From Henricia sp. BOLD:AAB3569 (lineage: Eukaryota; Echinodermata; Asteroidea; Spinulosida; Echinasteridae), in contig JBBELK010001465.1 in the NCBI GenBank assembly GCA_037783545.1, positions 124,001-188,000 on the forward strand: DNA of 64,000 bases. Reading direction: 5' to 3'. Shown here one piece after another: positions 1 through 64,000 of the stretch. Position 1 is the stretch's first letter. Each line of letters starts with the position of its first letter. The notes beneath the pieces are model-generated. The model saw nothing but the letters and a program-made list of their open reading frames with translations, did no database searches and was not told the origin of the DNA. Made by a program: the position numbers and the translations under genes.

Positions 1-3000
1 TGAAATTTCTCTGCCATTTCCCGGCGAAAGTCTGTCAATTTTTTTATGACAAGTGCGCAATATAGAGAGTTTAGGGCATGCAAAATTTGAAGTTCGTCGG
101 AACATTTTTCGACCTCCAAATTTGCCGACGTTTGGACCACACTTTGACCAAATTGCCGAGCCAAACTGCGGTTCGTTAACGACAGTCCGAATGACTGAGC
201 ATGCGCACAACTCAGGAGTACCCCAAAGAGGTGTGTACAGACAGCCACGGTTTGCGTGAGAGCAGTCAGGAAGCCTCAACCCAGTTTTTTTCTAAACTTT
301 GAAATTTCTCTGTTATTTCCCGGCGAAAGTCTGTCAATTTTTTATGACAAGTGCGCAATATAGAGAGTTTAGGGCATGCAAAATTTGAAGTTCGTCGGAA
401 CATTTTTCGACCTCCAAATTTGCCGACGTTTGGACCACACTTTGACCAAATTGCCGAGCCAAACTGCGGTGCGTTAACGACAGTCCGAATGACTGAGCAT
501 GCGCACAACTCAGGAGTACCCCAAAGAGGTGTGTACAGACAGCCACGGTTTGCGTGAGAGCAGTCAGGAAGCCTCAACCCAGTTTGTTTCTAAACTTTGA
601 AATTTCTCTGCCATTTCCCGGCGAAAGTCTGTCAATTTTTTATGACAAGTGCGCAATATAGAGAGTTTAGGGCATGCACAATTTGAAGTTCGTCGGAACA
701 TTTTTCGACCTCCAAATTTGCCGACGTTTGGACCACACTTTGACCAAATTGCCGAGCCAAACTGCGGTGCGTTAACGACAGTCCGAATGACTGAGCATGC
801 GCACAACTCAGGAGTACCCCAAAGAGGTGTGTACAGACAGCCACGGTTTGCGTGAGAGCAGTCAGGAAGCCTCAACCCAGTTTTTTCTAAACTTTGAAAT
901 TTCTCTGCCATTTCCCGGCGAAAGTCTGTCAATTTTTTATGACAAGTGCGCAATATAGAGAGTTTAGGGCATGCAAAATTTGAAGTTCGTCGGAACATTT
1001 TTCGACCTCCAAATTTGCCGACGTTTGGACCACACTTTGACCAAATTACCGAGCCAAACTGCGGTGCGTTAACGACAGTCCGAATGACTGAGCATGCGCA
1101 CAACTCAGGAGTACGCCAAAGAGGTGTGTACAGACAGCCACGGTTTGCGTGAGAGCAGTCAGGAAGCCTCAACCCAGTTTGTTCTAAACTTTGAAATTTC
1201 TCTGCCATTTCCCGGCGAAAGTCTGTCAATTTTTTATGACAAGTGCGCAATACAGAGAGTTTAGGGCATGCAAAATTTGAAGTTCGTCGGAACATTTTTC
1301 GACCTCCAAATTTGCCGACGTTTGGACCACACTTTGACCAAATTGCCGAGCCAAACTGCGGTGAGTTAACGACAGTCCGAATGACTGAGCATGCACACAA
1401 CTCAGGAGTACCCCAAAGAGGTGTGTACAGACAGCCACGGTTTGCGTGAGAGCAGTCAGGAAGCCTCAACCCATTTTTTTCTAAACTTTGAAATTTCTCT
1501 GCCATTTCCCGGCGAAAGTCTGTCAATTTGTTATGACAAGTGCGCAATATAGAGAGTTTAGGGCATGCAAAATTTGAAGTTCGTCGGAACATTTTTCGAC
1601 CTCCAAATTTGCCGACGTTTGGACCACACTTTGATCAAATTGCCGAGCCAAACTGCGGTGCGTTAACGACAGTCCGAATGACTGAGCATGCGCACAACTC
1701 AGGAGTACCCCAAAGAGGTGTGTACAGACAGCCACGGTTTGCGTGAGAGCAGTCAGGAAGCCTCAACCCAGTTTTTTCTAAACTTTGAAATTTCTCTGCC
1801 ATTTCCCGGCGAAAGTCTGTCAATTTTTTATGACAAGTGCGCAATATAGAGAGTTTAGGGCATGCAAAATTTGAAGTTCGTCGGAACATTTTTCGACCTC
1901 CAAATTTGCCGACGTTTGGACCACACTTTGACCAAATTGCCGAGCCGAACTGCGGTTCGTTAACGACAGTCCGAATGACTGAGCATGCGCACAACTCAGG
2001 AGTACCCCAAAGAGGTGTGTACAGACAGCCACGGTTTGCGTGAGAGCAGTCAGGAAGCCTCAACCCAGTTTTTTCTAAACTTTGAAATTTCTCTGCCATT
2101 TCCCGGCGAAAGTCTGTCAATTTTTTATGACAAGTGCGCAATATAGAGAGTTTAGGGCATGCAAAATCTGAAGTTCGTCGGAACATTTTTCGACCTCCAA
2201 ATTTGCCGACGTTTGGACCACACTTTGACCAAATTGCCGAGCCAAACTGCGGTGCGTTAACGACAGTCCGAATGACTGAGCATGCGCACAACTCAGGAGT
2301 ACCCCAAAGAGGTGTGTACAGACAGCCACGGTTTGCGTGAGAGCAGTCAGGAAGCCTCAACCCAGTTTGTTTCTAAACTTTGAAATTTCTCTGCCATTTG
2401 CCGGCGAAAGTCTGTCAATTTTTTATGACAAGTGCGCAATATAGAGAGTTTAGGGCATGCAAAATTTGAAGTTCGTCGGAACATTTTTCGACCTCCAAAT
2501 TTGCCGACGTTTGGACCACACTTTGACCAAATTGCCGAGCCAAACTGCGGTGCGTTAACGACAGTCCGAATGACTGAGCATGCGCACAACTCAGGAGTAC
2601 CCCAAAGAGGTGTGTACAGACAGCCATGGTTTGCGTGAGAGCAGTCAGGAAGCCTCAACCCAGTTTTTTCTAAACTTTGAAATTTCTCTGCCATTTCCCG
2701 GCGAAAGTCTGTCAATTTTTTATGACAAGTGCGCAATATAGAGAGTTTAGGGCATGCAAAATTTGAAGTTCGTCGGAAAATTTTTCGACCTCCAAATTTG
2801 CCGACGTTTGGACCACACTTTGACCAAATTGCCGAGCCAAACTGCAGTGCGTTAACGACAGTCCGAGTGACTGAGCATGCGCACAACTCAGGAGTACCCC
2901 AAAGAGGTGTGTACAGACAGCCACGGTTTGCGTGAGAGCAGTCAGGAAGCCTCAACCCAGTTTTTTCTAAACTTTGAAATTTCTCTGCCATTTCCCGGCG

Positions 3001-6000
3001 AAAGTCTGTCAATTTTTTATGACAAGTGCGCAATATAGAGAGTTTAGGGCATGCAAAATTTGAAGTTCGTCGGAACATTTTTCGACCTCCAAATTTGCCG
3101 ACGTTTGGACCACACTTTGACCAAATTGCCGAGCCAAACTCCGGTGCGTTAACGACAGTCCGAATGACTGAGCATGCGCACAACTCAGGAGTACCCCAAA
3201 GAGGTGTGTACAGACAGCCACGGTTTGCGTGAGAGCAGTCAGGAAGCCTCAACCCAGTTTTTTCTAAACTTTGAAATTTCTCTGCCATTTCCCGGCGAAA
3301 GTCTGTCAATTTTTTATGACAAGTGCGCAATATAGAGAGTTTAGGGCATGCAAAATTTGAAGTTCGTCGGAACATTTTTCGACCTCCAAATTTGCCGACG
3401 TTTGGACCACACTTTGATTAAATTGCCGAGCCAAACTGCGGTGCGTTAACGACAGTCCGAATGACTGAGCATGCGCACAACTCAGGAGTACCCCAAAGAG
3501 GTGTGTACAGACAGCCACGGTTTGCGTGAGAGCAGTCAGGAAGCCTCAACCCAGTTTTTTTCTAAACTTTGAAATTTCTCTGCCATTTCCCGGCGAAAGT
3601 CTGTCAATTTTTTATGACAAGTGCGCAATATAGAGAGTTTAGGGCATGCAAAATTTGAAGTTCGTCGGCACATTTTTCGACCTCCAAATTTGCCGACGTT
3701 TGGACCACACTTTGACCAAATTGCCGAGCCAAACTGCGGTGCGTTAACGACAGTCCGAATGACTGAGCATGCGCACAACTCAGGAGTACCCCAAAGAGGT
3801 GTGTACAGACAGCCACGGTTTGCGTGAGAGCAGTCAGGAAGCCTCAACCCAGTTTTTTCTAAACTTTGAAATTTCTCTGCCATTTCCCGGCGAAAGTCTG
3901 TCAATTTTGTATGACAAGTGCGCAATATAGAGAGTTTAGGGCATGCAAAATTTGAAGTTCGTTGGAACATTTTTCGACCTCCAAATTTGCCGACGTTTGG
4001 ACCACACTTTGACCAAATTGCCGAGCCAAACTGCGGTGCGTTAACGACAGTCCGAATGACTGAGCATGCGCACAACTCAGGAGTACCCCAAAGAGGTGTG
4101 TACAGACAGCCACGGTTTGCGTGAGAGCAGTCAGGAAGCCTCAACCCATTTTTTTCTAAACTTTGAAATTTCTCTGCCAATTCCCGGCGAAAGTCTGTCA
4201 ATTTTTATATGACAAGTGCGCAATATAGAGAGTTTAGGGCATGCAAAATTTGAAGTTCGTCGGAACATTTTTCGACCTCCAAATTTGCCGACGTTTGGAC
4301 CACACTTTGACCAAATTGCCGAGCCAAACTACGGTGCGTTAACGACAGTCCGAATGACTGAGCATGTGCACAACTCAGGAGTACCCCAAAGAGGTGTGTA
4401 CAGACAGCCACGGTTTGCGTGAGAGCAGTCAGGAAGCCTCAACCCAGTTTTTTTCTAAACTTTGAAATTTCTCTGCCATTTCCCGGCGAAAGTCTGTCAA
4501 TTTTGTATGACAAGTGCGCAATATATAGAGTTTAGGGCATGCAAAATTTGAAGTTCGTCGGAACATTTTTCGACCTCCAAATTTGCCGACGTTTGGACCA
4601 CACTTTGACCAAATTGCCGAGCCAAACTGCGGTGCGTTAACGACAGTCCGAATGACTGAGCATGCGCACAACTCAGGAGTACCCCAAAGAGGTGTGTACA
4701 GACAGCCACGGTTTGCGTGAGAGCAGTCAGGAAGCCTCAACCCAGTTTTTTCTAAACTTTGAAATTTCTCTGCCATTTCCCGGCGAAAGTCTGTCAATTT
4801 TGTATGACAAGTGCGCAATATAGAGAGTTTAGGGCATGCAAAATTTGAAGTTCGTCGGAACATTTTTCGACCTCCAAATTTGCCGACGTTTGGACCACAC
4901 TTTGACCAAATTGCCGAGCCAAACTGCGGTGCGTTAACGACAGTCCGAATGACTGAGCATGCGCACAACTCAGGAGTACCCCAAAGAGGTGTGTACAGAC
5001 AGCCACGGTTTGCGTGAGAGCAGTCAGGAAGCCTCAACCCAGTTTTTTCTAAACTTTGAAATTTCTCTGCCATTTCCCGGCGAAAGTCTGTCAATTTGTT
5101 ATGACAAGTGCGCAATATAGAGAGTTTAGGGCATGCAAAATTTGAAGTTCGTCGGAAAATTTTTTCGACCTCCAAATTTGCCGACGTTTGGACCACACTT
5201 TGACCAAATTGCCGAGCCAAACTGCGGTGCGTTAACGACAGTCCGAATGACTGAGCATGCGCACAACTCAGGAGTACCCCAAAGAGGTGTGTACAGACAG
5301 CCACGGTTTGCGTGAGAGCAGTCAGGAAGCCTCAACCCAGTTTTTTCTAAACTTTGAAATTTCTCTGCCATTTCCCGGCGAAAGTCTGTCAATTTTTTTA
5401 TGACAAGTGCGCAATATAGAGAGTTTAGGGCATGCAAAATTTGAAGTTCGTCGGAACATTTTTCGACCTCCAAATTTGCCGACGTTTGGACCACACTTTG
5501 ACCAAATTGCCCAGCCAAACTGCGGTGCGTTAACGACAGTCCGAATGACTGAGCATGCGCACAACTCAGGAGTACCCCCAAAGAGGTGTGTACAGACAGC
5601 CACGGTTTGCGTGAGAGCAGTCAGGAAGCCTCAACCCATTTTTTTCTAAACTTTGAAATTTCTCTGCCATTTCCCGGCGAAAGTCTGTCAATTTGTTATG
5701 ACAAGTGCGCAATATAGAGAGTTTAGGGCATGCAAAATTTGAAGTTCGTCGGAACATTTTTCGACCTCCAAATTTGCCGACGTTTGGACCACTCTTTGAC
5801 CAAATTGCCGAGCCAAACTGCGGTGCGTTAACGACAGTCCGAATGACTGAGCATGCGCACAACTCAGGAGTACCCCAAAGAGGTGTGTACAGACAGCCAC
5901 GGTTTGCGTGAGAGCAGTCAGGAAGCCTCAACCCAGTTTTTTCTAAACTTTGAAATTTCTCTGCCATTTCCCGGCGAAAGTATGTCAATTTGTTATGACA

Positions 6001-9000
6001 AGTGCGCAATATAGAGAGTTTAGGGCATGCAAAATTTGAAGTTCGTCGGAACATTTTTCGACCTCCAAATTTGCCGACGTTTGGACCACACTTTGACCAA
6101 ATTGCCGAGCCAAACTGCGGTGCGTTAACGACAGTCCGAATGACTGAGCATGCGCACAACTCAGGAGTACCCCAAAGAGGTGTGTACAGACAGCCACGGT
6201 TTGAGTGAGAGCAGTCAGAAAGCCTCAACCCAGTTTTTTCTAAACTTTGAAATTTCTCTGCCATTTCCCGGCGAAAGTCTGTCAATTTTTTATGACAAGT
6301 GCGCAATATAGAGAGTTTAGGGCATGCAAAATTTGAAGTTCGTCGGAACATTTTTCGACCTCCAAATTTGCCGACGTTTGGACCACACTTTGACCAAATT
6401 GCCGAGCCAAACTGCGGTGCGTTAACGACAGTCCGAATGACTGAGCATGCGCACAACTCGGGAGTACCCCAAAGAGGTGTGTACAGACAGCCACGGTTTG
6501 CGTGAGAGCAGTCAGGAAGCCTCAACCCAGTTTTTTCTAAACTTTGAAATTTCTCTGCCATTTCCCGGCGAAAGTCTGTCAATTTTTTATGACAAGTGCG
6601 CAATATAAAGAGTTTAGGGCATGCAAAATTTGAAGTTCGTCGGAACATTTTTCGACCTCCAAATTTGCCGACGTTTGGACCACACTTTGACCAAATTGCC
6701 GAGCCAAACTGCGGTGCGTTAACGACAGTCCGAATGACTGAGCATGCGCACAACTCAGGAGTACCCCAAAGAGGTGTGTACAGACAGCCACGGTTTGCGT
6801 GAGAGCAGTCAGGAAGCCTCAACCCAGTTTTTTCTAAACTTTGAAATTTCTCTGCCATTTCCCGGCGAAAGTCTGTCAATTTCTTATGACAAGTGCGCAA
6901 TATAGAGAGTTTAGGGCATGCAAAATTTGAAGTTCGTCGGAACATTTTTCGACCTCCAAATTTGCCGACGTTTGGACCACACTTTGACCAAATTGCCGAG
7001 CCAAACTGCGGTGCGTTAACGACAGTCCGAATGACTGAGCATGCGCACAACTCAGGAGTACCCCAAAGAGGTGTGTACAGACAGCCACGGTTTGCGTGAG
7101 AGCAGTCAGGAAGCCTCAACCCAGTTTTTTCTAAACTTTGAAATTTCTCTGCCATTTCCCGGCGAAAGTCTGTCAATTTTTTATGACAAGTGCGCAATAT
7201 AGAGAGTTTAGGGCATGCAAAATTTGAAGTTCGTCGGAACATTTTTCTACCTCCAAATTTGCCGACGTTTGGACCACACTTTGACCAAATTGCCGAGCCA
7301 AACTGCGGTGCGTTAACGACAGTCCGAATGACTGAGCATGCGCACAACTCAGGAGTACCCCAAAGAGGTGTGTACAGACAGCCACGGTTTGCGTGAGAGC
7401 AGTCAGGAAGCCTCAACCCAGTTTTTTCTAAACTTTGAAATTTCTCTGCCATTTCCCTGCGAAAGTCTGTCAATTTCTTATGACAAGTGCGCAATATAGA
7501 GAGTTTAGGGCATGCAAAATTTGAAGTTCGTCGGAACATTTTTCGACCTCCAAATTTGCCGACGTTTGGACCACACTTTGACCAAATTGCCGAGCCAAAC
7601 TGCGGTGCGTTAACGACAGTCCGAATGACTGAGCATGCGCACAACTCAGGAGTACCCCAAAGAGGTGTGTACAGACAGCCACGGTTTGCGTGAGAGCAGT
7701 CAGGAAGCCTCAACCCAGTTTTTTCTAAACTTTGAAATTTCTCTGCCATTTCCCGGCGAAAGTCTGTCAATTTTTTATGACAAGTGCGCAATATAGAGAG
7801 TTTAGGGCATGCAAAATTTGAAGTTCGTCGGAACATTTTTCGACCTCCAAATTTGCCGACGTTTGGACCACACTTTGACCAAATTGCCGAGCCAAACTGC
7901 GGTGCGTTAACGACAGTCCGAATGACTGAGCATGCGCACAACTCAGGAGTACCCCAAAGAGGTGTGTACAGACAGCCACGGTTTGCGTGAGAGCAGTCAG
8001 GAAGCCTCAACCCAGTTTTTTCTAAACTTTGAAATTTCTCTGCCATTTCCCGTCGAAAGTCTGTCAATTTTTTATGACAAGTGCGCAATATAGAGAGTTT
8101 AGGGCATGCAAAATTTGAAGTTCGTCGGAACATTTTTCGACCTCCAAATTTGCCGACGTTTGGACCACACTTTGACCAAATTGCCGAGCCAAACTGCGGT
8201 GCGTTAACGACAGTCCGAATGACTGAGCATGCGCACAACTCAGGAGTACCCCAAAGAGGTGTGTACAGACAGCCACGGTTTGCGTGAGAGCAGTCAGGAA
8301 GCCTCAACCCAGTTTTTTCTAAACTTTGAAATTTCTCTGCCATTTCCCGGCGAAAGTCTGTCAATTTCTTATGACAAGTGCGCAATATAGAGAGTTTAGG
8401 GCATGCAAAATTTGAAGTTCGTCGGAACATTTTTCGACCTCCAAATTTGCCGACGTTTGGACCACACTTTGACCAAGTTGCCGAGCCAAACTGCGGTGCG
8501 TTAACGACAGTCCGAATGACTGAGCATGCGCACAACTCAGGAGTACCCCAAAGAGGTGTGTACAGACAGCCACGGTTTGCGTGAGAGCAGTCAGGAAGCC
8601 TCAACCCAGTTTTTTCTAAACTTTGAAATTTCTCTGCCATTTCCCGGCGAAAGTCTGTAAATAGTTTATGACAAATGCGCAATATAGAGAGTTTAGGGCA
8701 TGCACAATTTGAAGTTCGTCGGAACATTTTTCGACCTCCAAATTTGCCGACGTTTGGACCACACTTTGACCAAATTGCCGAGCCAAACTGCGGTGCGTTA
8801 ACGACAGTCCGAATGACTGAGCATGCGCACAACTCAGGAGTACCCCAAAGAGGTGTGTACAGACAGCCACGGTTTGCGTGAGAGCAGTCAGGAAGCCTCA
8901 ACCCAGTTTTTTCTAAACTTTGAAATTTCTCTGCCATTTCCCGGCGAAAGTCTGTCAATTTTTTATGACAAGTGCGCAATATAGAGAGTTTAGGGCATGC

Positions 9001-9220
9001 AAAATTTGAAGTTCGTCGGAACATTTTTCGACCTCCAATTTTGCCGACGTTTGGACCACACTTTGACCAAATTGCCGAGCCAAACTGCGGTGCGTTAACG
9101 ACAGTCCGAATGACTGAGCATGCGCACAACTCAGGAGTACCCCAAAGAGGTGTGTACAGACAGCCACGGTTTGCGTGAGAGCAGTCAGGAAGCCTCAACC
9201 CAGTTTTTTTCTAAACTTTG

Positions 9221-12200
9221 AAATTTCTCTGCCATTTCCCGGCGAAAGTCTGTCAATTTTTTATGACAAGTGCGCAATATAGAGAGTTTAGGGCATGCAA
9301 AATTTGAAGTTCGTCGGAACATTTTTCGACCTCCAAATTTGCCGACGTTTGGACCACACTTTGACCAAATTGCCGAGCCAAACTGCGGTGCGTTAACGAC
9401 AGTCCGAATGACTGAGCATGCGCACAACTCAGGAGTACCCCAAAGAGGTGTGTACAGACAGCCACGGTTTGCGTGAGAGCAGTCAGGAAGCCTCAACCCA
9501 GTTTTTTCTAAACTTTGAAATTTCTCTGCCATTTCCCGGCGAAAGTCTGTCAATTTTTTATGACAAGTGCGCAATATAGAGAGTTTAGGGCATGCAAAAT
9601 TTGAAGTTCGTCGGAACATTTTTCGACCTCCAAATTTGCCGACGTTTGGACCACACTTTGACCAAATTGCCGAGCCAAACTGCGGTGCGTTAACGACAGT
9701 CCGAATGACTGAGCATGCGCACAACTCAGGAGTACCCCAAAGAGGTGTGTACAGACAGCCACGGTTTGCGTGAGAGCAGTCAGGAAGCCTCAACCCAGTT
9801 TTTTCTAAACTTTGAAATTTCTCTGCCATTTCCCGGCGAAAGTCTGTCAATTTTTTATGACAAGTGCGCAATATAGAGAGTTTAGGGCATGCAAAATTTG
9901 AAGTTCGTCGGAACATTTTTCGACCTCCAAATTTGCCGACGTTTGGACCACACTTTGACCAAATTTCCGAGCCAAACTGCGGTGCGTTAACGACAGTCCG
10001 AATGACTGAGCATGCGCACAACTCAGGAGTACCCCAAAGAGGTGTGTACAGACAGCCACGGTTTGCGTGAGAGCAGTCAGGAAGCCTCAACCCAGTTTTT
10101 TTCTAAACTTTGAAATTTCTCTGCCATTTCCCGGCGAAAGTCTGTCAATTTCTTATGACAAGTGCGCAATATAGAGAGTTTAGGGCATGCAAAATTTGAA
10201 GTTCGTCGGAACATTTTTCGACCTCCAAATTTGCCGACGTTTGGACCACACTTTGACCAAATTGCCGAGCCAAACTGCGGTGCGTTAACGACAGTCCGAA
10301 TGACTGAGCATGCGCACAACTCAGGAGTACCCCAAAGAGGTGTGTACAGACAGCCACGGTTTGCGTGAGAGCAGTCAGGAAGCCTCAACCCAGTTTTTTC
10401 TAAACTTTGAAATTTCTCTGCCATTTCCCGGCGAAAGTCTGTCAATTTTTTATGACAAGTGCGCAATATAGAGAGTTTAGGGCATGCAAAATTTGAAGTT
10501 CGTCGGAAAATTTTTCGACCTCCAAATTTGCCGACGTTTGGACCACACTTTGACCAAATTGCCGAGCCAAACTGCGGTGCGTTAACGACAGTCCGAATGA
10601 CTGAGCATGCGCACAACTCAGGAGTACCCCAAAGAGGTGTGTACAGACAGCCACGGTTTGCGTGAGAGCAGTCAGGAAGCCTCAACCCATTTTTTTCTAA
10701 ACTTTGAAATTTCTCTGCCATTTCCTGGCGAAAGTCTGTCAATTTCTTATGACAAGTGCGCAATATAGAGAGTTTAGGGCATGCAAAATTTGAAGTTCGT
10801 CGGAACATTTTTCGACCTCCAAATTTGCCGACGTTTGGACCACACTTTGACCAAGTTGCCGAGCCAAACTGCGGTGCGTTAACGACAGTCCGAATGACTG
10901 AGCATGCGCACAACTCAGGAGTACCCCAAAGAGGTGTGTACAGACAGCCACGGTTTGCGTGAGAGCAGTCAGGAAGCCTCAACCCAGTTTTTTTCTAAAC
11001 TTTGAAATTTCTCTGCCATTTCCCGGCGAAAGTCTGTCAATTGTTTATGACAAGTGCGCAATATAGAGAGTTTAGGGCATGCAAAATTTGAAGTTCGTCG
11101 GAACATTTTTCGACCTCCAAATTTGCCGACGTTTGGACCACACTTTGACCAAATTGCCGAGCCAAACTGCGGTGCGTTAACGACAGTCCGAATGACTGAG
11201 CATGCGCACAACTCAGGAGTACCCCAAAGAGGTGTGTACAGACAGCCACGGTTTGCGTGAGAGCAGTCAGGAAGCCTCAACCCAGTTTTTTCTGAACTTT
11301 GAAATTTCTCTGCCATTTCCCGGCGAAAGTCTGTCAATTTTTTATGACAAGTGCGCAATATAGAGAGTTTAGGGCATGCAAAATTTGAAGTTCGTCGGAA
11401 CATTTTTCGACCTCCAAATTTGCCGACGTTTGGACCACACTTTGACCAAATTGCCGAGCCAAACTGCGGTGCGTTAACGACAGTCCGAATGACTGAGCAT
11501 GCGCACAACTCAGGAGTACCCCAAAGAGGTGTGTACAGACAGCCACGGTTTGCGTGAGAGCAGTCAGGAAGCCTCAACCCAGTTTTTTCTAAACTTTGAA
11601 ATTTCTCTGCCATTTCCCGGCGAAAGTCTGTCAATTTTTTATGACAAGTGCGCAATATAGAGAGTTTAGGGCATGCAAAATTTGAAGTTCGTCGGAACAT
11701 TTTTCGACCTCCAAATTTGCCGACGTTTGGACCACACTTTGACCAAATTTCCGAGCCAAACTGCGGTGCGTTAACGACAGTCCGAATGACTGAGCATGCG
11801 CACAACCCAGGAGTACCCCAAAGAGGTGTGTACAGACAGCCACGGTTTGCGTGAGAGCAGTCAGGAAGCCTCAACCCAGTTTTTTCTAAACTTTGAAATT
11901 TCTCTGCCATTTCCCGGCGAAAGTCTGTCAATTTTTTATGACAAGTGCGCAATATAGAGAGTTTAGGGCATGCAAAATTTGAAGTTCGTCGGAACATTTT
12001 TCGACCTCCAAATTTGCCGACGTTTGGACCACACTTTGACCAAATTGCCGAGCCAAACTGCGGTGCGTTAACGACAGTCCGAATGACTGAGCATGCGCAC
12101 AACTCAGGAGTACCCCAAAGAGGTGTGTACAGACAGCCACGGTTTGCGTGAGAGCAGTCAGGAAGCCTCAACCCAGTTTTTTCTAAACTTTGAAATTTCT

Positions 12201-14270
12201 CTGCCATTTCCCGGCGAAAGTCTGTCAATTTTTTATGACAAGTGCGCAATATAGAGAGTTTAGGGCATGCAAAATTTGAAGTTCGTCGGAAAATTTTTCG
12301 ACCTCCAAATTTGCCGACGTTTGGACCACACTTTGACCAAATTGCCGAGCCAAACTGCGGTGCGTTAACGACAGTCCGAATGACTGAGCATGCGCACAAC
12401 TCAGGAGTACCCCAAAGAGGTGTGTACAGACAGCCACGGTTTGCGTGAGAGCAGTCAGGAAGCCTCAACCCATTTTTTTCTAAACTTTGAAATTTCTCTG
12501 CCATTTCCTGGCGAAAGTCTGTCAATTTCTTATGACAAGTGCGCAATATAGAGAGTTTAGGGCATGCAAAATTTGAAGTTCGTCGGAACATTTTTCGACC
12601 TCCAAATTTGCCGACGTTTGGACCACACTTTGACCAAGTTGCCGAGCCAAACTGCGGTGCGTTAACGACAGTCCGAATGACTGAGCATGCGCACAACTCA
12701 GGAGTACCCCAAAGAGGTGTGTACAGACAGCCACGGTTTGCGTGAGAGCAGTCAGGAAGCCTCAACCCAGTTTTTTTCTAAACTTTGAAATTTCTCTGCC
12801 ATTTCCCGGCGAAAGTCTGTCAATTGTTTATGACAAGTGCGCAATATAGAGAGTTTAGGGCATGCAAAATTTGAAGTTCGTCGGAACATTTTTCGACCTC
12901 CAAATTTGCCGACGTTTGGACCACACTTTGACCAAATTGCCGAGCCAAACTGCGGTGCGTTAACGACAGTCCGAATGACTGAGCATGCGCACAACTCAGG
13001 AGTACCCCAAAGAGGTGTGTACAGACAGCCACGGTTTGCGTGAGAGCAGTCAGGAAGCCTCAACCCAGTTTTTTCTGAACTTTGAAATTTCTCTGCCATT
13101 TCCCGGCGAAAGTCTGTCAATTTTTTATGACAAGTGCGCAATATAGAGAGTTTAGGGCATGCAAAATTTGAAGTTCGTCGGAACATTTTTCGACCTCCAA
13201 ATTTGCCGACGTTTGGACCACACTTTGACCAAATTGCCGAGCCAAACTGCGGTGCGTTAACGACAGTCCGAATGACTGAGCATGCGCACAACTCAGGAGT
13301 ACCCCAAAGAGGTGTGTACAGACAGCCACGGTTTGCGTGAGAGCAGTCAGGAAGCCTCAACCCAGTTTTTTCTAAACTTTGAAATTTCTCTGCCATTTCC
13401 CGGCGAAAGTCTGTCAATTTTTTATGACAAGTGCGCAATATAGAGAGTTTAGGGCATGCAAAATTTGAAGTTCGTCGGAACATTTTTCGACCTCCAAATT
13501 TGCCGACGTTTGGACCACACTTTGACCAAATTTCCGAGCCAAACTGCGGTGCGTTAACGACAGTCCGAATGACTGAGCATGCGCACAACCCAGGAGTACC
13601 CCAAAGAGGTGTGTACAGACAGCCACGGTTTGCGTGAGAGCAGTCAGGAAGCCTCAACCCAGTTTTTTCTAAACTTTGAAATTTCTCTGCCATTTCCCGG
13701 CGAAAGTCTGTCAATTTTTTATGACAAGTGCGCAATATAGAGAGTTTAGGGCATGCAAAATTTGAAGTTCGTCGGAACATTTTTCGACCTCCAAATTTGC
13801 CGACGTTTGGACCACACTTTGACCAAATTGCCGAGCCAAACTGCGGTGCGTTAACGACAGTCCGAATGACTGAGCATGCGCACAACTCAGGAGTACCCCA
13901 AAGAGGTGTGTAGAGACAGCCACGGTTTGCGTGAGAGCAGTCAGGAAGCCTCAACCCAGTTTTTTCTAAACTTTGAAATTCCTCTGCCATTTCCCGGCGA
14001 AAGTCTGTCAATTTCTTATGACAAGTGCGCAATATAGAGAGTTTAGGGCATGCAAAATTTGAAGTTCGTCGGAACATTTTTCGACCTCCAAATTTGCCGA
14101 CGTTTGGACCACACTTTGACCAAGTTGCCGAGCCAAACTGCGGTGCGTTAACGACAGTCCGAATGACTGAGCATGCGCACAACTCAGGAGTACCCCAAAG
14201 AGGTGTGTACAGACAGCCACGGTTTGCGTGAGAGCAGTCAGGAAGCCTCAACCCAGTTTTTTCTAAACTT
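9221..14270 (+). repeat. Six-monomer higher-order repeat (about 1783 bp), three copies
   Basis: Rare variants recur in the same order at 1783-1784 bp. AAATTTCCGAG occurs near 9964, 11748 and 13531; GGAAAATTTTTCG near 10505 and 12288; CCAAGTTGCCGAG near 10853, 12636 and, shifted, 14120; TTTTCTGAAC near 11291 and 13074; CACAACCCAGG near 11813 and 13587. The third copy lacks the monomer carrying GGAAAATTTT, so it is five monomers long. Outer boundaries are approximate, because flanking monomers are close to consensus. This is the signature of unequal exchange acting on a block of six monomers. Confidence 0.85.
9516..9812 (+). repeat. Representative consensus monomer of the 297-bp satellite
   Basis: This copy matches the commonest base at every position I compared. 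I counted 138 G+C of 297 (about 46%). Landmarks: T6 run at 9554-9559 (length and sequence variable between copies), GCATGC at 9590-9595 and 9713-9718, a short inverted repeat GTTC-GTCG-GAAC at 9606-9617, GTTAAC at 9689-9694, and a second T6 run at 9799-9804. Two similar strings, CCAAATTTGCCGA and CCAAATTGCCGA, lie about 33 bp apart, and the second contains the insertion point (between 9671 and 9672) used by all inserts in the window. One minus-strand frame has no stop codon across the unit. The start point chosen here (TGAAATTT) is arbitrary because the repeat is circularly permutable. Confidence 0.95.
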
Positions 14271-17200
14271 TGAAATTTCTCTGCCATTTCCCGGCGAAAG
14301 TCTGTAAATGTTTTATGACAAATGCGCAATATAGAGAGTTTAGGGCATGCAAAATTTGAAGTTCGTCGGAACATTTTTCGACCTCCAAATTTGCCGACGT
14401 TTGGACCACACTTTGACCAAGTTGCCGAGCCAAACTGCGGTGCGTTAACGACAGTCCGAATGACTGAGCATGCGCACAACTCAGGAGTACCCCAAAGAGG
14501 TGTGTACAGACAGCCACGGTTTGCGTGAGAGCAGTCAGGAAGCCTCAACCCATTTTTTTCTAAACTTTGAAATTTCTCTGCCATTTCCCGGCGAAAGTCT
14601 GTAAATGTTTTATGACAAATGCGCAATATAGAGAGTTTAGGGCATGCAAAATTTGAAGTTCGTCGGAACATTTTTCGACCTCCAAATTTGCCGACGTTTG
14701 GACCACACTTTGACCAAATTGCCGAGCCAAACTGCGGTGCGTTAACGGCAGTCCGAATGACTGAGCATGCGCACAACTCAGGAGTACCCCAAAGAGGTGT
14801 GTACAGACAGCCACGGTTTGCGTGAGAGCAGTCAGGAAGCCTCAACCCAGTTTTTTCTAAACTTTGAAATTTCTCTGCCATTTCCCGGCGAAAGTCTGTC
14901 AATTTTTTATGACAAATGCGCAATATAGAGAGTTTAGGGCATGCAAAATTTGAAGTTCGTCGGAACATTTTTCGACCTCCAAATTTGCTGACGTTTGGAC
15001 CACACTTTGACCAAATTGCCGAGCCAAACTGCGGTGCGTTAACGACAGTCCGAATTACTGAGCATGCGCACAACTCAGGAGTACCCCAAAGAGGTGTGTA
15101 CAGACAGCCACGGTTTGCGTGAGAGCAGTCAGGAAGCCTCAACCCAGTTTTTTCTAAACTTTGAAATTTCTCTGCCATTTCCCGGCGAAAGTCTGTCAAT
15201 TTTTTATGACAAGTGCGCAATATAGAGAGTTTAGGGCATGCAAAATTTGAGATTCGTCGGAACATTTTTCGACCTCCAAATTTGCCGACGTTTGGACCAC
15301 ACTTTGACCAAATTGCCGAGCCAAACTGCGGTGCGTTAACGACAGTCCGAATGACTGAGCATGCGCACAACTCAGGAGTACCCCAAAGAGGTGTGTACAG
15401 ACAGCCACGGTTTGCGTGAGAGCAGTCAGGAAGCCTCAACCCAGTTTTTTCTAAACTTTGAAATTTCTCTGCCATTTCCCGGCGAAAGTCTGTCAATTTT
15501 TTTATGACAAGTGCGCAATATAGAGAGTTTAGGGCATGCAAAATTTGAAGTTCGTCGGAACATTTTTCGACCTCCAAATTTGCCGACGTTTGGACCACAC
15601 TTTGACCAAATTGCCGAGCCAAACTGCGGTGCGTTAACGACAGTCCGAATGACTGAGCATGCGCACAACTCAGGAGTACCCCAAAGAGGTGTGTACAGAC
15701 AGCCACGGTTTGCGTGAGAGCAGTCAGGAAGCCTCAACCCAGTTTTTTCTAAACTTTGAAATTTATCTGCCATTTCCCGGCGAAAGTCTGTCAATTTTTT
15801 ATGACAAGTGCGCAATATAGAGAGTTTAGGGCATGCAAAATTTGGAGTTCGTCGGAACATTTTTCGACCTCCAAATTTGCCGACGTTTGGACCACACTTT
15901 GACCAAGTTGCCGAGCCAAACTGCGGTGCGTTAACGACAGTCCGAATGACTGAGCATGCGCACAACTCAGGAGTACCCCAAAGAGGTGTGTACAGACAGC
16001 CACGGTTTGCGTGAGAGCAGTCAGGAAGCCTCAACCCATTTTTTTCTAAACTTTGAAATTTCTCTGCCATTTCCCGGCGAAAGTCTGTAAATTTTTTATG
16101 ACAAATGCGCAATATAGAGAGTTTAGGGCATGCAAAATTTGAAGTTCGTCGGAACATTTTTCGACCTCCAAATTTGCCGACGTTTGGACCACACTTTGAC
16201 CAAATTGCCGAGCCAAACTGCGGTGCGTTAACGACAGTCCGAATGACTGAGCATGCGCACAACTCAGGAGTACCCCAAAGAGGTGTGTACAGACAGCCAC
16301 GGTTTGCGTGAGAGCAGTCAGGAAGCCTCAACCCAGTTTTTTCTAAACTTTGAAATTTCCCTGCCATTTCCCGGCGAAAGTCTGTCAATTTGTTATGACA
16401 AGTGCGCAATATAGAGAGTTTAGGGCATGCAAAATTTGAAGTTCGTCGGAACATTTTTCGACCTCCAAATTTGCCGACGTTTGGACCACACTTTGACCAA
16501 ATTGCCGAGCCAAACTGCGGTGCGTTAACGACAGTCCGAATGACTGAGCATGCGCACAACTCAGGAGTACCCCAAAGAGGTGTGTACAGACAGCCACGGT
16601 TTGCGTGAGAGCAGTCAGGAAGCCTCAACCCAGTTTTTTCTAAACTTTGAAATTTCTCTGCCATTTCCCGGCGAAAGTCTGTCAATTGTTTATGACAAGT
16701 GCGCAATATAGAGAGTTTAGGGCATGCAAAATTTGAAGTTTGTCGGAACATTTTCCGACCTCCAAATTTGCCGACGTTTGGACCACACTTTGACCAAATT
16801 GCCGAGCCAAACTGCGGTGCGTTAACGACAGTCCGAATGACTGAGCATGCGCACAACTCAGGAGTACCCCAAAGAGGTGTGTACAGACAGCCACGGTTTG
16901 CGTGAGAGCAGTCAGGAAGCCTCAACCCAGTTTTTTCTAAACTTTGAAATTTCTCTGCCATTTCCCGGCGAAAGTCTGTCAATTTTTTATGACAAGTGCG
17001 CAATATAGAGAGTTTAGGGCATGCAAAATTTGAAGTTCGTCGGAACATTTTTCGACCTCCAAATTTGCCGACGTTTGGACCACACTTTGACCAAATTGCC
17101 GAGCCAAACTGCGGTGCGTTAACGACAGTCCGAATGACTGAGCATGCGCACAACTCAGGAGTACCCCAAAGAGGTGTGTACAGACAGCCACGGTTTGCGT

Positions 17201-17274
17201 GAGAGCAGTCAGGAAGCCTCAACCCAGTTTTTTCTAAACTTTGAAATTTCTCTGCCATTTCCCGGCGAAAGTCT

Positions 17275-19360
17275 GTCAATTTTTTATGACAAGTGCGCAA
17301 TATAGAGAGTTTAGGGCATGCAAAATTTGAAGTTCGTCGGAACATTTTTCGACCTCCAAATTTGCCGACGTTTGGACCACACTTTGACCAAATTGCCGAG
17401 CCAAACTGCGGTGCGTTTACGACAGTCCGAATGACTGAGCATGCGCACAACTCAGGAGTACCCCAAAGAGGTGTGTACAGACAGCCACGGTTTGCGTGAG
17501 AGCAGTCAGGAAGCCTCAACCCAGTTTTTTCTAAACTTTGAAATTTCTCTGCCATTTCCCGGCGAAAGTCTGTCAATTTTTTATGACAAGTGCGCAATAT
17601 AGAGAGTTTAGGGCATGCAAAATTTGAAGTTCGTCGGAACATTTTTCGACCTCCAAATTTGCCGACGTTTGGACCACACTTTGACCAAATTGCCGAGCCA
17701 AACTGCGTTGCGTTAACGACAGTCCGAATGACTGAGCATGCGCACAACTCAGGAGTACCCCAAAGAGGTGTGTACAGACAGCCACGGTTTGCGTGAGAGC
17801 AGTCAGGAAGCCTCAACCCAGTTTTTTCTAAACTTTGAAATTTCTCTGCCATTTCCCGGCGAAAGTCTGTCAATTTTTTATGACAAGTGCGCAATATAGA
17901 GAGTTTAGGGCATGCAAAATTTGAAGTTCGTCTGAACATTTTACGACCTCCAAATTTGCCGACGTTTGGACCACACTTTGACCAAATTGCCGAGCCAAAC
18001 TGCGGTGCGTTAACGACAGTCCGAATGACTGAGCATGCGCACAACTCAGGAGTACCCCAAAGAGGTGTGTACAGACAGCCACGGTTTGCGTGAGAGCAGT
18101 CAGGAAGCCTCAACCCAGTTTTTTCTAAACTTTGAAATTTCTCTGCCATTTCCCGGCGAAAGTCTGTCAATTTTTTATGACAAGTGCGCAATATAAAGAG
18201 TTTAGGGCATGCAAAATTTGAAGTTCGTCGGAACATTTTTCGACCTCCAAATTTGCCAACGTTTGGACCACACTTTGACCAAATTGCCGAGCCAAACTGC
18301 GGTGCGTTAACGACAGTCCGAATGACTGAGCATGCGCACAACTCAGGAGTACCCCAAAGAGGTGTGTACAGACAGCCACGGTTTGCGTGAGAGCAGTCAG
18401 GAAGCCTCAACCCAGTTTTTTCTAAACTTTGAAATTTCTCTGCCATTTCCCGGCGAAAGTCTGTCATTTTTTTATGACAAGTGCGCAATATAGAGAGTTT
18501 AGGGCATGCAAAATTTGAAGTTCGTCGGAACATTTTTCGACCTCCAAATTTGCCGACGTTTGGACCACACTTTGACCAAATTGCCGAGCCAAACTGCGGT
18601 GCGTTTACGACAGTCCGAATGACTGAGCATGCGCACAACTCAGGAGTACCCCAAAGAGGTGTGTACAGACAGCCACGGTTTGCGTGAGAGCAGTCAGGAA
18701 GCCTCAACCCAGTTTTTTCTAAACTTTGAAATTTCTCTGCCATTTCCCGGCGAAAGTCTGTCAATTTTTTATGACAAGTGCGCAATATAGAGAGTTTAGG
18801 GCATGCAAAATTTGAAGTTTGTCGGAACATTTTTCGACCTCCAAATTTGCCGACGTTTGGACCACACTTTGACCAAATTGCCGAGCCAAACTGCGTTGCG
18901 TTAACGACAGTCCGAATGACTGAGCATGCGCACAACTCAGGAGTACCCCAAAGAGGTGTGTACAGACAGCCACGGTTTGCGTGAGAGCAGTCAGGAAGCC
19001 TCAACCCAGTTTTTTCTAAACTTTGAAATTTCTCTGCCATTTCCCGGCGAAAGTCTGTCAATTTTTTATGACAAGTGCGCAATATAGAGAGTTTAGGGCA
19101 TGCAAAATTTGAAGTTCGTCTGAACATTTTACGACCTCCAAATTTGCCGACGTTTGGACCACACTTTGACCAAATTGCCGAGCCAAACTGCAGTGCGTTA
19201 ACGACAGTCCGAATGACTGAGCTTGCGCACAACTCAGGAGTACCCTAAAGAGGTGTGTACAGACAGCCACGGTTTGCGTGAGAGCAGTCAGGAAGCCTCA
19301 ACCCAGTTTTTTTCTAAACTTTGAAATTTCTCTGCCATTTCCCGGCGAAAGTCTGTCAAT
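17275..19360 (+). repeat. Four-monomer higher-order repeat (1188 bp), two copies
   Basis: Three consecutive marked monomers recur at exactly 1188 bp: GTGCGTTTACG near 17411 and 18599, CTGCGTTGCG near 17704 and 18892, and GTCTGAACATTTTACGACC near 17931 and 19119. The fourth monomer is not shared (ATATAAAGAG near 18191 in one copy, ACAAATGCGC near 19370 in the other). The second copy has gained extra changes (GCAGTGCG, GCTTGCGC), and these appear again just right of insert 1. Confidence 0.85.
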
Positions 19361-19627
19361 TTTTTATGACAAATGCGCAATATAGAGAGTTTAGGGCATG
19401 CAAAATTTGAAGTTCGTCGGAACATTTTTCGACCTCCAAATTTGCCGACGTTTGGACCACACTTTGACCAAATTGCCGAGCCAAACTGCGGTGCGTTAAC
19501 GACAGTCCGAATGACTGAGCATGCGCACAACTCAGGAGTACCCCAAAGAGGTGTGTACAGACAGCCACGGTTTGCGTGAGAGCAGTCAGGAAGCCTCAAC
19601 CCATTTTTTTCTAAACTTTGAAATTTC

Positions 19628-20175
19628 TCTGCCATTTCCCGGCGAAAGTATGTCAATTTGTTATGACAAGTGCGCAATATAGAGAGTTTAGGGCATGCAA
19701 AATTTGAAGTTCGTCGGAACATTTTTCGACCTCCAAATTTGCCGACGTTTGGACCACACTTTGACCAAATTGCCGAGCCAAACTGCGGTGCGTTAACGAC
19801 AGTCCGAATGACTGAGCATGCGCACAACTCAGGAGTACCCCAAAGAGGTGTGTACAGACAGCCACGGTTTGAGTGAGAGCAGTCAGGAAGCCTCAACCCA
19901 GTTTTTTCTAAACTTTGAAATTTCTCTGCCATTTCCCGGCGAAAGTCTGTCAATTTTTTATGACAAGTGCGCAATATAGAGAGTTTAGGGCATGCAAAAT
20001 TTGAAGTTCGTCGGAACATTTTTCGACCTCCAAATTTGCCGACGTTTGGACCACACTTTGACCAAATTGCCGAGCCAAACTGCGGTGCGTTAACGACAGT
20101 CCGAATGACTGAGCATGCGCACAACTCGGGAGTACCCCAAAGAGGTGTCTACAGACAGCCACGGTTTGCGTGAGA
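19628..20175 (+). repeat. Two-monomer block shared with 5960-6507
   Basis: Three rare variants occur here in the order seen 13668 bp upstream: AAAGTATGTCAATTTG (5979 and 19647), GGTTTGAGTGAG (6199 and 19867) and CAACTCGGGAG (6424 and 20092 region). The distance is 46 monomers plus 6 bp. It is a distant duplicate of a short block, so exchange is not limited to neighbours. Confidence 0.8.
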
Positions 20176-20380
20176 GCAGTCAGGAAGCCTCAACCCAGTT
20201 TTTTCTAAACTTTGAAATTTCTCTGCCATTTCCCGGCGAAAGTCTGTCAATTGTTTATGACAAGTGCGCAATATAGAGAGTTTAGGGCATGCAAAATTTG
20301 AAGTTCGTCGGAACATTTTTCGACCTCCAAATTTGCCGACGTTTGGACCACACTTTGACCAAATTGCCTTTTTCTAAAAT

Positions 20381-20402
20381 GTTTTATTCGTCCGAATAAA
20401 AC
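20381..20402. other. Perfect hairpin: 10-bp arms, 2-nt loop, near insert end
   Basis: GTTTTATTCG is followed by TC and then its exact reverse complement CGAATAAAAC. It begins 12 nt inside the left edge of the insert. The same sequence is present, unchanged, in all eleven inserts: also at 22824-22845, 45531-45552, 46488-46509, 47398-47419, 48605-48626, 49562-49583, 50769-50790, 52590-52611, 55038-55059 and 55995-56016. Its fixed position next to an end suggests a role in mobility or end definition, but that is inference. A transcription terminator is less likely because no T-run follows on either strand at the expected place. Confidence 0.9.
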
Positions 20403-20452
20403 ACGCTAACCAGTCCAACGTTGTTACCGATAGAACCAGTGCTTCAGGCGTT

Positions 20453-20633
20453 GTCGTTGCCAGTCCAGGTCATTTATCCACTAAGCGTTCGCCGTTATTG
20501 CCAAATTTCCTCATTCGTAGTCGTTGCCAGTCCAGGTCATTTATCCACCAATTGTTCGCCGTTATTGCCAAATTTCCTCATTCGTTGTCGTTGCCAGTCC
20601 AGGTCATTTATCCACCAAATTTCCTCATTCGTT
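20453..20633 (+). repeat. 67/47-bp minisatellite inside insert 1 (2 x 67 + 47)
   Basis: Units start GTCGTTGCCAGTCCAGGTC and end in ATTCGT(A/T). The 47-bp unit lacks 20 bp of the 67-bp form (the CTAAGCGTTCGCCGTTATTGCC part). A diverged partial unit with CCAATCC follows. Motifs related to CCAGTCCA also occur before the block (near 20410) and in the body (near 20771), so the insert may have more, older repeats of the same kind. Confidence 0.9.
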
Positions 20634-21004
20634 GTCGTTGCCAATCCAGGTCATTATCCGGCGAGTATTCTCCATCACAATCATCACCAATCTTGGTCGA
20701 TCGTGTCCGAGTATCAGGTCATATCCTTCGAGAAGCACCACAGGTACATCCTCATAAAACCACAATCGTCACCAGTCCAGGTCTGGAAGAATCAAGACCG
20801 CAGACTCGGATCCAATCGTGTTCCAAAATTGCATCGGCGTTCCCCGTGACGTACGTACTGGTCACTCCATCATTGAGCAACGTTCCAGGACATGACGGGA
20901 TTCCGCGAAAAACTCCTCCAAACTACCTATGTGCAAGGGTAGTCCTTTGGAAAGCGGTCATCACAGGCCAGCGAGGAAAGAACCCGTACGCCAACCCGAC
21001 CGCC

Positions 21005-21054
21005 CCAAACTGCGGTGCGTTAACGACCGAGCCAAACTGCGGTGCGTTAACGAC
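21005..21054 (+). repeat. 27-bp-period direct repeat at insert 1 right edge
   Basis: The 23-bp satellite string starting CCAAACTGCGG occurs at 21005-21027 and again at 21032-21054, separated by CGAG. The first copy belongs to the insert and the second to the resumed monomer. Nine of eleven inserts have this arrangement; inserts 2 and 8 have a single copy and lack GAG, as expected if the two copies recombined. Confidence 0.9.
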
Positions 21055-22811
21055 AGTCCGAATGACTGAGCATGCGCACAACTCAGGAGTACCCCAAAGA
21101 GGTGTGTACAGACAGCCACGGTTTGCGTGAGAGCAGTCAGGAAGCCTCAACCCAGTTTTTTCTAAACTTTGAAATTTCTCTGCCATTTCCCGGCGAAAGT
21201 CTGTCAATTTTTTATGACAAGTGCGCAATATAGAGAGTTTAGGGCATGCAAAATTTGAAGTTCGTCTGAACATTTTACGACCTCCAAATTTGCCGACGTT
21301 TGGACCACACTTTGACCAAATTGCCGAGCCAAACTGCAGTGCGTTAACGACAGTCCGAATGACTGAGCTTGCGCACAACTCAGGAGTACCCCAAAGAGGT
21401 GTGTACAGACAGCCACGGTTTGCGTGAGAGCAGTCAGGAAGCCTCAACCCAGTTTTTTTCTAAACTTTGAAATTTCTCTGCCATTTCCCGGCGAAAGTCT
21501 GTCATTTTTTTATGACAAATGCGCAATATAGACAGTTTAGGGCATGCAAAATTTGAAGTTCGTCGGAACATTTTTCGACCTCCAAATTTGCCGACGTTTG
21601 GACCACACTTTGACCAAATTGCCGAGCCAAACTGCGGTGCGTTAACGACAGTCCGAATGACTGAGCATGCACACAACTCAGGAGTACCCCAAAGAGGTGT
21701 GTACAGACAGCCACGGTTTGCGTGAGAGCAGTCAGGAAGCCTCAACCCAGTTTTTTCTAAACTTTGAAATTTCTCTGCCATTTCCCGGCGAAAGTCTGTC
21801 AATTTTTTATGACAAGTGCGCAATATAGAGAGTTAGGGCATGCAAAATTTGAAGTTCGTCGGAACATTTTTCGACCTCCAAATTTGCCGACGTTTGGACC
21901 ACACTTTGACCAAATTGCCGAGCCAAACTGCGGTGCGTTAACGACAGTCCGAATGACTGAGCATGCGCACAACTCAGGAGTACCCCAAAGAGGTGTGTAC
22001 AGACAGCCACGGTTTGCGTGAGAGCAGTCAGGAAGCCTCAACCCAGTTTTTTCTAAACTTTGAAATTTCTCTGCCATTTCCCGGCGAAAGTCTGTCAATT
22101 TTTTTATGACAAGTGCGCAATATAGAGAGTTTAGGGCATGCAAAATTTGAAGTTCGTCGGAACATTTTTCGACCTCCAAATTTTCCGACGTTTGGACCAC
22201 ACTTTGACCAAATTGCCGAGCCAAACTGCGGTGCGTTAACGACAGTCCGAATGACTGAGCATGCGCACAACTCAGGAGTACCCCAAAGAGGTGTGTACAG
22301 ACAGCCACGGTTTGCGTGAGAGCAGTCAGGAAGCCTCAACCCAGTTTTTTCTAAACTTTGAAATTTCTCTGCCATTTCCCGGCGAAAGTCTGCCAATTTG
22401 TTATGACAAATGCGCAATATAGAGAGTTTAGGGCATGCAAAATTTGAAGTTCGTCGGAACATTTCTCGACCTCCAAATTTGCCGACGTTTGGACCACACT
22501 TTGACCAAATTGCCGAGCCAAACTGCGGTGCGTTAACGACAGTCCGAATGACTGAGCATGCGCACAACTCAGGAGTACCTCAAAGAGGTGTGTACAGACA
22601 GCCACGGTTTGCGTGAGAGCAGTCAGGAAGCCTCAACCCAGTTTTTTATAAACTTTGAAATTTCTCTGCCATTTCCCGGCGAAAGTCTGTCAATTTTTTA
22701 TGACAAGTGCGCAATATAGAGAGTTTAGAGCATGCAAAATTTGAAGTTCGTCGGAACATTTTTCGACCTCCAAATTTGCCGACGTTTGGACCACACTTTG
22801 ACCAAATTGCC
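21029..22811 (+). repeat. 297-bp satellite array, segment 2 (6 monomers)
   Basis: The 1783 bp between inserts 1 and 2 equal six monomers plus one base. The monomer near 21204-21430 carries GTCTGAACATTTTACG, GCAGTGCG and GCTTGCGC, the same private set as the monomer 2146 bp upstream near 19058-19290. One monomer has lost a T (AGAGTTAGGG near 21834). The partial monomer just left of insert 2 carries TTTTATAAAC and TTTAGAGCATG, which are otherwise seen only near 26320-26405. Confidence 0.95.
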
Positions 22812-23514
22812 TTTTTCTAAAATGTTTTATTCGTCCGAATAAAACACGCTAACCAGTCCAACGTTGTTACCGATAGAACCAGTGCTTCAGCCGTTGTCGT
22901 TGCCAGTCCAGGTCATTTATCCACTAAGCGTTCGCCGTTATTGCCAAATTTCCTCATTCGTAGTCGTTGCCAGTCCAGGTCATTTATCCACTAAGCGTTC
23001 GCCGTTATTGCCAAATTTCCTCATTCGTAGTCGTTGCCAGTCCAGGTCATTTATCCACCAATTGTTCGCCGTTATTGCCAAATTTCCTCATTCGTTGTCG
23101 TTGCCAGTCCAGGTCATTTATCCACCAAATTTCCTCATTCGTTGTCGTTGCCAATCCAGGTCATTATCCGGCGAGTATTCTCCATCACAATCATCACCAA
23201 TCTTGGTCGATCGTGTCCGAGTATCAGGTCATATCCTTCGAGAAGCACCACAGGTACATCCTCATAAAACCACAATCGTCACCAGTCCAGGTCTGGAAGA
23301 ATCAAGACCGCAGACTCGGATCCAATCGTGTTCCAAAATTGCATCGGCGTTCCCCGTGACGTACGTACTGGTCACTCCATCATTGAGCAACGTTCCAGGA
23401 CATCACGGGATTCCGCGAAAAACTCCTCCAAACTACCTATGTGCAAGGGTAGTCCTTTGGAAAGCGGTCATCACAGGCCAGCGAGGAAAGAACCCGTACG
23501 CCAACCCGACCGCC
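22812..23514 (+). repeat. Insert 2: longest copy, 3 x 67 + 47 minisatellite (subfamily I)
   Basis: This 703-bp copy has the same left junction, hairpin (22824-22845) and body as insert 1. Its minisatellite has one additional 67-bp unit (22896-23143: 67, 67, 67, 47), which accounts for all of its extra length over the 636-bp form. At the right it passes directly into CCAAACTGCGG of the monomer, without the 27-bp duplication and without the GAG of the target. Body markers are of subfamily I (CTCATAAAACC, CTATGTG). The monomer resuming on the right has GCGTTAGAG and GTCAGAAAG. A plus-strand frame is open for 263 codons across insert and satellite; no domain is recognisable and two other frames are also open, so I do not call it a gene. 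Confidence 0.9.
22896..23143 (+). repeat. 67/47-bp minisatellite inside insert 2 (3 x 67 + 47)
   Basis: Unit starts are at 22896, 22963, 23030 and 23097; the last is the 47-bp form and is followed at 23144 by a diverged partial unit. The third unit has CCACCAATTGTTCGCC where the first two have CCACTAAGCGTTCGCC, as in the second unit of inserts 1 and 9. This is the highest copy number in the window. Confidence 0.92.
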
Positions 23515-26500
23515 CCAAACTGCGGTGCGTTAACGACAGTCCGAATGACTGAGCATGCGCACAACTCAGGAGTACCCCAAAGAGGTGTGTACAGACAGCC
23601 ACGGTTTGCGTTAGAGCAGTCAGAAAGCCTCAACCCAGTTTTTTCTAAACTTTGAAATTTCTCTGCCATTTCCCGGCGAAAGTCTGTCAATTTTTTATGA
23701 CAAGTGCGCAATATAGAGAGTTTAGGGCATGCAAAATTTGAAGTTCGTCGGAACATTTTTCGACCTCCAAATTTGCCGACGTTTGGACCACACTTTGACC
23801 AAATTGCCGAGCCAAACTGCGGTGCGTTAACGACAGTCCGAATGACTGAGCATGCGCACAACTCAGGAGTACCCCAAAGAGGTGTGTACAGACAGCCACG
23901 GTTTGCGTGAGAGCAGTCAGGAAGCCTCAACCCAGTTTTTTTCCAAACTTTGAAATTTCTCTGCCATTTCCCGGCGAAAGTCTGTCAATTTTTTATGACA
24001 AGTGCGCAATATAGAGAGTTTAGGGCATGCAAAATTTGAAGTTCGTCGGAACATTTTTCGACCTCCAAATTTGCCGACGTTTGGACCACACTTTGACCAA
24101 ATTGCCGAGCCAAACTGCGGTGCGTTAACGACAGTCCGAATGACTGAGCATGCGCACAACTCAGGAGTACCCCAAAGAGGTGTGTACAGACAGCCACGGT
24201 TTGCGTGAGAGCAGTCAGGAAGCCTCAACCCAGTTTTTTCTAAACTTTGAAATTTCTCTGCCATTTCCCGGCGAAAGTCTGTCAATTTTTTATGACAAGT
24301 GCGCAATATAGAGAGTTTAGGGCATGCAAAATTTGAAGTTCGTCGGAACATTTTTCAACCTCCAAATTTGCCGACGTTTGGACCACACTTTGACCAAATT
24401 GCCGAGCCAAACTGCGGTGCGTTAACGACAGTCCGAATGACTGAGCATGCGCACAACTCAGGAGTACCCCAAAGAGGTGTGTACAGACAGCCACGGTTTG
24501 CGTGAGAGCAGTCAGGAAGCCTCAACCCAGTTTTTTCCAAACTTTGAAATTTCTCTGCCATTTCCCTTCGAAAGTCTGTCAATTTTCTATGACAAGTGCG
24601 CAATATAGAGAGTTTAGGGCATGCAAAATTTGAAGTTCGTCGGAACATTTTTCAACCTCCAAATTTGCCGACGTTTGGACCACACTTTGACCAAATTGCC
24701 GAGCCAAACTGCGGTGCGTTAACGACAGTCCGAATGACTGAGCATGCGCACAACTCAGGAGTACCCCAAAGAGGTGTGTACAGACAGCCACGGTTTGCGT
24801 GAGAGCAGTCAGGAAGCCTCAACCCAGTTTTTTCCAAACTTTGAAATTTCTCTGCCATTTCCCTTCGAAAGTCTGTCAATTTTCTATGACAAGTGCGCAA
24901 TATAGAGAGTTTAGGGCATGCAAAATTTGAAGTTCGTCGGAACATTTTTCGACCTCCAAATTTGCCGACGTTTGGACCACACTTTGACCAAATTGCCGAG
25001 CCAAACTGCGGTGCGTTAACGACAGTCCGAATGACTGAGCATGCGCACAACTCAGGAGTACCCCCAAAGAGGTGTGTACAGACAGCCACGGTTTGCGTGA
25101 GAGCAGTCAGGAAGCCTCAACCCAGTTTTTTCTAAACTTTGAAATTTCTCTGCCATTTCCCGGCGAAAGTCTGTCAATTTTTTTATGACAAGTGCGCAAT
25201 ATACAGAGTTTAGGGCATGCAAAATTTGAAGTTCGTCGGAACATTTTTCGACCTCCAAATTTGCCGACGTTTGGACCACACTTTGACCAAATTGCCGAGC
25301 CAAACTGCGGTGCGTTAACGACAGTCCGAATGACTGAGCATGCGCACAACTCAGGAGTACCCCAAAGAGGTGTGTACAGACAGCCACGGTTTGCGTGAGA
25401 GCAGTCAGGAAGCCTCAACCCATTTTTTTCTAAACTTTGACATTTCTCTGCCATTTCCCGGCGAAAGTCTGTCAATTTTTTATGACAAGTGCGCAATATA
25501 GAGAGTTTAGGGCATGCAAAATTTGAAGTTCGTCGGAACATTTTTCGACCTCCAAATTTGCCGACGTTTGGACCACACTTTGACCAAATTGCCGAGCCAA
25601 ACTGCGGTGCGTTAACGACAGTCCGAATGACTGAGCATGCGCACAACTCAGGAGTACCCCAAAGAGGTGTGTACAGACAGCCACGGTTTGCGTGAGAGCA
25701 GTCAGGAAGCCTCAACCCAGTTTTTTCTAAACTTTGAAATTTCTCTGCCATTTCCCGGCGAAATTCTGTCAATTTTTTATGACAAGTGCGCAATATAGAG
25801 TGTTTAGGGCATGCAAAATTTGAAGTTCGTCGGAACATTTTTCGACCTCCAAATTTGCCGACGTTTGGACCACACTTTGACCAAATTGCCGAGCCAAACT
25901 GCGGTGCGTTAACGACAGTCCGAATGACTGAGCATGCGCACAACTCAGGAGTACCCCAAAGAGGTGTGTACAGACAGCCACGGTTTGCGTGAGAGCAGTC
26001 AGGAAGCCTCAACCCAGTTTTTTCTAAACTTTGCATTTTCTCTGCCATTTCCCGGCGAAAGGCTGTCAATTTGTTATGACAAGTGCGCAATATAGAGAGT
26101 TTAGGGCATGCAAAATTTGAAGTTCGTCGGAACATTTTTCGACCTCCAAATTTGCCGACGTTTGGACCACACTTTGACCAAATTGCCGAGCCAAACTGCG
26201 GTGCGTTAACGACAGTCCGAATGACTGAGCATGCGCACAACTCAGGAGTACCCCAAAGAGGTGTGTACAGACAGCCACGGTTTGCGTGAGAGCAGTCAGG
26301 AAGCCTCAACCCAGTTTTTTATAAACTTTGAAATTTCTCTGCCATTTCCCGGCGAAAGTCTGTCAATTTTTTATGACAAGTGCGCAATATAGAGAGTTTA
26401 GAGCATGCAAAATTTGAAGTTCGTCGGAACATTTTTCGACCTCCAAATTTGCCGACGTTTGGACCACACTTTGACCAAATTGCCGAGCCAAACTGCGGTG

Positions 26501-28707
26501 CGTTAACGACAGTCCGAATGACTGAGCATGCGCACAACTCAGGAGTACCCCAAAGAGGTGTGTACAGACAGCCACGGTTTGCGTTAGAGCAGTCAGAAAG
26601 CCTCAACCCAGTTTTTTCTAAACTTTGAAATTTCTCTGCCATTTCCCGGCGAAAGGCTGTCAATTTTTTATGACAAGTCCGCAATATAGAGAGTTTAGGG
26701 CATGCAAAATTTGAAGTTCGTCTGAACATTTTACGACCTCCAAATTTGCCGACGTTTGGACCACACTTTGACCAAATTGCCGAGCCAAACTGCGGTGCGT
26801 TAACGACAGTCCGAATGACTGAGCATGCGCACAACTCAGGAGTACCCCAAAGAGGTGTGTACAGACAGCCACGGTTTGCGTGAGAGCAGTCAGGAAGCCT
26901 CAACCCAGTTTTTTCTAAACTTTGAAATTTCTCTGCCATTTCCCGGCGAAAGTCTGTCAATTTTTTATGACAAGTGCGCAATATAGAGAGTTTAGGGCAT
27001 GCAAAATTTGAAGTTCGTCAGAACATTTTTCGACCTCCAAATTTGCCGACGTTTGGACCACACTTTGACCAAATTGCCGAGCCAAACTGCGGTGCGTTAA
27101 CGACAGTCCGAATGACTGAGCATGCGCACAACTCAGGAGTACCCCAAAGAGGTGTGTACAGACAGCCACGGTTTGCGTGAGAGCAGTCAGGAAGCCTCAA
27201 CCCAGTTTTTTCTAAACTTTGAAATTTCTCTGCCATTTCCCGGCGAAAGTCTGTCAATTTTTTATGACAAGTGCGCAATATAGAGAGTTTAGGGCATGCA
27301 AAATTTGAAGTTCGTCGGAACATTTTTCAACCTCCAAATTTGCCGACGTTTGGACCACACTTTGACCAAATTGCCGAGCCAAACTGCGGTGCGTTAACGA
27401 CAGTCCGAATGACTGAGCATGCGCACAACTCAGGAGTACCCCAAAGAGGTGTGTACAGACAGCCACGGTTTGCGTGAGAGCAGTCAGGAAGCCTCAACCC
27501 AGTTTTTTCCAAACTTTGAAATTTCTCTGCCATTTCCCGGCGAAAGTCTGTCAATTTTTTATGACAAGTGCGCAATATAGAGAGTTTAGGGCATGCAAAA
27601 TTTGAAGTTCGTCGGAACATTTTTCGACCTCCAAATTTGCCGACGTTTGGACCACACTTTGACCAAATTGCCGAGCCAAACTGCGGTGCGTTAACGACAG
27701 TCCGAATGACTGAGCATGCGCACAACTCAGGAGTACCCCCAAAGAGGTGTGTACAGACAGCCACGGTTTGCGTGAGAGCAGTCAGGAAGCCTCAACCCAG
27801 TTTTTTCTAAACTTTGAAATTTCTCTGCCATTTCCCGGCGAAAGTCTGTCAATTTTTTTATGACAAGTGCGCAATATACAGAGTTTAGGGCATGCAAAAT
27901 TTGAAGTTCGTCGGAACATTTTTCGACCTCCAATTTTGCCGACGTTTGGACCACACTTTGACCAAATTGCCGAGCCAAACTGCGGTGCGTTAACGACAGT
28001 CCGAATGACTGAGCATGCGCACAACTCAGGAGTACCCCAAAGAGGTGTGTACAGACAGCCACGGTTTGCTTGAGAGCAGTCAGGAAGCCTCAACCCATTT
28101 TTTTCTAAACTTTGACATTTCTCTGCCATTTCCCGGCGAAAGTCTGTCAATTTTTTATGACAAGTGCGCAATATAGAGAGTTTAGGGCATGCAAAATTTG
28201 AAGTTCGTCGGAACATTTTTCGACCTCCAAATTTGCCGACGTTTGGACCACACTTTGACCAAATTGCCGAGCCAAACTGCGGTGCGTTAACGACAGTCCG
28301 AATGACTGAGCATGCGCACAACTCAGGAGTACCCCAAAGAGGTGTGTACAGACAGCCACGGTTTGCGTGAGAGCAGTCAGGAAGCCTCAACCCAGTTTTT
28401 TCTAAACTTTGAAATTTCTCTGCCATTTCCCGGCGAAAGTCTGTCAATTTTTTATGACAAGTGCGCAATATAGAGTGTTTAGGGCATGCAAAATTTGAAG
28501 TTCGTCGGAACATTTTTCGACCTCCAAATTTGCCGACGTTTGGACCACACTTTGACCAAATTGCCGAGCCAAACTGCGGTGCGTTAACGACAGTCCGAAT
28601 GACTGAGCATGCGCACAACTCAGGAGTACCCCAAAGAGGTGTGTACAGACAGCCACGGTTTGCGTGAGGGCAGTCAGGAAGCCTCAACCCAGTTTTTTTC
28701 TAAACTT

Positions 28708-30495
28708 TGAAATTTCTCTGCCATTTCCCGGCGAAAGTCTGTCAATTTTTTATGACAAGTGCGCAATATAGAGAGTTTAGGGCATGCCAAATTTGAAGTT
28801 CGTCGGAACATTTTTCGACCTCCATATTTGCCGACGTTTGGACCACACTTTGACCAAATTGCCGAGCCAAACTGCGATGCGTTAACGACAGTCCGAATGA
28901 CTGAGCATGCGCACAACTCAGGAGTACCCCCAAAGAGGTGTGTACAGACAGCCACGGTTTGCGTGAGAGCAGTCAGGAAGCCTCAACCCAGTTTTTTCTA
29001 AACTTTGAAATTTCTCTGCCATTTCCCCGCGAAAGTCTGTCAATTTTTTTATGACAAGTGCGCAATATACAGAGTTTAGGGCATGCAAAATTTGAAGTTC
29101 GTCGGAACATTTTTCGACCTCCAAATTTGCCGACGTTTGGACCACACTTTGACCAAATTGCCGAGCCAAACTGCGGTGCGTTAACGACAGTCCGAATGAC
29201 TGAGCATGCGCACAACTCAGGAGTACCCCAAAGAGGTGTGTACAGACAGCCACGGTTTGCGTGAGAGCAGTCAGGAAGCCTCAACCCAGTTTTTTCTAAA
29301 CTTTGAAATTTCTCTGCCATTTCCCGGCGAAAGTCTGTCAATTTTTTTATGACAAGTGCGCAATATAGAGAGTTTAGGGCATGCAAAATTTGAAGTTCGT
29401 CTGAACATTTTTCGACCTCCAAATTTGCCGACGTTTGGACCACACTTTGACTAAATTGCCGAGCCAAACTGCGGTGCGTTAACGACAGTCCGAATGACTG
29501 AGCATGCGCACAACTCAGGAGTACCCCAAAGAGGTGTGTACAGACAGCCACGGTTTGCGTGAGAGCAGTCAGGAAGCCTCAACCCAGTTTTTTCTAAACT
29601 TTGAAATTTCTCTGCCATTTCCCGGCGAAAGTCTGTCAATTTTGTATGACAAGTGCGCAATATAGAGAGTTTAGGGCATGCCAAATTTGAAGTTCGTCGG
29701 AACATTTTTCGACCTCCATATTTGCCGACGTTTGGACCACACTTTGACCAAATTGCCGAGCCAAACTGCGATGCGTTAACGACAGTCCGAATGACTGAGC
29801 ATGCGCACAACTCAGGAGTACCCCCAAAGAGGTGTGTACAGACAGCCACGGTTTGCGTGAGAGCAGTCAGGAAGCCTCAACCCAGTTTTTTCTAAACTTT
29901 GAAATTTCTCTGCCATTTCCCCGCGAAAGTCTGTCAATTTTTTTATGACAAGTGCGCAATATACAGAGTTTAGGGCATGCAAAATTTGAAGTTCGTCGGA
30001 ACATTTTTCGACCTCCAAATTTGCCGACGTTTGGACCACACTTTGACCAAATTGCCGAGCCAAACTGCGGTGCGTTAACGACAGTCCGAATGACTGAGCA
30101 TGCGCACAACTCAGGAGTACCCCAAAGAGGTGTGTACAGACAGCCACGGTTTGCGTGAGAGCAGTCAGGAAGCCTCAACCCAGTTTTTTCTAAACTTTGA
30201 AATTTCTCTGCCATTTCCCGGCGAAAGTCTGTCAATTTTTTTATGACAAGTGCGCAATATAGAGAGTTTAGGGCATGCAAAATTTGAAGTTCGTCTGAAC
30301 ATTTTTCGACCTCCAAATTTGCCGACGTTTGGACCACACTTTGACTAAATTGCCGAGCCAAACTGCGGTGCGTTAACGACAGTCCGAATGACTGAGCATG
30401 CGCACAACTCAGGAGTACCCCAAAGAGGTGTGTACAGACAGCCACGGTTTGCGTGAGAGCAGTCAGGAAGCCTCAACCCAGTTTTTTCTAAACTT
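28708..30495 (+). repeat. Tandem trimer duplication (2 x 894 bp)
   Basis: Monomer order is five-C type with GGCATGCCAAAT and CTCCATATTTG, then ATATACAGAG with CCCCGCGAAAG, then GTCTGAACATTTTTCG with TTTGACTAAATT. It occurs at 28708-29601 and again at 29602-30495, offset by 894 bp. The only difference I noticed is TTTTGTATGAC near 29641 against TTTTTTATGAC near 28747. This is a recent local duplication. Confidence 0.88.
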
Positions 30496-33171
30496 TGAAA
30501 TTTCTCTGCCATTTCCCGGCGAAAGTCTGTCAATTTTGTATGACAAGTGCGCAATATAGAGAGTTTAGGGCATGCAAAATTTGAAGTTCGTCGGAACATT
30601 TTTCGACCTCCAAATTTGCCGACGTTTGGACCACACTTTGACCAAATTGCCGAGCCAAACTGCGGTGCGTTAACGACAGTCCGAATGACTGAGCATGCGC
30701 ACAACTCAGGAGTACCCCAAAGAGGTGTGTACAGACAGCCACGGTTTGCGTGAGAGCAGTCAGGAAGCCTCAACCCAGTTTTTTCTAAACTTTGAAATTT
30801 CTCTGCCATTTCCCGGCGAAAGTCTGTCAATTTTTTATGACAAGTGCGCAATATAGAGAGTTTAGGGCATGCAAAATTTGAAGTTCGTCGGAACATTTTT
30901 CGACCTCCAAATTTGCCGACGTTTGGACCACACTTTGACCAAATTGCCGAGCCAAACTGCGGTGCGTTAACGACAGTCCGAATGACTGAGCATGCGCACA
31001 ACTCAGGAGTACCCCAAAGAGGTATGTACAGACAGCCACGGTTTGCGTGAGAGCAGTCAGGAAGCCTCAACCCAGTTTTTTCTAAACTTTGAAATTTCTC
31101 TGCCATTTCCCGGCGAAAGTCTGTCAATTTTTTATGACAAGTGCGCAATATAGAGAGTTTAGGGCATGCAAAATTTGAAGTTCGTCGGAACATTTTTCGA
31201 CCTCCAAATTTGCCGACGTTTGGACCACACTTTGACCAAATTGCCGAGCCAAACTGCGGTGCGTTAACGACAGTCCGAATGACTGAGCATGCGCACAACT
31301 CAGGAGTACCCCAAAGAGGTGTGTACAGACAGCCACGGTTTGCGTGAGAGCAGTCAGGAAGCCTCAACCCAGTTTTTTCTAAACTTTGAAATTTCTCTGC
31401 CATTTCCCGACGAAAGTCTGTCAATTTTTTATGACAAGTGCGCAATATAGAGAGTTTAGGGCATGCACAATTTGAAGTTCGTCGGAACATTTTTCGACCT
31501 CCAAATTTGCCGACGTTTGGACCACACTTTGACCAAATTGCCGAGCCAAACTGCGGTGCGTTAACGACAGTCCGAATGACTGAGCATGCGCACAACTCAG
31601 GAGTACCCCAAAGAGGTGTGTACAGACAGCCACGGTTTGCGTGAGAGCAGTCAGGAAGCCTCAACCCAGTTTTTTCTAAACTTTGAAATTTCTCTGCCAT
31701 TTCCCGGCGAAAGTCTGTCAATTTTTTATGACAAGTGCGCAATATACAGAGTTTAGGGCATGCAAAATTTGAAGTTCGTCGGAACATTTTTCGACCTCCA
31801 AATTTGCCGACGTTTGGACCACACTTTGACCAAATTGCCGAGCCAAACTGCGGTGCGTTAACGACAGTCCGAATGACTGAGCATGCGCACAACTCAGGAG
31901 TACCCCAAATAGGTGTGTACAGACAGCCACGGTTTGCGTGAGAGCAGTCAGAAAGCCTCAACCCAGTTTTTTCTAAACTTTGAAATTTCTCTGCCATTTC
32001 CCGGCGAAAGGCTGTCAATTTTTTATGACAAGTCCGCAATATAGAGAGTTTAGGGCATGCAAAATTTGAAGTTCGTCTGAACATTTTTCGACCTCCAAAT
32101 TTGCCGACGTTTGGACCACACTTTGACCAAATTGCCGAGCCAAACTGCGGTGCGTTAACGACAGTCCGAATGACTGAGCATGCGCACAACTCAGGAGTAC
32201 CCCAAATAGGTGTGTACAGACAGCCACGGTTTGCGTGAGAGCAGTCAGAAAGCCTCAACCCAGTTTTTTCTAAACTTTGAAATTTCTCTGCCATTTCCCG
32301 GCGAAAGGCTGTCAATTTTTTATGACAAGTCCGCAATATAGAGAGTTTAGGGCATGCAAAATTTGAAGTTCGTCTGAACATTTTACGACCTCCAAATTTG
32401 CCGACGTTTGGACCACACTTTGACCAAATTGCCGAGCCAAACTGCGGTGCGTTAACGACAGTCCGAATGACTGAGCATGCGCACAACTCAGGAGTACCCC
32501 AAAGAGGTGTGTACAGACAGCCACGGTTTGCGTGAGAGCAGTCAGGAAGCCTCAACCCAGTTTTTTCTAAACTTTGAAATTTCTCTGCCATTTCCCGGCG
32601 AAAGTCTGTCAATTTTTTATGACAAGTGCGCAATATAGAGAGTTTAGGGCATGCAAAATTTGAAGTTCGTCAGAACATTTTTCGACCTCCAAATTTGCCG
32701 ACGTTTGGACCACACTTTGACCAAATTGCCGAGCCAAACTGCGGTGCGTTAACGACAGTCCGAATGACTGAGCATGCGCACAACTCAGGAGTACCCCAAA
32801 GAGGTGTGTACAGACAGCCACGGTTTGCGTGAGAGCAGTCAGGAAGCCTCAACCCAGTTTTTTCTAAACTTTGAAATTTCTCTGCCATTTCCCGGCGAAA
32901 GTCTGTCAATTTTTTATGACAAGTGCGCAATATAGAGAGTTTAGGGCATGCAAAATTTGAAGTTCGTCGGAACATTTTTCAACCTCCAAATTTGCCGACG
33001 TTTGGACCACACTTTGACCAAATTGCCGAGCCAAACTGCGGTGCGTTAACGACAGTCCGAATGACTGAGCATGCGCACAACTCAGGAGTACCCCAAAGAG
33101 GTGTGTACAGACAGCCACGGTTTGCGTGAGAGCAGTCAGGAAGCCTCAACCCAGTTTTTTCCAAACTTTGA

Positions 33172-36100
33172 AATTTCTCTGCCATTTCCCGGCGAAAGTC
33201 TGTCAATTTTTTATGACAAGTGCGCAATATAGAGAGTTTAGGGCATGCAAAATTTGAAGTTCGTCGGAACATTTTTCGACCTCCAAATTTGCCGACGTTT
33301 GGACCACACTTTGACCAAATTGCCGAGCCAAACTGCGGTGCGTTAACGACAGTCCGAATGACTGAGCATGCGCACAACTCAGGAGTACCCCCAAAGAGGT
33401 GTGTACAGACAGCCACGGTTTGCGTGAGAGCAGTCAGGAAGCCTCAACCCAGTTTTTTCTAAACTTTGAAATTTCTCTGCCATTTCCCGGCGAAAGTCTG
33501 TCAATTTTTTTATGACAAGTGCGCAATATACAGAGTTTAGGGCATGCAAAATTTGAAGTTCGTCGGAACATTTTTCGACCTCCAAATTTGCCGACGTTTG
33601 GACCACACTTTGACCAAATTGCCGAGCCAAACTGCGGTGCGTTAACGACAGTCCGAATGACTGAGCATGCGCACAACTCAGGAGTACCCCAAAGAGGTGT
33701 GTACAGACAGCCACGGTTTGCGTGAGAGCAGTCAGGAAGCCTCAACCCATTTTTTTCTAAACTTTGACATTTCTCTGCCATTTCCCGGCGAAAGTCTGTC
33801 AATTTTTTATGACAAGTGCGCAATATAGAGAGTTTAGGGCATGCAAAATTTGAAGTTCGTCGGAACATTTTTCGACCTCCAAATTTGCCGACGTTTGGAC
33901 CACACTTTGACCAAATTGCCGAGCCAAACTGCGGTGCGTTAACGACAGTCCGAATGACTGAGCATGCGCACAACTCAGGAGTACCCCAAAGAGGTGTGTA
34001 CAGACAGCCACGGTTTGCGTGAGAGCAGTCAGGAAGCCTCAACCCAGTTTTTTCTAAACTTTGAAATTTCTCTGCCATTTCCCGGCGAAAGTCTGTCAAT
34101 TTTTTATGACAAGTGCGCAATATAGAGTGTTTAGGGCATGCAAAATTTGAAGTTCGTCGGAACATTTTTCGACCTCCAAATTTGCCGACGTTTGGACCAC
34201 ACTTTGACCAAATTGCCGAGCCAAACTGCGGTGCGTTAACGACAGTCCGAATGACTGAGCATGCGCACAACTCAGGAGTACCCCAAAGAGGTGTGTACAG
34301 ACAGCCACGGTTTGCGTGAGGGCAGTCAGGAAACCTCAACCCAGTTTTTTCTAAACTTTGAAATTTCTCTGCCATTTCCCGGCGAAAGTCTGTCAATTTT
34401 TTTATGACAAGTGCGCAATATAGAGAGTTTAGGGCATGCACAATTTGAAGTTCGTCTGAACATTTTTCGACCTCCAAATTTGCCGACGTTTGGACCACAC
34501 TTTGACCAAATTGCCGAGCCAAACTGCGGTGCGTTAACGACAGTCCGAATGACTGAGCATGCGCACAACTCAGGAGTACCCCAAAGAGGTGTGTACAGAC
34601 AGCCACGGTTTGCGTGAGAGCAGTCAGGAAGCCTCAACCCAGTTTTTTCTAAACTTTGAAATTTCTCTGCCATTTCCCGGCGAAAGTCTGTCAATTTTTT
34701 TATGACAAGTGCGCAATATAGAGAGTTTAGGGCATGCAAAATTTGAAGTTCGTCGGAACATTTTTCGACCTCCAAATTTGCCGACGTTTGGACCACACTT
34801 TGACCAAATTGCCGAGCCAAACTGCGGTGCGTTAACGACAGTCCGAATGACTGAGCATGCGCACAACTCAGGAGTACCCCAAAGAGGTGTGTACAGACAG
34901 CCACGGTTTGCGTGAGAGCAGTCAGGAAGCCTCAACCCAGTTTTTTCTAAACTTTGAAATTTCTCTGCCATTTCCCGGCGAAAGTCTGTCAATTTTTTAT
35001 GACAAGTGCGCAATATAGAGAGTTTAGGGCATGCAAAATTTGAAGTTCGTCGGAACATTTTTCGACCTCCAAATTTGCCGACGTTTGGACCACACTTTGA
35101 CCAAATTGCCGAGCCAAACTGCGGTGCGTTAACGACAGTCCGAATGACTGAGCATGCGCACAACTCAGGAGTACCCCAAAGAGGTGTGTACAGACAGCCA
35201 CGGTTTGCGTGAGAGCAGTCAGGAAGCCTCAACCCAGTTTTTTCTAAACTTTGAAATTTCTCTGCCATTTCCCGGCGAAAGTCTGTCAATTTTTTATGAC
35301 AAGTGCGCAATATAGAGAGTTTAGGGCATGCAAAATTTGAAGTTCGTCGGAACATTTTTCGACCTCCAAATTTGCCGACGTTTGGACCACACTTTGACCA
35401 AATTGCCGAGCCAAACTGCGGTGCGTTAACGACAGTCCGAATGACTGAGCATGCGCACAACTCAGGAGTACCCCAAAGAGGTGTGTACAGACAGCCACGG
35501 TTTGCGTGAGAGCAGTCAGGAAGCCTCAACCCAGTTTTTTCTAAACTTTGAAATTTCTCTGCCATTTCCCGGCGAAAGTCTGTCAATTTTTTATGACAAG
35601 TGCGCAATATAGAGAGTTTAGGGCATGCAAAATTTGAAGTTCGTCGGAACATTTTTCGACCTCCAAATTTGCCGACGTTTGGACCACACTTTGACCAAAT
35701 TGCCGAGCCAAACTGCGGTGCGTTAACGACAGTCCGAATGACTGAGCATGCGCGCAACTCAGGAGTACCCCAAAGAGGTGTGTACAGACAGCCACGGTTT
35801 GCGTGAGAGCAGTCAGGAAGCCTCAACCCAGTTTTTTCTAAACTTTGAAATTTCTCTGCCATTTCCCGGCGAAAGTCTGTCAATTTTTTATGACAAGTGC
35901 GCAATATAGAGAGTTTAGGGCATGCACAATTTGAAGTTCGTCGGAACATTTTTCGACCTCCAAATTTGCCGACGTTTGGACCACACTTTGACCAAATTGC
36001 CGAGCCAAACTGCGGTGCGTTAACGACAGTCCGAATGACTGAGCATGCGCACAACTCAGGAGTACCCCAAAGAGGTGTGTACAGACAGCCACGGTTTGCG

Positions 36101-37075
36101 TGAGAGCAGTCAGGAAGCCTCAACCCAGTTTTTTCTAAACTTTGAAATTTCTCTGCCATTTCCCGGCGAAAGTCTGTCAATTTTTTATGACAAGTGCGCA
36201 ATATACAGAGTTTAGGGCATGCAAAATTTGAAGTTCGTCGGAACATTTTTCGACCTCCAAATTTGCCGACGTTTGGACCACACTTTGACCAAATTGCCGA
36301 GCCAAACTGCGGTGCGTTAACGACAGTCCGAATGACTGAGCATGCGCACAACTCAGGAGTACCCCAAATAGGTGTGTACAGACAGCCACGGTTTGCGTGA
36401 GAGCAGTCAGGAAGCCTCAACCCAGTTTTTTCTAAACTTTGAAATTTCTCTGCCATTTCCCGGCGAAAATCTGTCCATTTTATATGACAAGTGCGCAATA
36501 TAGAGAGTTTAGGGCATGCAAAATTTGAAGTTCGTCGGAACATTTTTCGACCTCCAAATTTGCCGACGTTTGGACCACACTTTGACCAAATTGCCGAGCC
36601 AAACTGCGGTGCGTTAACGACAGTCCGAATGACTGAGCATGCGCACAACTCAGGAGTACCCCCAAAGAGGTGTGTACAGACAGCCACGGTTTGCGTGAGA
36701 GCAGTCAGGAAGCCTCAACCCAGTTTTTTTCTAAACTTTGAAATTTCTCTGCCATTTCCCGGCGAAAGTCTGTCAATTTTTTTATGACAAGTGCGCAATA
36801 TAGAGAGTTTAGGGCATGCAAAATTTGAAGTTCGTCGGAACATTTTTCGACCCCCAAATTTGCCGACGTTTGGACCACACTTTGACCAAATTGCCGAGCC
36901 AAACTGCGGTGCGTTAACGACAGTCCGAATGACTGAGCATGCGCACAACTCAGGAGTACCCCAAAGAGGTGTGTACAGACAGCCACGGTTTGCGTGAGAG
37001 CAGTCAGGAAGCCTCAACCCAGTTTTTTCTAAACTTTGAAATTTCTCTGCCATTTCCCGGCGAAAGTCTGTCAAT
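33172..37075 (+). repeat. 13-monomer block, copy A (duplicated 7435 bp downstream)
   Basis: Private variants of this block recur at exactly +7435: GAGGGCAGTCAGGAAACCTC (34318/41753), GCGCGCAACTC (35750/43185), GAAAATCTGTCCATTTTATATG region (36466/43901), CCAAATAGG (36365/43800) and GACCCCCAAA (36849/44284). The left limit is set by TTTGAAATTT here against TTTGACATTT near 40604. The right limit is set by T6 here near 37076 against T7 near 44511. By eye I found only two differences inside about 3.9 kb. Confidence 0.9.
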
Positions 37076-38521
37076 TTTTTATGACAAGTGCGCAATATAG
37101 AGAGTTTAGGGCATGCAAAATTTGAAGTTCGTCGGAACATTTTTCGACCTCCAAATTTGCCGACGTTTGGACCACACTTTGACCAAATTGCCGAGCCAAA
37201 CTGCGGTGCGTTAACGACAGTCCGAATGACTAAGCATGCGCACAACTCAGGAGTACCCCAAAGAGGTGTGTACAGACAGCCACGGTTTGCGTGAGAGCAG
37301 TCAGGAAGCCTCAACCCAGTTTTTTCTAAACTTTGAAATTTCTCTGCCATTTCCCGGCGAAAGTCTGTCAATTTTTTATGACAAGTGCGCAATATAGAGA
37401 GTTTAGGGCATGCAAAATTTGAAGTTCGTCGGAACATTTTTCGACCTCCAAATTTGCCGACGTTTGGACCACACTTTGACCAAATTGCCGAGCCAAACTG
37501 CGGTGCGTTAACGACAGTCCGAATGACTGAGCATGCGCACAACTCAGGAGTACCCCAAAGAGGTGTGTACAGACAGCCACGGTTTGCGTGAGAGCAGTCA
37601 GGAAGCCTCAACCCAGTTTTTTCTAAACTTTGAAATTTCTCTGCCATTTCCCGACGAAAGTCTGTCAATTTTTTATGACAAGTGCGCAATATAGAGAGTT
37701 TAGGGCATGCACAATTTGAAGTTCGTCGGAACATTTTTCGACCTCCAAATTTGCCGACGTTTGGACCACACTTTGACCAAATTGCCGAGCCAAACTGCGG
37801 TGCGTTAACGACAGTCCGAATGACTGAGCATGCGCACAACTCAGGAGTACCCCAAAGAGGTGTGTACAGACAGCCACGGTTTGCGTGAGAGCAGTCAGGA
37901 AGCCTCAACCCAGTTTTTTCTAAACTTTGAAATTTCTCTGCCATTTCCCGGCGAAAGTCTGTCAATTTTTTATGACAAGTGCGCAATATACAGAGTTTAG
38001 GGCATGCAAAATTTGAAGTTCGTCGGAACATTTTTCGACCTCCAAATTTGCCGACGTTTGGACCACACTTTGACCAAATTGCCGAGCCAAACTGCGGTGC
38101 GTTAACGACAGTCCGAATGACTGAGCATGCGCACAACTCAGGAGTACCCCAAATAGGTGTGTACAGACAGCCACGGTTTGCGTGAGAGCAGTCAGAAAGC
38201 CTCAACCCAGTTTTTTCTAAACTTTGAAATTTCTCTGCCATTTCCCGGCGAAAGGCTGTCAATTTTTTATGACAAGTCCGCAATATAGAGAGTTTAGGGC
38301 ATGCAAAATTTGAAGTTCGTCTGAACATTTTTCGACCTCCAAATTTGCCGACGTTTGGACCACACTTTGACCAAATTGCCGAGCCAAACTGCGGTGCGTT
38401 AACGACAGTCCGAATGACTGAGCATGCGCACAACTCAGGAGTACCCCAAAGAGGTGTGTACAGACAGCCACGGTTTGCGTGAGAGCAGTCAGGAAGCCTC
38501 AACCCAGTTTTTTCTAAACTT

Positions 38522-40305
38522 TGAAATTTCTCTGCCATTTCCCGGCGAAAGTCTGTCAATTTTTTATGACAAGTGCGCAATATAGAGAGTTTAGGGCATG
38601 CAAAATTTGAAGTTCGTCAGAACATTTTTCGACCTCCAAATTTGCCGACGTTTGGACCACACTTTGACCAAATTGCCGAGCCAAACTGCGGTGCGTTAAC
38701 GACAGTCCGAATGACTGAGCATGCGCACAACTCAGGAGTACCCCAAAGAGGTGTGTACAGACAGCCACGGTTTGCGTGAGAGCAGTCAGGAAGCCTCAAC
38801 CCAGTTTTTTCTAAACTTTGAAATTTCTCTGCCATTTCCCGGCGAAAGTCTGTCAATTTTTTATGACAAGTGCGCAATATAGAGAGTTTAGGGCATGCAA
38901 AATTTGAAGTTCGTCGGAACATTTTTCAACCTCCAAATTTGCCGACGTTTGGACCACACTTTGACCAAATTGCCGAGCCAAACTGCGGTGCGTTAACGAC
39001 AGTCCGAATGACTGAGCATGCGCACAACTCAGGAGTACCCCAAAGAGGTGTGTACAGACAGCCACGGTTTGCGTGAGAGCAGTCAGGAAGCCTCAACCCA
39101 GTTTTTTCCAAACTTTGAAATTTCTCTGCCATTTCCCGGCGAAAGTCTGTCAATTTTTTATGACAAGTGCGCAATATAGAGAGTTTAGGGCATGCAAAAT
39201 TTGAAGTTCGTCGGAACATTTTTCGACCTCCAAATTTGCCGACGTTTGGACCACACTTTGACCAAATTGCCGAGCCAAACTGCGGTGCGTTAACGACAGT
39301 CCGAATGACTGAGCATGCGCACAACTCAGGAGTACCCCCAAAGAGGTGTGTACAGACAGCCACGGTTTGCGTGAGAGCAGTCAGGAAGCCTCAACCCAGT
39401 TTTTTCTAAACTTTGAAATTTCTCTGCCATTTCCCGGCGAAAGTCTGTCAATTTTTTATGACAAGTGCGCAATATAGAGAGTTTAGGGCATGCAAAATTT
39501 GAAGTTCGTCAGAACATTTTTCGACCTCCAAATTTGCCGACGTTTGGACCACACTTTGACCAAATTGCCGAGCCAAACTGCGGTGCGTTAACGACAGTCC
39601 GAATGACTGAGCATGCGCACAACTCAGGAGTACCCCAAAGAGGTGTGTACAGACAGCCACGGTTTGCGTGAGAGCAGTCAGGAAGCCTCAACCCAGTTTT
39701 TTCTAAACTTTGAAATTTCTCTGCCATTTCCCGGCGAAAGTCTGTCAATTTTTTATGACAAGTGCGCAATATAGAGAGTTTAGGGCATGCAAAATTTGAA
39801 GTTCGTCGGAACATTTTTCAACCTCCAAATTTGCCGACGTTTGGACCACACTTTGACCAAATTGCCGAGCCAAACTGCGGTGCGTTAACGACAGTCCGAA
39901 TGACTGAGCATGCGCACAACTCAGGAGTACCCCAAAGAGGTGTGTACAGACAGCCACGGTTTGCGTGAGAGCAGTCAGGAAGCCTCAACCCAGTTTTTTC
40001 CAAACTTTGAAATTTCTCTGCCATTTCCCGGCGAAAGTCTGTCAATTTTTTATGACAAGTGCGCAATATAGAGAGTTTAGGGCATGCAAAATTTGAAGTT
40101 CGTCGGAACATTTTTCGACCTCCAAATTTGCCGACGTTTGGACCACACTTTGACCAAATTGCCGAGCCAAACTGCGGTGCGTTAACGACAGTCCGAATGA
40201 CTGAGCATGCGCACAACTCAGGAGTACCCCCAAAGAGGTGTGTACAGACAGCCACGGTTTGCGTGAGAGCAGTCAGGAAGCCTCAACCCAGTTTTTTCTA
40301 AACTT
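38522..40305 (+). repeat. Tandem trimer duplication (2 x 892 bp)
   Basis: The order GTTCGTCAGAAC, then CATTTTTCAACCTCC, then the five-C monomer is present at 38522-39413 and 39414-40305. The same trimer occurs once at about 26.95-27.8 and once at 32.6-33.5 kb. I saw no difference between the two tandem copies. Confidence 0.88.
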
Positions 40306-41200
40306 TGAAATTTCTCTGCCATTTCCCGGCGAAAGTCTGTCAATTTTTTTATGACAAGTGCGCAATATACAGAGTTTAGGGCATGCAAAATTTGAAGTTC
40401 GTCGGAACATTTTTCGACCTCCAAATTTGCCGACGTTTGGACCACACTTTGACCAAATTGCCGAGCCAAACTGCGGTGCGTTAACGACAGTCCGAATGAC
40501 TGAGCATGCGCACAACTCAGGAGTACCCCAAAGAGGTGTGTACAGACAGCCACGGTTTGCGTGAGAGCAGTCAGGAAGCCTCAACCCATTTTTTTCTAAA
40601 CTTTGACATTTCTCTGCCATTTCCCGGCGAAAGTCTGTCAATTTTTTATGACAAGTGCGCAATATAGAGAGTTTAGGGCATGCAAAATTTGAAGTTCGTC
40701 GGAACATTTTTCGACCTCCAAATTTGCCGACGTTTGGACCACACTTTGACCAAATTGCCGAGCCAAACTGCGGTGCGTTAACGACAGTCCGAATGACTGA
40801 GCATGCGCACAACTCAGGAGTACCCCCAAAGAGGTGTGTACAGACAGCCACGGTTTGCGTGAGAGCAGTCAGGAAGCCTCAACCCAGTTTTTTCTAAACT
40901 TTGAAATTTCTCTGCCATTTCCCGGCGAAAGTCTGTCAATTTTTTTATGACAAGTGCGCAATATACAGAGTTTAGGGCATGCAAAATTTGAAGTTCGTCG
41001 GAACATTTTTCGACCTCCAAATTTGCCGACGTTTGGACCACACTTTGACCAAATTGCCGAGCCAAACTGCGGTGCGTTAACGACAGTCCGAATGACTGAG
41101 CATGCGCACAACTCAGGAGTACCCCAAAGAGGTGTGTACAGACAGCCACGGTTTGCGTGAGAGCAGTCAGGAAGCCTCAACCCATTTTTTTCTAAACTTT
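40008..41200 (+). repeat. Tandem dimer duplication (2 x 596 bp)
   Basis: A five-C monomer followed by an ATATACAGAG monomer ending CCCATTTTTTTCTAAACTTTGACATTTC is repeated at an offset of 596 bp (five-C near 40224 and 40820; ATATACAGAG near 40368 and 40964). It directly follows the trimer duplication, so this 2.7-kb stretch has been through at least two local amplification steps. Confidence 0.85.
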
Positions 41201-44200
41201 GACATTTCTCTGCCATTTCCCGGCGAAAGTCTGTCAATTTTTTATGACAAGTGCGCAATATAGAGAGTTTAGGGCATGCAAAATTTGAAGTTCGTCGGAA
41301 CATTTTTCGACCTCCAAATTTGCCGACGTTTGGACCACACTTTGACCAAATTGCCGAGCCAAACTGCGGTGCGTTAACGACAGTCCGAATGACTGAGCAT
41401 GCGCACAACTCAGGAGTACCCCAAAGAGGTGTGTACAGACAGCCACGGTTTGCGTGAGAGCAGTCAGGAAGCCTCAACCCAGTTTTTTCTAAACTTTGAA
41501 ATTTCTCTGCCATTTCCCGGCGAAAGTCTGTCAATTTTTTATGACAAGTGCGCAATATAGAGTGTTTAGGGCATGCAAAATTTGAAGTTCGTCGGAACAT
41601 TTTTCGACCTCCAAATTTGCCGACGTTTGGACCACACTTTGACCAAATTGCCGAGCCAAACTGCGGTGCGTTAACGACAGTCCGAATGACTGAGCATGCG
41701 CACAACTCAGGAGTACCCCAAAGAGGTGTGTACAGACAGCCACGGTTTGCGTGAGGGCAGTCAGGAAACCTCAACCCAGTTTTTTCTAAACTTTGAAATT
41801 TCTCTGCCATTTCCCGGCGAAAGTCTGTCAATTTTTTTATGACAAGTGCGCAATATAGAGAGTTTAGGGCATGCACAATTTGAAGTTCGTCTGAACATTT
41901 TTCGACCTCCAAATTTGCCGACGTTTGGACCACACTTTGACCAAATTGCCGAGCCAAACTGCGGTGCGTTAACGACAGTCCGAATGACTGAGCATGCGCA
42001 CAACTCAGGAGTACCCCAAAGAGGTGTGTACAGACAGCCACGGTTTGCGTGAGAGCAGTCAGGAAGCCTCAACCCAGTTTTTTCTAAACTTTGAAATTTC
42101 TCTGCCATTTCCCGGCGAAAGTCTGTCAATTTTTTTATGACAAGTGCGCAATATAGAGAGTTTAGGGCATGCAAAATTTGAAGTTCGTCGGAACATTTTT
42201 CGACCTCCAAATTTGCCGACGTTTGGACCACACTTTGACCAAATTGCCGAGCCAAACTGCGGTGCGTTAACGACAGTCCGAATGACTGAGCATGCGCACA
42301 ACTCAGGAGTACCCCAAAGAGGTGTGTACAGACAGCCACGGTTTGCGTGAGAGCAGTCAGGAAGCCTCAACCCAGTTTTTTCTAAACTTTGAAATTTCTC
42401 AGCCATTTCCCGGCGAAAGTCTGTCAATTTTTTATGACAAGTGCGCAATATAGAGAGTTTAGGGCATGCAAAATTTGAAGTTCGTCGGAACATTTTTCGA
42501 CCTCCAAATTTGCCGACGTTTGGACCACACTTTGACCAAATTGCCGAGCCAAACTGCGGTGCGTTAACGACAGTCCGAATGACTGAGCATGCGCACAACT
42601 CAGGAGTACCCCAAAGAGGTGTGTACAGACAGCCACGGTTTGCGTGAGAGCAGTCAGGAAGCCTCAACCCAGTTTTTTCTAAACTTTGAAATTTCTCTGC
42701 CATTTCCCGGCGAAAGTCTGTCAATTTTTTATGACAAGTGCGCAATATAGAGAGTTTAGGGCATGCAAAATTTGAAGTTCGTCGGAACATTTTTCGACCT
42801 CCAAATTTGCCGACGTTTGGACCACACTTTGACCAAATTGCCGAGCCAAACTGCGGTGCGTTAACGACAGTCCGAATGACTGAGCATGCGCACAACTCAG
42901 GAGTACCCCAAAGAGGTGTGTACAGACAGCCACGGTTTGCGTGAGAGCAGTCAGGAAGCCTCAACCCAGTTTTTTCTAAACTTTGAAATTTCTCTGCCAT
43001 TTCCCGGCGAAAGTCTGTCAATTTTTTATGACAAGTGCGCAATATAGAGAGTTTAGGGCATGCAAAATTTGAAGTTCGTCGGAACATTTTTCGACCTCCA
43101 AATTTGCCGACGTTTGGACCACACTTTGACCAAATTGCCGAGCCAAACTGCGGTGCGTTAACGACAGTCCGAATGACTGAGCATGCGCGCAACTCAGGAG
43201 TACCCCAAAGAGGTGTGTACAGACAGCCACGGTTTGCGTGAGAGCAGTCAGGAAGCCTCAACCCAGTTTTTTCTAAACTTTGAAATTTCTCTGCCATTTC
43301 CCGGCGAAAGTCTGTCAATTTTTTATGACAAGTGCGCAATATAGAGAGTTTAGGGCATGCACAATTTGAAGTTCGTCGGAACATTTTTCGACCTCCAAAT
43401 TTGCCGACGTTTGGACCACACTTTGACCAAATTGCCGAGCCAAACTGCGGTGCGTTAACGACAGTCCGAATGACTGAGCATGCGCACAACTCAGGAGTAC
43501 CCCAAAGAGGTGTGTACAGACAGCCACGGTTTGCGTGAGAGCAGTCAGGAAGCCTCAACCCAGTTTTTTCTAAACTTTGAAATTTCTCTGCCATTTCCCG
43601 GCGAAAGTCTGTCAATTTTTTATGACAAGTGCGCAATATACAGAGTTTAGGGCATGCAAAATTTGAAGTTCGTCGGAACATTTTTCGACCTCCAAATTTG
43701 CCGACGTTTGGACCACACTTTGACCAAATTGCCGAGCCAAACTGCGGTGCGTTAACGACAGTCCGAATGACTGAGCATGCGCACAACTCAGGAGTACCCC
43801 AAATAGGTGTGTACAGACAGCCACGGTTTGCGTGAGAGCAGTCAGGAAGCCTCAACCCAGTTTTTTCTAAACTTTGAAATTTCTCTGCCATTTCCCGGCG
43901 AAAATCTGTCCATTTTATATGACAAGTGCGCAATATAGAGAGTTTAGGGCATGCAAAATTTGAAGTTCGTCGGAACATTTTTCGACCTCCAAATTTGCCG
44001 ACGTTTGGACCACACTTTGACCAAATTGCCGAGCCAAACTGCGGTGCGTTAACGACAGTCCGAATGACTGAGCATGCGCACAACTCAGGAGTACCCCCAA
44101 AGAGGTGTGTACAGACAGCCACGGTTTGCGTGAGAGCAGTCAGGAAGCCTCAACCCAGTTTTTTCTAAACTTTGAAATTTCTCTGCCATTTCCCGGCGAA

Positions 44201-44510
44201 AGTCTGTCAATTTTTTTATGACAAGTGCGCAATATAGAGAGTTTAGGGCATGCAAAATTTGAAGTTCGTCGGAACATTTTTCGACCCCCAAATTTGCCGA
44301 CGTTTGGACCACACTTTGACCAAATTGCCGAGCCAAACTGCGGTGCGTTAACGACAGTCCGAATGACTGAGCATGCGCACAACTCAGGAGTACCCCAAAG
44401 AGGTGTGTACAGACAGCCACGGTTTGCGTGAGAGCAGTCAGGAAGCCTCAACCCAGTTTTTTCTAAACTTTGAAATTTCTCTGCCATTTCCCGGCGAAAG
44501 TCTGTCAATT
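40607..44510 (+). repeat. 13-monomer block, copy B (duplicate of 33172-37075)
   Basis: Matches copy A at an offset of 7435 bp throughout. The two differences I noticed are CTCAGCCATT at 42398-42407 where copy A has CTCTGCCATT, and one T fewer in the run near 44160 (copy A has seven near 36724). The left edge falls within the dimer amplification, so this amplification probably came after or with the long duplication. Confidence 0.9.
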
Positions 44511-45518
44511 TTTTTATGACAAGTGCGCAATATAGAGAGTTTAGGGCATGCAAAATTTGAAGTTCGTCGGAACATTTTTCGACCTCCAAATTTGCCGACG
44601 TTTGGACCACACTTTGACCAAATTGCCGAGCCAAACTGCGGTGCGTTAACGACAGTCCGAATGACTGAGCATGCGCACAACTCAGGAGTACCCCAAAGAG
44701 GTGTGTACAGACAGCCACGGTTTGCGTGAGAGCAGTCAGGAAGCCTCAACCCAGTTTTTTCTAAACTTTGAAATTTCTCTGCCATTTCCCGGCGAAAGTC
44801 TGTCAATTTTTTATGACAAGTGCGCAATATAGAGAGTTTAGGGCATGCAAAATTTGAAGTTCGTCGGAACATTTTTCGACCTCCAAATTTGCCGACGTTT
44901 GGACCACACTTTGACCAAATTGCCGAGCCAAACTGCGGTGCGTTAACGACAGTCCGAATGACTGAGCATGCGCACAACTCAGGAGTACCCCAAAGAGGTG
45001 TGTACAGACAGCCACCGTTTGCGTGAGAGCAGTCAGGAAGCCTCAACCCAGTTTTTTCTAAACTTTGAAATTTCTCTGCCATTTCCCGGCGAAAGTCTGT
45101 CAATTTTTTATGACAAGTGCGCAATATAGAGAGTTTAGGGCATGCAAAATTTGAAGTTCGTCGGAACATTTTTCGACCTCCAAATTCGCCGACGTTTGGA
45201 CCACACTTTGACCAAATTGCCGAGCCAAACTGTGGTGCGTTAACGACAGTCCGAATGACTGAGCATGCGCACAACTCAGGAGTACCCCAAAGAGGTGTGT
45301 ACAGACAGCCACGGTTTGCGTGAGAGCAGTCAGGAAGCCTCAACCCAGTTTTTTCTAAACTTTGAAATGTCTCTGCCATTTCCCGGCGAAAGTCTGTCAA
45401 TGTTTTATGACAAGTGCGCAATATAGAGAGTTTAGGGCATGCACAATTTGAAGTTCGTCGGAACATTTTTCGACCTCCAAATTTGCCGACGTTTGGACCA
45501 CACTTTGACCAAAGTGCC

Positions 45519-46178
45519 TTTTTCTAAAATGTTTTATTCGTCCGAATAAAACACGCTAACCAGTCCAACGTTGTTACCGATAGAACCAGTGCTTCAGCCG
45601 TTGTCGTTGCCAGTCCAGGTCATTTATCCACTAAGCGTTCGCCGTTATTGCCAAATTTCCTCATTCGTAGTCGTTGCCAGTCCAGGTCATTTATCCACTA
45701 AGCGTTCGCCGTTATTGCCAAATTTCCTCATTCGTTGTCGTTGCCAGTCCAGGTCATTTATCCACAAAATTTCCTCATTCGTTGTCGTTGCCAATCCAGG
45801 TCATTATCCGGCGAGTATTCTCCATCACAATCATCACCAATCTTGGTCGATCGTGTCCGAGTATCAGGTCATATCCTTCGAGAAGCACCACAGGTACATC
45901 CTCATGAAACCACAATCGTCACCAGTCCAGGTCTGGAAGAATCAAGACCGCAGACTCGGATCCAATCGTGTTCCAAAATTGCATCGGCGTTCCCCGTGAC
46001 GTACGTACTGGTCACTCCATCATTGAGCAACGTTCCAGGACATCACGGGATTCCGCGAAAAACTCCTCCAAACTACCTACGTGCAAGGGTAGTCCTTTGG
46101 AAAGCGGTCATCACAGGCCAGCGAGGAAAGAACCCGTACGCCAACCCGACCGCCCCAAACTGCGGTGCGTTAACGACC
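45519..46178 (+). repeat. Insert 3 (636-bp core, subfamily II)
   Basis: Same junction, hairpin and body as insert 1, with a 67+67+47 minisatellite (45603-45783) and the 24-nt satellite-derived right end. Subfamily II markers: CTCATGAAACC, CTACCTACGTG and CCACAAAATTTCC in the 47-bp unit. The monomer entering from the left has GAAATGTCTC, AATGTTTTATG and GCACAATTTG, and a private CCAAAGTGCC at the junction itself. Confidence 0.9.
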
Positions 46179-46475
46179 GAGCCAAACTGCGGTGCGTTAA
46201 CGACAGTCCGAATGACTGAGCATGCGCACAACTCAGGAGTACCCCAAAGAGGTGTGTACAGACAGCCACGGTTTGCGTGAGAGCAGTCAGGAAGCCTCAA
46301 CCCAGTTTTTTCTAAACTTTGAAATGTCTCTGCCATTTCCCGGCGAAAGTCTGTCAATGTTTTATGACAAGTGCGCAATATAGAGAGTTTAGGGCATGCA
46401 CAATTTGAAGTTCGTCGGAACATTTTTCGACCTCCAAATTTGCCGACGTTTGGACCACACTTTGACCAAATTGCC
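46179..46475 (+). repeat. Single satellite monomer-length between inserts 3 and 4
   Basis: Exactly 297 bp: the right part of one monomer, from GAG, and the left part of the next, to ATTGCC. The exact length shows that both flanking inserts use the same monomer position. The left-flank variants GAAATGTCTC, AATGTTTTATG and GCACAATTTG are present. Confidence 0.93.
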
Positions 46476-47088
46476 TTTTTCTAAAATGTTTTATTCGTCC
46501 GAATAAAACACGCTAACCAGTCCAACGTTGTTACCGATAGAACCAGTGCTTCAGCCGTTGTCGTTGCCAGTCCAGGTCATTTATCCACTAAGCGTTCGCC
46601 GTTATTGCCAAATTTCCTCATTCGTAGTCGTTGCCAGTCCAGGTCATTTATCCACTAAGCGTTCGCCGTTATTGCCAAATTTCCTCATTCGTTGTCGTTG
46701 CCAATCCAGGTCATTATCCGGCGAGTATTCTCCATCACAATCATCACCAATCTTGGTCGATCGTGTCCGAGTATCAGGTCATATCCTTCGAGAAGCACCA
46801 CAGGTACATCCTCATGAAACCACAATCGTCACCAGTCCAGGTCTGGAAGAATCAAGACCGCAGACTCGGATCCAATCGTGTTCCAAAATTGCATCGGCGT
46901 TCCCCGTGACGTACGTACTGGTCACTCCATCATTGAGCAACGTTCCAGGACATCACGGGATTCCGCGAAAAACTCCTCCAAACTACCTACGTGCAAGGGT
47001 AGTCCTTTGGAAAGCGGTCATCACAGGCCAGCGAGGAAAGAACCCGTACGCCAACCCGACCGCCCCAAACTGCGGTGCGTTAACGACC
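46476..47088 (+). repeat. Insert 4 (589-bp core, subfamily II, no 47-bp unit)
   Basis: Identical in layout to insert 3 except that the 47-bp minisatellite unit is missing, leaving two 67-bp units (46560-46693). Hairpin at 46488-46509. The 24-nt satellite-derived right end is present. Confidence 0.9.
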
Positions 47089-47385
47089 GAGCCAAACTGC
47101 GGTGCGTTAACGACAGTCCGAATGACTGAGCATGCGCACAACTCAGGAGTACCCCAAAGAGGTGTGTACAGACAGCCACGGTTTGCGTGAGAGCAGTCAG
47201 GAAGCCTCAACCCAGTTTTTTCTAAACTTTGAAATGTCTCTGCCATTTCCCGGCGAAAGTCTGTCAATGTTTTATGACAAGTGCGCAATATAGAGAGTTT
47301 AGGGCATGCACAATTTGAAGTTCGTCGGAACATTTTTCGACCTCCAAATTTGCCGACGTTTGGACCACACTTTGACCAAATTGCC
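47089..47385 (+). repeat. Single satellite monomer-length between inserts 4 and 5
   Basis: Exactly 297 bp, with the same GAAATGTCTC / AATGTTTTATG / GCACAATTTG variants as 46179-46475. With insert 4 it forms a 910-bp composite unit that is followed by an apparently identical insert 5. Confidence 0.93.
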
Positions 47386-47998
47386 TTTTTCTAAAATGTT
47401 TTATTCGTCCGAATAAAACACGCTAACCAGTCCAACGTTGTTACCGATAGAACCAGTGCTTCAGCCGTTGTCGTTGCCAGTCCAGGTCATTTATCCACTA
47501 AGCGTTCGCCGTTATTGCCAAATTTCCTCATTCGTAGTCGTTGCCAGTCCAGGTCATTTATCCACTAAGCGTTCGCCGTTATTGCCAAATTTCCTCATTC
47601 GTTGTCGTTGCCAATCCAGGTCATTATCCGGCGAGTATTCTCCATCACAATCATCACCAATCTTGGTCGATCGTGTCCGAGTATCAGGTCATATCCTTCG
47701 AGAAGCACCACAGGTACATCCTCATGAAACCACAATCGTCACCAGTCCAGGTCTGGAAGAATCAAGACCGCAGACTCGGATCCAATCGTGTTCCAAAATT
47801 GCATCGGCGTTCCCCGTGACGTACGTACTGGTCACTCCATCATTGAGCAACGTTCCAGGACATCACGGGATTCCGCGAAAAACTCCTCCAAACTACCTAC
47901 GTGCAAGGGTAGTCCTTTGGAAAGCGGTCATCACAGGCCAGCGAGGAAAGAACCCGTACGCCAACCCGACCGCCCCAAACTGCGGTGCGTTAACGACC
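47386..47998 (+). repeat. Insert 5 (589-bp core, subfamily II)
   Basis: Same as insert 4 at an offset of 910 bp; I saw no difference. Two 67-bp units, hairpin at 47398-47419, 24-nt satellite-derived right end. Confidence 0.9.
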
Positions 47999-48592
47999 GA
48001 GCCAAACTGCGGTGCGTTAACGACAGTCCGAATGACTGAGCATGCGCACAACTCAGGAGTACCCCAAAGAGGTGTGTACAGACAGCCACGGTTTGCGTGA
48101 GAGCAGTCAGGAAGCCTCAACCCAGTTTTTTCTAAACTTTGAAATTTCTCTGCCATTTCCCGGCGAAAGTCTGTCAATTTTTTATGACAAGTGCGCAATA
48201 TAGAGAGTTTAGGGCATGCAAAATTTGAAGTTCGTCGGAACATTTTTCGACCTCCAAATTTGCCGACGTTTGGACCACACTTTGACCAAATTGCCGAGCC
48301 AAACTGCGGTGCGTTAACGACAGTCCGAATGACTGAGCATGCGCACAACTCAGGAGTACCCCAAAGAGGTGTGTACAGACAGCCACGGTTTGCGTGAGAG
48401 CAGTCAGGAAGCCTCAACCCAGTTTTTTCTAAACTTTGAAATGTCTCTGCCATTTCCCGGCGAAAGTCTGTCAATGTTTTATGACAAGTGCGCAATATAG
48501 AGAGTTTAGGGCATGCACAATTTGAAGTTCGTCGGAACATTTTTCGACCTCCAAATTTGCCGACGTTTGGACCACACTTTGACCAAATTGCC
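47999..48592 (+). repeat. Two satellite monomer-lengths between inserts 5 and 6
   Basis: Exactly 594 bp. A consensus monomer is followed by the left part of a monomer with GAAATGTCTC, AATGTTTTATG and GCACAATTTG that carries insert 6. The same order occurs at 50163-50756. At 56596-57290 the corresponding marked monomer has no insert. Confidence 0.93.
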
Positions 48593-49252
48593 TTTTTCTA
48601 AAATGTTTTATTCGTCCGAATAAAACACGCTAACCAGTCCAACGTTGTTACCGATAGAACCAGTGCTTCAGCCGTTGTCGTTGCCAGTCCAGGTCATTTA
48701 TCCACTAAGCGTTCGCCGTTATTGCCAAATTTCCTCATTCGTAGTCGTTGCCAGTCCAGGTCATTTATCCACTAAGCGTTCGCCGTTATTGCCAAATTTC
48801 CTCATTCGTTGTCGTTGCCAGTCCAGGTCATTTATCCACAAAATTTCCTCATTCGTTGTCGTTGCCAATCCAGGTCATTATCCGGCGAGTATTCTCCATC
48901 ACAATCATCACCAATCTTGGTCGATCGTGTCCGAGTATCAGGTCATATCCTTCGAGAAGCACCACAGGTACATCCTCATGAAACCACAATCGTCACCAGT
49001 CCAGGTCTGGAAGAATCAAGACCGCAGACTCGGATCCAATCGTGTTCCAAAATTGCATCGGCGTTCCCCGTGACGTACGTACTGGTCACTCCATCATTGA
49101 GCAACGTTCCAGGACATCACGGGATTCCGCGAAAAACTCCTCCAAACTACCTACGTGCAAGGGTAGTCCTTTGGAAAGCGGTCATCACAGGCCAGCGAGG
49201 AAAGAACCCGTACGCCAACCCGACCGCCCCAAACTGCGGTGCGTTAACGACC
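48593..49252 (+). repeat. Insert 6 (636-bp core, subfamily II)
   Basis: Copy of insert 3 at +3074 bp, with 67+67+47 units and the satellite-derived right end. Its junction has the ordinary CCAAATTGCC, not the private CCAAAGTGCC of insert 3. Hairpin at 48605-48626. Confidence 0.9.
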
Positions 49253-49549
49253 GAGCCAAACTGCGGTGCGTTAACGACAGTCCGAATGACTGAGCATGCG
49301 CACAACTCAGGAGTACCCCAAAGAGGTGTGTACAGACAGCCACGGTTTGCGTGAGAGCAGTCAGGAAGCCTCAACCCAGTTTTTTCTAAACTTTGAAATG
49401 TCTCTGCCATTTCCCGGCGAAAGTCTGTCAATGTTTTATGACAAGTGCGCAATATAGAGAGTTTAGGGCATGCACAATTTGAAGTTCGTCGGAACATTTT
49501 TCGACCTCCAAATTTGCCGACGTTTGGACCACACTTTGACCAAATTGCC
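49253..49549 (+). repeat. Single satellite monomer-length between inserts 6 and 7
   Basis: Exactly 297 bp, same subtype as 46179-46475 and 47089-47385. Confidence 0.93.
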
Positions 49550-50162
49550 TTTTTCTAAAATGTTTTATTCGTCCGAATAAAACACGCTAACCAGTCCAAC
49601 GTTGTTACCGATAGAACCAGTGCTTCAGCCGTTGTCGTTGCCAGTCCAGGTCATTTATCCACTAAGCGTTCGCCGTTATTGCCAAATTTCCTCATTCGTA
49701 GTCGTTGCCAGTCCAGGTCATTTATCCACTAAGCGTTCGCCGTTATTGCCAAATTTCCTCATTCGTTGTCGTTGCCAATCCAGGTCATTATCCGGCGAGT
49801 ATTCTCCATCACAATCATCACCAATCTTGGTCGATCGTGTCCGAGTATCAGGTCATATCCTTCGAGAAGCACCACAGGTACATCCTCATGAAACCACAAT
49901 CGTCACCAGTCCAGGTCTGGAAGAATCAAGACCGCAGACTCGGATCCAATCGTGTTCCAAAATTGCATCGGCGTTCCCCGTGACGTACGTACTGGTCACT
50001 CCATCATTGAGCAACGTTCCAGGACATCACGGGATTCCGCGAAAAACTCCTCCAAACTACCTACGTGCAAGGGTAGTCCTTTGGAAAGCGGTCATCACAG
50101 GCCAGCGAGGAAAGAACCCGTACGCCAACCCGACCGCCCCAAACTGCGGTGCGTTAACGACC
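49550..50162 (+). repeat. Insert 7 (589-bp core, subfamily II)
   Basis: Copy of insert 4 at +3074 bp and of insert 5 at +2164 bp. Two 67-bp units; hairpin at 49562-49583; satellite-derived right end present. Confidence 0.9.
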
Positions 50163-50756
50163 GAGCCAAACTGCGGTGCGTTAACGACAGTCCGAATGAC
50201 TGAGCATGCGCACAACTCAGGAGTACCCCAAAGAGGTGTGTACAGACAGCCACGGTTTGCGTGAGAGCAGTCAGGAAGCCTCAACCCAGTTTTTTCTAAA
50301 CTTTGAAATTTCTCTGCCATTTCCCGGCGAAAGTCTGTCAATTTTTTATGACAAGTGCGCAATATAGAGAGTTTAGGGCATGCAAAATTTGAAGTTCGTC
50401 GGAACATTTTTCGACCTCCAAATTTGCCGACGTTTGGACCACACTTTGACCAAATTGCCGAGCCAAACTGCGGTGCGTTAACGACAGTCCGAATGACTGA
50501 GCATGCGCACAACTCAGGAGTACCCCAAAGAGGTGTGTACAGACAGCCACGGTTTGCGTGAGAGCAGTCAGGAAGCCTCAACCCAGTTTTTTCTAAACTT
50601 TGAAATGTCTCTGCCATTTCCCGGCGAAAGTCTGTCAATGTTTTATGACAAGTGCGCAATATAGAGAGTTTAGGGCATGCACAATTTGAAGTTCGTCGGA
50701 ACATTTTTCGACCTCCAAATTTGCCGACGTTTGGACCACACTTTGACCAAATTGCC
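50163..50756 (+). repeat. Two satellite monomer-lengths between inserts 7 and 8
   Basis: Exactly 594 bp, same arrangement as 47999-48592: a consensus monomer, then the marked left flank with GAAATGTCTC, AATGTTTTATG and GCACAATTTG. Confidence 0.93.
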
Positions 50757-51392
50757 TTTTTCTAAAATGTTTTATTCGTCCGAATAAAACACGCTAACCA
50801 GTCCAACGTTGTTACCGATAGAACCAGTGCTTCAGCCGTTGTCGTTGCCAGTCCAGGTCATTTATCCACTAAGCGTTCGCCGTTATTGCCAAATGTCCTC
50901 ATTCGTAGTCGTTGCCAGTCCAGGTCATTTATCCACTAAGCGTTCGCCGTTATTGCCAATTTTCCTCATTCGTAGTCGTTGCCAGTCCAGGTCATTTATC
51001 CACCAAATTTCCTCATTCGTTGTCGTTGCCAATCCAGGTCATTATCCGGCGAGTATTCTCCATCACAATCATCACCAATCTTGGTCGATCGTGTCCGAGT
51101 ATCAGGTCATATCCTTCGAGAAGCACCACAGGTACATCCTCATAAAACCACAATCGTCACCAGTCCAGGTCTGGAAGAATCAAGACCGCAGACTCGGATC
51201 CAATCGTGTTCCAAAATTGCATCGGCGTTCCCCGTGACGTACGTACTGGTCACTCCATCATTGAGCAACGTTCCAGGACATCACGGGATTCCGCGAAAAA
51301 CTCCTCCAAACTACCTATGTGCAAGGGTAGTCCTTTGGAAAGCGGTCATCACAGGCCAGCGAGGAAAGAACCCGTACGCCAACCCGACCGCC
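50757..51392 (+). repeat. Insert 8: mosaic of subfamilies, single-copy right end
   Basis: The left flank is of the type seen with subfamily II inserts, and the second 67-bp unit has CTAAGCGTTCGCC as in subfamily II. The 47-bp unit (CCACCAAATTTCC) and the body (CTCATAAAACC, CTATGTG) are of subfamily I. The switch lies at about 50940-51005. It has private changes AAATGTCCTC, CCAATTTTCC and CTGCTGTGCG near the right edge. Like insert 2 it lacks the 27-bp duplication and the target GAG. Hairpin at 50769-50790. Confidence 0.9.
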
Positions 51393-52577
51393 CCAAACTG
51401 CTGTGCGTTAACGACAGTCCGAATGACTGAGCATGCGCACAACTCAGGAGTACCCCAAAGAGGTGTGTACAGACAGCCACGGTTTGCGTGAGAGCAGTCA
51501 GGAAGCCTCAACCCAGTTTTTTCTAAACTTTGAAATTTCTCTGCCATTTCCCGGCGAAAGTCTGTCAATTTTTTATGACAAGTGCGCAATATAGAGAGTT
51601 TAGGGCATGCAAAATTTGAAGTTCGTCGGAACATTTTTCGACCTCCAAATTTGCCGACGTTTGGACCACACTTTGACCAAATTGCCGAGCCAAACTGCGG
51701 TGCGTTAACGACAGTCCGAATGACTGAGCATGCGCACAACTCAGGAGTACCCCAAAGAGGTGTGTACAGACAGCCACGGTTTGCGTGAGAGCAGTCAGGA
51801 AGCCTCAACCCAGTTTTGTCTAAACTTTGAAATTTCTCTGCCATTTCCCGGCGAAAGTCTGTCAATTTTTTATGACAAGTGCGCAATATAGAGAGTTTAG
51901 GGCATGCAAAATTTGAAGTTCGTCGGAACATTTTTCGACCTCCAAATTTGCCGACGTTTGGACCACACTTTGACCAAATTGCCGAGCCAAACTGCGGTGC
52001 GTTAACGACAGTCCGAATGACTGAGCATGCGCACAACTCAGGAGTACCCCAAAGAGGTGTGTACAGACAGCCACGGTTTGCGTGAGAGCAGTCAGGAAGC
52101 CTCAACCCAGTTTTTTCTAAACTTTGAAATTTCTCTGCCATTTCCCGGCGAAAGTCTGTCAATTTTTTATGACAAGTGCGCAATATAGAGAGTTTAGGGC
52201 ATGCAAAATTTGAAGTTCGTCGGAACATTTTTCGACCTCCAAATTTGCCGACGTTTGGACCACACTTTGACCAAATTGCCGAGCCAAACTGCGGTGCGTT
52301 AACGACAGTCCGAATGACTGAGCATGCGCACAACTCAGGAGTACCCCAAAGAGGTGTGTACAGACAGCCACGGTTTGCGTGAGAGCAGTCAGGAAGCCTC
52401 AACCCAGTTTTTTCTAAACTTTGAAATTTCTCTGCCATTTCCCGGCGAAAGTCTGTCAATTTTTTATGACAAGTGCGCAATATAGAGAGTTTAGGGCATG
52501 CAAAATTTGAAGTTCGTCGGAACATTTTTCGACCTCCAAATTTGCCGACGTTTGGACCACACTTTGACCAAATTGCC
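51393..52577 (+). repeat. Satellite between inserts 8 and 9 (4 monomers minus GAG)
   Basis: 1185 bp, that is 4 x 297 minus the three bases lost at the right edge of insert 8. Monomers are close to consensus; one has TTTTGTCTAAAC near 51815. The partial monomer before insert 9 is consensus, so it has neither subfamily II flank variants nor those of insert 1 or 2. Confidence 0.93.
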
Positions 52578-53240
52578 TTTTTCTAAAATGTTTTATTCGT
52601 CCGAATAAAACACGCTAACCAGTCCAACGTTGTTACCGATAGAACCAGTGCTTCAGCAGCCGTTGTCGTTGCCAGTCCAGGTCATTTATCCACTAAGCGT
52701 TCGCCGTTATTGCCAAATTTCCTCATTCGTAGTCGTTGCCAGTCCAGGTCATTTATCCACCAATTGTTCGCCGTTATTGCCAAATGTCCTCATTCGTTGT
52801 CGTTGCCAGTCCAGGTCATTTATCCACCAAATTTCCTCATTCGTTGTCGTTGCCAATCCAGGTCATTATCCGGCGAGTATTCTCCATCACAATCATCACC
52901 AATATTGGTCGATCGTGTCCGAGTATCAGGTCATATCCTTCGAGAAGCACCACAGGTACATCCTCATAAAACCACAATCGTCACCAGTCCAGGTCTGGAA
53001 GAATCAAGACCGCAGACTCGGATCCAATCGTGTTCCAAAATTGCATCGGCGTTCCCCGTGACGTACGTACTGGTCACTCCATCATTGAGCAACGTTCCAG
53101 GACATCACGGGATTCCGCGAAAAACTCCTCCAAACTACCTATGTGCAAGGGTAGTCCTTTGGAAAGCGGTCATCACAGGCCAGCGAGGAAAGAACCCGTA
53201 CGCCAACCCGACCGCCCCAAACTGCGGTGCGTTAACGACC
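52578..53240 (+). repeat. Insert 9 (639-bp core, subfamily I)
   Basis: Subfamily I body with 67+67+47 units. It has a 3-bp expansion (CTTCAGCAGCCG near 52651) and private AAATGTCC and CAATATTGG. The second 67-bp unit has CCACCAATTGTTCGCC as in inserts 1 and 2. The 24-nt satellite-derived right end and intact GAG are present. Hairpin at 52590-52611. Confidence 0.9.
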
Positions 53241-55025
53241 GAGCCAAACTGCGGTGCGTTAACGACAGTCCGAATGACTGAGCATGCGCACAACTCAGGA
53301 GTACCCCAAAGAGGTGTGTACAGACAGCCACGGTTTGCGTGAGAGCAGTCAGGAAGCCTCAACCCAGTTTTTTTCCAAACTTTGAAATTTCTCTGCCATT
53401 TCCCGGCGAAAGTCTGTCAATTTTTTATGACAAGTGCGCAATATAGAGAGTTTAGGGCATGCAAAATTTGAAGTTCGTCGGAACATTTTTCGACCTCCAA
53501 ATTTGCCGACGTTTGGACCACACTTTGACCAAATTGCCGAGCCAAACTGCGGTGCGTTAACGACAGTCCGAATGACTGAGCATGCGCACAACTCAGGAGT
53601 ACCCCAAAGAGGTGTGTACAGACAGCCACGGTTTGCGTGAGAGCAGTCAGGAAGCCTCAACCCAGTTTTTTCTAAACTTTGAAATTTCTCTGCCATTTCC
53701 CGGCGAAAGTCTGTCAATTTTTTATGACAAGTGCGCAATATAGAGAGTTTAGGGCATGCAAAATTTGAAGTTCGTCGGAACATTTTTCGACCTCCAAATT
53801 TGCCGACGTTTGGACCACACTTTGACCAAATTGCCGAGCCAAACTGCGGTGCGTTAACGACAGACCGAATGACTGAGCATGCGCACAACTCAGGAGTACC
53901 CCAAAGAGGTGTGTACAGACAGCCACGGTTTGCGTGAGAGCAGTCAGGAAGCCTCAACCCAGTTTTTTTCTAAACTTTGAAATTTCTCTGCCATTTCCCG
54001 GCGAAAGTCTGTCAATTTTTTATGACAAGTGCGCAATATAGAGAGTTTAGGGCATGCAAAATTTGAAGTTCGTCGGAACATTTTTCGACCTTCAAATTTG
54101 CCGACGTTTGGACCACACTTTGACCAAATTGCCGAGCCAAACTGCGGTGCGTTAACGACAGTCCGAATGACTGAGCATGCGCACAACTCAGGAGTACCCC
54201 AAAGAGGTGTGTACAGACAGCCACGGTTTGCGTGAGAGCAGTCAGGAAGACTCAACCCAGTTTTTTTCTAAACTTTGAAATTTCTCTGCCATTTCCATGC
54301 GAAAGTCTGTCAATTTTTTATGACAAGTGCGCAATATAGAGAGTTTAGGGCATGCAAAATTTGAAGTTCGTCGGAACATTTTTCGACCTCCAAATTTGCC
54401 GACGTTTGGACCACACTTTGACCAAATTGCCGAGCCAAACTGCGGTGCGTTAACGACAGTCCGAATGACTGAGCATGCGCACAACTCAGGAGTACCCCAA
54501 AGAGGTGTGTACAGACAGCCACCGTTTGCGTAAGAGCAGTCAGGAAGCCTCAACCCAGTTTTTTCTAAACTTTGAAATTTCTCTGCCATTTCCCGGCGAA
54601 AGTCTGTCAATTTTTTATGACAAGTGCGCAATATAGAGAGTTTAGGGCATGCAAAATTTGAAGTTCGTCGGAACATTTTTCGACCTCCAAATTCGCCGAC
54701 GTTTGGACCACACTTTGACCAAATTGCCGAGCCAAACTGTGGTGCGTTAACGACAGTCCGAATGACTGAGCATGCGCACAACTCAGGAGTACCCCAAAGA
54801 GGTGTGTACAGACAGCCACGGTTTGCGTGAGAGCAGTCAGGAAGCCTCAACCCAGTTTTTTCTAAACTTTGAAATGTCTCTGCCATTTCCCGGCGAAAGT
54901 CTGTCAATGTTTTATGACAAGTGCGCAATATAGAGAGTTTAGGGCATGCACAATTTGAAGTTCGTCGGAACATTTTTCGACCTCCAAATTTGCCGACGTT
55001 TGGACCACACTTTGACCAAATTGCC
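53241..55025 (+). repeat. Satellite between inserts 9 and 10 (6 monomers)
   Basis: 1785 bp, six monomers plus three extra T (T7 runs near 53367, 53963 and 54261). Private changes include CAGACCGAATG near 53862, GACCTTCAAAT near 54088 and TTCCATGCGAAAG near 54294. The last three monomers are the CCACCG / AAATTCGCC / GCACAATTTG trimer that also precedes insert 3. Confidence 0.94.
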
Positions 55026-55685
55026 TTTTTCTAAAATGTTTTATTCGTCCGAATAAAACACGCTAACCAGTCCAACGTTGTTACCGATAGAACCAGTGCT
55101 TCAGCCGTTGTCGTTGCCAGTCCAGGTCATTTATCCACTAAGCGTTCGCCGTTATTGCCAAATTTCCTCATTCGTAGTCGTTGCCAGTCCAGGTCATTTA
55201 TCCACTAAGCGTTCGCCGTTATTGCCAAATTTCCTCATTCGTTGTCGTTGCCAGTCCAGGTCATTTATCCACAAAATTTCCTCATTCGTTGTCGTTGCCA
55301 ATCCAGGTCATTATCCGGCGAGTATTCTCCATCACAATCATCACCAATCTTGGTCGATCGTGTCCGAGTATCAGGTCATATCCTTCGAGAAGCACCACAG
55401 GTACATCCTCATGAAACCACAATCGTCACCAGTCCAGGTCTGGAAGAATCAAGACCGCAGACTCGGATCCAATCGTGTTCCAAAATTGCATCGGCGTTCC
55501 CCGTGACGTACGTACTGGTCACTCCATCATTGAGCAACGTTCCAGGACATCACGGGATTCCGCGAAAAACTCCTCCAAACTACCTACGTGCAAGGGTAGT
55601 CCTTTGGAAAGCGGTCATCACAGGCCAGCGAGGAAAGAACCCGTACGCCAACCCGACCGCCCCAAACTGCGGTGCGTTAACGACC
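55026..55685 (+). repeat. Insert 10 (636-bp core, subfamily II)
   Basis: Copy of insert 3 at +9507 bp, with 67+67+47 units, subfamily II markers, hairpin at 55038-55059 and satellite-derived right end. Confidence 0.9.
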
Positions 55686-55982
55686 GAGCCAAACTGCGGT
55701 GCGTTAACGACAGTCCGAATGACTGAGCATGCGCACAACTCAGGAGTACCCCAAAGAGGTGTGTACAGACAGCCACGGTTTGCGTGAGAGCAGTCAGGAA
55801 GCCTCAACCCAGTTTTTTCTAAACTTTGAAATGTCTCTGCCATTTCCCGGCGAAAGTCTGTCAATGTTTTATGACAAGTGCGCAATATAGAGAGTTTAGG
55901 GCATGCACAATTTGAAGTTCGTCGGAACATTTTTCGACCTCCAAATTTGCCGACGTTTGGACCACACTTTGACCAAATTGCC
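55686..55982 (+). repeat. Single satellite monomer-length between inserts 10 and 11
   Basis: Exactly 297 bp, same subtype as 46179-46475. Confidence 0.93.
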
Positions 55983-56595
55983 TTTTTCTAAAATGTTTTA
56001 TTCGTCCGAATAAAACACGCTAACCAGTCCAACGTTGTTACCGATAGAACCAGTGCTTCAGCCGTTGTCGTTGCCAGTCCAGGTCATTTATCCACTAAGC
56101 GTTCGCCGTTATTGCCAAATTTCCTCATTCGTAGTCGTTGCCAGTCCAGGTCATTTATCCACTAAGCGTTCGCCGTTATTGCCAAATTTCCTCATTCGTT
56201 GTCGTTGCCAATCCAGGTCATTATCCGGCGAGTATTCTCCATTACAATCATCACCAATCTTGGTCGATCGTGTCCGAGTATCAGGTCATATCCTTCGAGA
56301 AGCACCACAGGTACATCCTCATGAAACCACAATCGTCACCAGTCCAGGTCTGGAAGAATCAAGACCGCAGACTCGGATCCAATCGTGTTCCAAAATTGCA
56401 TCGGCGTTCCCCGTGACGTACGTACTGGTCACTCCATCATTGAGCAACGTTCCAGGACATCACGGGATTCCGCGAAAAACTCCTCCAAACTACCTACGTG
56501 CAAGGGTAGTCCTTTGGAAAGCGGTCATCACAGGCCAGCGAGGAAAGAACCCGTACGCCAACCCGACCGCCCCAAACTGCGGTGCGTTAACGACC
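55983..56595 (+). repeat. Insert 11 (589-bp core, subfamily II)
   Basis: Copy of insert 4 at +9507 bp with one private change (CCATTACAATC near 56240). Two 67-bp units; hairpin at 55995-56016; satellite-derived right end. It is the last insert in the window. Confidence 0.9.
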
Positions 56596-59500
56596 GAGCC
56601 AAACTGCGGTGCGTTAACGACAGTCCGAATGACTGAGCATGCGCACAACTCAGGAGTACCCCAAAGAGGTGTGTACAGACAGCCACGGTTTGCGTGAGAG
56701 CAGTCAGGAAGCCTCAACCCAGTTTTTTCTAAACTTTGAAATTTCTCTGCCATTTCCCGGCGAAAGTCTGTCAATTTTTTATGACAAGTGCGCAATATAG
56801 AGAGTTTAGGGCATGCAAAATTTGAAGTTCGTCGGAACATTTTTCGACCTCCAAATTTGCCGACGTTTGGACCACACTTTGACCAAATTGCCGAGCCAAA
56901 CTGCGGTGCGTTAACGACAGTCCGAATGACTGAGCATGCGCACAACTCAGGAGTACCCCAAAGAGGTGTGTACAGACAGCCACGGTTTGCGTGAGAGCAG
57001 TCAGGAAGCCTCAACCCAGTTTTTTCTAAACTTTGAAATGTCTCTGCCATTTCCCGGCGAAAGTCTGTCAATGTTTTATGACAAGTGCGCAATATAGAGA
57101 GTTTAGGGCATGCACAATTTGAAGTTCGTCGGAACATTTTTCGACCTCCAAATTTGCCGACGTTTGGACCACACTTTGACCAAATTGCCGAGCCAAACTG
57201 CGGTGCGTTAACGACAGTCCGAATGACTGAGCATGCGCACAACTCAGGAGTACCCCAAAGAGGTGTGTACAGACAGCCACGGTTTGCGTGAGAGCAGTCA
57301 GGAAGCCTCAACCCAGTTTTTTCTAAACTTTGAAATTTCTCTGCCATTTCCCGGCGAAAGTCTGTCAATTTTTTATGACAAGTGCGCAATATAGAGAGTT
57401 TAGGGCATGCAAAATTTGAAGTTCGTCGGAACATTTTTCGACCTCCAAATTTGCCGACGTTTGGACCACACTTTGACCAAATTGCCGAGCCAAACTGCGG
57501 TGCGTTAACGACAGTCCGAATGACTGAGCATGCGCACAACTCAGGAGTACCCCAAAGAGGTGTGTACAGACAGCCACGGTTTGCGTGAGAGCAGTCAGAA
57601 AGCCTCAACCCAGTTTTTTCTAAACTTTGAAATTTCTCTGCCATTTCCCGGCGAAAGTCTGTCAATTTTTTATGACAAGTGCGCAATATAGAGAGTTTAG
57701 GGCATGCAAAATTTGAAGTTCGTCGGAACATTTTTCGACCTCCAAATTTGCCGACGTTTGGACCACACTTTGACCAAATTGCCGAGCCAAACTGCGGTGC
57801 GTTAACGACAGTCCGAATGACTGAGCATGCGCACAACTCAGGAGTACCCCAAAGAGGTGTGTACAGACAGCCACCGTTTGCGTGAGAGCAGTCAGGAAGC
57901 CTCAACCCAGTTTTTTCTAAACTTTGAAATTTCTCTGCCATTTCCCGGCGAAAGTCTGTCAATTTTTTATGACAAGTGCGCAATATAGAGAGTTTAGGGC
58001 ATGCAAAATTTGAAGTTCGTCGGAACATTTTTCGACCTCCAAATTTGCCGACGTTTGGACCACACTTTGACCAAATTGCCGAGCCAAACTGCGGTGCGTT
58101 AACGACAGTCCGAATGACTGAGCATGCGCACAACTCAGGAGTACCCCAAAGAGGTGTGTACAGACAGCCACGGTTTGCGTGAGAGCAGTCAGGAAGCCTC
58201 AACCCAGTTTTTTCTAAACTTTGAAATTTCTCTGTCATTTCCCGGCGAAAGTCTGTCAATTTTTTATGACAAGTGCGCAATATAGAGAGTTTAGGGCATG
58301 CAAAATTTGAAGTTCGTGGGAACATTTTTCGACCTCCAAATTTGCCGACGTTTGGACCACACTTTGACCAAATTGCCGAGCCAAACTGCGGTGCGTTAAC
58401 GACAGTCCGAATGACTGAGCATGCGCACAACTCAGGAGTACCCCAAAGAGGTGTGTACAGACAGCCACGGTTTGCGTGAGAGCAGTCAGGAAGCCTCAAC
58501 CCAGTTTTTTCTAAACTTTGAAATTTCTCTGCCATTTCCCGGCGAAAGTCTGTCAATTTTTTATGACAAGTGCGCAATATAGAGAGTTTAGGGCATGCAA
58601 AATTTGAAGTTCGTCGGAACATTTTTCGACCTCCAAATTTGCCGACGTTTGGACCACACTTTGACCAAATTGCCGAGCCAAACTGCGGTGCGTTAACGAC
58701 AGTCCGAATGACTGAGCATGCGCACAACTCAGGAGTACCCCAAAGAGGTGTGTACAGACAGCCACCGTTTGCGTGAGAGCAGTCAGGAAGCCTCAACCCA
58801 GTTTTTTCTAAACTTTGAAATTTCTCTGCCATTTCCCGGCGAAAGTCTGTCAATTTTTTATGACAAGTGCGCAATATAGAGAGTTTAGGGCATGCAAAAT
58901 TTGAAGTTCGTCGGAACATTTTTCGACCTCCAAATTCGCCGACGTTTGGACCACACTTTGTCCAAATTGCCGAGCCAAACTGTGGTGCGTTAACGACAGT
59001 CCGAATGACTGAGCATGCGCACAACTCAGGAGTACCCCAAAGAGGTGTGTACAGACAGCCACGGTTTGAGTGAGAGCAGTCAGGAAGCCTCAACCCAGTT
59101 TTTTCTAAACTTTGAAATTTCTCTGCCATTTCCCGGCGAAAGTCTGTCAATGTTTTATGACAAGTGCGCAATATAGAGAGTTTAGGGCATGCACAATTTG
59201 AAGTTCGTCGGAACATTTTTCGACCTCCAAATTTGCCGACGTTTGGACCACACTTTGACCAAATTGCCGAGCCAAACTGCGGTGCGTTAACGACAGTCCG
59301 AATGACTGAGCATGCGCACAACTCAGGAGTACCCCAAAGAGGTGTGTACAGACAGCCACGGTTTGCGTGAGAGCAGTCAGGAAGCCTCAACCCAGTTTTT
59401 TCTAAACTTTGAAATTTCTCTGCCATTTCCCGGCGAAAGTCTGTCAATTTTTTATGACAAGTGCGCAATATAGAGAGTTTAGGGCATGCAAAATTTGAAG

Positions 59501-62500
59501 TTCGTCGGAACATTTTTCGACCTCCAAATTTGCCGACGTTTGGACCACACTTTGACCAAATTGCCGAGCCAAACTGCGGTGCGTTAACGACAGTCCGAAT
59601 GACTGAGCATGCGCACAACTCAGGAGTACCCCAAAGAGGTGTGTACAGACAGCCACGGTTTGCGTGAGAGCAGTCAGGAAGCCTCAACCCAGTTTTTTCT
59701 AAACTTTGAAATTTCTCTGCCATTTCCCGGCGAAAGTCTGTCAATTTTTTATGACAAGTGCGCAATATAGAGAGTTTAGGGCATGCAAAATTTGAAGTTC
59801 GTCGGAACATTTTTCGACCCCCAAATTTGCCGACGTTTGGACCACACTTTGACCAAATTGCCGAGCCAAACTGCGGTGCGTTAACGACAGTCCGAATGAC
59901 TGAGCATGCGCACAACTCAGGAGTACCCCAAAGAGGTGTGTACAGACAGCCACCGTTTGCGTGAGAGCAGTCAGGAAGCCTCAACCCAGTTTTTTCTAAA
60001 CTTTGAAATTTCTCTGCCATTTCCCGGCGAAAGTCTGTCAATTTTTTATGACAAGTGCGCAATATAGAGAGTTTAGGGCATGCAAAATTTGAAGTTCGTC
60101 GGAACATTTTTCGACCTCCAAATTCGCCGACGTTTGGACCACACTTTGACCAAATTGCCGAGCCAAACTGTGGTGCGTTAACGACAGTCCGAATGACTGA
60201 GCATGCGCACAACTCAGGAGTACCCCAAAGAGGTGTGTACAGACAGCCACGGTTTGCGTGAGAGCAGTCAGGAAGCCTCAACCCAGTTTTTTCTAAACTT
60301 TAAAATTTCTCTGCCATTTCCCGGTGAAAGTCTGTCAATTTTTGATGACAAGTGCGCAATATAGAGAGTTTAGGGCATGCAAAATTTGAAGTTCGTCGGA
60401 ACATTTTTCGACCTCCAAATTTGCCGACGTTTGGACCACACTTTGACCAAATTGCCGAGCCAAACTGCGGTGCGTTAACGACAGTCCGAATGACTGAGCA
60501 TGCGCACAACTCAGGAGTACCCCAAAGAGGTGTGTACAGACAGCCACGGTTTGCGTGAGAGCAGTCAGGAAGCCTCAACCCAGTTTTTTCTAAACTTTGA
60601 AATTTCTCTGCCATTTCCCGGCGAAAGTCTGTCAATTTTTTATGACAAGTGCGCAATATAGAGAGTTTAGGGCATGCAAAATTTGAAGTTCGTCGGAACA
60701 TTTTTCGACCCCCAAATTTGCCGACGTTTGGACCACACTTTGACCAAATTGCCGAGCCAAACTGCGGTGCGTTAACGACAGTCCGAATGACTGAGCATGC
60801 GCACAACTCAGGAGTACCCCAAAGAGGTGTGTACAGACAGCCACGGTTTGCGTGAGAGCAGTCAGGAAGCCTCAACCCAGTTTTTTCTAAACTTTGAAAT
60901 TTCTCTGCCATTTCCCGGCGAAAGTCTGTCAATTTTTTATGACAAGTGCGCAATATAGAGAGTTTAGGGCACGCAAAATTTGAAGTTCGTCGGAACATTT
61001 TTCGACCTCCAAATTTGCCGACGTTTGGACCACACTTTGACCAAATTGCCGAGCCAAACTGCGGTGCGTTAACGACAGTCCGAATGACTGAGCATGCGCA
61101 CAACTCAGGAGTACCCCAAAGAGGTGTGTACAGACAGCCACGGTTTGCGTGAGAGCAGTCAGGAAGCCTCAACCCAGTTTTTTCTAAACTTTGAAATTTC
61201 TCTGCCATTTCCCGGCGAAAGTCTGTCAATTTTTTATGACAAGTGCGCAATATAGAGAGTTTAGGGCATGCAAAATTTGAAGTTCGTCGGAACATTTTTC
61301 GACCTCCAAATTTGCCGACGTTTGGACCACACTTTGACCAAATTGCCGAGCCAAACTGCGGTGCGTTAACGACAGTCCGAATGACTGAGCATGCGCACAA
61401 CTCAGGAGTACCCCAAAGAGGTGTGTACAGACAGCCACGGTTTGCGTGAGAGCAGTCAGGAAGCCTCAACCCAGTTTTTTCTAAACTTTGAAATTTCTCT
61501 GCCATTTCCCGGCGAAAGTCTGTCAATTTTTTATGACAAGTGCGCAATATAGAGAGTTTAGGGCATGCAAAATTTGAAGTTCGTCGGAACATTTTTCGAC
61601 CTCCAAATTTGCCGACGTTTGGACCACACTTTGACCAAATTGCCGAGCCAAACTGCGGTGCGTTAACGACAGTCCGAATGACTGAGCATGCGCACAACTC
61701 AGGAGTACCCCAAAGAGGTGTGTACAGACAGCCACCGTTTGCGTGAGAGCAGTCAGGAAGCCTCAACCCAGTTTTTTCTAAACTTTGAAATTTCTCTGCC
61801 ATTTCCCGGCGAAAGTCTGTCAATTTTTTATGACAAGTGCGCAATATAGAGAGTTTAGGGCATGCAAAATTTGAAGTTCGTCGGAACATTTTTCGACCTC
61901 CAAATTTGCCGACGTTTGGACCACACTTTGACCAAATTGCCGAGCCAAACTGCGGTGCGTTAACGACAGTCCGAATGACTGAGCATGCGCACAACTCAGG
62001 AGTACCCCAAAGAGGTGTGTACAGACAGCCACGGTTTGCGTGAGAGCAGTCAGGAAGCCTCAACCCAGTTTTTTCTAAACTTTGAAATTTCTCTGTCATT
62101 TCCCGGCGAAAGTCTGTCAATTTTTTATGACAAGTGCGCAATATAGAGAGTTTAGGGCATGCAAAATTTGAAGTTCGTGGGAACATTTTTCGACCTCCAA
62201 ATTTGCCGACGTTTGGACCACACTTTGACCAAATTGCCGAGCCAAACTGCGGTGCGTTAACGACAGTCCGAATGACTGAGCATGCGCACAACTCAGGAGT
62301 ACCCCAAAGAGGTGTGTACAGACAGCCACGGTTTGCGTGAGAGCAGTCAGGAAGCCTCAACCCAGTTTTTTCTAAACTTTGAAATTTCTCTGCCATTTCC
62401 CGTCGAAAGTCTGTCAATTTTTTATGACAAGTGCGCAATATAGAGAGTTTAGGGCATGCAAAATTTGAAGTTCGTCGGAACATTTTTCGACCTCCAAATT

Positions 62501-64000
62501 TGCCGACGTTTGGACCACACTTTGACCAAATTGCCGAGCCAAACTGCGGTGCGTTAACGACAGTCCGAATGACTGAGCATGCGCACAACTCAGGAGTACC
62601 CCAAAGAGGTGTGTACAGACAGCCACCGTTTGCGTGAGAGCAGTCAGGAAGCCTCAACCCAGTTTTTTCTAAACTTTGAAATTTCTCTGCCATTTCCCGG
62701 CGAAAGTCTGTCAATTTTTTATGACAAGTGCGCAATATAGAGAGTTTAGGGCATGCAAAATTTGAAGTTCGTCGGAACATTTTTCGACCTCCAAATTCGC
62801 CGACGTTTGGACCACACTTTGTCCAAATTGCCGAGCCAAACTGTGGTGCGTTAACGACAGTCCGAATGACTGAGCATGCGCACAACTCAGGAGTACCCCA
62901 AAGAGGTGTGTACAGACAGCCACGGTTTGAGTGAGAGCAGTCAGGAAGCCTCAACCCAGTTTTTTCTAAACTTTGAAATTTCTCTGCCATTTCCCGGCGA
63001 AAGTCTGTCAATGTTTTATGACAAGTGCGCAATATAGAGAGTTTAGGGCATGCACAATTTGAAGTTCGTCGGAACATTTTTCGACCTCCAAATTTGCCGA
63101 CGTTTGGACCACACTTTGACCAAATTGCCGAGCCAAACTGCGGTGCGTTAACGACAGTCCGAATGACTGAGCATGCGCACAACTCAGGAGTACCCCAAAG
63201 AGGTGTGTACAGACAGCCACGGTTTGCGTGAGAGCAGTCAGGAAGCCTCAACCCAGTTTTTTCTAAACTTTGAAATTTCTCTGCCATTTCCCGGCGAAAG
63301 TCTGTCAATTTTTTATGACAAGTGCGCAATATAGAGAGTTTAGGGCATGCAAAATTTGAAGTTCGTCGGAACATTTTTCGACCTCCAAATTTGCCGACGT
63401 TTGGACCACACTTTGACCAAATTGCCGAGCCAAACTGCGGTGCGTTAACGACAGTCCGAATGACTGAGCATGCGCACAACTCAGGAGTACCCCAAAGAGG
63501 TGTGTACAGACAGCCACGGTTTGCGTGAGAGCAGTCAGGAAGCCTCAACCCAGTTTTTTCTAAACTTTGAAATTTCTCTGCCATTTCCCGGCGAAAGTCT
63601 GTCAATTTTTTATGACAAGTGCGCAATATAGAGAGTTTAGGGCATGCAAAATTTGAAGTTCGTCGGAACATTTTTCGACCCCCAAATTTGCCGACGTTTG
63701 GACCACACTTTGACCAAATTGCCGAGCCAAACTGCGGTGCGTTAACGACAGTCCGAATGACTGAGCATGCGCACAACTCAGGAGTACCCCAAAGAGGTGT
63801 GTACAGACAGCCACCGTTTGCGTGAGAGCAGTCAGGAAGCCTCAACCCAGTTTTTTCTAAACTTTGAAATTTCTCTGCCATTTCCCGGCGAAAGTCTGTC
63901 AATTTTTTATGACAAGTGCGCAATATAGAGAGTTTAGGGCATGCAAAATTTGAAGTTCGTCGGAACATTTTTCGACCTCCAAATTCGCCGACGTTTGGAC
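56596..64000 (+). repeat. 297-bp satellite array, segment 4 (about 25 monomers)
   Basis: Uninterrupted array to the window end. Monomers near 57041-57290, 59130-59370 and 63000-63230 carry AATGTTTTATG and GCACAATTTG, the flank of subfamily II inserts, yet have an intact ATTGCC-GAG site with no insert. One monomer has TTTAAAATTTC and GGTGAAAG near 60300-60325. The array continues past the window. Confidence 0.96.
57600..64000 (+). repeat. Tandem 13-monomer repeat (3861 bp), second copy cut by window end
   Basis: Variants recur at exactly 3861 bp (13 x 297): CCACCGTTTGCG (57873/61734), CTGTCATTTCCC (58232/62093), GTTCGTGGGAAC (58313/62174), TTTGTCCAAATT (58957/62818), GGTTTGAGTGAG (59065/62926), GACCCCCAAA (59816/63677) and AAATTCGCC (60121/63982). 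A difference is CCCGTCGAAAG near 62399 against CCCGGCGAAAG near 58538. The first copy begins after about 57600, because GTCAGAAAG near 57595 is not shared. Confidence 0.9.

What the first reader, a model, noticed from the sequence alone, without database searches (positions are those of the whole stretch)
20369..56595. Eleven copies of an unknown 0.6-0.7-kb unit all sit at one exact point of the satellite monomer
Every insert joins the monomer at ATTGCC on the left and CCAAACTGCGG or GAGCCAAAC on the right, in the same orientation. Spacing between successive inserts is a whole number of monomers (297, 594, 1783, 1785 bp). At least four different left-flank haplotypes occur: TTGTTTATG before insert 1, ATAAAC/TAGAGCATG before insert 2, AATGTTTT/GCACAATTTG before the subfamily II inserts and insert 8, and consensus before insert 9. 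One insertion followed by simple block duplication would carry one haplotype. So either insertion is site-specific and recurrent, comparable in principle to R1/R2 elements of rDNA (though nothing here resembles them), or conversion tracts end close to the junction.
Basis: partly seen in the sequence, partly recalled or inferred. Interest (0 to 1): 0.72.

Follow-up and report, generated by a model that had tools for sequence, protein, structure and literature searches.

The report
Insert spreading inside a satellite array
A 0.6-0.7-kb apparently non-coding piece of DNA sits at exactly the same point in eleven units of a tandemly repeated satellite, and surrounding variants show it was gained by, lost from, or swapped between otherwise identical units; copying between neighbouring repeats explains this most simply, though a site-seeking mobile element is not excluded.

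Summary
The window is a homogeneous 297-bp satellite (190 complete units). Eleven units carry a 613-703-bp insert, all in one orientation, at one point (after consensus position 167). Most telling are I2 and empty 26318, which share four variants lying on both sides of the point. Inserts I2 and I8 are identical outside the minisatellite (0/518) and share a 27-bp contraction, yet their flanks differ at 8/294 sites. So insert and flanks have been uncoupled; block duplication fits only part of the copies (I3-I7, I10, I11). Recurrent site-specific insertion does not follow: joints are uniform, no conserved frame or terminal inverted repeat was found, and both insert ends match the satellite (10 bp left; 23 bp right in nine of 11). 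Best reading: one capture of a satellite-edged fragment, then spread and loss by short-tract conversion and unequal exchange. The decisive test, copies elsewhere in the genome, could not be run: the genome search did not complete, so organism and origin are unknown.

The parts
1..64000 (.). 297-bp satellite array, 190 complete units; the 179 short units lie on average 0.7% from consensus; CpG observed/expected 1.01 for the window
20369..21028 (+). Insert I1 (660 bp, type A right end)
22812..23514 (+). Insert I2 (703 bp, extra 67-bp unit, 27-bp contraction at right end)
45519..46178 (+). Insert I3 (660 bp, subfamily IIa)
46476..47088 (+). Insert I4 (613 bp, subfamily IIb)
47386..47998 (+). Insert I5 (613 bp, IIb)
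48593..49252 (+). Insert I6 (660 bp, IIa)
49550..50162 (+). Insert I7 (613 bp, IIb)
50757..51392 (+). Insert I8 (636 bp, I2-like insert with 27-bp contraction, but group II left flank)
52578..53240 (+). Insert I9 (663 bp)
55026..55685 (+). Insert I10 (660 bp, IIa)
55983..56595 (+). Insert I11 (613 bp, IIb)
26318..26614 (.). Empty unit 83 with exactly the four flank variants of I2 (4C>A 85G>A 268G>T 280G>A), which lie on both sides of the insertion point
57023..57319 (.). Empty unit 167 with exactly the group II flank haplotype (18T>G 51T>G 93A>C), at the block position that I6 (offset 16) and I8 (offset 13) hold in aligned blocks
59102..59398 (.). Empty unit 174 (51T>G 93A>C) after a 259 / 133+179 context like that before I3 and I10
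62963..63259 (.). Empty unit 187 (51T>G 93A>C), same context as unit 174
46487..46510 (.). 11-bp perfect palindrome with 2-base loop near the left end of the insert (shown for I4)
46556..46719 (+). 67-bp minisatellite inside the insert (shown for I4; Tandem Repeats Finder gives 2.5-3.5 copies among inserts)
47057..47114 (+). 27-bp partial tandem duplication at the right junction (shown for I4); its 23-bp core copies satellite positions 171-193

Best explanation
A chimeric fragment entered one satellite monomer once. It consists of about 10 bp of satellite (TTTTTCTAAA), about 0.6 kb of foreign, apparently non-coding sequence with a palindrome and a 67-bp minisatellite, and 23 bp of satellite (positions 171-193). 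It went in between positions 167 and 168 (shown: anatomy and identical left junctions; inferred: single event, and end-joining or template-switch capture). It then multiplied in two ways. Unequal exchange duplicated whole blocks (well supported for I3-I7, I10, I11). Short gene-conversion tracts put the insert into, took it out of, or swapped it between monomers with different pre-existing flank haplotypes (shown: presence and absence on identical haplotypes and the I2/I8 mismatch; inferred: that the process is conversion). The 67-bp and 27-bp repeats inside it changed length along the way.
For: All 11 inserts share the exact left joint; 9 of 11 share the odd right joint with its extra 23-bp satellite copy, and the other two fit a clean contraction between the direct repeats. 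Nine of 11 filled units have an exactly matching empty unit; the I2/26318 match involves four variants spanning the insertion point and is not part of a longer matching block. I2 and I8 differ at 0 of 518 insert sites (minisatellite left out) and 8 of 294 flank sites; chance that all 8 fall in flank 0.0003, pair chosen after looking, out of 10 pairs. Insert diversity is lower than that of its own flanks (mean pairwise 0.39% versus 1.43%; 5/521 versus 9/294 segregating sites, Fisher p=0.045, five representative inserts of 11), which suggests that the insert is younger than the haplotypes it sits in. Five changes of insert state on the flank tree of 190 units, against a mean of 9.8 and a minimum of 7 in 200 label shuffles: clustered, but more than one event on that quick tree. 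Block duplications. The insert's first 10 bases occur in the monomer (26 of 20,000 shuffled monomers hold them) and its last 23, in nine of 11, match positions 171-193.
Against: Gain by conversion would have to copy 0.6-0.7 kb of heterology while leaving variants within 82 bp on the left and 101 bp on the right unaltered. Loss is easier but does not explain spread. Direction is not proven for any pair. Exact twins as such are common (29 of 66 units with three or more variants, 8 of 32 with four or more), so the weight lies on the difference in insert state alone. The 27-bp contraction of I2 and I8 could have happened twice, and their identical cores may simply be the unchanged ancestral state. 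Few variants carry the argument. Whether the insert exists elsewhere in the genome is untested.
Confidence: 0.72

Rival explanations
1. The insert is a non-autonomous, site-specific mobile element that has repeatedly inserted at ATTG-CC-GAG in the monomer, its 23-bp 3' tail pairing with the target.
For: One exact site and orientation in 11 of 11; several flank haplotypes, both distinctive ones with an exact empty twin; in nine of 11 a 3' tail identical to sequence just downstream of the site; possible 2-bp CC target duplication, read by eye from the joints.
Against: No variable left ends or truncations among 11; open frames not conserved, no Rfam match around I1 and I2, no Pfam match for the I2 and I4 frames; no terminal inverted repeat in I4, the one insert tested; subfamily II and its blocks look like duplications; conversion explains the same data.
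Confidence: 0.13
2. One insertion followed only by block duplication; flank haplotypes arose by later mutation.
For: I3-I7, I10 and I11 fit block duplications. I8 with group II is compatible with one tree for the left flank and sites 624 and 798: three of four combinations occur. The 27-bp contraction could be recurrent.
Against: Exact empty twins of filled haplotypes; I2/I8 0/518 versus 8/294; the 27-bp contraction crosses the flank grouping.
Confidence: 0.08
3. The long unit is ancestral and the 297-bp monomer arose by precise deletion of the insert.
For: 2-bp microhomology (CC) at the joint, read by eye; the insert ends resemble satellite.
Against: 179 of 190 units are empty and more diverse (1.16% mean pairwise) than the inserts (0.39%, five representatives); nine of 11 carry the intact GAG plus an extra 23-bp copy, as expected of insertion into an intact monomer.
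Confidence: 0.05

Closest known systems
Satellite families that acquired DNA insertions (Diadromus and Eupelmus wasps, Rojas-Rousse et al. 1993; Arabidopsis 500-bp repeat related to pAL1 plus a foreign element)
   Same: Foreign DNA in a satellite unit, amplified with it (known here only from a reference title and a passage in review PMC8122249)
   Different: Here filled and empty units of the same haplotype are interspersed in one array, so gain and loss can be followed. I did not read the primary papers, so they may hold similar cases.
R1/R2-type site-specific non-LTR retrotransposons in rDNA (recalled)
   Same: One exact site and orientation in a tandem unit; many empty units
   Different: No reverse transcriptase frame found, uniform left ends, minisatellite inside, satellite target; independence of insertions not shown
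Higher-order repeats in satellites (recalled)
   Same: Block duplications of several monomers including filled ones (2164-bp and 3074-bp periods)
   Different: The insert also differs between units of one haplotype independently of blocks

Membership tests
Satellite with an amplified internal insertion | Insert at one phase of the monomer, one orientation | tested here: met
   11 of 11
Satellite with an amplified internal insertion | Copies multiplied by array duplication | tested here: met
   I3-I7, I10, I11 lie in matching blocks; not so for I1, I2, I9
Satellite with an amplified internal insertion | Insert amplified only within the satellite | tested here: inconclusive
R1/R2-type site-specific non-LTR element | Encodes reverse transcriptase and endonuclease | tested here: not met
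   0.6-0.7 kb, frame not conserved between inserts, 0 Pfam families for the two insert frames scanned (I2, I4); a non-autonomous relative is not excluded
R1/R2-type site-specific non-LTR element | Independent insertions with variable 5' ends or target changes (recalled) | tested here: not met
   Left joint identical in 11 of 11
R1/R2-type site-specific non-LTR element | Exact site in a tandem multicopy target | tested here: met
Helitron or Helentron | TC and CTRR ends, A^T (or T^T) target, 3' hairpin (recalled) | tested here: not met
   Palindrome near one end (I4), but ends and target differ (read by eye)
TIR DNA transposon | Terminal inverted repeats with target duplication | tested here: not met
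   No inverted pair joins the two ends of I4, the one insert tested

The most novel reading that the evidence does not exclude
A non-coding element homes to one point of a satellite monomer: it copies itself into empty units through its satellite-identical 3' tail with almost no co-conversion, a selfish element living on a satellite as R1/R2 live on rDNA.
Probability: 0.12. Interest if true: 0.8.

Novelty: new member of a known kind. Interest (0 to 1): 0.42.

Why it matters
Filled and empty units of identical haplotype in one array mark single exchange events, with the insert as a large visible tag. This could let tract length, direction and gain/loss bias of satellite homogenisation be measured, which is hard from point variants alone (my inference). 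If the insert proved mobile, it would be a satellite-specific element, a kind I know little precedent for.

Tried and rejected
Coding insert: stop-to-stop frames of 227-270 codons run through seven of 11 inserts into the right flank (I1, I2, I4, I5, I7, I9, I11); the other four (I3, I6, I8, I10) list no plus-strand frame of 200 codons or more. The longest frame within the I4 insert (194 codons) was reached by 30 of 2000 first-order shuffles, so it is somewhat unusual, but the 67-bp unit shifts the frame between inserts; rejected as coding. Known RNA: no Rfam match in 20000-24000 up to E=1 (covers I1, I2 and monomers); no tRNA in the window. Structure: the I4 insert plus 30 bases folds no better than shuffles (z -0.78; 5 of 20 shuffles at least as stable). 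Relatives: no match in plasmids (insert with flanks, monomer) or phages (insert with flanks), and none for one exact 25-mer of the insert and one exact 24-mer of the monomer in viral contigs and genome contigs; these collections are prokaryotic or viral, so the absence says little if the satellite is eukaryotic, as I assume. Literature: six sequence words found two papers on unrelated subjects; word searches listed zero papers, five, ten of 11, ten of 28 and two; I saw these as listings only, apart from ten passages of PMC8122249. Pfam hits on one minus-strand read-through of the satellite (DUF371, Zds_C, LMP above their cut-offs; PP1_inhibitor and LRR_8 below) are sums over repeated weak matches with no stretch passing alone; not taken as genes.

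Rows and columns dropped: insert distances use I1, I2, I4, I8, I9 (five of 11, block copies left out) and leave out alignment columns 300-484 with the minisatellite; the core tree leaves out columns 240-483, so site 249 and the CAG of I9 are not in it; flank trees use substitutions only, so 294insT is not in them. For I2 and I8, which lack GAG, the flank comparison supplied GAG, hiding that difference.
Full report
OBSERVATION. The window is one 297-bp satellite. Anchoring gives 190 complete units: 179 of 296-299 bp and 11 of 910-997 bp. The 179 short units lie on average 0.7% from their consensus and 1.16% from each other by substitutions. In all 11 long units the extra DNA begins after consensus position 167 (ATTGCC; AGTGCC in I3). 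In nine it ends before GAGCCAAAC, in two (I2, I8) before CCAAAC. Whole-monomer spacing follows from this and is no separate fact. The longest insert finds nothing in the window outside the 11 inserts (66 hits, all overlapping inserts).

ANATOMY. From left to right the insert has TTTTTCTAAA (also present across the unit boundary of the monomer; 26 of 20,000 shuffled monomers contain it), an 11-bp palindrome with a 2-base loop (I4), a 67-bp minisatellite of variable copy number, and about 400 bp more. The best local matches of the I1 insert to the monomer were the 22 bases at its right end (44 points; the end was cut one base short there) on the plus strand and 18-point ones on the minus strand. 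In nine of 11 there follows a 23-bp copy of satellite positions 171-193 and then the intact monomer right side. I2 and I8 lack one copy of this 27-bp tandem, as a contraction between direct repeats would give. The insert therefore looks like a piece of a satellite-edged locus set into an intact monomer. I infer capture of a broken or template-switched fragment. No step of that event is shown.

FLANKS. Six flank haplotypes are filled; four of these, holding nine of 11 inserts, have an exact empty twin. Two of the four are single variants shared with empty units (I1, I9) and prove little, because 91 of the 170 units with any variant have an exact twin. Twins are also common among units with three or more variants (29 of 66) and four or more (8 of 32), as block duplication would give; what counts is that insert state differs within a twin set. 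I2 and empty unit 26318 share 4C>A and 85G>A left of the point and 268G>T and 280G>A right of it, while the neighbouring units do not match as whole haplotypes (the units before them share only 53T>G). Group II and empty unit 57023 share 18T>G, 51T>G and 93A>C; 57023 stands where aligned blocks have I6 and I8. Two further empty units (59102, 62963) carry 51T>G and 93A>C after a 259 / 133+179 context like that before I3 and I10.

INSERT VERSUS FLANK. Outside the minisatellite I2 and I8 are identical (0/518) and share the 27-bp contraction, yet their flanks differ at 8/294. I8 instead shares the group II left flank (I4-I8: 1/294 flank, 2/518 insert). If differences fell at random over 812 sites, all eight in the flank has probability 0.0003; the pair was picked after looking, from ten. 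Over five representatives the inserts are less diverse than their flanks (0.39% versus 1.43%; Fisher p=0.045 on segregating sites). The flank tree groups group II with I8 (97/96). The core tree puts I2 and I8 together with I1 and I9 against group II, with support 94/91, short of the star. On the flank tree of all 190 units the insert state changes five times, against a mean of 9.8 and a minimum of 7 in 200 label shuffles: clustered, as block duplication would give, yet not one event. That tree was a quick one and I did not look at its supports. Against my reading: the left flank and sites 624 and 798 alone are compatible with a single tree (three of four combinations); the contraction may have happened twice; the identical I2 and I8 cores may be the unchanged ancestral state. 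The empty twins are then what remains.

MECHANISM. Block duplication fits I3-I7, I10 and I11. The rest needs the insert to enter, leave or be exchanged with little of its flank: within 82 bp on the left (85 to 167) and 101 bp on the right (167 to 268) for I2. Gene conversion between monomers does this, most easily as loss (a break in the insert repaired from an empty neighbour) and as insert-to-insert exchange for I8; this is inference from known repair pathways. Site-specific insertion would do it too, but (recalled from non-LTR elements) predicts variable ends or target changes, and all left joints are the same. Open frames run through seven of 11 inserts but not in one conserved frame; Pfam gave nothing for the two insert frames scanned, Rfam nothing in 20000-24000, and no tRNA was found. 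I give conversion plus unequal exchange 0.72 and a mobile element 0.13.

LIMITS. The organism is unknown. CpG observed/expected of 1.01 argues only against a strongly CpG-depleted genome. Most of the argument rests on about ten informative variants.

NOVELTY. DNA insertion into satellite units followed by amplification is in print (a reference title and a passage in PMC8122249; primary papers not read). I file this case as a new member of that kind, valuable for its tagged exchange events. My word searches listed no paper whose title names this arrangement, but they were few and narrow.

Noticed in passing
33158-37025 and 40593-44459: A 13-unit block (units 106-118) is repeated 25 units further on (units 131-143) with nearly the same variants; several shorter block duplications (offsets 3, 6, 13, 19) also exist.
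   Followed up: partly
19608-21456: I1 sits at a mosaic point: the two units before it match units 19-20 (offset 46), the unit after it nearly matches unit 63 (offset 5), so an exchange joint may fall in or next to the filled unit.
   Followed up: partly
5566-9210, 15426-19244, 56490-60299 (minus strand): The 297-bp monomer (99 codons) is open in one minus-strand frame, giving read-through frames up to 1272 codons; 326 of 2000 shuffled monomers have at least one open frame, so this is not remarkable. Repeated weak Pfam matches (DUF371 and others) arise from the one stretch scanned, 5569-9210.
   Followed up: yes
satellite consensus positions 49-54: The T-run is a hotspot of variants (inserted T, T>G, T>C) across many units.
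   Followed up: no
23515-45518: No insert in 22.0 kb between I2 and I3, and none before I1 (1-20368) or after I11 (56596-64000), so the inserts fall in two clusters.
   Followed up: no
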